A stretch of DNA of 64,000 nt from Pseudopyrenochaeta lycopersici (taxonomy: Eukaryota; Ascomycota; Dothideomycetes; Pleosporales; Pseudopyrenochaetaceae). A model generated the notes under the pieces. The model saw nothing but the letters and a program-made list of their open reading frames with translations, did not search any database and was not told the origin of the DNA. Position numbers and translations under genes: made by a program. Below are positions 1-64,000 of the stretch, one piece after another (position 1 is the first letter of the stretch; the number at the start of each line of letters is the position of its first letter). The stretch lies in NCBI GenBank assembly GCA_003313425.1, contig NHZP01000081.1:100309-164308 (forward strand), given 5' to 3'.

Positions 1-555
1 ATCTGTTCTCAAATAGGGCATTTGCCAACTGCCCCTCCGGCAATGCAAGAAGAGGGATAACGCGCTCCACCAGCACATCCAGTGCCACTACTGAGAGCTG
101 AGCAAAAACAACGAAACTCCATACACGCCCATGGGCCGGTGCATCCACCTTAAGAACCAGGAGCGACTGCTGTGCGGCTCCCGAAACACAACCTTCCTTG
201 TGACCTTCTAGACACTCCATGTGGTGTTGTTCCACACACTCGGCAGGAAAGCGTCCACTCTCTTTGGTAATCCACCAAGATCGCCTACGCGAAAGACCTA
301 CGTAGACAGTAAGGGACATCCCATACTCCACAAACTCTGTGATGATGTTAGTCGGGGCCCTCCCCCAACTTCTTCCGTGTCTAGGGAAAAGGCAAGACAC
401 TGACTGGGCACGTGATCTCTCACGCCTTCAAACTCCATGGGCGTCTCTACAGACAATGTACAGGAACTTCCTTCCTGTATCCTATCTATTGCAGATAGAA
501 AGGTGGATGTGCTAGTGGTCCCCACATCAGCACCCTGCCCGACACGCGACTCCAT
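1..555 (-). CDS. TKESG family protein, C0 copy (3' part cut by window start)
   Basis: Exon 1 is 555-405, the intron 404-337 (GTCAGT donor, ACTAAC branch, ACAG acceptor), and exon 2 runs from 336 off the window edge. It is identical to the complete gene at 10821-11614. TATA box near 632-638. Confidence 0.85.
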
Positions 556-910
556 CGCAATATAGCAGTAGAACAAAAGAAAACACTACATAATGTAGGA
601 CACATCCGTGAAAACAGATCCTCTGTTGTTCTTATATAGACATGTCCATGCTATCTCTGCCAAGACACACTAGTCCCTAGCAGGCAGAGGGCAGCCCATT
701 CCATGACTCTATATTCATAGTCCAATCAGAAGCCTGATTAAATAAAATGTGGGTAACCTGAGATCAGATGACCCGCACAGTCCGTGCTTCGTGTTACTTA
801 CCAGGGCTCTTGCCTCTAGCCTCTAAAGAGCCTAACCCTTCGGTACTCCCTCCAGTCGCGGGCAAAGCTTAGAGTAAAGCCGTCGTGGTCCCGAGCGCAA
901 GGCTCTCGAC

Positions 911-971
911 CACTTGACAACTTTCTAGTGAAAGGAATCATATATAGGCGGAACGCCACACTAGAAAGTTG
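911..971. repeat. Cassette boundary element B1
   Basis: It starts with CACTTGACAACTTTC, followed by the palindrome CTTTCTAGTGAAAG, GGAATCATATATA and a right arm CACTAGAAAGTTG that pairs with the left arm CAACTTTCTAGTG. A mini-hairpin GGCGGAACGCC sits in the loop. A second hairpin (CGAGC against GCTC) lies just to the left. The first 34 bases are the same at almost all 41 sites. Confidence 0.93.
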
Positions 972-1518
972 TCGTGGCTGGGGAGTGACCTCCCCGCACA
1001 CCAAGGAATGCCTGAACGGCATGTACCTCCAGAACCGCGCTAAACTGCGCACAGGGCAACTGACAACTTTTTTTTGCGCCACACCCTGGAGCACTTCGTG
1101 ATTTTTTTTTGGTTTTTTTTCCAAAATACTGCACGCAAATAGTAACTACTACCAACCACGCTTCCCTCTGTGCACGCACCCTAACCTGAAGAACAATACT
1201 ATACTACACACATCAGCTTCACTAACAATAAAATCTAAACCCTACGTACCGGCTATCTCCAGACATTCGCGCACGTCTACGAGGGGCGGAAGCATGACGA
1301 GTAGAGCGTTCTCATCGCAGTCTACCATACAACCACATACGTACGACAAACCATGTTCTACTAATAGTAAGCGACCCTAACTCTCACACAAATGCATCGT
1401 TCTCCTACCAGCGAATAACAATACCGTGCGCTCCCTACCCCCACACGCTCCGCAGTGAATAGTGCACGCTAAAAAACAGCAGGAAAATGCTATACACTCT
1501 GTAGGAACAGGTGGATGG

Positions 1519-2176
1519 CTAACACGAGCTTGCCACCAGCCACAGCACTACAACGCCATAGAATACAAGAACAACACTTGTATACGCACGTCGCCTCCGC
1601 CCAAAAGACGTGACAGGATAGCTGAGCACAAGCAGGATCCAGAGTAGTCCCCATACCTGATAGACCACCGCCAACCATGCTAAAAGCGCCCCGAGGCCAC
1701 CTAACCGGGCGCTACAGCTCCACATAAGACCAACTTGGTCAAACACAGCAAGAAGAACGAACGCGCTGCTTACCACCACCACCGTGACCACGCTCCACGT
1801 GACTGCAAGCCGAACACGGGCAAGACCCTAACCTGTCGTCAGCGGACTCACACGCCGGGTACAAAGCTCCACTGTAACAAACCAGCCGCCTCCGTCGAAG
1901 CCTGCGATAGACACGGCCCGCTGTCCACAGCAGCCACACTAAAAGGCCTCCTTGGGCATAAGCAAGGGCTGCAACCCATAGCAACACCGCATCGTCCATA
2001 CCGTACTTAACCAAGTACCTAGAGCGTCACCAACGCACGTCGAAATCCGACAATACTTCGCCCAACGGCTCCTTCGTAACTGGCACACTGCCAGCTAAGT
2101 AGTGGAACACTCCACAACAACAGGCCCACTAGCCAGGCTGATCCTCAGCAGGGTACCAACCTGTTCTAATGAACAT
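1519..2176 (-). CDS. Probable multi-exon membrane protein, C1 cargo
   Basis: This is not the TKESG family and I do not recognise it. Hydrophobic open stretches lie in successive frames: around 2030-2150 (LVGLLLWSVPLL), 1930-2010 (VLLWVAALAYAQGGLLVWLLW) and 1519-1810 (VVTVVVVSSAFVLLAVF, LLAWLAVVYQVWGLLWILLVL and SVVLVFYGVVVLWLV). Arg-rich loops (RRLRRRR, FGRRRR) separate them, as in polytopic membrane proteins. A TATA run at 2211-2222 and a possible ATG at 2176 give the 5' limit. The changes of frame imply short introns or decay, and I could not fix the exon borders. The copy at 12578-13235 is identical. Confidence 0.5.
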
Positions 2177-2493
2177 CACACTCCGTGAGCGGGGGGAGGG
2201 CCTTCCCCCCCTTATATATATACCTATCCAGCCCTTGCGCGACGCCAAGACCACCTAGTCCCTAGATGGCAGAGTCCTGCACACTCCCTGCTGTCCATAT
2301 TCATAGACCAATTAGATCAAAGATCAAAGAAATCAGGCTCAGCAACGTCATCTGACAACATATCCATGTCATGCTGCGCTTACTAAGTGCATTGCCCCTA
2401 AACTACGAGTAGTTTAACGTTCCACTGCCCACTCCGTAGGCGGCCAAAGCTTACAGGTAAAGCCGTCGTGGTCCCGAGCGCAAGGCTCTCGAC

Positions 2494-2554
2494 CACTTGA
2501 CAACTTTCTAGTGAAAGGAATCATATATAGGCGGTTCGCCACACTAGAAAGTTG
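2494..2554. repeat. Cassette boundary element B2
   Basis: Long right arm with loop hairpin GGCGGTTCGCC. The hairpin to the left has a CGAGC stem. Confidence 0.92.
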
Positions 2555-2862
2555 AGTCGGGGCCCGTGCACCCCCGAGCCACAGCCCCCAGCGTGACTCT
2601 GCATGGCCTCCAGCCACAGGGAAATCGGACTTAGCCAATTTTTTTTTGAAGAGTGATGTTCCATCCCTAGGGTGCCCACACCCTTCCTGACTGACCTCCG
2701 CAACATAACATGTACTATCCATTAGAGTAACACTTTTATTGTTTACACAATTACTGATAAATATAACTGATATACAGTAAAACAACTACACAAAACCAGA
2801 AATAGATTTTAAAAAACTTAATTATGGCCTTCAACGTAGGAAAATTCTTCCTAAGTTCCACA

Positions 2863-3598
2863 TCATCTACTAAACTTCAAGCCACTGCTCTCTGTCTTCG
2901 CAGGTAAAACGCGCACCCACTTATGCACATTCCCTGAAGCTGCTCCACAACTACCGTCTTCTCCACCAGTAACACGGGGACGAAGACACAATACACAACC
3001 TGTACATGCCCTCAAGAAAACACGGTTTTTTAACTCCATGCGAAACCTGGCACTAGAGAGCCAGGTACTACACTCCGTCTCCCCGCAATTACCTACGGCG
3101 ACTGGTATACACATAGCATGCCTAACAAGTAAAGGCAATACACATCTACCCAGATCACGTAGCGCTGCTACAGACAGCTCTGATGCAAACACATCAAATG
3201 TGGGATTCGAAAAACAGCAGGCATGGTACTGTACACGCACTACCAATGCAGGGCTTACAAACCCGCCGTACGCTCCACGCGACACCGGTCGGACTCTATA
3301 CAGGACCTTCCCAGTATTCTGCACCTCACACAGAACACATAGACGAAAATCCCTTAACACTGCTCCACAGTTAGTAAACACCTTACATACAACACCACAT
3401 ACGTGTACCTTTTACGTGCCTTTCCAGCGCCACCAGAACGGTCTCCCTTGGGGAACTGCCACAGCTTCTCTGCATGCAATCCTTGATAACAAAATTCCCT
3501 ACTTCCTGGCTCCGCTGCAGAATCTCAGAGAGGCTTGGCCTGCTCTTACAACCGCAGCCCCCTAAAGCGCCTCCAGCGACAACACAACCACATTCCAT
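2863..3598 (-). CDS. Remote TKESG family member, C2
   Basis: Exon 1 is 3598-3409, the intron 3408-3360 (49 bases, GTACAC donor, TTACTAAC branch, GCAG acceptor, phase 1), and exon 2 3359-2863. This joins into a 228-residue reading frame. The W-W-x-T-K-E-S-G motif is absent, but FASELSVAALRDLGRCVLPLL matches the family helix, the exon 1 end (ALERHVK) matches VRDHV, and a C-x2-C pair remains (TGCVLC). Exon 1 is Cys- and Gly-rich. TATA near 3769-3778. Identical to 13922-14657. Function unknown. Confidence 0.75.
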
Positions 3599-4070
3599 GA
3601 CAAGCAATACTGGTTATACCTGCTCCACAGCTGTATACCACACTGTCCGGCTTATAACAATAGAATTTGTCCTACAAATAGAGGTGAGTCTCACCACAAA
3701 AGAAAAGAGCACAAAGTCCCTTAGAAGCGTGCAACACATCCGTGCTAACAGCAGAGACGCTGTTGTAGTTATATAGATATCCACCTCCTCTCGCCAGGAG
3801 CACCTAGTCCCCAGTTGGCAACATGGTGCCCATTCCATGAATCTATGTTCATAGCCCAATCAGTACTCTGATTGAGAGGGTGGTGGGGGCAGGAATGCCA
3901 CCCACGTGCCCACTACGATCAGATGATCTCGCGCTACGTCCGTGCGCTAGCGGGCTTACTAGTGCTTATGCCCCCAAACTACAAGTAGTTTGACGCGTCC
4001 GCTTCTCGTTCCACTCGTTGGCAAAGCTTACAGTAAAGTGTCAGGGGTCAAGGAGCGCAAGGCTCCTGAC

Positions 4071-4120
4071 CACTTGACAACTTTCTAGTGAAAGGAATCA
4101 TATATAGCACTCGAAAGTTG
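4071..4120. repeat. Cassette boundary element B3
   Basis: Short form: TATATAGCACTC then GAAAGTTG. The hairpin to the left has a GGAGC/GCTCC stem. Confidence 0.92.
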
Positions 4121-4515
4121 TCGGAGGGGGCCCGTGCCCCAACATGACCCATGTCTGCGCTCCCCGCGCCACAGCTAACGTGACCCTGCGTGACTGTCAG
4201 CCACAGGGAAATTGGACTTAGCCAATTTTTCTGCAGATTCGATGTTCCATCTGAAGGGCTCCCACCCTCGATGACTAAGCTCGGCGTCACAAACCCTCTA
4301 TTATTCTACTCCTATAAAATATACTCAGTATACATTGCTCTACCCAACTCCTATTTTTTTCAGTTTGAAAGAAAAGAAAACTAAAAACATAATGCATACA
4401 AGTACTTACTTTTAATTCGTAACCCACTGTTTAGAATAACTCTACAACAGCAACCTTACCAAAAGAACTACACTTAACGTCATAACTGTACTCTCTTGCA
4501 TAACAAGAGTACAGA

Positions 4516-5310
4516 CTACAACCTAGAGCGTCCGCAACTAAGCCAAGGGAGATTAGAAGGCTTTACAACACCGGCTCCGTCACTGAGCCCAGTAAACCAC
4601 CTATTCTCTCCGCCTAAACGTATCCCACTAAACGTATCACAACGAGTAAAACGTGGCTGCCCTTCATACAGCAGTCCACAGTCATCACACTCCATAGTCC
4701 AGGTGCACCCGCATCCAACGCTACTGGAAAATCGCCCTTGATCAAGTGCGTCAAAGAGCGTATCGACCTCCTCCGCCTGCACGAGGTCTCCACGCCGTGT
4801 ATGAAGATGGCACAGCAAACTGCGCGCCAACACATCCAATGTCTCTACTGACAGCTCTGCAAAGACAACCATACTACGTACAGTAAAGTCCCTCAACAAA
4901 CTCACCTTCCAGATGAGAAGTGCCTGCCTAGGAACACTACGTGCACACAGTTCCTTATAAGCGTTTAAACACCCCGTGTGCTGTTCCTCCACACACTGGG
5001 TAGGAAGGCATCCGCTCTCCTTGGTGATCCACCAAGATACAACCCCATTGAACTTCACATCACACGTGACCGACGCGCCGCACTCCGCCAACGCTACTAC
5101 TCTGTCAGTTGGGGGACCTCCCCCTAACTAGAAGAAAGGAAGTATCCACTTACTGTGAATGTGCCTCCGCACCCACTCCATGTGATTGTCAGATGGTGAC
5201 AATACACGAACAGTAGCCCCTTCAACAAGGCTGTCCAGCCAACTTCGTACGTGGACACCCAGTACACCAACGTCCATAACCGCGTTACTGCCTCCAGCGT
5301 GTGACTCCAT
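4516..5310 (-). CDS. TKESG family protein, C3
   Basis: Exon 1 is 5310-5154, the intron 5153-5094 (60 bases, GTAAGT donor, CTGAC branch, GTAGTAG acceptor), and exon 2 5093-4516; 244 residues. SWWITKESG and the putative zinc motif GCGC-x5-C-x2-C (CTWTMECDDC) are present. Exon 1 is of the VRRH type. TATA at 5371-5381. The downstream third (ALDQGRFSSSVGCGC and around) closely matches C28. Three identical copies exist (here, 15575-16369 and 56518-57312), each next to a different right-hand neighbour. Confidence 0.87.
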
Positions 5311-5652
5311 CACAGTATCGTAAAAGAAGTGTTCTATAAAAACACACTCCGTAGCAACAGATTCTCTGTTATTATATATAGGCATATCCATCCTGTTCTT
5401 TGCCAAGACACGCTAGTCCCTAGAGAGCAGCGGACTGCCTAGTCCCTACGTCCATATTCATAGACCAATCAAATGATTGATTGATAAAAAGAGTGGCAAC
5501 CCATGGTCATCTGACTCACATATCCATGTCATGCTTTGCTTACCGGGGTCTCTTGCCCTAAACCCCAGGTGGTTTAACGCTTCGCTGTTCCCTCCAGTCA
5601 CGGCCAGAGCTTAGAGTAAAGCCGTCGTGGTCCCGAGCGCAAGGCTCCTGAC

Positions 5653-5702
5653 CACTTGACAACTTTCTAGTGAAAGGAATCATATATAGCACTCGAAAGT
5701 TG
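5653..5702. repeat. Cassette boundary element B4
   Basis: Short GCACTC form. The left hairpin is a hybrid (CGAGC arm with GCTCCT). The large duplication shared with 11060-16745 ends inside this element. Confidence 0.92.
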
Positions 5703-6106
5703 TCGGAGGGGGCCCGTGCCCCAACATGACCCATGTCTGCGCTCCCCGCGCCACAGCTAACGTGACCCTGCGTGACTGTCAGCCACAGGGAAATTGGACT
5801 TAGCCAATTTTTTGAAGACTCGATGTTCCATCCTGAGGGCTCCCACCCTTACTAACCAAGCTCCGCCATACAAATTCTTTGTTACTCTTCCTACTGCCGT
5901 ATAACCCCTACATTATAACGTTAGTATATATTAGACTAAATAGTAACTCAATTTTCAAGGAAAATAAATAAAATAAAAGACATATACAACACATACTTGC
6001 TATTCAAAAATCTACACCCATAACCATAGCTTTAAAGGCGCCACCGGTCCCTTACTAAGACATGACACTGACTGAATACGTCCTCCTATAACAACCTGCC
6101 TATTCT

Positions 6107-6891
6107 TCATAGCCGGCACGTTAACCACTGCTCTCCTTCCGGCTGCATTATCCCTACTGCATCACTGATCCTAATAAACCAATAAAGCTTTGACACCGGC
6201 CTTACAGAAGAAAATCCTTCTGAACGATTAAACCGCCGTTTTTCATAAGACACTGACTCGCACTCTTTGCAACGCTTATCGAGCTTGCACCCGCAGTCCA
6301 CGGAAGTTCCATAACACCCAAGGTCTAACCCGTAAAACACTGTAGTAACAACAGAGACATCCGCCGTCTTGCCGGAGGGCAATACGAGAAGAGGTAGGAC
6401 GCGCTGCACAACCACCTCCAGTACCTCTACCGAGAGCTTCGCAAAAGTAACATGGCTCCGCACCACCCTATCCTGATGGAGCGCCTCCACCTTGAGGACC
6501 AGGAGCGACTGCCGGGTAACCCCCTCTGCACACAGTTCCTTGTGGTACTGTAAACACTCCGTGTGCTTCTGAGAAACGCATTCGCGAGGAAGCCGTCCAC
6601 TCTCTTTGGTCACCCACCAAGATTGTCTCCCCGACAAATCCAAGGAGAGAGTGAGAGAAATACCGCGTTTCATGAATACTGCACTCATGTCAGATAGGCT
6701 CCCCTACTGCCATCGCCAACGACACAAAGAGATCACCTACCCGGCACGTGACCCCTCACTACGTTAAACTCTGCCTCTGTCTCTACCGACACCGCGCAAG
6801 AAGATCCTTCTTGCAGCCCATCTATCGTCGATGGGAGGATAGGGGTGCCAGCGAAACCCGCCTCAGCCTCTTGCCCAGTGTGCGATGCCAT
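6107..6891 (-). CDS. TKESG family protein, C4
   Basis: Exon 1 is 6891-6741 (VRDHV type), the intron 6740-6679 (GTAGGT donor, CTGAC branch), and exon 2 6678-6107; 240 residues. SWWVTKESG, C-x4-H-x2-C (CVSQKHTEC) and DCGC-x5-C-x2-C are all intact. TATA at 6959-6966. The first 160 bases of its 3' flank match C3. Confidence 0.87.
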
Positions 6892-7081
6892 CGCAGTGTA
6901 GAAAAGATGAAACTACACAAAGTAGAACACTCCGTGCGCGGGGAGGGGGCTCCCCTCTTTTATATGTCGATGTCTATGCTGTCTTTGCCAAGAGACACTA
7001 GTCCCTAGCAGGCAATAATGTGCCCCTTCCATGCTGTCTACGTTCATAGACCAATCACAGTACTGATTGAGAGAAAAGTGG

Positions 7082-7391
7082 GCAAGCAGTGATCATCTGA
7101 CCCGCGACGTCCGTGCTCTGCTTTGCTTACAGGGGCTTTTGCCTCTAGCCTCTAAAGAGCCTAACCCTTCGGTACTCCCTCCAGTCGTGGCAACGCATAC
7201 AATGTAAAGTGTCAGGGGTCAAGGAGCGCAAGGCTCCTGACCACTTGACAACTTTCTAGTGAAAGGAATCATATATAGGCGGTTCGCCACACTAGAAAGT
7301 TGAGTCGGGGCCTGTGCCCCCTCCATGCGCCACACTCCATGTGACCCAACGTGACTTCCAGCCACAACAAAATCGGACTTACGCATTTTTT
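7082..7391. other. Structured intercassette module around B5 (representative)
   Basis: A run of stem-loops: GCAAGCAG (7082) with CTGCTTTGC (7118), AGGGGC with GCCTCT (7131-7146), CTCTAAAGAG (7150), AAGTG (7207) with CACTT (7242), GGAGC with GCTCC (7223-7237), the B element, GGGGCCTGTGCCCC (7307), then a weak hairpin followed by a T-run at 7385. In other cassettes the stems have different bases that still pair. It may be a structured RNA on the plus strand ending at the T-run, or a DNA fold needed for recombination or replication. Wobble pairs do not settle the strand. Confidence 0.6.
7242..7302. repeat. Cassette boundary element B5
   Basis: Long form with GGCGGTTCGCC; GGAGC left hairpin. Confidence 0.92.
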
Positions 7392-7627
7392 GAAAAATAA
7401 TTTTCAATGTTCCATCCCAGGGCGTCCACACCCTTACCAAATTCAGCCTACGCCAACAGCAACGATTGTTCCAAAAACACCACTCCATGCCTAAAAATAC
7501 TGCGTCCAACAAAAACCTCAGGTATTTCAAAAAGTACTATAAGACAATACTATTAGCCATACACGGACTACACCAATATCAATCCCAATACTACACAAAC
7601 GTACCTGTGCATATCCACCTATCTACG

Positions 7628-8444
7628 CTACACGTATTGAACAAAATAAGGGTCTCCAAGATAACCAAAACCATCATCTAAGCATTTAAGCCAGTTCTGT
7701 CCTGATGGTTGTATTTCTCCTACCGCATCGCTAATCCCAGCGAACCAGTCAAGCTTTCCAAACGCCCATACACGGGAAAATCCATCTAAGCGAACAAACC
7801 TCGATGAAATCCGGTGTGCACACACACAAGGCTCACACTGTGTGTAGAAGGTACATGCGCAGTCGACCCGCGTACTATAGTACCCGAAGCGCAGTCGATA
7901 GAACAACGCCTCCACATCTTCGATATCCAGCCTCTCCCCCGACGGCGTTGCGATAAGAGGTAAAATGCGCTGCAAAAGCACATCAAAGGCCTCTACCGAA
8001 AGCTCCGCAAACACAACAGAACTCCGCACTTGATCCCTGGCCAGGGTATCCACCTTGAGCACAAGGACCGACTGTGCTCTACCGCCTCGTTCACAGAACT
8101 CCTTGTAGTCTTCCAGACACTCTGTATGGTCCCAAGAAACGCATTCGCTAGGAAGGCATCCGCTCTCCTTGGTGAGCCACCAAGATTGTTTTCCCGACAG
8201 TTCCACATGAACGGTAAGAGAAACAGAGTCCTCCACAAACTCTGTCATCATGTTAGTTGGGGAGGGCCCAACCTGAGAAAAGAAGTAGATACCTACTAGG
8301 AATGTGCCTCCGCACCTCTTGAATGTTTGCCGCTGTCCCAGCGAAGGGGGAGCCCCTCTGACCCGGCAGAAGCGTGTCCAGTGACAGTAAATGACCGTCA
8401 CCTGTAACCTCTACAGTACTGCCCTGTCCCAGGAGCGACCCCAT
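7628..8444 (-). CDS. TKESG family protein, C5 (reference member)
   Basis: Exon 1 is 8444-8297, the intron 8296-8242 (GTAGGT donor, AACTAAC branch, ACAG acceptor, phase 1), and exon 2 8241-7628; 253 residues. By residue: GQRGSPFAGTAANIQEVRRHIPS 27-49; WWLTKESG 70-77; C83-x4-H88-x2-C91; SVLVLKVDTL 107-116; FAELSVEAFDVLLQRILPL 127-145; YYSTRVDCAC 170-179, whose C177 and C179 with C185 and C188 make C-x-C-x5-C-x2-C, a likely metal site; WFAGISDAVG 215-224; WLKC 233-236. There is no signal peptide or membrane span, so a cytosolic or nuclear protein is likely. TATA at 8528-8535. I know no matching family. Identical copy at 37597-38413. Confidence 0.88.
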
Positions 8445-8807
8445 CGCATTGTAAAAGCAAATAATAAAAGAGAATGTTCATTCCCTACAAACAGTAACAC
8501 TCCGTGAACGGGGAAGGGGCTCCCCTCTTATATATCGATGTCCATGCTATCTTCGCCAAGACCACCTAGTCCCTAGATAGCAGAGCGCTGCTCCCTCCAT
8601 GTCTCTATGTACATAGACCAATCAGACTAAAGATCTGAGAAAATGTGGGCAAGCAGTGATCAGATGATCAGCACGCGCCCGTGCTCTGCGTTGCTTACTA
8701 AGTGCATGCCCCTAAACTAATTCTAGTTTACCGCTTCGCTACTCGTTCCACTCGCCGGCCCTGCTTAATTGTAAAGTGACAAGGGTAGGCAGCACGAGGC
8801 TGCCGAC

Positions 8808-8868
8808 CACTTGACAACTTTCTAGTGAAAGGAATCATATATAGGCAGAACGCCACACTAGAAAGTTG
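8808..8868. repeat. Cassette boundary element B6
   Basis: Long form with GGCAGAACGCC; the left hairpin has a GGCAGC/GCTGCC stem. Confidence 0.92.
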
Positions 8869-9235
8869 AGGATGGGCCCGTGCCCTCTTCGCGCCACACC
8901 TCCATGTGACCTGGGATCGCCTCCAGCCACAACAAAATTGGACTTAGCCAATTTTTTATTTTTTTCTGAGAGATGGTGTTCCATCCTAAGGGCTCCCACA
9001 CCCTTACTGACGAAGCTGCGCACCACAAATTCTGATTTGTTGTTCCTACTACCGTACAACCCCTACATAATAAGGTTAGTATATATTACAATATATAGTA
9101 ACTTTGTATTCAAGAGAAATAAAAAATTCATACTATACAACGTGTACTCATTATTAAAAAATGTATACCTATACACATAGATCCAACGTCCACCCTTCTC
9201 TTACCAAGATATAACACTGACAGACTACATCGTGG

Positions 9236-10026
9236 TTACGACCATCCACGACAGGAGAGCCACTCAACGCCGTCGGGTTGTACTTTTCCTACGGCATCGC
9301 TGAGTCCAGCAAACCAACTTATCCTTGCCGGCCACCATAAACGATGGAATCGGTCTACCCAAACGAACCTTCGTGACTGGTAACGTACCGACGCGCAAGG
9401 CTCACACCTACTGTTACCAGTACACACGCAGTCCACCCGCGTACTATAGTACCCACGATCAAACGACTTGAACACTGTAGTAACAACAGAGATATCCGCC
9501 GTCTCGCCGGAGGGCAATACGAGAAGAGGTAAAATGCGCTGCACAACCACCTCCAGTGCCAGCGAAGACAGCTGAGCAAAAGTAACATGGCTCCGCACCA
9601 CCCCATCCTGATCGAGCGCCTCCACTTTGAGGACAAGAAGCGCCTGCCGGGTTGCCCCCTGTACACAACGTTCCTTGTGGTAGTTTAAACACTCCGTATG
9701 CTGTTCCTCCACACACTCGGTAGGAAGGCGTCCGCTCTCCTTAGTAATCCAACATGTTTGTCTGCCCGACACATCCTCACAGAATGTGAGAGAAATACCA
9801 CGTTCCATAAACACTGTACTCATGTCAGATGGGCTCCACAACTGACATCTCCAACGAAGAAAAGACATAACTTACGGGGCACGTGATCTCTCACGCCTTG
9901 CCGCTCTGCCTCTGTCCCTACAGACACCGCGCAAGAAGATCCTTCCTGCAACCCATCTACGATAGATGGGAACATGGCTGTGCTGGCGGACCCCGCAACG
10001 GCCTGCACTCCCTGTGGCGACTCCAT
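9236..10026 (-). CDS. TKESG family protein, C6
   Basis: Exon 1 is 10026-9876 (VRDHV type, with EGSSCAVSVGTEAER), the intron 9875-9814 (GTAAGT, CTGAC branch), and exon 2 9813-9236; 242 residues. The first Trp of the signature is Cys (TCWITKESG). DCVC-x5-C-x2-C is intact. TATA at 10096-10102. A 3' UTR branch site ACTAAC lies at 9075-9080. Confidence 0.87.
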
Positions 10027-10372
10027 CGCAAAGTAGACGAAAAGCGTCCCTTAAGTAAATGCAACACTCCGTGAACACAGCTCCCCTGTTCTTGTTATAT
10101 ACATCTCTGTCTTATGCAATGCCAAGAGATGCTAGTCCCTAGGGAGCACCGGAGTGCCCCGTCCCTATGTCTACGTTCATAGACCAATCAAATGATTGAT
10201 TGAAAGAAATGAGGCAAAGCAGCGTCATCTGACTCACACGGTCCGTGCTTCGCGTTGCTTACCGGGGCTTTTGCCATTAAACTACAAGTAGTCTACCGCT
10301 TCGCTACTCGTTCCACTCGTTGGCAACGCATACGTGTAAAGTGTCCAGGGTCTCCAGCACGAGGCTGGTGAC

Positions 10373-10432
10373 CACTTGACAACTTTCTAGTGAAAGGAAT
10401 CATATATAGGCTGCGCCACACTAGAAAAGTTG
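10373..10432. repeat. Cassette boundary element B7
   Basis: Long form with the smallest loop hairpin, GGCTGCGCC, and one extra A in the right arm (CACTAGAAAAGTTG). CCAGC/GCTGG left hairpin. Confidence 0.91.
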
Positions 10433-10820
10433 AGTCGTGGCTGAAAAATTTTTCAGCACCCCGGTAAAACGTGACCTCCAGCCACAGCAAAAATGGACTT
10501 ACGCATTTTTCGAGAGGTTTGATGTTCCATCTGAAGGGCTCCCACCCTTACTGACCGAGCTCCGCACTACAATTTCTTCATTGTTCTTACTACTATGCAG
10601 AATCTGTACAACATAATTAATTTGTGTTACAATATATACGGATTTTTTTTTTTTTTTAAAAAAAGAAACAGGAAATAAAATACCTATACCATGAGACAGG
10701 TACTTACCATTCCAAGCTATACAACTTCGTATACATCGACTCAACACCTATATCTATAGGTATAAAGGACCACCCCTCTTTAATTACAATAGAGTACTGC
10801 CACTCCATGAGCCACATAAA

Positions 10821-11614
10821 CTACATCCTACTTGGACAAGTCAGCCAGTCAACACCATGCGGCTGTACTACTCCAACTGCATTGGTAACACCGCTCCACC
10901 AGTTACACCCTGTACATAAGAATAGATTATCAAATCTACTGATCCAAAGGAACCTCCGCGAAGTATGGCTTACAAACCCACAAGGCTCACACCTTCTCTG
11001 CAGCGTACAGGCGCAGTCCACGCACGTACTGTACCACCCATGGTTCAACATAATGAACAATCTGTTCTCAAATAGGGCATTTGCCAACTGCCCCTCCGGC
11101 AATGCAAGAAGAGGGATAACGCGCTCCACCAGCACATCCAGTGCCACTACTGAGAGCTGAGCAAAAACAACGAAACTCCATACACGCCCATGGGCCGGTG
11201 CATCCACCTTAAGAACCAGGAGCGACTGCTGTGCGGCTCCCGAAACACAACCTTCCTTGTGACCTTCTAGACACTCCATGTGGTGTTGTTCCACACACTC
11301 GGCAGGAAAGCGTCCACTCTCTTTGGTAATCCACCAAGATCGCCTACGCGAAAGACCTACGTAGACAGTAAGGGACATCCCATACTCCACAAACTCTGTG
11401 ATGATGTTAGTCGGGGCCCTCCCCCAACTTCTTCCGTGTCTAGGGAAAAGGCAAGACACTGACTGGGCACGTGATCTCTCACGCCTTCAAACTCCATGGG
11501 CGTCTCTACAGACAATGTACAGGAACTTCCTTCCTGTATCCTATCTATTGCAGATAGAAAGGTGGATGTGCTAGTGGTCCCCACATCAGCACCCTGCCCG
11601 ACACGCGACTCCAT
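10821..11614 (-). CDS. TKESG family protein, C7
   Basis: Exon 1 is 11614-11464, the intron 11463-11396 (68 bases, GTCAGT donor), and exon 2 11395-10821; 241 residues. SWWITKESG, CVEQHHMEC and DCACTLQRRC-x2-C are present. TATA at 11691-11697. It is the complete copy of the gene cut by the window start. Confidence 0.87.
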
Positions 11615-11969
11615 CGCAATATAGCAGTAGAACAAAAGAAAACACTACATAATGTAGGACACATCCGTGAAAACAGATCCTCTGTTGTTCTTATATAGAC
11701 ATGTCCATGCTATCTCTGCCAAGACACACTAGTCCCTAGCAGGCAGAGGGCAGCCCATTCCATGACTCTATATTCATAGTCCAATCAGAAGCCTGATTAA
11801 ATAAAATGTGGGTAACCTGAGATCAGATGACCCGCACAGTCCGTGCTTCGTGTTACTTACCAGGGCTCTTGCCTCTAGCCTCTAAAGAGCCTAACCCTTC
11901 GGTACTCCCTCCAGTCGCGGGCAAAGCTTAGAGTAAAGCCGTCGTGGTCCCGAGCGCAAGGCTCTCGAC

Positions 11970-12030
11970 CACTTGACAACTTTCTAGTGAAAGGAATCAT
12001 ATATAGGCGGAACGCCACACTAGAAAGTTG
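11970..12030. repeat. Cassette boundary element B8
   Basis: Same as B1. Confidence 0.92.
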
Positions 12031-12577
12031 TCGTGGCTGGGGAGTGACCTCCCCGCACACCAAGGAATGCCTGAACGGCATGTACCTCCAGAACCGCGCT
12101 AAACTGCGCACAGGGCAACTGACAACTTTTTTTTGCGCCACACCCTGGAGCACTTCGTGATTTTTTTTTGGTTTTTTTTCCAAAATACTGCACGCAAATA
12201 GTAACTACTACCAACCACGCTTCCCTCTGTGCACGCACCCTAACCTGAAGAACAATACTATACTACACACATCAGCTTCACTAACAATAAAATCTAAACC
12301 CTACGTACCGGCTATCTCCAGACATTCGCGCACGTCTACGAGGGGCGGAAGCATGACGAGTAGAGCGTTCTCATCGCAGTCTACCATACAACCACATACG
12401 TACGACAAACCATGTTCTACTAATAGTAAGCGACCCTAACTCTCACACAAATGCATCGTTCTCCTACCAGCGAATAACAATACCGTGCGCTCCCTACCCC
12501 CACACGCTCCGCAGTGAATAGTGCACGCTAAAAAACAGCAGGAAAATGCTATACACTCTGTAGGAACAGGTGGATGG

Positions 12578-13235
12578 CTAACACGAGCTTGCCACCAGCC
12601 ACAGCACTACAACGCCATAGAATACAAGAACAACACTTGTATACGCACGTCGCCTCCGCCCAAAAGACGTGACAGGATAGCTGAGCACAAGCAGGATCCA
12701 GAGTAGTCCCCATACCTGATAGACCACCGCCAACCATGCTAAAAGCGCCCCGAGGCCACCTAACCGGGCGCTACAGCTCCACATAAGACCAACTTGGTCA
12801 AACACAGCAAGAAGAACGAACGCGCTGCTTACCACCACCACCGTGACCACGCTCCACGTGACTGCAAGCCGAACACGGGCAAGACCCTAACCTGTCGTCA
12901 GCGGACTCACACGCCGGGTACAAAGCTCCACTGTAACAAACCAGCCGCCTCCGTCGAAGCCTGCGATAGACACGGCCCGCTGTCCACAGCAGCCACACTA
13001 AAAGGCCTCCTTGGGCATAAGCAAGGGCTGCAACCCATAGCAACACCGCATCGTCCATACCGTACTTAACCAAGTACCTAGAGCGTCACCAACGCACGTC
13101 GAAATCCGACAATACTTCGCCCAACGGCTCCTTCGTAACTGGCACACTGCCAGCTAAGTAGTGGAACACTCCACAACAACAGGCCCACTAGCCAGGCTGA
13201 TCCTCAGCAGGGTACCAACCTGTTCTAATGAACAT
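12578..13235 (-). CDS. Probable multi-exon membrane protein, C8 cargo
   Basis: Identical copy of the gene at 1519-2176, with the same frame changes and hydrophobic stretches. Its exact duplication does not help to decide between introns and decay. Confidence 0.5.
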
Positions 13236-13552
13236 CACACTCCGTGAGCGGGGGGAGGGCCTTCCCCCCCTTATATATATACCTATCCAGCCCTTGCGCG
13301 ACGCCAAGACCACCTAGTCCCTAGATGGCAGAGTCCTGCACACTCCCTGCTGTCCATATTCATAGACCAATTAGATCAAAGATCAAAGAAATCAGGCTCA
13401 GCAACGTCATCTGACAACATATCCATGTCATGCTGCGCTTACTAAGTGCATTGCCCCTAAACTACGAGTAGTTTAACGTTCCACTGCCCACTCCGTAGGC
13501 GGCCAAAGCTTACAGGTAAAGCCGTCGTGGTCCCGAGCGCAAGGCTCTCGAC

Positions 13553-13613
13553 CACTTGACAACTTTCTAGTGAAAGGAATCATATATAGGCGGTTCGCCA
13601 CACTAGAAAGTTG
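13553..13613. repeat. Cassette boundary element B9
   Basis: Same as B2. Confidence 0.92.
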
Positions 13614-13921
13614 AGTCGGGGCCCGTGCACCCCCGAGCCACAGCCCCCAGCGTGACTCTGCATGGCCTCCAGCCACAGGGAAATCGGACTTAGCCAATTT
13701 TTTTTTGAAGAGTGATGTTCCATCCCTAGGGTGCCCACACCCTTCCTGACTGACCTCCGCAACATAACATGTACTATCCATTAGAGTAACACTTTTATTG
13801 TTTACACAATTACTGATAAATATAACTGATATACAGTAAAACAACTACACAAAACCAGAAATAGATTTTAAAAAACTTAATTATGGCCTTCAACGTAGGA
13901 AAATTCTTCCTAAGTTCCACA

Positions 13922-14657
13922 TCATCTACTAAACTTCAAGCCACTGCTCTCTGTCTTCGCAGGTAAAACGCGCACCCACTTATGCACATTCCCTGAAGCT
14001 GCTCCACAACTACCGTCTTCTCCACCAGTAACACGGGGACGAAGACACAATACACAACCTGTACATGCCCTCAAGAAAACACGGTTTTTTAACTCCATGC
14101 GAAACCTGGCACTAGAGAGCCAGGTACTACACTCCGTCTCCCCGCAATTACCTACGGCGACTGGTATACACATAGCATGCCTAACAAGTAAAGGCAATAC
14201 ACATCTACCCAGATCACGTAGCGCTGCTACAGACAGCTCTGATGCAAACACATCAAATGTGGGATTCGAAAAACAGCAGGCATGGTACTGTACACGCACT
14301 ACCAATGCAGGGCTTACAAACCCGCCGTACGCTCCACGCGACACCGGTCGGACTCTATACAGGACCTTCCCAGTATTCTGCACCTCACACAGAACACATA
14401 GACGAAAATCCCTTAACACTGCTCCACAGTTAGTAAACACCTTACATACAACACCACATACGTGTACCTTTTACGTGCCTTTCCAGCGCCACCAGAACGG
14501 TCTCCCTTGGGGAACTGCCACAGCTTCTCTGCATGCAATCCTTGATAACAAAATTCCCTACTTCCTGGCTCCGCTGCAGAATCTCAGAGAGGCTTGGCCT
14601 GCTCTTACAACCGCAGCCCCCTAAAGCGCCTCCAGCGACAACACAACCACATTCCAT
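13922..14657 (-). CDS. Remote TKESG family member, C9
   Basis: Identical copy of C2: exon 1 14657-14468, intron 14467-14419, exon 2 14418-13922, 228 residues. It has a CCAAT palindrome and a TATA box near 14828-14837. Confidence 0.75.
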
Positions 14658-15129
14658 GACAAGCAATACTGGTTATACCTGCTCCACAGCTGTATACCAC
14701 ACTGTCCGGCTTATAACAATAGAATTTGTCCTACAAATAGAGGTGAGTCTCACCACAAAAGAAAAGAGCACAAAGTCCCTTAGAAGCGTGCAACACATCC
14801 GTGCTAACAGCAGAGACGCTGTTGTAGTTATATAGATATCCACCTCCTCTCGCCAGGAGCACCTAGTCCCCAGTTGGCAACATGGTGCCCATTCCATGAA
14901 TCTATGTTCATAGCCCAATCAGTACTCTGATTGAGAGGGTGGTGGGGGCAGGAATGCCACCCACGTGCCCACTACGATCAGATGATCTCGCGCTACGTCC
15001 GTGCGCTAGCGGGCTTACTAGTGCTTATGCCCCCAAACTACAAGTAGTTTGACGCGTCCGCTTCTCGTTCCACTCGTTGGCAAAGCTTACAGTAAAGTGT
15101 CAGGGGTCAAGGAGCGCAAGGCTCCTGAC

Positions 15130-15179
15130 CACTTGACAACTTTCTAGTGAAAGGAATCATATATAGCACTCGAAAGTTG
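15130..15179. repeat. Cassette boundary element B10
   Basis: Same as B3. Confidence 0.92.
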
Positions 15180-15574
15180 TCGGAGGGGGCCCGTGCCCCA
15201 ACATGACCCATGTCTGCGCTCCCCGCGCCACAGCTAACGTGACCCTGCGTGACTGTCAGCCACAGGGAAATTGGACTTAGCCAATTTTTCTGCAGATTCG
15301 ATGTTCCATCTGAAGGGCTCCCACCCTCGATGACTAAGCTCGGCGTCACAAACCCTCTATTATTCTACTCCTATAAAATATACTCAGTATACATTGCTCT
15401 ACCCAACTCCTATTTTTTTCAGTTTGAAAGAAAAGAAAACTAAAAACATAATGCATACAAGTACTTACTTTTAATTCGTAACCCACTGTTTAGAATAACT
15501 CTACAACAGCAACCTTACCAAAAGAACTACACTTAACGTCATAACTGTACTCTCTTGCATAACAAGAGTACAGA

Positions 15575-16369
15575 CTACAACCTAGAGCGTCCGCAACTAA
15601 GCCAAGGGAGATTAGAAGGCTTTACAACACCGGCTCCGTCACTGAGCCCAGTAAACCACCTATTCTCTCCGCCTAAACGTATCCCACTAAACGTATCACA
15701 ACGAGTAAAACGTGGCTGCCCTTCATACAGCAGTCCACAGTCATCACACTCCATAGTCCAGGTGCACCCGCATCCAACGCTACTGGAAAATCGCCCTTGA
15801 TCAAGTGCGTCAAAGAGCGTATCGACCTCCTCCGCCTGCACGAGGTCTCCACGCCGTGTATGAAGATGGCACAGCAAACTGCGCGCCAACACATCCAATG
15901 TCTCTACTGACAGCTCTGCAAAGACAACCATACTACGTACAGTAAAGTCCCTCAACAAACTCACCTTCCAGATGAGAAGTGCCTGCCTAGGAACACTACG
16001 TGCACACAGTTCCTTATAAGCGTTTAAACACCCCGTGTGCTGTTCCTCCACACACTGGGTAGGAAGGCATCCGCTCTCCTTGGTGATCCACCAAGATACA
16101 ACCCCATTGAACTTCACATCACACGTGACCGACGCGCCGCACTCCGCCAACGCTACTACTCTGTCAGTTGGGGGACCTCCCCCTAACTAGAAGAAAGGAA
16201 GTATCCACTTACTGTGAATGTGCCTCCGCACCCACTCCATGTGATTGTCAGATGGTGACAATACACGAACAGTAGCCCCTTCAACAAGGCTGTCCAGCCA
16301 ACTTCGTACGTGGACACCCAGTACACCAACGTCCATAACCGCGTTACTGCCTCCAGCGTGTGACTCCAT
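15575..16369 (-). CDS. TKESG family protein, C10 (copy of C3)
   Basis: Exon 1 is 16369-16213, the intron 16212-16153, and exon 2 16152-15575; 244 residues, identical to C3 and C36. Its right neighbour is C11, where the C3 copy has C4. Confidence 0.87.
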
Positions 16370-16711
16370 CACAGTATCGTAAAAGAAGTGTTCTATAAAA
16401 ACACACTCCGTAGCAACAGATTCTCTGTTATTATATATAGGCATATCCATCCTGTTCTTTGCCAAGACACGCTAGTCCCTAGAGAGCAGCGGACTGCCTA
16501 GTCCCTACGTCCATATTCATAGACCAATCAAATGATTGATTGATAAAAAGAGTGGCAACCCATGGTCATCTGACTCACATATCCATGTCATGCTTTGCTT
16601 ACCGGGGTCTCTTGCCCTAAACCCCAGGTGGTTTAACGCTTCGCTGTTCCCTCCAGTCACGGCCAGAGCTTAGAGTAAAGCCGTCGTGGTCCCGAGCGCA
16701 AGGCTCCTGAC

Positions 16712-16772
16712 CACTTGACAACTTTCTAGTGAAAGGAATCATATATAGGCAAAACGCCACACTAGAAAGTTG
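16712..16772. repeat. Cassette boundary element B11
   Basis: The left flank is identical to B4 but the right arm is the long GGCAAAACGCC form, so B4 and B11 differ only to the right of the shared core. Confidence 0.93.
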
Positions 16773-17159
16773 ACGTGGCTGAAAAATTTTTCAGCACCCC
16801 GGTAAAACGTGACCTCCAGCCACAGCAAAAATGGACTTACGCATTTTTCTTGAAGGTTTGATGTTCCATCCCAGGGCGCCCACACCCTTACTGACTGACC
16901 TCCGCCCTCAACACACTCCATTGTTCCTGACACAAATACATACATGTATACATCCCTACTACAAAAATATATAGTAGTAATTCAACCCAGAATAACCTAC
17001 TCACAGAGTACAAATTTCCATAATAAGGATCTTCGTTACGCATTTAAAAATTACGTAGAGACCAAATCGAGTACTCAAAAACTACTATAGCTAATAGAGT
17101 ACTCAGACGCATCCCATAGAATACTGCATACCCTACTGCCGCTTCACGTTAACGTAACA

Positions 17160-17709
17160 TTACTTACGCAGCCCTACAGCTGCACCAACACATCCAGCCC
17201 GATAGGCAGCCGCGAGAAACCGCACTTCTGCTAACATGACACGCTCGGAGAGAACATCCGCCAAACGCTTCGCAGTTTCCGCATCCAATGTCGCAAGGTT
17301 CCATCGCTCCATCACATCCCTAAGCACACCTTCGAGATTACCACGCGACACTGGAACAACACTGCGCGATGTAGGTCCCCCGGACGCACCAGCTCCCGAC
17401 TGAATGTAGAGTGTTAACACATAGTACAACACAAATACAACAAAAGCACATATCACACACCTCCACTGCGTTATGTGCAGAACCTTGCACGCTGCCGGGC
17501 CCCCCGACAAAGCGAACTCCATTGAACAGATGCGCCGCAACATCTGAACCAGACGAAGGGCCAGCTCCACTACCCCCATTGAAAGCGCCTGGCCTTCCTT
17601 CAGCATTCGCCAAATACCCAGTCGGCCCCGTCGAAGGAGCACGACGACTGTAACCAGCGGTGTCCACCGTAGGCTCATCGCCAGTATAATTGGTTCCCCA
17701 AGTATCCAT
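17160..17709 (-). CDS. Probable single-span membrane protein, C11 cargo
   Basis: Two overlapping frames fit one spliced gene. From ATG 17709 a Gly/Ser/Pro-rich N-terminus (MDTWGTNYTGDEPTVDTAGY and on) is open to about 17500. The next frame then gives a membrane span (CVICAFVVFVLYYVLTLYI) and a soluble helical tail (GNLEGVLRDVMERWNLATLD to VGLRK, stop at 17160). A 52- or 43-base intron ending at an ATAACGCAG acceptor would join the frames, but its donor is weak, so a frameshift is also possible. No family similarity and no function assigned. No normal TATA box was found upstream. An open stretch at 17675-18079 with a hydrophobic segment may be a further 5' exon. Confidence 0.5.
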
Positions 17710-18296
17710 ACTCAACAAACGTCCGTATTACCGTTGTAGTCTCTTTATTCGCTACACAAAGAAAGAATGGGAAAAGATCCTTCGATGCCTTCCCAAAAAC
17801 CGCGCAAACGCTCCACTTTAAGACGCGTGGAAAAGAGAGCCGCGCCGCACAGCACCACCTTCCGCAAAGACAACTTTCATTGTCCAGGGTACATGCCCTC
17901 TCCAAGACGGCACTCCATGCCAACAGAGGACCGAAAATGGTCCCACGGAGACAAACAATAAGCGCTACCACGCCGCACGCATGTGCAACCACGCCGCGCA
18001 CACGCGCCAACTCAACAACATTGCCTCCGCAACAAAGGTACGACCCGCGGTATGAGCGCGGCTGGGCAGCCCACTCCATGACGTCTATGGCCATAGACAA
18101 AGATGAAAGAAATTGGGGCCAAGCGTGCCCCCCAAATGCAACCCATGGTCAGATGACCCGCACTGTCCGTGCTTTGTATTGCTTACAGGGGTCTTTGCCC
18201 CTAGCCTACAAGTAGTCTAACCCTTCGGTACTCCCTCCAGTCGTGGGCAAAGCTTACAGGTAAAGTGTCCAGGGTCTCCAGCGCAAGGCTGGTGAC

Positions 18297-18357
18297 CACT
18301 TGACAACTTTCTAGTGAAAGGAATCATATATAGGCAAAACGCCACACTAGAAAGTTG
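18297..18357. repeat. Cassette boundary element B12
   Basis: Long GGCAAAACGCC form; CCAGC/GCTGG left hairpin. Confidence 0.92.
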
Positions 18358-18730
18358 AGGGAGGGTCTGTGCGCGAAATCCGCGCCACACCCAGCTGACC
18401 CAACGTGCCCTCCAGCCACAACAAAATTGGACATAGCCAATTTTTGAGAGATGGTGTTCCATCCTGAGGGCTCCCACCCTTACTGACTGACCTCCGCCAT
18501 ACAAATTCTTTACTACTCATACTACTGTAGTTAGCACAGATTCATACAGTATACAATGACTTTATTTTAACAAAAAATAAAAAAATTCGATACACAATCG
18601 TTACTTACAATTACCAAATATACCCAAACAAATTATCTCCATAAATATGCTAGGCACCCATCTCCTACTGAGATATATTATTACCATTACATGGACACAG
18701 GGACTAGGTAATCTTACCATCACGATATTC

Positions 18731-19522
18731 TTACCAAGAACGAGTGCAACTCAACCAGTTCCTGCCAGACGGTAGTACTGCTCCCACAGCGTCACTGATC
18801 CCAGTAAACCAGTAACACTTCCCGAATGGCCTTACCCCAGAAAACCCATTCAAACGAAGAAACCTCGATGAAATCCGGTGCGCACACACACAAGGCTGAC
18901 AGATTCTGTACAAAGTACACGCGCAATCCACCCGCGTACTATAGTACCCAATGCTTAAAAACTGCATTAGTCCCTCCATGCTTACAGCATCTACAACTTG
19001 CCCACCAGGCAATCTAATTCTAGGCAGTACCCGCTGTACGACAACATCCAGTGTCTCTAGGGAGAGCTTCGCAAATATAACACGGCTCCGCACCACGCCA
19101 TTCCAACTCGTATCCACCTTGAGGACAAGAAGCGCCTGCTGGGTACCCCCCGAGGCACTGAGTTCCTGGTAATCCTCAAAACACTCCATGCGTTGTTGTT
19201 CGGTACATTGACGGGGAAGGCGTCCGCTCTCCTTGGTAATCGACCAAGCTTGTCTTCCCGACGCATCAACATACGCCATGAGAGAGACATGCTGCTCCAC
19301 CAGCACTGTGATGACGTTAGTTGGGCATCGGCCAACCTATCGTGTGTCTAGGGGAAAAGAAAAACACTGACTGTGCACGTGATCTCTCACGCGTTGCAGT
19401 TCCACAGCTGTCTCTACAGACAATGAACAGGAACTCCCTTCCTGTAACTGACGCACAATAGATAAGAAGCTTATGGTAGCACTGGCTCCCGCCATAGTGC
19501 CCTGTCCAGAGCGCGACTCCAT
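18731..19522 (-). CDS. TKESG family protein, C12
   Basis: Exon 1 is 19522-19372, the intron 19371-19306 (GTCAGT donor, AACTAAC branch), and exon 2 19305-18731; 241 residues. The signature reads WSITKESG (second Trp lost). DCACTLYRIC-x2-C is intact. TATA at 19587-19594. A 3' UTR donor GTAAGT and an AATAAA lie downstream of the stop. Confidence 0.87.
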
Positions 19523-19866
19523 CGCATGTGTAGTAAAAAAACTACATATTGTAAAACATATCCATGAACACAGATCCTCTGTTGTTATTATATACCTCTA
19601 TCTATGGCACCGCCAAGAGAAACTACTACATAGCAGGCAGTGTTGTGCCCCTTCCATGAATCTATATCCATAGACCAATCAAATCTTAGATTTAACAAAT
19701 GTGGCAACCCACAGATCAGATGATCTCGCGCTACGTCCGTGCTTCGGCTTGCTTACTAAGTGCAGAGGCCCTAAACCCCAAGTGGTTTAACACTTCGTTA
19801 CTCCCTCCAGTCATGGGCTCCGCTTACGTGTAAAGTGACAAGGGTAAGGAGCGCAAGGCTCCTGAC

Positions 19867-19914
19867 CACTTGACAACTTTCTAGTGAAAGGAATCATATA
19901 TACACAAGAAAGTT
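19867..19914. repeat. Cassette boundary element B13
   Basis: Shortest form: TATATACACA then AGAAAGTTG. GGAGC left hairpin. Confidence 0.92.
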
Positions 19915-20306
19915 GTCGGAGGGGCCCGTGCGCGCAACATTCGCGCCACAGCTGACTCTCCCGAGCCACACCCATGTGACTTAGTGTGCCCTCCAGCCAC
20001 TGTTCCTGTGGACTTAGCCAATTTTTTTTCCTGAGCGAAGGGCATCCACACCCTTACTAATCAAGCTTCGCACCACAACTTCTTTGATGTTCTTGCTTTC
20101 TACAAAACCTACACAATATAATCAGCATATATACTATAGTATAGAAACAGTTCATTAAAACAAAATAAATACAAGGACATACCTATTTACCATTACAACC
20201 TATTATACTACTTAGTATTGCAGAGCATACTAGATACTAAGGACAGAGACCCTCCTACTACTACCTCTGTCTGCGCCCTCCTACATCAAATTTACATTGA
20301 TTGTAA

Positions 20307-21088
20307 CTACTGCCAAAGGCAACCTAACCAGTCCTCACCACCTGGGAGTATAACGCCTACCGCATCGCTGACCCCAGTGAACCAACTTTTGGCACTACAT
20401 GGGTTGAGACACAGAAACCTCTTCTGCACGATAAACCGTGGCGGCATACACTTGGCCGATGCACAAGGCTCACACATCCTACCCGACATGCACCCGCAGT
20501 CTACCCGCGTACTGTAGTACCCTGAGCCTAACTCACACAGCAGCGCTTTAACAGCAAGGACGCCCGCCCTCTGCCCTTCTGGTAGGATGAGAAGGGGTAG
20601 GATGCGTTCCACGACCACATCGAGTGCCTCTACTGAAAGCTCCGCAAACACAACAGAGCTCCCCACCTGACCACAATCCGGATACAAGGTGTCCACCTTA
20701 AGAACCAGAAGGGACTGCAGCGTGCTAGTACCCTGTACACTACGCTCTCCAAACTCATCTAAGCAAAGCGCGTGCTGTTGCTCTAAGCACTGCCGTGGAG
20801 GTTGCCCACTCTCTTTGGTCACCCACCAGGAGTGTCTACCTAAAGAGTCCACGTGAACCGTGAGAGACACATTGCGTTCCACAAGCTCTACTACTCCGTT
20901 AGTGGAGAGTCCCCCAACTTTCTGGTGAAAGGAAGTATCCACTTACCGTCCATGTGCCTCCGCACCCATTGCAGATTGTTGGCTGTCCCAGGGAAGGGCT
21001 CCCCCTTGCTACCTGATACAAAGGTATCAAAAGATAACATACTACTAGCGGAGACCATAGTAGTACCGTACCTAGTATGCGACTCCAT
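20307..21088 (-). CDS. TKESG family protein, C13
   Basis: Exon 1 is 21088-20947 (VRRH type, GSKGEPFPGTANN), the intron 20946-20888 (GTAAGT donor, CACTAAC branch), and exon 2 20887-20307; 240 residues. SWWVTKESG and DCGCMSGRMC-x2-C are intact. Identical copy at 39217-39998. Confidence 0.88.
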
Positions 21089-21137
21089 CGCCGGGAAAAA
21101 CCATAGTCCCTTAGAAGCGTGCAACACATCCGTGCTA

Positions 21138-21270
21138 ACAGCAGAGACGCTGTTGTAATTATATAGATATCTACCATGGTCTCCGCCAAGGAATGCTAGT
21201 CCCTAGTAAGCGAAGAAACGCACACTCCCTATGTCTACGTCCATAGACCAATCAGAAAGCTGATTGAAAG
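21138..21270 (-). promoter_or_regulatory. Canonical cassette promoter (C13 example)
   Basis: Reading upstream from the gene: a leader hairpin ACAGC...GCTGT (21138-21153), a TATA box at 21159-21166, the box CTAGTCCCTAG (about 21196-21206) next to GCCAAG, and an inverted CCAAT palindrome CAATCAG-AAAG-CTGATTG (21249-21266). The same order recurs in almost all cassettes. The leader hairpin stem varies between cassettes (GGGGA/TCCCC, AACAG/CTGTT, CAGC/GCTG) yet stays paired. Confidence 0.75.
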
Positions 21271-21437
21271 AAAATGCGGCACAGCAAGGTCAAGTGACCC
21301 GCACAGTCCGTGCTCTGCTCTGCTTACAGGGGGCAGCGCCTCTAAACTAATTCTAGTTTAACCCTTCGGTACTCCCTCCAGTCGTAGGCTCTGCTTAGAT
21401 GTAAAGTGTCCAGGATCAGAAGCGCAAGGCTCCTGAC

Positions 21438-21498
21438 CACTTGACAACTTTCTAGTGAAAGGAATCATATAAGGGCGAAACGCCACACTAGAAAGTTG
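21438..21498. repeat. Cassette boundary element B14 (right-side variant)
   Basis: It reads CATATAAGGGCG where all others have CATATATA. The copy of the left-hand cassette at B26 lacks this change, so exchange happened to its left. Confidence 0.92.
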
Positions 21499-22134
21499 AC
21501 GTGGCTGAAAAATTTTTCAGCACCCCGGTAAAACGTGACCTCCAGCCACAACAAAATCGGACATAGCCAATTTCTGAGAGATGGTTTTCCATCTTCAGGG
21601 CTCCCACCCTTACTGACTGACCTCCGCCATACAAATTCTTCGTTGCTTTTCCTAACGCAACACGTTACTACACATATATATAGAGAAAATATTTTATAGT
21701 TAAAAAAAAAAAAAAAAAATAATCCTAGTCTATTCTACATAAACAATATACATAGTAAGAGTATTTTTACAGAATACTACTACTAAACAATAGTTCTAGG
21801 TATCCGATACCTACATAACTACATTAAAACACAGTCCCTATGATAGAAGTATAGGCCCATTGCCTACCTACATAAGTCATGAACACATTCAAGTACTCTA
21901 CTACAATACTCCATAAACCTAGTCCCCAAATATGCACCTACCATACATAAGAAAAAGTGTACACACTAACAATAGATAAAGACACACTTACGTGACTACA
22001 AAACATGTCTTCATAAGCCCTTATCGAGATAGGCCATCACGATACTCGCAACACGCTCCACACCTTGCGCACAGGGACAAACCACTCCATACGTTATCAG
22101 CCCTATGTCTACTCCGCACATCCATACGGAACAA

Positions 22135-22534
22135 TCAACTACGTAACGTAAACGGTACACTCGTTTGCTTTGTAACCAACGTAGCCCGTGGAGCTCTACC
22201 AAGCGCTACCTCTAGTGACACCAAGAGAGACATGGCAGCGGTGACGCGGCTGTCACCATCTTCTCTCGCAATAATCTCCCATTGATCCTCCCCGTCTCGC
22301 GTGTACACATGTACTAAACACGCTTCCCAGCAACTTTGCTTATCGTCGGTAATCCAAGTGACCTCCCACTCGCCCGACATGGGCATATACAACAGTGAAG
22401 CGACGCCTACACGCCGCAACATTAGTAACCACCCTGCAAACAGTTCCACACACTCCGCAATACACGGAGAGATTACACATACTGATCGCCTGATCGGCAA
22501 TAGTGCGAGCCTCACGCACATCAGACAACATCAT
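22135..22534 (-). CDS. Highly diverged TKESG-type protein, C14
   Basis: Exon 1 is 22534-22483, the intron 22482-22407 (76 bases, GTATGT donor, TTACTAAT branch, GTGTAG acceptor, phase 1 as in the family), and exon 2 22406-22135; 107 residues. I chose ATG 22534 because the TATA box (22598-22605) sits about 67 bases upstream; ATG 22597 would overlap it. SLLYMPMSGEWEVTWITDDKQ lines up with SLTVHV-SG-WWVTKESG, and VTAAMSLLVSLEVALG with the FAELSVEALDV helix. The Cys motif is absent from this frame, and an extra 3' exon is possible. Confidence 0.6.
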
Positions 22535-23013
22535 GTTGATAACAACAGAGCACGATAAAAGCTCCGCTACCCAAAGCAACGCCGTGGCATGCTCCATTTA
22601 TAGGCAGTCCTGCCAACAGCACTCCATGCTCAAGCGACGCCCGCACCTAAGCTTAGCGTACGGTAGGAACGGCCACTCCAAGAGGCCTACCAAAGGGACT
22701 GCGGCAGTACCCAACTGATACCCTCCGGGACAACTACCGCAGAGCATCCACTACAGTCTCTATACCAAGACTATTATTCCATAATGCGCCCACTCCGTTG
22801 TGTCCATAACTATGAACATCTGGTCCGTGTGAGGGCAGGGGTGCTCCTCACGTGCAACCTGAGGTCAGATGACCCGCGACGTCCGTGCTTCGGCTTGCTT
22901 AGCTAGTGCTTATGCCGTAGTCTTTAAAAAGCCTAACGCGTCCGCTTCTCGTTCCACTCGTTGGCAAAGCTTACAGGTAAAGTGTCCAGGGTAACCAGCG
23001 CAAGGCTGGTGAC

Positions 23014-23074
23014 CACTTGACAACTTTCTAGTGAAAGGAATCATATATAGGCTGCGCCACACTAGAAAAGTTGA
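23014..23074. repeat. Cassette boundary element B15
   Basis: GGCTGCGCC form; CCAGC left hairpin. Confidence 0.92.
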
Positions 23075-23469
23075 GGAGTGGCTGAAAATTTTTTTCAGCT
23101 CCCCCAACACGTGACTTCCAGCCACAACAAAAATGAACTTAGCCATTTTTTCGAGAGGTCTGATGTTCCATCCCAGGGCGTCCACACACCCTTAACAATA
23201 TTGCAAGGCAATACAAAAATCCCTTATTTGTTTCGAAGACCTAACCATTACGACATTAGCTTTTTCTTCTACAATTTGAGAATACTATTCTGCTCCCTAC
23301 AGAATTTACATACCTAAACCCGCATACACAGAGAATATGTGTCAACACGCTTCACGATACCACCACCGATTCGGAAATAAAACAAAGCCTGTTTCTCCAC
23401 AATCAATTACCATCAGTAATAGCCCTCCTAACTACTAGTCCATGTTCCTCAATAACGAACTACATTGAC

Positions 23470-24261
23470 TCACTTAAGGGATAAATCGCAACTCATCCAG
23501 TTCACTGAATACGGCTGTAATAGTCCCACAGCATGACTAATGCCAGCAAACCAAACGGATTCCCCGAACGGCCATACTCCAGAAAATCCATTCAACAAAA
23601 GAAACCTTGGCGACATACGCTGTACTGATGCACAACGCCTACAAATTCCATGTAGTCTGCATGCGCACTTCACAGATGTAGAAAAGCCACCTAGTGACAA
23701 AGTATCAAACAGTGCCTCCACAACTACAGCATCCGCCGTATGACCATCAGGTGATCGTGTTACAAGAGGTAGAATACGCTCCACAAGCACATCCAATGCC
23801 TCTACCGAGAGTTGAGCAAAAGCAACTAAGCTCCGCACCTCCCCATCCTGGGCTACGTCAACTTTCAGCACAAGAACCGACTGCCGAGTGGCCCCCTGGG
23901 CATAGAACTCATTGAACTCATCGAGACACTCCGTGTGTGGTCCATCCCATATACACTCGCGAGGGAGATATCCACTCTCCCTGGTAAGCCACCAATAGGG
24001 TTCGCTATCCAGACCCGAATAGCAAGTCACTGACACAGCTTGCTCCACCAGCTCTACAACTCTATTAGTTAGCGTTCTAACTAACTAAGTAGCAAAGAAC
24101 AGTACAAACGTACTACCAATGTGCCTCCGCGCCCATTGCAGATTGGTAGCTGTCCCCGCAAAGGGATTCCCCTTGCAACCAGACACAAGCTTGTCAAGGG
24201 ATGGCATACGACTATCGTCTATAGCCCACAACTCCATAAGCTTCCCAGGTTGCGATACCAT
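23470..24261 (-). CDS. TKESG family protein, C15
   Basis: Exon 1 is 24261-24114 (GCKGNPFAGTATN, ARRHIGS), the intron 24113-24054 (GTACGT donor), and exon 2 24053-23470; 243 residues. The signature is YWWLTRESG, with Arg for Lys. The Cys motif is KCACRLHGIC-x2-C. TATA-like TCTATAAC at 24310-24316. Identical copy at 47103-47894. Confidence 0.87.
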
Positions 24262-24590
24262 CGCAATGTAGGTGTAAAACATATCCATGCAAACAGCTCC
24301 TCTGTTCGTGTTATAGATCGATAACCATGCTGTCTTTGCCAAGAAAAACTACTCCATAGTACACAGAGGGCTGCCCATTCCATGAGGTTATGTCCATAGC
24401 CCAATCAGAATCCTGATTGAAAAAAGAGTGGGCACAGCAAGGTCAAGTGACCCGCACCGTCCGTGCTCTGCTCTGCTTAGTAAGTGCAGCGCCCCTAGCC
24501 TATAAGTAGTCTAACCCTTCGGTATTCGTTCCACTCATGGGCTCTGCTTACAGGTAAAGTTGCAAGGGCTGGCAGCACGAGGCTGCCGAC

Positions 24591-24641
24591 CACTTGCTCA
24601 ACTTTCTAGTGAAAGGAATCATATATAGCACAAGAAAGTTG
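24591..24641. repeat. Cassette boundary element B16 (left-side variant)
   Basis: It reads CACTTGCTCAAC instead of CACTTGACAAC, which extends the outer stem (CTCAAC with GTTGAG). The variant is shared only with B31, to the right of the copied cassette. Confidence 0.93.
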
Positions 24642-24910
24642 AGTTGTGGCCTGTGCGCGCACAATCTGCGCCACAGCAACCCATGTGCGCTCTCCCGAGC
24701 CACAGCCAACGTGACTGTCAGCCACAGGGAAAATGGACTTACGCATTTTTTTTTGAAGATTTGATGTTCCATCCCAAGGGCGCCCACACCCTTCATGACG
24801 AAGCACCACGCAATAAACAACTACAATGGAATAACGTTCGTTACCAAATGAACAGTTCCACCAAACCTGTACGCAATGTAAACGTAATACAAAAAATGGT
24901 TACATTGTAC

Positions 24911-25759
24911 CTAATTGAACTCCCCCATATCATAATCAAAATCATCTGAATCAAATATATCAGCGTCCCCACCAAGCCGTTCCACCTCTTTTTCCTGCTT
25001 AACAGGAGACCTCGTAACAGGCACAGCCACCCGAGAAGCCAATGCACTGGTAGATCCACCAGCGGGACATCGATCACTGCCTGCGTCATCCAAACGCACA
25101 ACTTCATCCATAGAAAATCTCTTCCTAGCACACTCGCCGCTCCGCATAACACGCTGTGCCCAGGCGAGATAGGCATGATCCTTAAAACAGTTCCCTGTAG
25201 CCTCGCCAAAAAAAATCAACGCTCGCTTTATGCCATCCGTCACAGACTCCTTCGCTGCGTTCTCAATGGCTACGAGTTTACTAGCAGCTGTGGCCTTCCC
25301 ATAGCCCCAATCCTCATGGCGCGCCCCTCCTAAGTGCTCCGCCAGTGTGACTGCTATCTTCGATCGCCAATAGACCGTCGTAGTCGTAGTCGTAGTAGAC
25401 TGCCTAGTCTTAGACACCGGCCCCGGTTCCTCTCCAAGCCGTTCATCTTCGAGAATTTCGTTTGCCCATCCGTCAAAACCAAACACCCTGTTAGCAAGGC
25501 GGATAGCATCCGTTGCTGAAAGATACGACACCGAGCCTCCCCCACCAGGTCGGCTAGACATCAGCGATGGCTCCGGAACACGTGATAACAAATCCTCTAC
25601 GACTTCCTTGCTCCGCAATAGAGAGACAACACCTCCAGTGGGATCGTCCCGACAAAGCTTCGCCCTCTTCCCATTGCTGGTTATCCCTACAGCAGTACCA
25701 GACCCGCCATCCTGGCCCGCGACGCCTGCCGCTCTACTATCGCTGATGCGGTGATCCAT
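24911..25759 (-). CDS. RAD52: RAD52-type single-strand annealing protein, C16 cargo
   Basis: This 282-residue, intron-free frame is a RAD52 homologue. RAD52 proteins form rings that bind single-stranded DNA and anneal complementary strands in recombination. Recognisable segments are YLSATDAIRLANRVFGFDGW (79-98), HEDWGYGKA (148-156) and the strongly conserved stretch at 168-191 (KESVTDGIKRALIFFG, GNC). Residues 123-128 are a Thr run in the region between strands. The tail is short and acidic (268-282, DIFDSDDFDYDMGEF), without a clear RAD51-binding region. The start is ATG 25759; further upstream only the family leader remains, with its usual ATG changed to TTG. TATA at 25889-25895. It fills a standard 1576-base cassette. 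Confidence 0.95.
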   Translation of the reverse strand: MDHRISDSRAAGVAGQDGGSGTAVGITSNGKRAKLCRDDPTGGVVSLLRSKEVVEDLLSRVPEPSLMSSRPGGGGSVSYLSATDAIRLANRVFGFDGWANEILEDERLGEEPGPVSKTRQSTTTTTTTVYWRSKIAVTLAEHLGGARHEDWGYGKATAASKLVAIENAAKESVTDGIKRALIFFGEATGNCFKDHAYLAWAQRVMRSGECARKRFSMDEVVRLDDAGSDRCPAGGSTSALASRVAVPVTRSPVKQEKEVERLGGDADIFDSDDFDYDMGEFN

Positions 25760-26166
25760 TCTTAAACAAGAATCAAATGGGACAATCTCCGTACGCACTT
25801 AATCAGTGCAAGCGATACAATCGCAGCGTAGAAGAAAAGAAACTACACAAAGTAGAACACTTCGTGAAAACAGCTCCACTGTTAGTCTTATATAGGTATC
25901 TACCTCAAGCTACGCCAAGAAAACCTAGTCCCTAGGGAGCACGAGTGTGCCCCGTCCCTGCGTCTACGTTCATAGACCAATCAGAAACCCGATTGATAAA
26001 AAGAGTGGCAAAGAAGAGTCATCTGACCCGCGACGTCCGTGCTCTGCTTTGCTTACAGGGGCTTATGCCTCTAGTCTTATTCAAGACTAACCCTTCGGTA
26101 CTCGTTCCACTCGTTGGCAACGCATACGTGTAAAGTGTCAGGGGTAACCAGCGCAAGGCTGGTGAC

Positions 26167-26227
26167 CACTTGACAACTTTCTAGTGAAAGGAATCATATA
26201 TAGGCAAAACGCCACACTAGAAAGTTG
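26167..26227. repeat. Cassette boundary element B17
   Basis: GGCAAAACGCC form; CCAGC left hairpin. Confidence 0.92.
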
Positions 26228-26579
26228 AGGATGGGCCCGTGCCCACCACGAGCCACATCTCCATGTGACCTGGGATCGCCTCCAGCCACACAGGAATTGG
26301 ACTTAGCCAATTTTTGCGAATTTCCATCCCAGCGCATACACCCTTAATGACCAAGCTCCGCACCACAACTGCTTCGATGTTTCGTCTACTTCTATACAAA
26401 ACCTACTTGCCATAATTAGTACACAGTACAATATACACAAATCGTATTTTAAAACACAACTAAATTAAATACGTACTTCCTACGTTTTTCTACCAAATCT
26501 ATAGCCTGCAACTGTTCCTATATAAAGATATAGACAATAGTATACCACTTCGACTACAATATATCAACGCCATTCCATA

Positions 26580-27378
26580 CTACACTGCCCTGCTTTCGAC
26601 ATAACGCGCAAGGCAATCACTTATCTCCCGACGGTTATAAGTCTCCTCAAGGTCATACTCAGCAGGCGCTTCTTGTCCAAACGGCCATACACTACGGAAA
26701 TGGTAGAGCCGGTGAAACCGTGGGTTGCTGTGATGCCCATCCACACAAGGCTTACACCTCTTCCCTGGTGTGCACCCGCAATCCACGCTGGTGCTATACC
26801 ATCCATCATCCAATGCGTTGAACACTCGATGTACGACAACAAAAGCCTCCGCCACCCCCCCTCCCGGCAGTGTGAGAAGAGGTAGGATGCGCTGCACAAC
26901 CACGTCCAGCGCCTCTAACGAGAGCTCCGCAAACATGACTAGGCTCTCGAGCACCCCATCCGGGTAGAGTGCATCCACCTTGAGGACAAGAAGCGCCTGC
27001 TGGGTACCCACCGAGGCACTAAGTTCCTTGTGATTGTTTAAACACTCCGTGTGTCTCTGAGAAACACACTGCGGACGAGGCTTCCCGCTCTCCTTAGTAA
27101 TCGACCAAGATTGTCTCCCCGACAATGGCACATGGACAGTTAGAGACACTTCACGCTCTACAAGCTCTGTGACGCTGTCAGTTGGGGAGCGCCCTAACTT
27201 CTACAGTAAAAAGATCAAGACACTTACCAGGCACGTGATCCCTCACAAGAGCCCGCTCCGCCTCTGTCCCTACAGACACTGCATAGGAACTCCCATTCTG
27301 TAAACCATCTACCATGGACAGGAGAGTGGTTATGCTAGCGGCCGCTGCCACACTATCTTCCGTAGTACGCGACTCCAT
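26580..27378 (-). CDS. TKESG family protein with altered C-terminus, C17
   Basis: Exon 1 is 27378-27228, the intron 27227-27167 (GTAAGT, CTGAC branch), and exon 2 27166-26580; 245 residues. WSITKESG and DCGCTPGKRC-x2-C are present. After VWPFG the family ending WFxGxSDAVG...WLSC is replaced by a charged tail (EAPAEYDLEETYNRREISD). The swap begins near 26675 and may follow a frameshift. TATA at 27452-27459. Confidence 0.82.
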
Positions 27379-27739
27379 CGCAACGCAGAAAAAACAAGAT
27401 ATTTTTTACAAAATAAACATTCACACTCCGTGAGCGGGGATATCCTCCCCTCTTATATACAGTTACGTCCAGCCTGCCTTGCGCACTGCCAAGATGGCCT
27501 AGTCCCTAGTTGGCAGGGGCAGCCCATTCCATGTAGTTATATCCATACACCAATCAGAAGCCTGATTGAAAGAAAATGCGGCACAGCAGGGTCAGATGAC
27601 CCGCACTGTCCGTGCTCTGCTTTGCTTACCGGGGTCTCTTGCCCTAAACTACAAGTAGTTTACCGCTTCGCTGTTCGCTCCACTCACGGCCAGAGCTTAC
27701 AGTAAAGTGTCAGGGGTCAAGGAGCGCAAGGCTCCTGAC

Positions 27740-27789
27740 CACTTGACAACTTTCTAGTGAAAGGAATCATATATAGCACTCGAAAGTTG
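27740..27789. repeat. Cassette boundary element B18
   Basis: Short GCACTC form; GGAGC left hairpin. Confidence 0.92.
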
Positions 27790-28078
27790 ATTTCTGGTCT
27801 GTGCGCGCAGAATCCGCGCCACAGCTGACTCTCCCGAGCCACAGCCAACCTGACTCGGCGTGCCCCCCCAGCCACAGCAAAAATGGACTTATGCATTTTT
27901 TTTTTCTTTGGAGATGGTGTTCCATCCCAAGGGCGCTCACACCCAAAATGAAAAATCTTGCGAATACAACATAGGTATTCTACATAATCCAGTCCATCAA
28001 AACAGATCGTACACAATGGTAGACCAACTGCACAATAAGTCAACCATAAAATAGACATACCCTACAATAATTCCATAC

Positions 28079-28961
28079 CTACGAATACTCCCCTAACAAC
28101 AGATCCCCACTACGATCATACAACACATCCGTAAGAGCCCCCAGCTCCCAGTCCTCCATCTCTACAAGACCAAGACCACCCTCTCCTTCATCGCTGTTAA
28201 AGGGTTCTGGTGCTAATGACATCCAATCAGCGGAATCGTAATCAGAAGCCACACTGTCAGAGTGGCCAGGAAGTACAAAACTACTAGCATAACAACAAAA
28301 CCCTTCCGGGGGCTCCAGCCAAGCAGGGTCGACATAAGCGCATCCACCACCACCGGATCCAAAACCGGACAGTCCCGGGGTTTCCACAATATCCATAGAG
28401 GCAGCATTCACTGGCCCGCAACCATCGCCGACACTCAACGGCGGGTACTCCCCCGTGAATACAGAGGGATAACATCTCAGTGTATCCGCTCCATACATGA
28501 GGCTTCCCATAACAGAGGGAGCAGACAGGCCTTCTAAATTTCGCACCACGTTATACTCTGCAAGGTCCACCTTGGCACGTAAAAAGCTCTCCACCAAAGC
28601 GACTTCTTCGCTCCCACAAGATCTAAGAAACCCCCACTTCGTGGATATAGTTGACAGACGTTCTAGGAACCACTTCGCGGGCCCTTCGAGCAATTTATCG
28701 ACCTTCTGTACCTTCGGAACCTGCAAAAACGAAGGAGTCAGCATTATCATGCTACACAAGCGCCAAACAGAGACCTACTCTGGAGAGACCCGGATCACTA
28801 CCGGGCTTACGCCTCCGCTTCCCAAGTAAAGCTGTCCCAGCAGCAACGACAGTAGCAGCGTACAACGCCCCACCTTGCAAACAAGACGTAAACATAGAGC
28901 TCCACCGTCCGTCAGCTCCCTGACTCGAAACAAGTGTGCAGACATTCCATCGTGCATCCAT
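28079..28961 (-). CDS. Acidic membrane-anchored protein, C18 cargo
   Basis: Exon 1 is 28961-28779, the intron 28778-28721 (58 bases, GTAGGT donor, GCTGAC branch, pyrimidine tract, GCAG acceptor, phase 0), and exon 2 28720-28079; 274 residues. A hydrophobic stretch around residues 29-48 (GGALYAATVVAAGTALLG) is followed by KRRRK, as in a membrane anchor. The second half is rich in Gly, Pro, Asp and Glu (for example ASDYDSADWMSLAPEP), resembling an acidic interaction or activation region. The intron phase and pyrimidine tract differ from the family, so this cargo has another origin. TATAAATGG lies about 70 bases upstream. Not recognised. Confidence 0.7.
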
Positions 28962-29334
28962 AATAAGGCACACTCAAAGAGTGAGGAAAAGAAGAACCTC
29001 CGGTGCCACGAGACCCGTGGGAACGAGCACCATTTATACAACGCGCAGACACCGCGCCGCAGTGACACGTCCGTGCACAAGTAAACCAACGCTCCCAACC
29101 CAATCGCGCACCTACATCACCTCCGTGCATCCCTGCATCCACAGGCCAATTAGGTCAGAGACCAAAAATGTGGCAACCCGGAGATCAGATGATCTCGCGC
29201 TACGTCCGTGCGCCGGGTTACTTAAGCGTGCATTGCCCCTAGCCTCTAAAGAGACTAACGCTTCGCTACTCCCTCCAGTCGTAGGCAACGCATACGTGTA
29301 AAGTGTCTAGGATCAGAAGCGCAAGGCTCCTGAC

Positions 29335-29384
29335 CACTTGACAACTTTCTAGTGAAAGGAATCATATATAGCACTCGAAAGTTG
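29335..29384. repeat. Cassette boundary element B19
   Basis: Short GCACTC form; the left hairpin has an AGAAGC arm. Confidence 0.92.
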
Positions 29385-29780
29385 AGAGAATGGGCCCGTG
29401 CGCGCAAAAATAGCGCCACAGCATCCCAACGTGACTCTCCCGAGCCACAGCATCCTGACTCAGCCTGTCTTCCAGCCACACAGGAATTGGACTTAGCAAT
29501 TTTTTTTTAACACAAAACTGACGTTTAGCGTACAAATACTCCAACAATGCCACACATGCCTCATACGACCAATGTCATCAATAAACGCTAACGCCCTCAT
29601 GTTAGCCAACATGCGCAAAACACTTGCCAAAAACGTACCTTAGTTAGGGAAACACCAATATCCCCATAAAATACTCCATACCACACAACTCCGTGTACCC
29701 AACATAAAAGCCGTACACCTTGAAGTGATGTAACAACAAGGTCACCATATCGCCACAACACAAAGTTCTTGACCAGACTT

Positions 29781-30413
29781 CTAACCGGTCCGTAGGCAAA
29801 CGGGAACGCAATACTCCATAATCGGCTCAAAATCCGGACGTACAACATACGGCCTAAGGGCAGCTGGGTCTGAGATCGTTCCATCCAAAAGTTCGGCATA
29901 CCCGAACAGCGTTAACTGACGACAAACAGCAAACGACTCCGTATCGAGCTCCAAGCCGGTTCTGTCAAACCCAATGCCGAAACATCCCAACGACACCTGG
30001 TCCTCACAAGCGTCGCTCCACTGGCAAAGTATCGACACCGCAAATACGCACATATTGCGACTTTGTGCTGCCTTGACAACAACGGCCGCCTTCCAGACAC
30101 GCGGCGCAAAGGTAAACCTACGCGAACAAGACCCTACCCGGATCTGCGCAGGAAAGACGACGAGTACATCAAACACGTCGAATAAATCGCCATCCGCGGC
30201 CTCGCTTCGACTAGACAAAACAGGCCTTGCTATCCACGCATCGGCACTACGTTGACCACTCATCGTGGGGTTCATCAAGTAGCGATGAAAGGCTTTGCTG
30301 AAGTCCTCCACACTTAACATCTTCCCTCCGGGAACAAGCGTATAGCGTATTACCGCAGACCGAAGTCGAACTTCGCACCGCCTCCGCGCAGAATACTCCT
30401 TTCCAGTTGGCAT
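29781..30413 (-). CDS. Unknown soluble protein, C19 cargo
   Basis: An uninterrupted 210-residue frame from ATG 30413, about 95 bases after TATATAAATGG (30502-30511). The N-terminus is basic (SARRRCEVRLRSAVIRY). The middle has alternating hydrophobic strands (DLFDVFDVLVVFPAQIRVG, KAAVVVKAAQ, MCVFAVSIL), and the end reads DFEPIMEYCVPVCLRTG. No family motif, no membrane span and no known domain that I can name. The even coding quality suggests a real gene. Confidence 0.7.
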   Translation of the reverse strand: MPTGKEYSARRRCEVRLRSAVIRYTLVPGGKMLSVEDFSKAFHRYLMNPTMSGQRSADAWIARPVLSSRSEAADGDLFDVFDVLVVFPAQIRVGSCSRRFTFAPRVWKAAVVVKAAQSRNMCVFAVSILCQWSDACEDQVSLGCFGIGFDRTGLELDTESFAVCRQLTLFGYAELLDGTISDPAALRPYVVRPDFEPIMEYCVPVCLRTG

Positions 30414-30911
30414 CGCAACCACGCTGATAACAAGGAAAAAAATAAGAAGGGTTAAATAGCATTAAAAGGCAGTCACTGCACCCCGACACTACGGGGACCC
30501 CATTTATATACACCCTTCTGAGGAATTAACCGACGCAGCCAAACCCGACTGCGTCAACGTACGCAATTCGTGCTTCACACCAACCTATCCAGGATGAGAA
30601 AACCAATCTCCGAAACGCCGCACTACATACGACATATCCAATCACCGTCCAGTGATAACCAATGCCAAGCAGGACTATTCCATAGTCGGCCATATCCTGC
30701 CCACTCCCCGTGTCTATGAACATAGACCAATTAGATCAAAGATCTTGTGAGGCACAGCAATAGTCATCTGACCCGCACCGTCCGTGCTCTGCTCTGCTTA
30801 CTAAGTGCAGCGCCCCTAGCCTACAAGTAGTCTACCGCTTCGCTACTCGTTCCACTCGCCGGCCCTGCTTACATGTAAAGTGACAAGGGTAAGGAGCGCA
30901 AGGCTCCTGAC

Positions 30912-30972
30912 CACTTGACAACTTTCTAGTGAAAGGAATCATATATACGCAAAACGCCACACTAGAAAGTTG
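30912..30972. repeat. Cassette boundary element B20
   Basis: Long form starting CGCAAAACGCC (G to C at the first loop base); GGAGC left hairpin. Confidence 0.91.
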
Positions 30973-31276
30973 ATTTCTGGCCTGTGCGCTCTCCGCGCCA
31001 CACCCCCAGGTGACCCAACGTGCCCTCCAGCCACAGGGAAATCGGACTTAGCCAATTTTTCTGCAGATTTGATGTTCCATCTACATGGGCGATAGATTGC
31101 TCTACTACTTCTTTTTGCGTGTAAAAAAGATAAAATGAGCTTCTCACGCACAAGATTTCCTCAAAACATGATTAACTATACTACAAGTTAAATAACATAG
31201 ACAGCGTAATTCATAAAGAAACGACTTCTTGACTTACTGGTAAACTTAGTATGTAGTACTCAGTACCCGACACCGC

Positions 31277-32114
31277 TTACGCTGGCACCACACAATCCGA
31301 CGATCTCCGTTCCTGAAAAGCCCTTACACACCCTAGCCAATCTACCTTATAAGGCTTCACCTCTCCTACTGCGTCGCTCACGCCAGCAAACCAACTTTCC
31401 GTACCGAAAGGGTAAAGACAGTAGAACCGATCCAGGCAAACAAACCTGGACTGCCCTACACATTTAGATGCGCAAGGACCGCAATCCTCCTTAACTGAGC
31501 ATCCACAAGACACGCTGCTTGAAAAGCGTCCACTATGCAGAGAAGCGTAAAGGCTGTCTATAGTCGAAGTATCGACCATCCTACCATCCGGCAAGATGAG
31601 AATGGGTAGGATGCGCTGCAAAAGCACATCTAATGCCTCTAAAGAGAGCTCCGCAAACGCAACAGAGCTCCGCACCTCCCTCTCATAAACGGCATCCACC
31701 TTCAATACAAGAAACGCACGTGGGGTTTTTGTCCACGCGCTAAAAAACTCGGGATAGGCATCCTGACAAGACCTGTGTTCTTCCTGCACACATTGATGAG
31801 GAAGCTGCCCGCTCTCCTTAGTATACCACCAACGTTGTCTGCCATCCGGCTGAACATGGCACGTTACAGAAATACCACGTTGATTGAGTACTTACCCAGT
31901 ATTCGTTAGATCCCTAACGAGCTAGACGCAAGACAAAACGACACTTACCGTTGACCTGCCACCGCATGTCTTGAATGTTGCTAGGTGTTCCCACAAAAGG
32001 CTCCCCCCTTTTACTAAATAAGGACATTTCTATCGATAATAATGTCCTACTAATCGGCGTATCTCTAATCGCATACGTCCGTACCCGGCTGTCCTCTCCA
32101 AGAAGTGACTCCGT
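31277..32114 (-). CDS. TKESG family protein with ACG in place of ATG, C20
   Basis: Exon 1 is 32114-31949, the intron 31948-31891 (GTAAGT donor, CTAAC branch, GGTAAG acceptor), and exon 2 31890-31277; 259 codons. The place where other members have ATGGAGTC here reads ACGGAGTC, so the gene either starts at ACG or is silent. RWWYTKESG and SCGCSVKEDC-x2-C are intact and no internal stop is seen, which favours a working gene. TATA at 32190-32197. Confidence 0.75.
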
Positions 32115-32469
32115 CAATACACAGAAAAAGCAAGCTATTTTACCAAATGAACATTCACACTCCGTGCCAACAGCAAAGACGCTGTTGTAATTATATACAT
32201 CTCCGTCTTGCGCACTGCCAAGATAGCCTAGTCCCTAGTTGGCAGAGGGCTGCCCATTCCATGTTGTCTATCGCCATAGACCAATCACAGTACTGATTGG
32301 AAAAAGAGTGGGCACAGCAGGGTCAAGTGACCCGCACTGTCCGTGCTCTGCTATGCTTAGTAAGTGCAGCGCCCCTAAACTAATTCTAGTTTAACGCTCC
32401 GCTGCGATCTCCAATCGCGGCCCTGCTTAATTGTAAAGTGTCCAGGGTCTCCAGCGCAAGGCTGGTGAC

Positions 32470-32519
32470 CACTTGACAACTTTCTAGTGAAAGGAATCAT
32501 ATATAGCACTCGAAAGTTG
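32470..32519. repeat. Cassette boundary element B21
   Basis: Short GCACTC form; CCAGC left hairpin. Confidence 0.92.
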
Positions 32520-32929
32520 TCGGAGAGGCCTGTGCGCACAATCTGCGCCACAGCAACCCATGTCTGCGCTCTCTCGAGCCACACCCCCAGGTGACTCAGC
32601 CTGTCTTCCAGCCACAACAAAATTGGACTTAGCCAATTTTTATTTTTTTTTTGGAGAGATGGTGTTCCATCCTGAGGGCTCCCACCCTTACTGACCGAGC
32701 TCCGCACCACGATTTCTTCGTTCTTTTTTTTTTTGGCTTCTGTACAGAACCTACATATCTTAGTTAGTCTAGCTTATACTATGTAGGGTACGTATTTAAG
32801 TACATTTGTCTTTGGGAATGCGTGCCTCCTACGTTATAACTCACCCGATCTAGGCTACCGCTCTATCCATATACTAATGCCGTTCCATAAGGTAAACAGG
32901 CTACCTCCTCTCTTAACGATACACCCGCT

Positions 32930-33707
32930 CTACGAACAACTCAGCCAGTCTGCGTCCTGCGGTTTTCGTATTCCAATAGCGTCGCTGAGTCCAGTAAACC
33001 AATCTCCCTCTCCAAACGGCCATACACCGTAAAATCGATCTAGTCGATGAAATCGTGGCGGGGAATCGTCTACCGATACACAAGGCTTACACATCTTATC
33101 CTGTGTGCACCCACAGTCCACGCTGGTGCTGTACCACCCATTATCCAACAGGTGCAGCACTTCGTCAACAACAAAAGCATCCACTAACTGGCCTTCCGGC
33201 GTTGTGATAAGAGGTAGAATGCGCCGTATAAGCACATCAAGGGCCTCTACTGAGAGCTCCGCAAATACAACTAGACTCCGCACTGCCCCATACCTGAGGA
33301 TGTCCACCTTAAGGACCAGGAGCGACTGCCGGGTCCCACCCTCTGCAATAAACTGCTCATACTCATCTAGACACGTCCTGTGCTGTTCCTCTACACACTG
33401 CCAATGAGGCTGCCCGCTCTCCTTGGTTACCCACCAGGAACACCTTCCCGACGCATTCATGCTGAGCGTAAGAGACACACCGCGTTCCACTAAACCTGTT
33501 ACTCCGTGAGTTGGCCTGACCAACTTCTCCCGTGTTTAGAAGACAAAGACACTGACTGTGCACGTGATCCCTCACCAGCTGCTGTTCCATGGGTGTCCCT
33601 ACGGACAATGCGGAAGAACTTCCTTCCTGCAACCCATCTATAAGAGATGGGGACAAACTCATGCTAGAGGCAGCCGCCTGTCTATCGTCCATAGTACACG
33701 ACTCCAT
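32930..33707 (-). CDS. TKESG family protein, C21
   Basis: Exon 1 is 33707-33557, the intron 33556-33496 (GTCAGT donor, ACTCAC branch), and exon 2 33495-32930; 238 residues. SWWVTKESG and DCGCTQDKMC-x2-C are present. Exon 2 is close to that of C29. TATA at 33782-33789. A 3' UTR branch site ACTAAC lies at 32763-32768. Confidence 0.87.
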
Positions 33708-34062
33708 CGGAAAGCAAAACAAGGAAAAAGTTTCCTTAAGGAATGTAGAACCACTCCATGCCAACAGATCCTCTGTTGTAATTATATAGATATCTACCAT
33801 GGTCTCCGCCAAGGAATACTAGTCCCTAGTGGGCGAAGAAACGCACACTCCCTATGTCTACATTCATAGACCAATCAGACAACTGATTGAAAAAAAAAGT
33901 GGGCAAGCAGCGATCCGATGATCAGCACGCGCCCGTGCTCTGCTATGCTTAGTAAGTGCATTGCCTCTAAACTAATTCTAGTTTAACCCTTCGGTACTCG
34001 TTCCACTCGTTGGCAAAGCTTACATGTAAAGTGACAAGGGTAAGGAGCGCAAGGCTCCTGAC

Positions 34063-34123
34063 CACTTGACAACTTTCTAGTGAAAGGAATCATATATAGG
34101 CAAAACGCCACACTAGAAAGTTG
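34063..34123. repeat. Cassette boundary element B22
   Basis: GGCAAAACGCC form; GGAGC left hairpin. Confidence 0.92.
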
Positions 34124-34504
34124 AGTCGGGGTCTGTGCGCACCCCGCACCGCCACACGAAATTGGACATAGCCAATTTTTCGTGAGATTTGATGTTCCAT
34201 CCTAAGGGCGTCCACACCCTTCATGACGACAGCTCCGCACAACAACTTCTTCGTTCTTTTTTCTTGGCTTCTGTACAGAACCTACATACCATAATTAGTG
34301 AATAGTAGAAAACAATAAAAATCTACTAAAAAAAAATGTGCCTACTATCGTACCTAACAAATATCCACAAACATGTGATACAGTACCACAATCAGCTCAA
34401 TGCAAAACAACGTACACAGTCCTATCAAAATTAGATACTGATACTATTACTCTACTGTACTCCATACCTATGCTTACAGGTTAACAAAACTTAAGACTTT
34501 CGTC

Positions 34505-35309
34505 TCAAAACGCTGGACAATCGCAACTCAGCCAGTTCTCTCCGGATGATTGTACTCTACCAACAGCGTCACTGATCCCAGCAAACCACACAGACTTTCC
34601 AAACGGCCATACACCTTGGAATCCATCCAGCTGAAGAAACCTCGGAACCCTCGTCGACGTACATAGTACTGATACGCAAGGCTCACAGATCCCCTCTAGC
34701 GTGCATCCGCAATCCACGGAAGTACCAAAGTACCCAACGTCTAGCAAGTACAGCAACATCTCCATGCCTACAGCATCTACAACTTGCCGATCTGCCAGTG
34801 TAATAAGCGGCAAGACCCGCCATGCAAGTACATCGAATGTCTCTACCGAGAGCCGAGCAAAAGTAACATGGCTCCGCACCACCCCATCCTGATGGAGCGC
34901 CTCCACCTTGAGGACCAGGAGCGACTGCCGGGTCCCACCCTCTGCACACAGTTCCTTATAGTCTTCCAGACATGATATATGTCGTTGCTCCGCGCACTGC
35001 CGAGGAGGCTGCCCGCTCTCTTTGGTTACCCACCAGGAACACCTCCCCGACGCATTCATGCTGAGCGTAAGAGACACACCGCGCTCCACCAAAGCTGTCC
35101 GTCTATCAGTTGGGGAGCCCAACTTCTTCTGTGTTTAGAAAACAAAGACACTGACTGTGCACGTGATCCCTCACAGTCTGATGTTCCATCAGCGTCTCTA
35201 CAGACACTACGGAAGAACTCCCTTCCTCTAACGCTTCTAAAAGAGATAAGAAGCTTATAGTAGCATTGGCTCCCGCCATAGCACTGCCCTGCCCAGGCTG
35301 CGACCCCAT
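34505..35309 (-). CDS. TKESG family protein, C22
   Basis: Exon 1 is 35309-35156, the intron 35155-35095 (GTCAGT, CTGAT branch), and exon 2 35094-34505; 247 residues. The start of exon 2 (RGVSLTLSMNASGRCSWWVT) matches C21, while the middle matches C4 and C6, so it looks like a mosaic. DCGCTLEGIC-x2-C is intact. TATA at 35378-35384. Confidence 0.87.
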
Positions 35310-35644
35310 CGCACTGTAGTAGAAAACAACTACATAATTGACAACACTCCGTGTGTTGGGAGGAAACCCCTTCTCCTATATACATATCTGACTTGTGCAC
35401 CGCCAAGAGCACCTAGTCCCTAGGGAGCGAGAAAACGCATACTCCCTGTGTCTACAGCCATAGACCAATTAGATCAAAGATCTTGTGAGGCACAGCAATC
35501 GTCAGATGACTCACGCTCCACGTGATGCCGTGCTTACTAGTGCTTATGCCTACACTCTAAAGAGTTTAACACTCCGTTGCGATCTCCAATCGCAGGCAAA
35601 GCTTACAGGTAAAGTGTCGAGGGTCTCCAGCGCAAGGCTGGTGA

Positions 35645-35705
35645 CCACTTGACAACTTTCTAGTGAAAGGAATCATATATAGGCAAAACGCCACACTAGA
35701 AAGTT
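35645..35705. repeat. Cassette boundary element B23
   Basis: GGCAAAACGCC form; CCAGC left hairpin. Confidence 0.92.
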
Positions 35706-36075
35706 GAGGATGGGCCCGTGCCCTCTTCGCGCCACACCTCCATGTGACCCAACATGGCCTCCAGCCACACGGAAATTGGACTTAGCCAAATTTTTTTTTT
35801 CTGAAAAATGATGTTCCATCGTAAGCGTAGCCACCCTTCATGACTGACCTCCGCCCTACAAATTCTTTGTTATTCTAATGGCCCTACCATTACAAAATCA
35901 GTACCTACCGAAATAAAGACAAAACTGAGTGTATCAACATACTGTTATAATAACGTACTAAACTAAACTAAGCTGATACGCAAAATGTAACGCATCGTAA
36001 TCGTAGACAACTACTACTACCTTAGTATACACCATATACATAGAGACAAAGGAGAGCAACTTACTAGTAATATTC

Positions 36076-36868
36076 TCACCAAGAACGACTGCAACCCAAC
36101 CAGTTCCTGCCAGACGGTAGTACTGCTCCCACAGCGTCACTGATCCCAGCGAACCAGTCAAACTTTCCAGGCGGCCACTCACCGGAAAATGTATTTAACC
36201 AGAGAAATCTCGGTGAACAATAATGCGCATACGCACAAGGCTCACACTGTGTGGAGAAGGTACACGCGCAGTCGACCCGCGTACTATAGTACCCAAAGCA
36301 CAGTCGATCAAATAACATACCGACTACAATACCCTCCGCAGCCTGCCCATCCGGCAGTGTGAGCAGAGGAAGAATGCGCTCCACCAACACATCCAGTGCC
36401 TTTACAGAAAGCACCGCGAAGGCAACAGAGCTTTCTAGCTCCCCGATGTTCAACGTATCCACCTTGAGGACAAGAAGCGCCTTCAGCGTGCCACCCCGTG
36501 CACAAAGTTCGTTGTGATGCTTTAAACACTCCGTGTGTTTCTGAGAAACGCACTGACGAGGCAACTTCCCACTCTCCTTGGTCACCCACCAGGATTGTCC
36601 CCCCGACAATGGCACATGCACAGTGATAGAGACACAGAGCTGGTGGAGCACTGTGATGAGGTTAGTTGGGAAGGGCCCAACTTCTTCCGTGTCTTCTGTT
36701 TCTTTGACACTTACCAGGCACGTGATCCCTCACAGTCTGCTGTTCCATGGGTGTCCCTACGGACAATGCGGAAGAACTCCCTTCTTCTAACGCTTCCACA
36801 AGCGATAACAACTTTGTTGCACCACTATCTGGTGATGGCACTGCCTGCTCTCCAGGTTGCGAATCCAT
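36076..36868 (-). CDS. TKESG family protein, C23
   Basis: Exon 1 is 36868-36715, the intron 36714-36651 (GTAAGT, AACTAAC branch), and exon 2 36650-36076; 242 residues. SWWVTKESG and DCACTFSTQC-x2-C are intact. The C-terminal 20 residues equal those of C12. TATA at 36934-36940. Confidence 0.87.
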
Positions 36869-37210
36869 CGCATGTGTAGTAAAAAAACTACATATTGTAA
36901 AACATATCCATGAACACAGATCCTCTGTTGTGACTATATACCTCTATCTATGGCACCGCCAAGAGTAACTAGTCCCTAGCAGGCAATAATGTGCCCATTC
37001 CATCTGTCTACGTTCATAGACCAATCAAAGCATTGATTGAAAGAAGAGAGTGGCAAAGAAGAGTCATCTGACCCGCACTGTCCGTGCTCTGCGTTGCTTA
37101 CTAAGTGCATGGCCCTAGCCTACAAGTAGTCTACCCCTTCGGTACTCGCTCCACTCGCGGGCGATGCTTATGTGTAAAGTGGCAAGGGTAGGCAGCGCGA
37201 GGCTGCCGAC

Positions 37211-37271
37211 CACTTGACAACTTTCTAGTGAAAGGAATCATATATAGGCGGTTCGCCACACTAGAAAGTTG
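37211..37271. repeat. Cassette boundary element B24
   Basis: GGCAGC left hairpin with the GGCGGTTCGCC right side of B5: a junction between a C23 end and a C5 copy. Confidence 0.93.
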
Positions 37272-37596
37272 AGTCGGGGCCTGTGCCCCCTCCATGCGCC
37301 ACACTCCATGTGACCCAACGTGACTTCCAGCCACAACAAAATCGGACTTACGCATTTTTTGAAAAATAATTTTCAATGTTCCATCCCAGGGCGTCCACAC
37401 CCTTACCAAATTCAGCCTACGCCAACAGCAACGATTGTTCCAAAAACACCACTCCATGCCTAAAAATACTGCGTCCAACAAAAACCTCAGGTATTTCAAA
37501 AAGTACTATAAGACAATACTATTAGCCATACACGGACTACACCAATATCAATCCCAATACTACACAAACGTACCTGTGCATATCCACCTATCTACG

Positions 37597-38413
37597 CTAC
37601 ACGTATTGAACAAAATAAGGGTCTCCAAGATAACCAAAACCATCATCTAAGCATTTAAGCCAGTTCTGTCCTGATGGTTGTATTTCTCCTACCGCATCGC
37701 TAATCCCAGCGAACCAGTCAAGCTTTCCAAACGCCCATACACGGGAAAATCCATCTAAGCGAACAAACCTCGATGAAATCCGGTGTGCACACACACAAGG
37801 CTCACACTGTGTGTAGAAGGTACATGCGCAGTCGACCCGCGTACTATAGTACCCGAAGCGCAGTCGATAGAACAACGCCTCCACATCTTCGATATCCAGC
37901 CTCTCCCCCGACGGCGTTGCGATAAGAGGTAAAATGCGCTGCAAAAGCACATCAAAGGCCTCTACCGAAAGCTCCGCAAACACAACAGAACTCCGCACTT
38001 GATCCCTGGCCAGGGTATCCACCTTGAGCACAAGGACCGACTGTGCTCTACCGCCTCGTTCACAGAACTCCTTGTAGTCTTCCAGACACTCTGTATGGTC
38101 CCAAGAAACGCATTCGCTAGGAAGGCATCCGCTCTCCTTGGTGAGCCACCAAGATTGTTTTCCCGACAGTTCCACATGAACGGTAAGAGAAACAGAGTCC
38201 TCCACAAACTCTGTCATCATGTTAGTTGGGGAGGGCCCAACCTGAGAAAAGAAGTAGATACCTACTAGGAATGTGCCTCCGCACCTCTTGAATGTTTGCC
38301 GCTGTCCCAGCGAAGGGGGAGCCCCTCTGACCCGGCAGAAGCGTGTCCAGTGACAGTAAATGACCGTCACCTGTAACCTCTACAGTACTGCCCTGTCCCA
38401 GGAGCGACCCCAT
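37597..38413 (-). CDS. TKESG family protein, C24 (copy of C5)
   Basis: Identical in all compared bases to C5, offset 29969: exon 1 38413-38266, exon 2 38210-37597, 253 residues. C5 is followed on the right by C6; here a copy of C13 follows. Confidence 0.88.
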
Positions 38414-38776
38414 CGCATTGTAAAAGCAAATAATAAAAGAGAATGTTCATTCCCTACAAACAGTAACACTCCGTGAACGGGGAAGGGGCTCCCCTCTTAT
38501 ATATCGATGTCCATGCTATCTTCGCCAAGACCACCTAGTCCCTAGATAGCAGAGCGCTGCTCCCTCCATGTCTCTATGTACATAGACCAATCAGACTAAA
38601 GATCTGAGAAAATGTGGGCAAGCAGTGATCAGATGATCAGCACGCGCCCGTGCTCTGCGTTGCTTACTAAGTGCATGCCCCTAAACTAATTCTAGTTTAC
38701 CGCTTCGCTACTCGTTCCACTCGCCGGCCCTGCTTAATTGTAAAGTGACAAGGGTAGGCAGCACGAGGCTGCCGAC

Positions 38777-38824
38777 CACTTGACAACTTTCTAGTGAAAG
38801 GAATCATATATACACAAGAAAGTT
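38777..38824. repeat. Cassette boundary element B25
   Basis: Left flank from B6 (GGCAGC hairpin), right side from B13 (ACACA form). The hybrid joins the C5-type and C13-type cassettes. Confidence 0.94.
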
Positions 38825-39216
38825 GTCGGAGGGGCCCGTGCGCGCAACATTCGCGCCACAGCTGACTCTCCCGAGCCACACCCATGTGACTTAGTGTGCC
38901 CTCCAGCCACTGTTCCTGTGGACTTAGCCAATTTTTTTTCCTGAGCGAAGGGCATCCACACCCTTACTAATCAAGCTTCGCACCACAACTTCTTTGATGT
39001 TCTTGCTTTCTACAAAACCTACACAATATAATCAGCATATATACTATAGTATAGAAACAGTTCATTAAAACAAAATAAATACAAGGACATACCTATTTAC
39101 CATTACAACCTATTATACTACTTAGTATTGCAGAGCATACTAGATACTAAGGACAGAGACCCTCCTACTACTACCTCTGTCTGCGCCCTCCTACATCAAA
39201 TTTACATTGATTGTAA

Positions 39217-39998
39217 CTACTGCCAAAGGCAACCTAACCAGTCCTCACCACCTGGGAGTATAACGCCTACCGCATCGCTGACCCCAGTGAACCAACTTTT
39301 GGCACTACATGGGTTGAGACACAGAAACCTCTTCTGCACGATAAACCGTGGCGGCATACACTTGGCCGATGCACAAGGCTCACACATCCTACCCGACATG
39401 CACCCGCAGTCTACCCGCGTACTGTAGTACCCTGAGCCTAACTCACACAGCAGCGCTTTAACAGCAAGGACGCCCGCCCTCTGCCCTTCTGGTAGGATGA
39501 GAAGGGGTAGGATGCGTTCCACGACCACATCGAGTGCCTCTACTGAAAGCTCCGCAAACACAACAGAGCTCCCCACCTGACCACAATCCGGATACAAGGT
39601 GTCCACCTTAAGAACCAGAAGGGACTGCAGCGTGCTAGTACCCTGTACACTACGCTCTCCAAACTCATCTAAGCAAAGCGCGTGCTGTTGCTCTAAGCAC
39701 TGCCGTGGAGGTTGCCCACTCTCTTTGGTCACCCACCAGGAGTGTCTACCTAAAGAGTCCACGTGAACCGTGAGAGACACATTGCGTTCCACAAGCTCTA
39801 CTACTCCGTTAGTGGAGAGTCCCCCAACTTTCTGGTGAAAGGAAGTATCCACTTACCGTCCATGTGCCTCCGCACCCATTGCAGATTGTTGGCTGTCCCA
39901 GGGAAGGGCTCCCCCTTGCTACCTGATACAAAGGTATCAAAAGATAACATACTACTAGCGGAGACCATAGTAGTACCGTACCTAGTATGCGACTCCAT
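39217..39998 (-). CDS. TKESG family protein, C25 (copy of C13)
   Basis: Identical to C13 at an offset of 18910: exon 1 39998-39857, intron 39856-39798, exon 2 39797-39217, 240 residues. Confidence 0.88.
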
Positions 39999-40347
39999 CG
40001 CCGGGAAAAACCATAGTCCCTTAGAAGCGTGCAACACATCCGTGCTAACAGCAGAGACGCTGTTGTAATTATATAGATATCTACCATGGTCTCCGCCAAG
40101 GAATGCTAGTCCCTAGTAAGCGAAGAAACGCACACTCCCTATGTCTACGTCCATAGACCAATCAGAAAGCTGATTGAAAGAAAATGCGGCACAGCAAGGT
40201 CAAGTGACCCGCACAGTCCGTGCTCTGCTCTGCTTACAGGGGGCAGCGCCTCTAAACTAATTCTAGTTTAACCCTTCGGTACTCCCTCCAGTCGTAGGCT
40301 CTGCTTAGATGTAAAGTGTCCAGGATCAGAAGCGCAAGGCTCCTGAC

Positions 40348-40408
40348 CACTTGACAACTTTCTAGTGAAAGGAATCATATATAGGCAAAACGCCACACTA
40401 GAAAGTTG
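40348..40408. repeat. Cassette boundary element B26
   Basis: Left flank as B14, right side as B12 (GGCAAAACGCC, then the same 3' flank for about 100 bases). The B14 variant is missing. Confidence 0.94.
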
Positions 40409-40597
40409 AGGGAGGGTCTGTGCGCGAAATCCGCGCCACACCCAGCTGACCCAACGTGCCCTCCAGCCACAACAAAATTGGACTTAGCCAATTTTTATTT
40501 TTTTTCGACAGGATTGACGTTCCATCCTGAGGGCTCCCACCCTTACTGACTGACCTCCGCACCACAACTTCTTTAGTGTTCCTGCTTTCTGCGGGGC

Positions 40598-40686
40598 CTG
40601 TACGCTACCGTTAGTATATCGTAAAATGTACAATGACTTTATTTTGGGGGAAAGAAAATAAACCATATACTGTATAAAATACATAC
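40598..40686 (-). other. 3' UTR intron of C26 (representative)
   Basis: Donor GTATGT (40686-40681) lies about 98 bases after the stop codon. A TACTAAC branch site (around 40610-40616) and a CAG acceptor at 40598 (or 40589) close an 89-base intron, which contains an AATAAA. Matching branch sites occur in C4 (5920-5925), C6 (9075-9080), C21 (32763-32768) and C29 (45318-45323). Confidence 0.6.
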
Positions 40687-40783
40687 TTGCTGTTACAGGC
40701 CGTACTACGTCCTATCCTACTACTCAACACCTATCTCCATAGATTTGCTAGATATCTGTGTCTTACTCTTCCTATCGCTGTCC

Positions 40784-41569
40784 CTATACACAACTCAGCC
40801 AGTCTTCGCCTTCCGGCTGAACTTCTCCAACAGCGTCACTGATCCCAGCGAACCAGTCAGACCTTCCGAATGGCCATACCTCATAAAATCTATCCAGCCA
40901 GTGAAACCTCGATGAAATCCGTTGCGCACACGCACAAGGCTGACAGATCCTATCGAGAATACATGCGCAGTCCACCCGCGTACTGTAGTACCCTTCCTCT
41001 AAAACGTAGAACAATCTACGTACCGTAACAGAAGAAGCAACCGCAGCTTGCCCACTAGGCAATGCGATAAGCGGCAGTACCCGCTGCAGAAACACATCTA
41101 GTGTCTCCAGAGAGAGGTCCGCAAATGCAACGCGGCTCTGCACTACACCCCTAACCAAGGTATCCACCTTGAAGACCAGGAGAGACTGCCGGATGGGACC
41201 CTGTGCACAGAGTTCCTTATGAGCGTTTAAACACTCCGCGTGCTTCTGAGAAATACACTGTCGAGGGAGCTGCCCGCTCTCCTTGGTCAACCACGCGGAT
41301 TGTCTCCCCGACAAATCGAAATAGAGAGTAAGAGATACTCCACGCTCCACCAGCTCTACTACTCCGTCAGTTTGGGAATCCCCAACTACTTCCGTGTCTA
41401 GAAGACAAAGACACTGACTGTGCACGTGATCTCTCACGCGGTGCAGTTCCACAGCTGTCTCTACAGACAATGAACAGGAACTCCCTTCCTGTAACGCATC
41501 CACAAGGGATAAGAACGTTCTTGCAGCACTAGGACCCGCCATAGTGCCCTGTCCAGAGCGCGACTCCAT
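40784..41569 (-). CDS. TKESG family protein, C26
   Basis: Exon 1 is 41569-41419, the intron 41418-41356 (63 bases, GTCAGT, CTGAC branch), and exon 2 41355-40784; 240 residues when spliced. The intron is a multiple of three without a stop, so an unspliced message would give 261 residues. The signature is SAWLTKESG; DCACILDRIC-x2-C is intact. TATA near 41637-41643. Confidence 0.87.
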   Translation of the reverse strand: MESRSGQGTMAGPSAARTFLSLVDALQEGSSCSLSVETAVELHRVRDHVHSQCLCLLDTEVVGDSQTDGVVELVERGVSLTLYFDLSGRQSAWLTKESGQLPRQCISQKHAECLNAHKELCAQGPIRQSLLVFKVDTLVRGVVQSRVAFADLSLETLDVFLQRVLPLIALPSGQAAVASSVTVRRLFYVLEEGYYSTRVDCACILDRICQPCACAQRISSRFHWLDRFYEVWPFGRSDWFAGISDAVGEVQPEGEDWLSCV

Positions 41570-41914
41570 CGCAATGTAGTAAAAGAACTACATAGTGTAA
41601 AACATGTCCATGAACACAGCAGAGACGCTGTTGTAGTTATATACATCTCGGTCTTGCGCACCGCCAAGAGAGCCTAGTCCTTACGAGGCAGGGTCCCGCC
41701 CATTCCATGTAGTTATATCCATACACCAATCAGACAACTGATTGATAAAAAGAGTGGCAAAACATGAGTCACCTGACAACATATCCATGTTCTGCTTTGC
41801 TTACAGGGGGCAATGGCAGTAAACTCTAAAGAGTTTAACGCTCCGCTGTTCCCTCCAGTCACGGCCAAAGCCTACGTGTAAAGTGACAAGGGTAAGGAGC
41901 GCAAGGCTCCTGAC

Positions 41915-41963
41915 CACTTGACAACTTTCTAGTGAAAGGAATCATATATAGCACTCGAAAGTT
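41915..41963. repeat. Cassette boundary element B27
   Basis: Short GCACTC form; GGAGC left hairpin. Confidence 0.92.
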
Positions 41964-42367
41964 GTCGGAGGGGCCCGTGCCCCAACTCGACCCGTCTGTG
42001 CGCAGAACGCGCCACAGCTCCATGTGACCTGGCATCGCCTCCAGCCACAATTCCTGTGGACTTAGTCAAAATTTCTTGAGAGATTTGATGTTCCATCCCA
42101 GGGCGTCCACACCCTTACTGACCAAGCTGCGCACCACAATTTCTTAGTGCTTAACAAGGCACTGCCATTACAATATTAGCCTCCTATTCGATAACAAAAA
42201 ATTAGATATATCTAAAATAAACAAACGTACCCATAATGCTACACAAATAGGTTATACCATACCAAAGAGCTTTATGATACTAAGGTATTATAAAAAGCAC
42301 AAAGTCAGTATGTACTCTGTCTTTACCTTAGCATACTCTGTATCTTACCTAACATTCCTGCTACATC

Positions 42368-43102
42368 CTACTCAAAACGGCAAGAGAGCCACTCAACGCC
42401 GTCAGGCTGTATCATGCCTACCGCATCACTGACCCCAGTAAACCAGTCTCGCTTTCCAAACGGCCATACACCCGAAAATCGGTCTACCAGAACAAACCTT
42501 GGTGACTCATGGCTTACCCATGCGCAAGGCTCACACTGTGTGTACAAGCTACACACGCAGTCGACCCGCGTACTATAGTGCCCGAAGCGCATTCGACGGA
42601 ACATTTCTTCGACAACAGAAGCCTCCGCAGCCTGCCCATCCGGCAGTATAAGAATAGGTAGAATGCGCTCCACCAGCACATCCAGCGCCTCTACCGAGAG
42701 CTCCGCAAATGCAACCATCGTTTCCCTCTCGTTCTGATCCACTGTCTCCACCTTCACGACAAGAAACGCCTGTCGAGTTCCCCTATCGGCGCGAAATTCT
42801 TCGCTGAACACTACATACTTCGTATGTCGTAGCAATACACACTTCTGCGGTGGTTGCCCACTCTCCTTGGTGAGCCACCAAGACTGTCTTCCCGACAATT
42901 CTATACAGAACGTAAGGGACACAGCTTGCTCCACAAACTCTGTGATCATGTTAGTTGGGGAGATGCCCAACAAGCACTGGAAGGTTCACCTACCTGGCAC
43001 TTGCCTCCGCACCTGTTCAATGTTTACAGCTGTCCCAGGGAAGGGGGAGCCCCTCTGACCCGACACAAGCGTGTCCAGTGACACTACATGACCGTCACCC
43101 AT
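42368..43102 (-). CDS. TKESG family protein with shortened exon 1, C27
   Basis: Exon 1 is 43102-42994, the intron 42993-42940 (GTAGGT, AACTAAC branch), and exon 2 42939-42368; 226 residues. The usual ATG site is destroyed (ATGG to ACTT, near 43135). The frame stays open and the next in-frame ATG is 43102, before GDGHVVSLDTL. SWWLTKESG and DCVCSLYTQC-x2-C are intact. The C-x4-H motif is CVLLRHTKY, lacking its last Cys. TATA at 43192-43197. Confidence 0.8.
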
Positions 43103-43483
43103 AGCCACTACGGGAGCCTCCTGCCCGGCTTGCGATGAAGTCGCAATAAAGTTTTAAAAAACACTCCGTAAAAACAGGTCCTCTGTTCATGTTATATCCA
43201 CCTCCTCTCACCAAGAGCACCTAGTCCCTAGGGAGCAACGGAGTGCCTATTCCATGTAATTATATCCATAAACCAATCAGCGTACTGATTGAAAGGGTAG
43301 TGGGGCCAAGAGTGCCTCCCACGTGCCCACTGTGATCATCTGATCCGCACCGTCCGTGCTCCTGTGGGCTTACAGGGTGCAGCGCCCCTAGTCTCCAAGG
43401 AGTCTAACCCTTCGGTATTCGTTCCACTCATGGGCTCTGCTTAGATGTAAAGTGGCAAGGGTAACCAGCGCAAGGCTGGTGAC

Positions 43484-43532
43484 CACTTGACAACTTTCTA
43501 GTGAAAGGAATCATATATAGCACAAGAAAGTT
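43484..43532. repeat. Cassette boundary element B28
   Basis: Short GCACA form; CCAGC left hairpin. Confidence 0.92.
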
Positions 43533-43837
43533 GAGAGAATGGGCCCGTGCCCAAAAACGACCCATGTCTGCGCTCCCCGCGCCACAGCTAACGTGACCCT
43601 GCGTGACTGTCAGCCACACACAAAATGGACTTACGCATTTTTTCTTCAGATTTGATGTTCCATCCTAAGGGTTCACACCCTTACTATATACCATAGTACA
43701 TAACCACCATCCATACCTGAAAACAAAAATTAGCTACCGCCAACTACTACCACAAATTAATTGTTTCATGTAGAGTCTGTCCGACAGAAATCGTGCACCT
43801 ATCATGCTTGACAATAATAGTCCATACTAAACAATAC

Positions 43838-44701
43838 TTAACTGAGCAACTCGTCTACAGAGTACTTACTAAGTGCACCCTCGAGAGGCGAGATAGAATT
43901 GAGCGCAGTATACGGGCATGTAAGCCAGTCAAGCGCCAACGGTTCTACGATTCCAACCGCATCGCTGTACCCAGAAAACCAGCCATCTGGACCGCATGGG
44001 AATGGCCCACTAAACATGTCCCATCTCGTGAAACGTTGCTGATTAGAACGTAACGACAAACAGGACAAACAATGCTCTCGCAATTTGCACCCGCACCCAA
44101 CGCTACTGGAAAATCGCCCTTGATCAAGTGCGTCAAAGAGCGTATCGACCTCCTCCGCCTGCACGTGATCTCTCCCATGTGTATACACACAGGGCAATAC
44201 GCTTTCGATGAACACCTCCAGTGTTTCCGAGCAAAGACGTGCAAATGCAACCATGCTCCGCATCTGATTGTACTGTCCTACAACGTCTGCTTTCCAAACA
44301 AGAAATGCCATCGGGGCATTATCGGCAGAAGTACAACTTCCAAAATAACACCCACACACATTGGGCGCAGAACACTGGCGAGGAGCCTGCCCGCTCTCCT
44401 TGGTCAGGCATACCTCCAGCGCGCCATCCGGCTGTAGGTGAAACGTAAGAGACACGCGTTGCTTCACCAACACTACCACTCCGTCAGTTGCAGCCCCCAA
44501 CTGTTGAAAGATAGACAGAGAGAAAAGCCTACTGTCCATGTGGCTCCGCAAACAATCTAAATCAGATGCACTCCATGTAACAAATTCTCCTAACTTGCCT
44601 TCTACAAGGCAGTCGATCCCCGACAGAGCAAGCTCGAGCTGTACGCTACCTACACGGCCATCACAATCCGTACGAATATGCCCTCCGGTTGACGACACCA
44701 T
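43838..44701 (-). CDS. TKESG family protein with long tail, C28
   Basis: Exon 1 is 44701-44533 (unusual, LGEFVTWSASDLDCLRSHMD), the intron 44532-44473 (60 bases, in frame and stop-free, GTAGGC donor, CTGAC branch), and exon 2 44472-43838; 267 residues. The signature reads EVCLTKESG. GCGCKLREHC-x2-C is intact. After WLTC the protein runs about 28 residues longer than its relatives (ending SKYSVDELLS). TATA at 44760-44766. A frameshifted copy lies at 59598-60458. Confidence 0.85.
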   Translation of the reverse strand: MVSSTGGHIRTDCDGRVGSVQLELALSGIDCLVEGKLGEFVTWSASDLDCLRSHMDSRLFSLSIFQQLGAATDGVVVLVKQRVSLTFHLQPDGALEVCLTKESGQAPRQCSAPNVCGCYFGSCTSADNAPMAFLVWKADVVGQYNQMRSMVAFARLCSETLEVFIESVLPCVYTHGRDHVQAEEVDTLFDALDQGRFSSSVGCGCKLREHCLSCLSLRSNQQRFTRWDMFSGPFPCGPDGWFSGYSDAVGIVEPLALDWLTCPYTALNSISPLEGALSKYSVDELLS

Positions 44702-45057
44702 CGTCATTTAGAGTGAGCTGGAACACACTCCGTAAATGAGGCAGAGGGCCCCCCCCCCTCTTATACATCCAGCTCTTGAACCATGCCAAGACCACTAGTC
44801 CCTAATGAGCAACCTAATGCACATTCCATGCGTCTATAGCTATAGACCAATCAGACAACTGATTGAGAGAGTAGCGAGGGCAGGGGTGCTCCTCACGTGC
44901 AAAGCAGCGTCATCTGACCCGCGACGTCCGTGCTCTGCTCTGCTTACAGGGGCTCTTGCCTCTAGTCTCCAAGGAGCCTAACGCTTCGCTACTCCCTCCA
45001 GTCGTAGGCAACGCATACGTGTAAAGTGTCTAGGATCAGAAGCGCAAGGCTCCTGAC

Positions 45058-45107
45058 CACTTGACAACTTTCTAGTGAAAGGAATCATATATAGCACTCG
45101 AAAGTTG
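45058..45107. repeat. Cassette boundary element B29
   Basis: Short GCACTC form; AGAAGC left hairpin, identical on the left to B39. Confidence 0.92.
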
Positions 45108-45523
45108 ACAGAATGGGCCCGTGCCCATCACAACCCATGTCTGCGCTCCCCGCGCCACAGCAACCCAGCGTGACTCTGCATGGCCTTCAGCCACTGTGAA
45201 ATCGGACTTAGCCAATTTTTTTTGGATTTTCCATCCTAGGGTTCGCACCCTTAACAACAACGCTCCGCACCCCCAACTCTTTAGTGTTCTTGCTTCTCTA
45301 CAAAACCTCGTACAATAGTTAGTCTATGTTACAATATACAACGACTTTATTTTTAAACACAAATAAAATAAAACACGTACTTACTATCTTACTAGATACC
45401 AACTGAAAAATACCACTCTATCTATCCCTTCCTATATAAAATATCATACTTCCGTTACTCAAATATACCAACGCCATTCCATAAGGCAAACAGGGTACCT
45501 CCTCTCTTAACAATACACCTGCC

Positions 45524-46291
45524 CTACGAACAACTCAGCCAGTCTATACCATGTGGCTCCAGTTTTCCAACGGCGCTGCTGATCCCAGTAAACCAATCTT
45601 CCTCTCCAAACGGCCATACGCCGTAGAATCGATCTAGCCGGTGAAACCGTGGCGGACTATCCTCTACAGATACACAAGGCTTACACCTCTTCCCTGGTGT
45701 GCACCCGCAATCCACGCTGGTGCTATACCATCCACTGTCCAACAAGTGCAGCACTTCATCAACAGCAAAAGCCTCTACTAACTGCCCTTCCGGCGTTGTG
45801 ATAAGAGGAATAACGCGCTGTAAAAGCACGTCAAGTGCCTCTAACGAGAGCTGCGCAAACGCAACCAGGCTCCGCATTACCCCGTACCTGAGGATGTCCA
45901 CCTTGAAAACTAGGACAGACTGCCGAGTCCCACCCTCGGCAATAAACCGCCCATACTCGTATAGACAAGACCTGTGTTGTTCCTCCACACACCGTCGAGG
46001 GGGTTTCCCACTCTCTTTGGTTAACCACCCATGTCGCATGCCATGCGGGTCTATGTGGAAAGTGAGAGACACTCCAAGTTCCACTAAAGCTGCTACGCTG
46101 TTACTTAGGGGCCCAACTAATTCAGTCTCTAGACAACCAAAGAGACTCTTACTAGATACGTGATCCCTCACTACGTTAAACTCTGCTTCTGTCCCTACGG
46201 ACAACATGGAAGAGCTCCCCTCCTCTAACCCATCTCTAATAGACGGGGATATATTCGTGCCTAAAGCATCCGCTCCTCGGCGCAATTCCAT
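45524..46291 (-). CDS. TKESG family protein, C29
   Basis: Exon 1 is 46291-46153, the intron 46152-46090 (63 bases, in frame and stop-free, GTAAGA donor, AGTAAC branch), and exon 2 46089-45524; 234 residues. The signature is HGWLTKESG; DCGCTPGKRC-x2-C equals that of C17. TATA at 46363-46371. Confidence 0.86.
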   Translation of the reverse strand: MELRRGADALGTNISPSIRDGLEEGSSSMLSVGTEAEFNVVRDHVSSKSLFGCLETELVGPLSNSVAALVELGVSLTFHIDPHGMRHGWLTKESGKPPRRCVEEQHRSCLYEYGRFIAEGGTRQSVLVFKVDILRYGVMRSLVAFAQLSLEALDVLLQRVIPLITTPEGQLVEAFAVDEVLHLLDSGWYSTSVDCGCTPGKRCKPCVSVEDSPPRFHRLDRFYGVWPFGEEDWFTGISSAVGKLEPHGIDWLSCS

Positions 46292-46646
46292 CGCAGTCCA
46301 GTAGAAAAAAAAGTCCCTTACGGGATCTGCACCACATCCGTGCCAACAGCGCACCTGTTGTACTTATATATTGACATCCATCAAGTCATGCCAAGAGCAC
46401 CTAGTCCCTAGTGAGCGAAGAAACGCACACTCCCTATGTCTACATTCATAGACCAATCAAATCATAGATTTAACAGGTGTGGCAACCCAGAGACCAGATG
46501 ATCTCGCGCTACGTCCGTGCTTCGCGTTGCTTACAGGGGGCAATGGCCCTAAACCCCAGGTGGTTTAACGCTTCGCTGTTCCCTCCAGTCACGGCCAAAG
46601 CCTACGTGTAAAGTGTCAGGGGTCAAGGAGCACGGGGCTCCTCGAC

Positions 46647-46707
46647 CACTTGACAACTTTCTAGTGAAAGGAATCATATATAGGCTGCGCCACACTAGAA
46701 AAGTTGA
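46647..46707. repeat. Cassette boundary element B30
   Basis: GGAGCACGGGGCTCC left hairpin, right side as B15. Confidence 0.93.
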
Positions 46708-47102
46708 GGAGTGGCTGAAAATTTTTTTCAGCTCCCCCAACACGTGACTTCCAGCCACAACAAAAATGAACTTAGCCATTTTTTCGAGAGGTCTGATGTT
46801 CCATCCCAGGGCGTCCACACACCCTTAACAATATTGCAAGGCAATACAAAAATCCCTTATTTGTTTCGAAGACCTAACCATTACGACATTAGCTTTTTCT
46901 TCTACAATTTGAGAATACTATTCTGCTCCCTACAGAATTTACATACCTAAACCCGCATACACAGAGAATATGTGTCAACACGCTTCACGATACCACCACC
47001 GATTCGGAAATAAAACAAAGCCTGTTTCTCCACAATCAATTACCATCAGTAATAGCCCTCCTAACTACTAGTCCATGTTCCTCAATAACGAACTACATTG
47101 AC

Positions 47103-47894
47103 TCACTTAAGGGATAAATCGCAACTCATCCAGTTCACTGAATACGGCTGTAATAGTCCCACAGCATGACTAATGCCAGCAAACCAAACGGATTCCCCGA
47201 ACGGCCATACTCCAGAAAATCCATTCAACAAAAGAAACCTTGGCGACATACGCTGTACTGATGCACAACGCCTACAAATTCCATGTAGTCTGCATGCGCA
47301 CTTCACAGATGTAGAAAAGCCACCTAGTGACAAAGTATCAAACAGTGCCTCCACAACTACAGCATCCGCCGTATGACCATCAGGTGATCGTGTTACAAGA
47401 GGTAGAATACGCTCCACAAGCACATCCAATGCCTCTACCGAGAGTTGAGCAAAAGCAACTAAGCTCCGCACCTCCCCATCCTGGGCTACGTCAACTTTCA
47501 GCACAAGAACCGACTGCCGAGTGGCCCCCTGGGCATAGAACTCATTGAACTCATCGAGACACTCCGTGTGTGGTCCATCCCATATACACTCGCGAGGGAG
47601 ATATCCACTCTCCCTGGTAAGCCACCAATAGGGTTCGCTATCCAGACCCGAATAGCAAGTCACTGACACAGCTTGCTCCACCAGCTCTACAACTCTATTA
47701 GTTAGCGTTCTAACTAACTAAGTAGCAAAGAACAGTACAAACGTACTACCAATGTGCCTCCGCGCCCATTGCAGATTGGTAGCTGTCCCCGCAAAGGGAT
47801 TCCCCTTGCAACCAGACACAAGCTTGTCAAGGGATGGCATACGACTATCGTCTATAGCCCACAACTCCATAAGCTTCCCAGGTTGCGATACCAT
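47103..47894 (-). CDS. TKESG family protein, C30 (copy of C15)
   Basis: Identical to C15 at an offset of 23633: exon 1 47894-47747, intron 47746-47687, exon 2 47686-47103, 243 residues. Confidence 0.87.
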
Positions 47895-48223
47895 CGCAAT
47901 GTAGGTGTAAAACATATCCATGCAAACAGCTCCTCTGTTCGTGTTATAGATCGATAACCATGCTGTCTTTGCCAAGAAAAACTACTCCATAGTACACAGA
48001 GGGCTGCCCATTCCATGAGGTTATGTCCATAGCCCAATCAGAATCCTGATTGAAAAAAGAGTGGGCACAGCAAGGTCAAGTGACCCGCACCGTCCGTGCT
48101 CTGCTCTGCTTAGTAAGTGCAGCGCCCCTAGCCTATAAGTAGTCTAACCCTTCGGTATTCGTTCCACTCATGGGCTCTGCTTACAGGTAAAGTTGCAAGG
48201 GCTGGCAGCACGAGGCTGCCGAC

Positions 48224-48284
48224 CACTTGCTCAACTTTCTAGTGAAAGGAATCATATATAGGCTGCGCCTCACTAGAAATGTTG
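48224..48284. repeat. Cassette boundary element B31
   Basis: Carries the CTCAAC variant of B16 on the left but the GGCTGCGCC right side, with CTCACTAGAAATGTTG as right arm. Exchange therefore took place to the right of the variant. Confidence 0.94.
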
Positions 48285-48390
48285 ACTGTGGCTGGAGTGT
48301 GACCTCCCGCCCACCCACTTCTGGGTGAGCACCATGTACCCCAAAACGACGCTAAATCGCGCACAGGGCAATTGACAACTTTTTTTTGCG
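48285..48390. other. Second type of structured 3' flank (C31 example)
   Basis: Instead of the common flank, it holds CACCCA (48312) with TGGGTG (48322), GCGCTAAATCGCGC-like pairing near 48349-48362, then GACAACTTTTTTTT at 48372-48387. C1/C8, C32, C34 and C39 share this type, with stem bases that differ but pair. Confidence 0.55.
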
Positions 48391-48574
48391 CCACACTGTG
48401 TCGGACTTAGCCAAATTTATTCGAAAATTTTATGAACCGCATAACGTACCAATGTCGCCGCAGTACATATATTACCAAAGAAATATAAGACTACCAAAAT
48501 ACTTGCCTTGTCTACGTCAAAAACAGCCCGCACTTCACCATCACAGCTATACGCTGAAGGTGTCGCATCATACA

Positions 48575-49398
48575 TTAACACCATAACGCACCATGGACAT
48601 ACCTGCACGATAACCAATCTACCCGCGATGGAAACACCAACCCAACAGCATCGCTAAATCCATTAAACCATCTATGCGATGGGAGCGGAAATGCACCGCC
48701 AAATACATCAAGACGTGCAAACCCACGCTGCCACCGACCTAGCAACAGACACGAAGTGCAACACTTTCCAACTGTGCATCCACAAAGGGCACCACTAGAG
48801 AAATGCCCATTCTCTACAGCGCGGAACACCGCCTCCACTTCATCCGCCCTAGCAGCATCAGCTGCAATCATAGTAACGAGTGGCAGTACCTGCCGCACAA
48901 ACACATTGAGCATATCGACAGACAGCTCCGCAAACGCAACGAAGCTCCGCAGTTGATCGTATTCTCCCACAACATCGACCTTCCAGACGAGACGCGCCCG
49001 AGACGCACCATCCAAATCGCCAGAACCCTCATAGCGATCTAAGCAGCTACAGTCTTTAAGCCTACCACAAGACATGGGAGGCTGCCCGCTCTCCTTGGTG
49101 AACCACCAGACCCGTTCCCCGTTCGCCTGCACGTGACACGTAAGAGAAATATCGTGTTCTACCAACACTACATCAACATCAGTTACTCTGAGTTTCAACC
49201 AACTCCACGGAGAAACACAACAGGGTACCCACTGTGAGAGTATTCTTCAATAATCCCTAACTCGTCTTCAGTCCCTGCAAACGGGTCCCCCTTGCAACCC
49301 TCTTCGAGGGCGTCCATAACAAAAGACGTATACTCCGCTACACTTGGCCGGTCCACAGGCCTCCTAACGATATAAAACTCTCCGGGATGCAACTCCAT
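48575..49398 (-). CDS. TKESG family protein, C31
   Basis: Exon 1 is 49398-49233 (GCKGDPFAGTEDELGIIEEYSHS), the intron 49232-49168 (GTGGGT donor, AGTAAC branch), and exon 2 49167-48575; 252 residues. WWFTKESG and LCGCTVGKCC-x2-C are present. The C-x4-H-x2-C motif is changed to CGRLKDCSC. TATA at 49487-49493. Two further copies follow in C32 and C34. Confidence 0.87.
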
Positions 49399-49786
49399 CG
49401 CCCTGAACAACGCGTTCAAAAGAGAAAAGAGACGAAACTACACATAATAGAGAACACTCCGTGAGCGGGGAGAGAGCCTTCCCCTCTTATATGTCGATGT
49501 CCATGCTGTCTCTGCCAAGAGCACCTAGTCCCTAGCAGGCAATGTGGTGCCCCGTCCCTGCGTCTACGTTCATAGACCAATCAGATAAGAACTCTGATAG
49601 AGTGTGGGGCCAAGGGTGTCTCCCACGTGCAACCCAGCGTCATCTGACTCACACGGTCCGTGCTGCGTGTTGCTTACAGGGGGCAGCGCCTCTAGCCTAC
49701 AAGTAGTCTAACCCTTCGGTACTCGTTCCACTCGCGGGCCCTGCTTAGGGTAAAGCCGTCGTGGTCCCGAGCGCAAGGCTCTCGAC

Positions 49787-49846
49787 CACTTGACAACTTT
49801 CTAGTGAAAGGAATCATATATAGGCTGCGCCTCACTAGAAATGTTG
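49787..49846. repeat. Cassette boundary element B32
   Basis: CGAGC left hairpin; GGCTGCGCC right side. Confidence 0.92.
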
Positions 49847-50136
49847 ACTGTGGCTGGAGTGTGACCTCCCGCCCACCCACTTCTGGGTGAGCACCATGTA
49901 CCCCAAAACGACGCTAAATCGCGCACAGGGCAATTGACAACTTTTTTTTGCGCCACACTGTGTCGGACTTAGCCAAATTTATTCGAAAATTTTATGAACC
50001 GCATAACGTACCAATGTCGCCGCAGTACATATATTACCAAAGAAATATAAGACTACCAAAATACTTGCCTTGTCTACGTCAAAAACAGCCCGCACTTCAC
50101 CATCACAGCTATACGCTGAAGGTGTCGCATCATACA

Positions 50137-50960
50137 TTAACACCATAACGCACCATGGACATACCTGCACGATAACCAATCTACCCGCGATGGAAACACC
50201 AACCCAACAGCATCGCTAAATCCATTAAACCATCTATGCGATGGGAGCGGAAATGCACCGCCAAATACATCAAGACGTGCAAACCCACGCTGCCACCGAC
50301 CTAGCAACAGACACGAAGTGCAACACTTTCCAACTGTGCATCCACAAAGGGCACCACTAGAGAAATGCCCATTCTCTACAGCGCGGAACACCGCCTCCAC
50401 TTCATCCGCCCTAGCAGCATCAGCTGCAATCATAGTAACGAGTGGCAGTACCTGCCGCACAAACACATTGAGCATATCGACAGACAGCTCCGCAAACGCA
50501 ACGAAGCTCCGCAGTTGATCGTATTCTCCCACAACATCGACCTTCCAGACGAGACGCGCCCGAGACGCACCATCCAAATCGCCAGAACCCTCATAGCGAT
50601 CTAAGCAGCTACAGTCTTTAAGCCTACCACAAGACATGGGAGGCTGCCCGCTCTCCTTGGTGAACCACCAGACCCGTTCCCCGTTCGCCTGCACGTGACA
50701 CGTAAGAGAAATATCGTGTTCTACCAACACTACATCAACATCAGTTACTCTGAGTTTCAACCAACTCCACGGAGAAACACAACAGGGTACCCACTGTGAG
50801 AGTATTCTTCAATAATCCCTAACTCGTCTTCAGTCCCTGCAAACGGGTCCCCCTTGCAACCCTCTTCGAGGGCGTCCATAACAAAAGACGTATACTCCGC
50901 TACACTTGGCCGGTCCACAGGCCTCCTAACGATATAAAACTCTCCGGGATGCAACTCCAT
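50137..50960 (-). CDS. TKESG family protein, C32 (copy of C31)
   Basis: Coding part identical to C31, offset 1562. Identity stops about 180 bases upstream of the ATG, at the CCAAT box near 51143, where a different and shorter upstream region begins. Confidence 0.87.
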
Positions 50961-51320
50961 CGCCCTGAACAACGCGTTCAAAAGAGAAAAGAGACGAAAC
51001 TACACATAATAGAGAACACTCCGTGAGCGGGGAGAGAGCCTTCCCCTCTTATATGTCGATGTCCATGCTGTCTCTGCCAAGAGCACCTAGTCCCTAGCAG
51101 GCAATGTGGTGCCCCGTCCCTGCGTCTACGTTCATAGACCAATTAGATCAAAGATCTTGTGAGGCACAGCAACGTCAGATGACTCACGCTCCACGTGATG
51201 CCGTGCTTACCAGGGCTTTTACCTCTAAACTACAAGTAGTTTAACCCTTCGGTATTCGTTCCACTCATAGGCAAAGCTTAGCGTAAAGTGTCAGGGGTCA
51301 AGGAGCGCAAGGCTCCTGAC

Positions 51321-51381
51321 CACTTGACAACTTTCTAGTGAAAGGAATCATATATAGGCTTTTCGCCACACTAGAAAGTTG
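51321..51381. repeat. Cassette boundary element B33
   Basis: GGCTTTTCGCC loop hairpin, seen only here; GGAGC left hairpin. Confidence 0.92.
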
Positions 51382-51775
51382 AGGGAGGGTCTGTGCGCAC
51401 AATCCGCGCCACACCCAGGTGACTCTGCATGGCCTCCAGCCACTGTGAAATCGGACTTAGCCAATTTTTTTTTGAAATGGTGTTCCATTTTAAGGGTTCA
51501 CGCCCTTACTAACCAAGCTCCGCAACAACGAGAAGTCATTGTTTTAATGGCCCTACCATGACCAAATCAGCAACATTTTCTAATACCAAAAATCCTCCGC
51601 ACAAAATAAACTACGCATACTTACAATACCACATGAAAACTACGTATCAAACTACTCTCGCATGCAACCATTAGCATAGAATCTAAAATACAAAGTATTT
51701 CATCCTAACGCACCAATACTATGATCACTCCTTCCGATGTACACTCCACGTACCACAGCGACGGACTACATTGAC

Positions 51776-52579
51776 CTACTCGGGGCATGGCTCACAAGTC
51801 AACCAGTTCCTTCCCGATGGTTGTACTACACCAACAGCGTCACTGACCCCAGTGAACCACTCAAGCTTTCCAAACGGCCATACACCCGAAAATCTATTCA
51901 GCCAAAGAAAACCTTGCCACGAATGCGATCCTAACGCACAAGGCCTACAAATTCCATCTAGCATGCAGCCGCAGCCAGCACCTTTAGGAAAAACCCCTAA
52001 AGAGAATGCATCAAACCATCCCTCGACAGCTAACGCATCTGCAGTCTGACCATCTGACAGCACAAAAAGAGGTAAAATGCGCTGCACAACCACCTCCAGT
52101 GCCTTCGAAGACAGCTGAGCAAACAGAACGTAGCTCCGCACCCCGCCATCGTGAACTCCATCCACCTTGAGGACCAAGAGTGCCTCCTGGGTCCAACCAT
52201 GGCAATCCAACTTCTCATAGTCTCCCAGACAACCTAAATGGACCTCCGTCTCACACTGCCGCGGAGGCTGCCCGCTTTCTTTGGTCACCCACCAAGATTG
52301 TCTCCCCGACAATGGCACATGGACAGTTAGCGACACTCCACGCTCTACAAGCTCTATGACGCTGTCAGTTGGGCATCGGCCAACCTGCCTTCTAAGAGAG
52401 GCAGAAAGAAGACGTATTCACTGACTGTGCACGTGATCCCTCACCACTTGCCGCTCCGCCTCTGTCCCTACAGACACTGGACAGGGCCTCCCTTCCTGTA
52501 GCACATCTACAATAGACGGGAGGCTGTTCTTGGTATCGGCCTCCACCATAATAACCTCTTGCCCAGTACGCGACTCCAT
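51776..52579 (-). CDS. TKESG family protein, C33
   Basis: Exon 1 is 52579-52426, the intron 52425-52354 (GTCAGT, CTGAC branch), and exon 2 52353-51776; 243 residues. SWWVTKESG and GCGCMLDGIC-x2-C are intact. The C-x4-H motif reads CETEVHLGC. TATA at 52631-52638. Its upstream end from about 52670 on is that of C31/C34. Confidence 0.87.
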
Positions 52580-52929
52580 CGCACTATGCTTTAAAAAATT
52601 CACTCCGTAAAAACAGCTCCACTGTTCTTGTTATATACCTCTCTGTCTTGCGCGCCGCCAAGAGAACCTAGTCCCTAGCAGGCAATGTGGTGCCCCGTCC
52701 CTGCGTCTACGTTCATAGACCAATCAGATAAGAACTCTGATAGAGTGTGGGGCCAAGGGTGTCTCCCACGTGCAACCCAGCGTCATCTGACTCACACGGT
52801 CCGTGCTGCGTGTTGCTTACAGGGGGCAGCGCCTCTAGCCTACAAGTAGTCTAACCCTTCGGTACTCGTTCCACTCGCGGGCCCTGCTTAGGGTAAAGCC
52901 GTCGTGGTCCCGAGCGCAAGGCTCTCGAC

Positions 52930-52989
52930 CACTTGACAACTTTCTAGTGAAAGGAATCATATATAGGCTGCGCCTCACTAGAAATGTTG
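52930..52989. repeat. Cassette boundary element B34
   Basis: Same as B32. Confidence 0.92.
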
Positions 52990-53279
52990 ACTGTGGCTGG
53001 AGTGTGACCTCCCGCCCACCCACTTCTGGGTGAGCACCATGTACCCCAAAACGACGCTAAATCGCGCACAGGGCAATTGACAACTTTTTTTTGCGCCACA
53101 CTGTGTCGGACTTAGCCAAATTTATTCGAAAATTTTATGAACCGCATAACGTACCAATGTCGCCGCAGTACATATATTACCAAAGAAATATAAGACTACC
53201 AAAATACTTGCCTTGTCTACGTCAAAAACAGCCCGCACTTCACCATCACAGCTATACGCTGAAGGTGTCGCATCATACA

Positions 53280-54103
53280 TTAACACCATAACGCACCATG
53301 GACATACCTGCACGATAACCAATCTACCCGCGATGGAAACACCAACCCAACAGCATCGCTAAATCCATTAAACCATCTATGCGATGGGAGCGGAAATGCA
53401 CCGCCAAATACATCAAGACGTGCAAACCCACGCTGCCACCGACCTAGCAACAGACACGAAGTGCAACACTTTCCAACTGTGCATCCACAAAGGGCACCAC
53501 TAGAGAAATGCCCATTCTCTACAGCGCGGAACACCGCCTCCACTTCATCCGCCCTAGCAGCATCAGCTGCAATCATAGTAACGAGTGGCAGTACCTGCCG
53601 CACAAACACATTGAGCATATCGACAGACAGCTCCGCAAACGCAACGAAGCTCCGCAGTTGATCGTATTCTCCCACAACATCGACCTTCCAGACGAGACGC
53701 GCCCGAGACGCACCATCCAAATCGCCAGAACCCTCATAGCGATCTAAGCAGCTACAGTCTTTAAGCCTACCACAAGACATGGGAGGCTGCCCGCTCTCCT
53801 TGGTGAACCACCAGACCCGTTCCCCGTTCGCCTGCACGTGACACGTAAGAGAAATATCGTGTTCTACCAACACTACATCAACATCAGTTACTCTGAGTTT
53901 CAACCAACTCCACGGAGAAACACAACAGGGTACCCACTGTGAGAGTATTCTTCAATAATCCCTAACTCGTCTTCAGTCCCTGCAAACGGGTCCCCCTTGC
54001 AACCCTCTTCGAGGGCGTCCATAACAAAAGACGTATACTCCGCTACACTTGGCCGGTCCACAGGCCTCCTAACGATATAAAACTCTCCGGGATGCAACTC
54101 CAT
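53280..54103 (-). CDS. TKESG family protein, C34 (copy of C31)
   Basis: Identical to C31 at an offset of 4705, including promoter and upstream hairpins; exon 1 54103-53938, exon 2 53872-53280. Confidence 0.87.
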
Positions 54104-54491
54104 CGCCCTGAACAACGCGTTCAAAAGAGAAAAGAGACGAAACTACACATAATAGAGAACACTCCGTGAGCGGGGAGAGAGCCTTCCCCTCTTATATGTC
54201 GATGTCCATGCTGTCTCTGCCAAGAGCACCTAGTCCCTAGCAGGCAATGTGGTGCCCCGTCCCTGCGTCTACGTTCATAGACCAATCAGATAAGAACTCT
54301 GATAGAGTGTGGGGCCAAGGGTGTCTCCCACGTGCAACCCAGCGTCATCTGACTCACACGGTCCGTGCTGCGTGTTGCTTACAGGGGGCAGCGCCTCTAG
54401 CCTACAAGTAGTCTAACCCTTCGGTACTCGTTCCACTCGCGGGCCCTGCTTAGGGTAAAGCCGTCGTGGTCCCGAGCGCAAGGCTCTCGAC

Positions 54492-54540
54492 CACTTGACA
54501 ACTTTCTAGTGAAAGGAATCATATATACACAAGAAAGTTG
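54492..54540. repeat. Cassette boundary element B35
   Basis: CGAGC left hairpin with the shortest ACACA right side. Confidence 0.92.
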
Positions 54541-55144
54541 ACAGAATGGGCCCGTGCCCATCACAACCCATGTCTGCGCTCCCCGCGCCACAGCTAACGT
54601 GACCCTGCGTGACTGTCAGCCACACACAAAATCGACTTAGCCAATTTTTTTTTTCTGAAAAATGATGTTCAATGTTCCATCCCAGGGCGCCCACACCCTT
54701 ACTGACTGAGCTCCGCAATAATAACTTCTCGTTATACTGGCTAACCTTCAAAAATCTATACGATATAGTTACTATAGAGTAACACCATATACTATGACTT
54801 TATCTTAAAGGAAAATAAAAGACATAAAATACCTATAAAAAAAAATCCTTCTTGGTTACACCACAAAATACGATCCTCTTAGTTCCACAGAACATCTTAA
54901 CAAAACGTAGTACACTACACCACGCTTACTAGCTTTACTACCATTCTCTTTATTAGCATCCACCATCTAAACATAGGGAAGTCTACAACAAAACGCAGTA
55001 GAAGGGTAAACAAACCACACTACGCGCAGAAACAATTATTGTTTTTCTTGCCCTGCAAACACACTACTGTAGGTGAAAGGTACGCAAATCATAGATTGTA
55101 CAGATAGAGAGACACCCTCGTCTACCGCATCAGCGACCGACAAG

Positions 55145-55780
55145 CTACACAGGGAGAGACCACCGGGGTACGGCTCCGCGACATCGCCTAACGGTATAGC
55201 AACTTATCCTATAACGCCTCCTACGATGGCCTACGCCCACCACGCTGCATGCACGGGGTGTGCACGAGGCAGCTCCCGCACGTAAACATGTCTCCACAGT
55301 TGCCTCCAGCACCGCATAATAAGTACCTCCGCTATGCACCACACGGCCTACCGGACCACAGCGCGAACGAAGAGACGTCCTACGCAGGGCCAAAGGGCTA
55401 GGGCCATGGCCAAAATCGAAATGACCAATGCTGCCACAGCTAGCACAGGCACCAACCCTCCGTCCATCGCCTACGTCTCTGCAGATGTCTTCTACAACAA
55501 AGACCCTTAACACAAGTGCGTACAACGCATCCGCGATCCCGCTACACGACCCTATGTCTTCCGCCCAGTGCTACGAATAGAAGACCACTTACGTGAACAA
55601 CGTTGGGAGGCACCGCCTTCAGCAAGATACCTCAACCCCTCCCTGGGAAAACCACCGGTTTATCAATGGGCATCTACCCACAAAACAGTACTGTTACGTT
55701 CCTCTTCAACGCTGAGGCGTACGACAAGACGTTCCACGAAAGGAGCAGCTACTCCAAAACAAAAATGATCATACCATCCG
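55145..55780 (-). CDS. Unresolved multi-exon or decayed gene, C35 cargo
   Basis: Open minus-strand stretches in three successive frames look protein-like: near 55690-55790 (FVERLVVRLSVEEER), near 55590-55640 (ILLKAVPPNVVH, ending at GTAAGT) and 55145-55580 (HWAEDIGSCSGIADALYALVLRVFVVEDIC, then CASCG and RRTSLRSRCG). The LSVEEE and ALYALVLRVF parts faintly recall the TKESG helix region. The usual start ATG is missing. TATA near 55798-55806. Plus-strand frames in the same place run into the promoter and are less likely. Confidence 0.35.
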
Positions 55781-56072
55781 TGGGCGGAGGCAGATCTCTT
55801 ATAACCATCCTGTCTTCGCCAAGACACACTAGTCCCTAGTTAGCAGAGGGCTGCTCACTCCCCGTGTCTATCGCCATAGACCAATCAGACTGACGTTCTG
55901 AAAAAGAGTGGGCAAAGAAGCGTCATCTGACCCGCACAGTCCGTGCTCTGCTTTGCTTACAGGGGGCAGAGGCCCTACACTCTAAAGAGTCTACCGCTTC
56001 GCTACTCCTTCCAGTCGTTGGCCCTGCTTACATGTAAAGTGTCAGGGGTCAAGGAGCACGGGGCTCCTCGAC

Positions 56073-56122
56073 CACTTGACAACTTTCTAGTGAAAGGAAT
56101 CATATATAGCACTCGAAAGTTG
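56073..56122. repeat. Cassette boundary element B36
   Basis: GGAGCACGGGGCTCC left hairpin, right side as B3. Confidence 0.93.
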
Positions 56123-56517
56123 TCGGAGGGGGCCCGTGCCCCAACATGACCCATGTCTGCGCTCCCCGCGCCACAGCTAACGTGACCCTGCGTGACTGTC
56201 AGCCACAGGGAAATTGGACTTAGCCAATTTTTCTGCAGATTCGATGTTCCATCTGAAGGGCTCCCACCCTCGATGACTAAGCTCGGCGTCACAAACCCTC
56301 TATTATTCTACTCCTATAAAATATACTCAGTATACATTGCTCTACCCAACTCCTATTTTTTTCAGTTTGAAAGAAAAGAAAACTAAAAACATAATGCATA
56401 CAAGTACTTACTTTTAATTCGTAACCCACTGTTTAGAATAACTCTACAACAGCAACCTTACCAAAAGAACTACACTTAACGTCATAACTGTACTCTCTTG
56501 CATAACAAGAGTACAGA

Positions 56518-57312
56518 CTACAACCTAGAGCGTCCGCAACTAAGCCAAGGGAGATTAGAAGGCTTTACAACACCGGCTCCGTCACTGAGCCCAGTAAACC
56601 ACCTATTCTCTCCGCCTAAACGTATCCCACTAAACGTATCACAACGAGTAAAACGTGGCTGCCCTTCATACAGCAGTCCACAGTCATCACACTCCATAGT
56701 CCAGGTGCACCCGCATCCAACGCTACTGGAAAATCGCCCTTGATCAAGTGCGTCAAAGAGCGTATCGACCTCCTCCGCCTGCACGAGGTCTCCACGCCGT
56801 GTATGAAGATGGCACAGCAAACTGCGCGCCAACACATCCAATGTCTCTACTGACAGCTCTGCAAAGACAACCATACTACGTACAGTAAAGTCCCTCAACA
56901 AACTCACCTTCCAGATGAGAAGTGCCTGCCTAGGAACACTACGTGCACACAGTTCCTTATAAGCGTTTAAACACCCCGTGTGCTGTTCCTCCACACACTG
57001 GGTAGGAAGGCATCCGCTCTCCTTGGTGATCCACCAAGATACAACCCCATTGAACTTCACATCACACGTGACCGACGCGCCGCACTCCGCCAACGCTACT
57101 ACTCTGTCAGTTGGGGGACCTCCCCCTAACTAGAAGAAAGGAAGTATCCACTTACTGTGAATGTGCCTCCGCACCCACTCCATGTGATTGTCAGATGGTG
57201 ACAATACACGAACAGTAGCCCCTTCAACAAGGCTGTCCAGCCAACTTCGTACGTGGACACCCAGTACACCAACGTCCATAACCGCGTTACTGCCTCCAGC
57301 GTGTGACTCCAT
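56518..57312 (-). CDS. TKESG family protein, C36 (third copy of C3)
   Basis: Identical to C3 at an offset of 52002: exon 1 57312-57156, intron 57155-57096, exon 2 57095-56518. Both neighbours differ from those of C3 and C10. Confidence 0.87.
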
Positions 57313-57654
57313 CACAGTATCGTAAAAGAAGTGTTCTATAAAAACACACTCCGTAGCAACAGATTCTCTGTTATTATATATAGGCATATCCATCCTGTTC
57401 TTTGCCAAGACACGCTAGTCCCTAGAGAGCAGCGGACTGCCTAGTCCCTACGTCCATATTCATAGACCAATCAAATGATTGATTGATAAAAAGAGTGGCA
57501 ACCCATGGTCATCTGACTCACATATCCATGTCATGCTTTGCTTACCGGGGTCTCTTGCCCTAAACCCCAGGTGGTTTAACGCTTCGCTGTTCCCTCCAGT
57601 CACGGCCAGAGCTTAGAGTAAAGCCGTCGTGGTCCCGAGCGCAAGGCTCCTGAC

Positions 57655-57715
57655 CACTTGACAACTTTCTAGTGAAAGGAATCATATATAGGCGGAACGC
57701 CACACTAGAAAGTTG
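57655..57715. repeat. Cassette boundary element B37
   Basis: Left flank as B4 and B11, right side GGCGGAACGCC: the third different right-hand partner for the same left flank. Confidence 0.94.
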
Positions 57716-58092
57716 AGGGAGGGTCTGTGCGCTCTCCGCGCCACAGCTAACGTGACTCTGCATCGCCCTCCAGCCACAGCAAAATCGGACTTACGCATTT
57801 TTTTTTTGCAGATGGTGTTCCATCCCAAGGGCGCCCACACCCTTCCTGACCAAGCTCCGCACCTCAAATTCTTAGTGCTTAACAACGCACTACCATTACA
57901 ATATTCGTACTATTTTCTAACAGAAAAAAAAACTAGAGTACTATACATACTCACAACATAACATAAATAATAGTCATAGTCAACTTCTGCTGTAAAACAA
58001 AAAGTGTTCCATCTTAAGGTACGGCGTTTTCCACGCACATATACTACTCCGTACCCATACGTAAAGACAAAGAACACCCAACACAACTGTCC

Positions 58093-58879
58093 TTACAAGC
58101 AGCAAGTCAACCAGTCTTCTCCTGACGGCTGTATAATGCCTACTGCATCGCTGAGTCCACCAAACCAACCGCTCCATTCTTCCGGATAAATACCCATAAA
58201 TTGTTCAACAGACTGAAATCGGGCAAACGCCCACTGTGCCGATGCGCAAGGCTCACATATAATGTCCAAAGTGCACGCGCAATCCACGACACTACCGTAG
58301 TGCCCAATGAACAATGCATCAAACAATGCTTCCACAGCTGACGCGTCCGCCATACGACAACCCGGTGATAGTACCACAAGCGGTAGAATGCGCTGCACCA
58401 ACACATCCAGTGCCTCTAAGCAGAGCTGCGCAAACGCAACATGGCTCCGCACCTCCCCATCCGGGTGGAGTGCATCCACCTTAAAAACCAAGAGTGACTG
58501 TCTTGCGCGCCCCCATGCACAAAGTTCCTTGTGATGCTTTAAACACTCCGTATGTTTCTGAGAAACGCACTGCGGAGGAGGCTTCCCGCTCTCTTTGGTA
58601 ATCCACCAAATCCGTCTACCCGAAAACTCCACATGAAACGTGAGAGAAACACCACGTTCCATAAATACTACGTTCATGTCAGATGGCTCCCCGACTGACA
58701 TCTACAACGAGAGAAGAGAAACACTTACTGGGCACGTGATCTCTCACGGATTGCCACTCTATGGGTGTCGAGACATACACCATGCAGGAAGTCCCTTCCT
58801 CTAACGCTTCTACAACAGAGAATAAATCTGTTGCACAACTAGCCTCCGCGTAAAAAACCTCTCCAGATTGCGATTCCAT
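58093..58879 (-). CDS. TKESG family protein, C37
   Basis: Exon 1 is 58879-58729, the intron 58728-58668 (GTAAGT, CTGAC branch), and exon 2 58667-58093; 241 residues. WWITKESG and DCACTLDIIC-x2-C are present. The ending is WSGWFGGLSDAVG with a changed approach (FMGIYPEE instead of VWPFG). TATA at 58966-58974. Confidence 0.87.
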
Positions 58880-59243
58880 CTTAAACGAACGAAAAAAAAA
58901 ACCCGTAATGTTCAGTCCCTTCAGAACATGCAGCACCTCCATACAAACAGATCCTCTGTTGTGTCTTATATATCCCTCTACATTGGTGTATACCAAGAGT
59001 TACTAGTCCCTAGAGAGCAACCAAGTGCACATTCCATGCCTCTACGTCCATAGGCCAATCAGAAAGCTGATTGAAAAAAGAGTGGGCAAGCAGCGATCAT
59101 CTGACCCGCACCGTCCGTGCTCTGCTCTGCTTAGTAAGTGCAGCGCCCTAAACTACTCGTAGTTTAACGCTCCGCTGCCTAGTCCCTAGGCGTGCCCTGC
59201 TTAACGGTAAAGTGTCCGTAGTCAGGAGCACAAGGCTCCCGAC

Positions 59244-59292
59244 CACTTGACAACTTTCTAGTGAAAGGAATCATATATAGCACAAGAAAGTT
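59244..59292. repeat. Cassette boundary element B38
   Basis: GGAGC(ACAAG)GCTCC left hairpin, right side as B28. Confidence 0.92.
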
Positions 59293-59597
59293 GAGAGAAT
59301 GGGCCCGTGCCCAAAAACGACCCATGTCTGCGCTCCCCGCGCCACAGCTAACGTGACCCTGCGTGACTGTCAGCCACACACAAAATGGACTTACGCATTT
59401 TTTCTTCAGATTTGATGTTCCATCCTAAGGGTTCACACCCTTACTATATACCATAGTACATAACCACCATCCATACCTGAAAACAAAAATTAGCTACCGC
59501 CAACTACTACCACAAATTAATTGTTTCATGTAGAGTCTGTCCGACAGAAATCGTGCACCTATCATGCTTGACAATAATAGTCCATACTAAACAATAC

Positions 59598-60458
59598 TTA
59601 ACTGAGCAACTCGTCTACAGAGTACTTACTAAGTGCACCCTCGAGAGGCGAGATAGAATTGAGCGCAGTATACGGGCATGTAAGCCAGTCAAGCGCCAAC
59701 GGTTCTACGATTCCAACCGCATCGCTGTACCCAGAAAACCAGCCATCTGGACCGCATGGGAATGGCCCACTAAACATGTCCCATCTCGTGAAACGTTGCT
59801 GATTAGAACGTAACGACAACAGGACAAACAATGCTCTCGCAATTTGCACCCGCACCAACGCTACTGGAAAATCGCCCTTGATCAAGTGCGTCAAAGAGCG
59901 TATCGACCTCCTCCGCCTGCACGTGATCTCTCCCATGTGTATACACACAGGGCAATACGCTTTCGATGAACACCTCCAGTGTTTCCGAGCAAAGACGTGC
60001 AAATGCAACCATGCTCCGCATCTGATTGTACTGTCCTACAACGTCTGCTTTCCAAACAAGAAATGCCATCGGGGCATTATCGGCAGAAGTACAACTTCCA
60101 AAATAACACCCACACACATTGGGCGCAGAACACTGGCGAGGAGCCTGCCCGCTCTCCTTGGTCAGGCATACCTCCAGCGCGCCATCCGGCTGTAGGTGAA
60201 ACGTAAGAGACACGCGTTGCTTCACCAACACTACCACTCCGTCAGTTGCAGCCCCAACTGTTGAAAGATAGACAGAGAGAAAAGCCTACTGTCCATGTGG
60301 CTCCGCAAACAATCTAAATCAGATGCACTCCATGTAACAAATTCTCCTAACTTGCCTTCTACAAGGCAGTCGATCCCCGACAGAGCAAGCTCGAGCTGTA
60401 CGCTACCTACACGGCCATCACAATCCGTACGAATATGCCCTCCGGTTGACGACACCAT
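59598..60458 (-). pseudogene. Frameshifted copy of C28, C38
   Basis: Nearly identical to 43838-44701 but lacks three single bases, near 59818 (A), 59855 (C) and 60253 (C), each in a short run of the same base. The first two shift the frame over the GCGC-x5-C-x2-C region. The third falls in the intron and only alters its length. This is either early decay or uncorrected base-run errors in the assembly. Confidence 0.7.
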
Positions 60459-60814
60459 CGTCATTTAGAGTGAGCTGGAACACACTCCGTAAATGAGGCA
60501 GAGGGCCCCCCCCCCTCTTATACATCCAGCTCTTGAACCATGCCAAGACCACTAGTCCCTAATGAGCAACCTAATGCACATTCCATGCGTCTATAGCTAT
60601 AGACCAATCAGACAACTGATTGAGAGAGTAGCGAGGGCAGGGGTGCTCCTCACGTGCAAAGCAGCGTCATCTGACCCGCGACGTCCGTGCTCTGCTCTGC
60701 TTACAGGGGCTCTTGCCTCTAGTCTCCAAGGAGCCTAACGCTTCGCTACTCCCTCCAGTCGTAGGCAACGCATACGTGTAAAGTGTCTAGGATCAGAAGC
60801 GCAAGGCTCCTGAC

Positions 60815-60874
60815 CACTTGACAACTTTCTAGTGAAAGGAATCATATATAGGCTGCGCCTCACTAGAAATGTTG
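60815..60874. repeat. Cassette boundary element B39
   Basis: Left flank as B29, right side as B32 (GGCTGCGCC). Confidence 0.93.
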
Positions 60875-61194
60875 ACTGTGGCTGGAGTGTGACCTCCCGC
60901 CCACCCACTTCTGGGTGAGCACCATGTACCTCCGGAACTGCGCTAAATCGCGCACAGGCCAATCCTCAACTTCTTTTTTCGCCACACCGTGTCCGACTTA
61001 GTAAATTCCAGTCCTGCTGCAAAAAAATACTGCTATTACAAAATGACAGAACAAAGCAATACAGTCTACTACTACAACTGCTACCGCAACGTATATCAAA
61101 ACCGCGTTTACCTATACAATAGATCAGTAACTATACAAACCTCAACTACCGTTTACAAATATACTATTACCTTAACAACTCTGTCGTAAGTGTA

Positions 61195-61912
61195 CTACGT
61201 ACCACGTAATAACACAGTACCACTACAGGAATGCCGCCTACGCAGACAGCCAAACACAACCTCATGTAACACATGATAGAGCTTATCGCGCCAGACAAAG
61301 GTAACCCTCCAGTCCCCACAAAGAACGATATCCTGCGGGACCTCTCTCCCACGGGATTCCCAAAAGAAGGGAATAATCGTCTCTACCAACGCAACGACGA
61401 CTTCGTACATAGCATAGTGATACACACATCACAGCTTTGAGCATGGCTCCAAACATGGCCAAGGAACCCTTCGCAGGACAAGATAGCCTTCGCCTGCTGC
61501 TGGTAAAGAAGGCTTTACACGCAAGAGGCAGTTACAACCCCACATACTGCCACAAAGCAGCGCCCTCTGCGCACCATTCCATATAAGCCGCCACGCTCTC
61601 CATGGCCGAGAAACGTCGCACTCCAGTACCACTCCATGGGACACAAGAACTGCGTGAGGGATCAACAATACCGCAGCTACACTGCACAACTCCGTCTAAC
61701 TCACTGTCCACGTGATCCCTCACAAGAGCGAGCTCCGCCAAAGAGAAGACCTCTGAAGGCATATCGCTCCGCTGTGCCCGCACCCATGCGCTAAACCCTT
61801 TCGTAACAGATGACCTCCAGCCGCGACAAACACGTCGCAGCAACGCAAGCTCAGTGAGGGTCCCTACATGCTCAACAATGCAAAGAGCAACATCCGCGCT
61901 CATAGTTTCCAT
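61195..61912 (-). CDS. F-box protein with TKESG-like second half, C39 cargo
   Basis: Exon 1 (61912-61705) starts with an F-box: ADVALCIVEHVGTLTELALL then RRVCRGWRSSV, residues 6-38, with the usual V-C-x2-W core. F-box proteins normally bind Skp1 and bring targets to an SCF ubiquitin ligase. Exon 1 ends with LAELALVRDHVDS, equal to the end of family exon 1, and has a GTGAGT donor in phase 1 at the homologous place. A 28-base intron (61704-61677) would join it to exon 2 (VVLECDVSRPWRAWRLIW), then one in-frame TGA at 61431-61429 interrupts a frame that goes on to 61195 (MYEVVVALVETIIPFFW). The TGA could mean decay, a missed intron or readthrough. TATA at 62043-62051. Confidence 0.65.
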
Positions 61913-62383
61913 ACTATAACTATTAAGCATACGCTAGTGCAACAGCCCTTTGCATCCACAAAAGACACTCGAGGCAAACCCACCAACGTCCTGCCTCCGT
62001 GAGGGCGTCGGTAATGAAAGAGTCGGCCATGACCGGCCTTACTTATATATACTACTACCTCCATACATGACTACCCGTCACAACCAAGTATCTACCTAGA
62101 ATATTCTTCGCCAAGAAACTAGTCCCTAGTAGGCAACAAAGTGCTCCCTCCCTGTGTCTATCGCCATAGACCAATCAGACGAAGAATCTGAGTGGAGTGG
62201 GGCAAGAGTGCCTCCCACGTGTAACCCAGAGATCAGATGATCTTGCGCTACGTCCGTGCGCCGGTTACTTAAGAGTGCAGCGGCCCTAGCCTACAAGTAG
62301 TCTACCGCTTCGCTACTCCTTCCAGTCGTTGGCCCTGCTTACATGTAAAGTGTCAGGGGTCAAGGAGCACGGGGCTCCTCGAC

Positions 62384-62444
62384 CACTTGACAACTTTCTA
62401 GTGAAAGGAATCATATATAGGCAGAACGCCACACTAGAAAGTTG
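62384..62444. repeat. Cassette boundary element B40
   Basis: GGAGCACGGGGCTCC left hairpin, GGCAGAACGCC right side as B6. Confidence 0.92.
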
Positions 62445-62806
62445 AGTCGGGGCCCGTGCCCAACACGAGCCACATCTCCATGTGACCTGGGATCGCCTCC
62501 AGCCACAACAAAATTGGACTTACGCATTTTTTATTTTTTTTGATGTTCCATCACAGGCCTCACGCCCTTACCAATACAGCTCACACAACAAATCCTTCGT
62601 TTTTCGGATGGCCCTACCATTACAAAATCAGTAACTACACCTGATACTAATAACAATTAATCTATCAACGTACTTCACCACAACGTACTAAATACAGCTA
62701 CTACACAAAAATGTATTTCTCATCATAACAAGAGTACATAATAACTACTACCTTAGTACACACCATACATAGGAATAAAGACCAGAAGAACTTACTGGTA
62801 CCCATC

Positions 62807-63585
62807 TTACCAACAACTTCTGCAACTCAGCCATTGCACACGCAACGGATGTATTTCTCCTACCGCATCGCTAATCCCAGTAAACCAATCCGACTTTAAC
62901 GACCGCTTTATACCGGTAAAACAATTCGCCCAAACAAACCTGGACAAGGACTCATCACATACCAATGCGCAGGGCTCACACCTCCTGTGCAGCGTGCATG
63001 CGCAGTCTACACGTACTATAATACCCAAAGCGCAGTTGATGGAACAATGCCTCCACAACTTCGACATCCGGCCTCTGCCCGACGGCGTTGTGACAAGAGG
63101 TAAAATGCGCTCCACGACCACATCCAGTGCCTCTACCGAAAGCTCCGCAAACACAACCTGGCTCCGCACTTGATCCCTAACCAACGTATCCACCTTGAGG
63201 ACCAGGACCGACTGTACTCTACGCCTCGTTCACAGAACTCCTTGAAGTCATCGAGACACACTGCGTGTTTAGGAGAAACGCATTCGCGAGGAAGCCACCC
63301 GCTCTCTTTTGTTAGCCATACGTCTAAGGCACCATCCGGCTTTAGATGGCAGGTGAAAGAAATCAGTCGCTCCACCAGCCCTGTAACTCCGTAAGTTTGG
63401 GGAAACCCAACCAGAGGAGAGAGAAAACAGTACTTACTAGGAATGTGCCTCCGCACCTGTTCAATGTTTACAGCTGTCCCAGGGAAGGGGGAGCCCCTCT
63501 GACCCGGCCGAAGCTGGTCGACTGACAGTGATTTACTGTCACCTGTACCCTCCGCATTACTGCACTGTCCCAGGAGCGACCCCAT
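62807..63585 (-). pseudogene. Frameshifted TKESG family gene, C40
   Basis: Exon 1 is 63585-63438 (like C5: GQRGSPFPGTAVN), the intron 63437-63381 (GTAAGT), and exon 2 begins at 63380. Compared with C5, one base is missing near 63217, which breaks the frame. A further base near 63080 and two near 63010 are also missing, so about 23 codons in between are read out of frame before DCACTLHRRC-x2-C returns. The signature is DVWLTKESG. Exon 2 starts like C28 (LKPDGALDVWLT) although exon 1 is like C5. TATA at 63668-63675. Confidence 0.7.
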
Positions 63586-63944
63586 CGCGTTATAAAAGAA
63601 GGGAATAAAAGAGAATGTTCAGTCCCTGCAAACATTCACACTCCATGAACGGGGACATCCTCCCCTCTTATATACATCTCTGTCTTGCGCAATGCCAAAA
63701 CACGCTAGTCCCTAGTCGGCAAAGGGCTGCTCACTCCATGACTCTATGTCCATACACCAATCAGAAGCCTGATTGAAAGAAAATGCGGCAACCCAGCGTC
63801 ATCTGACCCGCGACGTCCGTGCTCTGGCTTACTTAAGAGTGCAGTGCCCTAGCCTACAAGTAGTCTAACACTTCGTTGTTCCCTCCAGTCACAGGCTCTG
63901 CTTACAGGTAAAGTGTCCAGGGTAACCAGCGCAAGGCTGGTGAC

Positions 63945-64000
63945 CACTTGACAACTTTCTAGTGAAAGGAATCATATATAGGCTGCGCCACACTAGAAAA
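63945..64000. repeat. Cassette boundary element B41 (cut by window end)
   Basis: CCAGC left hairpin, GGCTGCGCC right side. The right arm continues past the window. Confidence 0.91.

Follow-up and report, generated by a model that had tools for sequence, protein, structure and literature searches.

The locus examined here raises the question of why genes of unlike content should sit in units of almost one length. The window, the whole 64,000-nucleotide stretch of Pseudopyrenochaeta lycopersici DNA that was analyzed, is occupied from position 938 to 63971 by 40 complete head-to-tail units of 1534–1609 b each (mean 1575.85), every one beginning TCATATATA... and ending ...GTGAAAGGAA. This bears out the forty consecutive cassettes of near-fixed length described in the original prediction, although the limits it gave for the array, 911 and 63945, lie slightly off the true boundary, which falls inside a hairpin loop. 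The core is present in 41 copies, the first starting at 918 and the last at 63952. Unit genes in the window lie on the minus strand and are read toward the telomere side, as inferred for this array from contigs C5, C54, and C18. G exceeds C on one strand across both coding and non-coding parts of the units. Common flanks measure about 196 and 320 b (medians of 58 types), and a few unit types have no long open reading frame. The three-unit block at 938..5679 recurs exactly at 11997–16738, including part of the preceding unit, which indicates that units were copied together. Within the cluster at 48252..54518, two identical 1562-b units enclose one of 1534 b and one of 1609 b; these are the shortest and the longest unit in the range, and both have parts in common with the 1562-b units. 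A tandem-repeat finder with a longest period of 500 returned no result for the window, and no tRNA or Rfam feature was found there at gathering score.

The observation proved wider than first reported, with arrays at many places in the genome beyond the window. Unit ends number 894 in the 62.7-Mb genome, and the exact 29-b core has 832 matches; reversed-pattern controls all gave 0, and chance occurrence of the pattern was therefore rejected. Broad spacing elsewhere had been named as the finding that would count against a fixed size. Outside the window, 88 spacings range only from 1556 to 1607 (mean 1578.9, SD 9.5); they come from eight array places on C4, C5, C10, C18, C23 (both ends), C50, and C54, were drawn from the first 100 of the 894 places, and include a few telomere spacers. 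The 113 distinct complete units examined have a length of 1578.2 ± 12.0 b (range 1534–1609). In all, 66 types were seen (1578.5 ± 12.0 b), and the Chao1 estimate from 113 places is about 87. Copies of one type are mostly identical, 62 of 67 pairs being without substitution, and the differences within types are for the most part indels of a single base, of the kind that long-read errors produce. Unit order in the sample looks random, with one of 35 neighbor pairs repeated and 1.7 expected by chance. RIP-like sequence was also noted in the genome.

The position of the stop codon varies (SD 44–70 b) and the part behind the stop compensates (r −0.95 to −0.98), such that total length regressed on stop position has a slope of 0.02–0.05, where free length would give 1. 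Furthermore, 20 of 58 types defined at 95% identity have a mid-part that matches no other of the 58 (blastn, E 1e-4), and these are 1578.8 ± 6.6 b long. Because of this slope and the equal lengths of types with unlike middles, the predicted constraint on the total length of the unit as such is strongly supported. The accompanying description of the cargo as unrelated is right for many types, namely those with unmatched middles, but not for the 38 of 58 that an iterated profile places in a single protein family, in some cases on weak matches.

This main cargo family, the 'WLTKESG' family, includes minus-strand genes at 45524..46291 (255 aa, a single open frame), 40784..41569 (261 aa), and 43838..44707 (289 aa). 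Its weak members are uncertain because the profile took in some out-of-frame translations; genome-wide, 149 matches were scored of 621 candidates. A homology search with a single family sequence found no match, and a 14-row profile reached five distant proteins, of which one belongs to Zopfia rhizophila. At least two of the 20 unmatched types have remote links. Unit 60842–62410 encodes an F-box-like protein (61532..61930, minus strand, 132 aa; F-box-like E 7e-4, below the Pfam cut-off) and by eye has a VRDHV stretch in common with the 'WLTKESG' family, and the protein of orphan family 2 in unit 29362–30938 (29781..30413, minus strand, 210 aa) is 20–28% identical to proteins of two other unit types. 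The orphan ORF of unit 27767–29361 (28079..28750, minus strand, 223 aa) has no Pfam match at E 1. Two further orphan proteins, encoded by units L028+7015 and L029+7558, are basic. A RAD52-like protein (24911..25759, minus strand, 282 aa; Pfam Rad52_Rad22 E 7e-28) is carried by the 1575-b minus-strand unit at 24619..26193; its gene has 13 equal-scoring stop-free copies in the genome, and a homology search with the cassette found one match outside.

The units meet at a fixed structure. The first junction hairpin (918..971) has a left arm CAACTTTCTAGTG at 918–930 and a right arm CACTAGAAAGTTG at 959–971. The first unit boundary, GGAA|TCAT, lies in the loop between 937 and 938, with a 2-b uncertainty arising from the AA that the unit shares with CCCTAA, and the putative nick site on the minus strand would read TATGATT^CC. 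The second junction (2501..2520) precedes the next boundary, 2520/2521, and recurs before every further unit start. All 41 window junctions have the stem-loop, with unit edges at one point of the loop, and at this boundary units join either other units or telomere repeats. The terminal inverted repeats are asymmetric: at the first junction, 7 b separate the arm from one unit edge and 21 b from the opposite edge, and short variants show 9–10 b with imperfect arms. Beside the junction is an upstream stem, H1 (887..911; GGTCCCGAGC GCAAG GCTCTCGACC), in which changes are compensated between units (26 distinct H1 sequences). At its three variable positions, 59 of 78 cells are paired, compared with a mean of 38.6 and a maximum of 51 in 5000 shuffles.

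Insertion in telomere repeats in one orientation was found, with the exception of C101:24600, where the match runs opposite to its array. Paired spacers consist of whole TTAGGG repeats (19 of 19), the internal spacer at C65:246640 has a variant left edge, and of the right unit edges not followed by T, 41 of 41 meet telomere repeats at this boundary. Nearly all unit ends are complete; two of the three telomere-capped array ends met without selecting for the junction (C5 and C54) are cut inside a unit. These edges bear on whether a few circles or concatemers were misjoined into contigs, an assembly artefact that the prediction had itself named as its possible undoing. The window's contig, C81, is array in all five stretches read, window included, with no telomere tract at either end, and the one-base indels within types resemble long-read errors. 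However, on six contigs (C4, C5, C10, C18, C23, and C54, five of them longer than 1 Mb) the arrays are linked to other chromosomal sequence by telomere repeats, which were present at seven of the seven such edges read, and we therefore regard an artefact as very unlikely. A gypsy-type element lies beside the array on C5, outside it.

One unit type of normal length (1574 b) is present in 11 genome copies, nine of which have an open frame of 411 aa. Profile matches below the curated cut-offs, together with motifs, suggest that its protein is Rep-like and of geminivirus/genomovirus type. Two pieces of the protein were searched separately. One piece matched Gemini_AL1_M (E 5.7e-4) and the other Gemini_AL1 (E 0.008, or 0.003 trimmed), and REP_ORF2-G2P was matched as well (E 8e-4, or 2e-4 trimmed), all sub-threshold and in the expected HUH-helicase order. 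The protein also contains what we take to be HUH, Walker A, and related motifs, recognized by eye. Against the PDB, Rep chains scored weakly (E 0.03–1.4) and unrelated proteins equally or better, and no Rep chain was among the matches of the helicase piece. PF00799 returned nothing genome-wide at E 1, where its controls were silent too, and scans of viral_contigs found no relatives. The Walker A pattern occurs in three long contigs of that set (L043–L045). Pfam recognized no capsid protein gene in proteins from part of the 66 types, about 20 estimated types being unseen; the capsids of small viruses diverge fast.

The cassettes are best explained, with a probability of roughly three in four, as components of a multipartite, Rep-encoding ssDNA element of geminivirus/genomovirus type in a filamentous fungus, linked to telomeres where Rep would nick. 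Constant length, a fixed junction, the telomere register, near-identical copies, an order without detectable repetition in the sample, and the Rep-like gene all speak for this reading. One gene per component, common non-coding regions, and near-equal length, which are among the features expected of a multipartite CRESS-DNA virus, were found. When free, a component probably has the form of a circle of some 1578 b with one gene, a promoter, the common flanks, and a rolling-circle origin in the junction-hairpin loop, and its length would be held by the circle's replication or packaging. Rep would open the loop after TATGATT, and the 5′ end of the linear strand could then be joined to a telomere 3′ end, ...GGGTT. 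The strand's own 3′ end, ...GATT, might in turn take another unit or be extended by telomerase, and repeated rounds would produce arrays.

Among the causes originally proposed for the fixed size, the circle or replication unit is favored because of the fixed hairpin-loop edge, the Rep-like gene, and a published four-circle fungal ssDNA virus (PMC10731770). Chromatin phasing had been another. A length of 1578 b is indeed near whole nucleosome repeats (for example 9 × 175, by arithmetic only), but phasing predicts no hairpin-loop junction, telomere register, identical copies, or Rep gene, and units in the window vary in length between 1534 and 1609 b, making it scarcely credible that nucleosomes set the length.

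No described eukaryotic array like this one emerged from the literature searched, within the limits of the searches, in agreement with the original prediction. The closest system in print is Botrytis cinerea ssDNA virus 1 (BcssDV1), a tetrasegmented genomovirus with four one-gene circles of 1690, 1690, 1669, and 1707 nt (PMC10731770). Like the array units, BcssDV1 has an ascomycete host, a single main gene on each segment, near-equal segments with unlike genes, common regions (about 260 and 38 nt), a stem-loop origin (cut TACTCTT^CA), and a Rep gene with a putative intron. It has four segments compared with 66 types here, and the origin sequences differ; free particles were shown for BcssDV1, and the text consulted mentions no telomere arrays (PMC10731770). 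Components of near-equal size, there encapsidated singly, are also described for the Nanoviridae, at about 1 kb compared with about 1578 b here. Nanoviridae share with the array units one gene per circle, a common stem-loop, genes on one strand, and an F-box protein on one component, and differ in having six to eight components, infecting plants, and not being known to integrate.

Asymmetric terminal inverted repeats, a hairpin near one end, insertion at TT, and apparent gene capture would also suit non-autonomous Helitron2-like transposons, circles moved by the RepHel of a resident Helitron and inserted at the TT of telomere repeats. The genome holds eight Helitron_like_N matches, two with 1218–1220-aa open frames. 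As far as the available text goes, Helitron2/FoHeli of Fusarium oxysporum has such termini with hairpins, insertion next to T, a joined-end form, and a likely circular intermediate (PMC5148889). However, the Helitrons in that text are 5–11 kb, variable in length, and encode a RepHel protein, with no mention of telomere targeting (PMC5148889), and the Rep-like gene of the unit is of geminivirus type. None of six terminal words occurs, even with one mismatch allowed, in the two open-frame loci, a comparison that covers 19 kb and two of the eight matches, with left ends not delimited. We consider a Helitron2-like origin unlikely.

TRAS/SART, HeT-A, and bdelloid terminons likewise insert in telomere repeats or at chromosome ends in one orientation and form head-to-tail arrays. 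These telomere-targeted elements, and MoTeR with them, are retroelements and often 5′-truncated, unlike the array units, in which unit ends are nearly all complete and the Pfam matches of the cassette proteins examined include no reverse transcriptase. Kinetoplast minicircles have many components of uniform size and differing content, and bracovirus segments are many and kept as tandem proviral copies, with circles that vary in size; neither is known to have a Rep-type hairpin-loop junction or a telomere register. MoTeR of Magnaporthe (PMC7367193) is another element inserted in telomere repeats or chromosome ends, with uniform orientation and head-to-tail arrays.

A bolder form of the ssDNA-element reading, which we hold tentatively and with the odds somewhat against it, is that some 90 size-gated one-gene circles form a live, ssDNA virus-like genome archived in host telomeres. 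Rep would join components to telomere 3′ ends and telomerase would recap them, so that the last tens to hundreds of kb of as many as some 20 chromosome ends consist of viral strands, a number reached because 21 unpaired right edges are not known to be internal; the RAD52-like and F-box-like genes would be fixed components. The chains at chromosome ends look like many ssDNA-virus pieces and would represent an exceptionally finely divided virus-like genome. Nanoviruses have up to eight segments. A system of no fewer than 66 components, and perhaps as many as 90, compared with the four segments of the fungal ssDNA virus, would challenge our understanding of how multipartite genomes stay together, and chromosomal storage is a suggested answer. 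It would also show a DNA element with a joining site in the TTAGGG register and an end extendable by telomerase, an unusual way to make chromosome ends. Furthermore, a natural series of unlike genes in equal total length makes directly testable what fixes the size of a minicircle-type genome.

Alternatively, the RAD52-like and F-box genes could be host cargo in a gene family that recombination has spread and shuffled among chromosome ends, with telomeric circles excised in an ALT-like manner and no virus. Telomere arrays recombine in many organisms, and the host has its own RAD52, 42–46% identical to the cassette protein in two pieces. Such shuffling leaves unexplained why units with unlike cargo are equally long, why the junction is fixed and in register with the telomere repeat, and why a Rep-like gene is present, and neighbors look random in the 35 pairs; we consider it quite unlikely as an account of the units. 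The exact multi-unit blocks that favor it do indicate that ordinary recombination between arrays also acts.

Contig C81, whose final 64 kb form the window, is 164,308 b long in an assembly of 188 contigs and 62.7 Mb. The original prediction of forty cassettes of about 1576 b was borne out, as the window holds 40 complete units of 1534–1609 b (mean 1575.85) and 41 junctions, whose core is CAACTTTCTAGTGAAAGGAATCATATATA or a close variant of it. Across the whole genome, the exact 29-mer core gave 832 matches (500 forward and 332 reverse), while the reversed pattern used as a control gave none. The right-end 17-mer gave 894 matches, and unit DNA totals roughly 1.4 Mb. Among the matches listed, those on contigs C4, C5, C10, C18, C23, C54, and C61 are runs at contig ends, with forward matches at the left and reverse ones at the right. 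That the arrays are an artefact of assembly is very improbable. At one place among the matches listed, C60:240697, the right-end word belongs to an internal, decayed relic. Here (L046, C60:238500–241500) a solitary right end precedes a decayed telomere-like tract, with no blastn match to the units examined beyond it; it may be what is left of an old array or a related element.

The original prediction also proposed a size constraint beyond what a shared gene family would impose, one that broad spacing elsewhere would speak against. Spacing proved narrow, with 88 intervals in eight other array places, among the matches listed, averaging 1578.9 b (SD 9.5), and 113 distinct units examined averaging 1578.2 b (SD 12.0). 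Across 47 types (units grouped at 95% identity), with the stop codon picked per type and nine non-family types resting on a chosen ORF, the SD was 69.5 for stop position and 69.1 for the remaining 3' part, yet only 13 for the total; the two parts were inversely correlated (r = −0.98), and the slope of total length on stop position was 0.02. The 35 family types alone behaved likewise (stop SD 44, r = −0.95, slope 0.05). Furthermore, in 20 of 58 types the part between the common flanks lacked blastn similarity (E 1e-4, >80 b) to that of any other of the 58. These 20 have common flanks of about 200 b at one end and 300 b at the opposite end, and measure 1578.8 ± 6.6 b, compared with 1577.3 ± 13.9 b for the 38 family types. 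Because stop position and 3' part compensate and types with unlike interiors are equally long, unit length is constrained as such. Both extreme lengths, 1534 and 1609 b, belong to a single cluster, whose units have parts in common with two 1562-b units.

Where an array ends, the break in the element falls at a single point of a hairpin loop, and telomere repeats are attached there. The chromosome-side joint reads GTGAAAGGAA|CCCTAA and the telomere-side joint CCCTAA|TCATATATA, with a 2-b uncertainty in placement due to the AA common to element and repeat. Genome-wide, the right end is followed by a non-T base in 41 matches, all 41 having C, the start of CCCTAA; CCCTAATCATATA gave 25 matches (control, 0). 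Nineteen right/left edge pairs are internal spacers between adjacent units, each made of whole 6-b repeats (19/19, one to five per spacer). Among the 22 right edges without a partner, C65:246640 belongs to an internal spacer whose left edge is variant; a further seven, read as chromosome-side edges, all run into at least one telomere repeat and then other sequence. All six left edges without a partner are found at contig ends and carry a telomere tract there, five of them having been selected for matching the pattern. Three telomere-capped array ends were met without such choice: C18 joins at the edge, and C5 and C54 are cut inside a unit.

Several sequences adjoin the arrays. Long C/T-rich tracts with scattered CCCTAA, resembling decayed telomere, are the first sequence inside two arrays (stretches L012 from 1640 and L017 below 3680). 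On C5 (L016:3839–7540), a gypsy-type retroelement meets the array with a single CCCTAA between, which suggests that telomere repeats had healed a broken end by the time the units came. About 5 kb inside the C23 array (L012:6768–8000) there is an ORF bearing a helicase C-terminal domain, a position similar to that of the telomere-linked helicases of fungi.

The best explanation, to which we assign a probability of roughly 0.77, is that the units are components of a multipartite rolling-circle ssDNA element joined to telomeres at the Rep nick site. On its G strand the unit reads CCTTTCACTAG...TATATATGATT. Botrytis cinerea ssDNA virus 1 (BcssDV1), a four-segment genomovirus, is cut at TACTCTT^CA inside a loop (PMC10731770), and the putative nick TATGATT^CC has the same layout, with TA first and TT before the cut. 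If Rep were to cut here and remain on the 5' end, joining this end to a telomere 3' end (...GGGTT) would give the exact chromosome-side joint, joining it to ...GATT a unit-unit joint, and extension of ...GATT by telomerase the telomere-side joint. These inferred steps would account for the orientation and register of the units, for spacers of whole repeats, and for the completeness of the ends. Circles, cutting, and packaging of units are putative; for the equal unit length, BcssDV1 and nanoviruses provide an explanation by analogy. The parts of the system are like multisegmented genomoviruses, whereas component number and telomere joining differ. No paper on telomeric ssDNA-virus arrays was found among the matches listed in the open-licence PMC literature.

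At the left end of contig C99, a 1574-b unit next to the telomere has two overlapping open pieces, searched separately. The first matched REP_ORF2-G2P (E 8e-4; 2e-4 trimmed) and Gemini_AL1 (E 0.008; 0.003 trimmed), and the second Gemini_AL1_M (E 5.7e-4), all below curated cut-offs. Against PDB, the first gave weak matches to Rep chains amid unrelated proteins, and the second no Rep chain. By eye, KPHYHAVF reads as the HUH motif and GPSRLGKT as Walker A, alongside a YxxK and a VTCNADNDPR motif. Judged on these features, the gene is very probably Rep-like. It has 11 copies on contigs C23, C61, C65, C92, C99, C101, and C166, nine of them with a 411-aa open frame. Separately, Helitron-type Rep matches at C28:146898 and C46:105562 (L039, L040) lie in open frames of about 1220 aa, and the two loci are 93% alike across 8.4 kb; five of the six others hold many TAG/TAA stops, as from RIP.

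At the junction, CAACTTTCTAGTG pairs with CACTAGAAAGTTG across the unit boundary, the right arm being imperfect in some units. A second stem beside it, H1, has compensatory changes between units: 59 of 78 cells were paired at three variable positions in 26 distinct sequences (seven further forms without the anchor omitted), against a mean of 38.6 and maximum of 51 in 5000 shuffles, which ignore unit relatedness. In 37/66 types a TATA-like box is present some 300 b in from the edge, where shuffles give 5.3, and 62/66 have CCAAT or its complement, a raw count without control. Unit genes point towards the telomere, and their sense strand has G > C throughout and T > A, weak at the flanks.

The main cargo family ('WLTKESG') comprises 38 of 58 types by iterated profile. 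Fourteen members share invariant C, W, and G among other positions, with 34–74% identity to the first. In many types the reading frame shifts close to the start of the gene, which suggests a short intron. Selection is purifying (13 ORFs of the window, pN < pS in 78/78 pairs; median omega 0.33 over the 70 finite values), and several members are broken. One match, C101:24600–25337, points the other way from the remainder of its array. Five distant homologues (P0001–P0005, one in Zopfia rhizophila) sit on contigs of 1182, 45,796, 1458, up to 4951, and 522,141 b, and other fungi may have similar arrays or free circles. In P0002 and P0005 a stretch ahead of the shared domain reads as F-box-like; a Pfam search of both gave no match. 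A RAD52-like gene (E 7e-28) has 13 equal-scoring copies without stops and is 42–46% identical to host RAD52 in two pieces. Further cargo includes one F-box-like gene and several orphan ORFs, and a few units have no long ORF.

Same-type pairs had no substitutions in 62 of 67 comparisons and 2 to 17 in the other five. Neighbour order repeated once in 35 pairs, against 1.7 expected at random (162 places, 23 types, from scored main-family matches plus RAD52), yet exact block copies also occur (window 938–5679 = 11997–16738). We saw 66 types; Chao1, assuming a random sample, estimates a pool of 87. Since RIP-like sequence occurs elsewhere in the genome and the window as a whole lacks that look, recent array formation fits. 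One stretch unlike the array, C23:500000–509999 (L026), is very AT-rich and RIP-like (GC 0.33, TA/AT 1.66).
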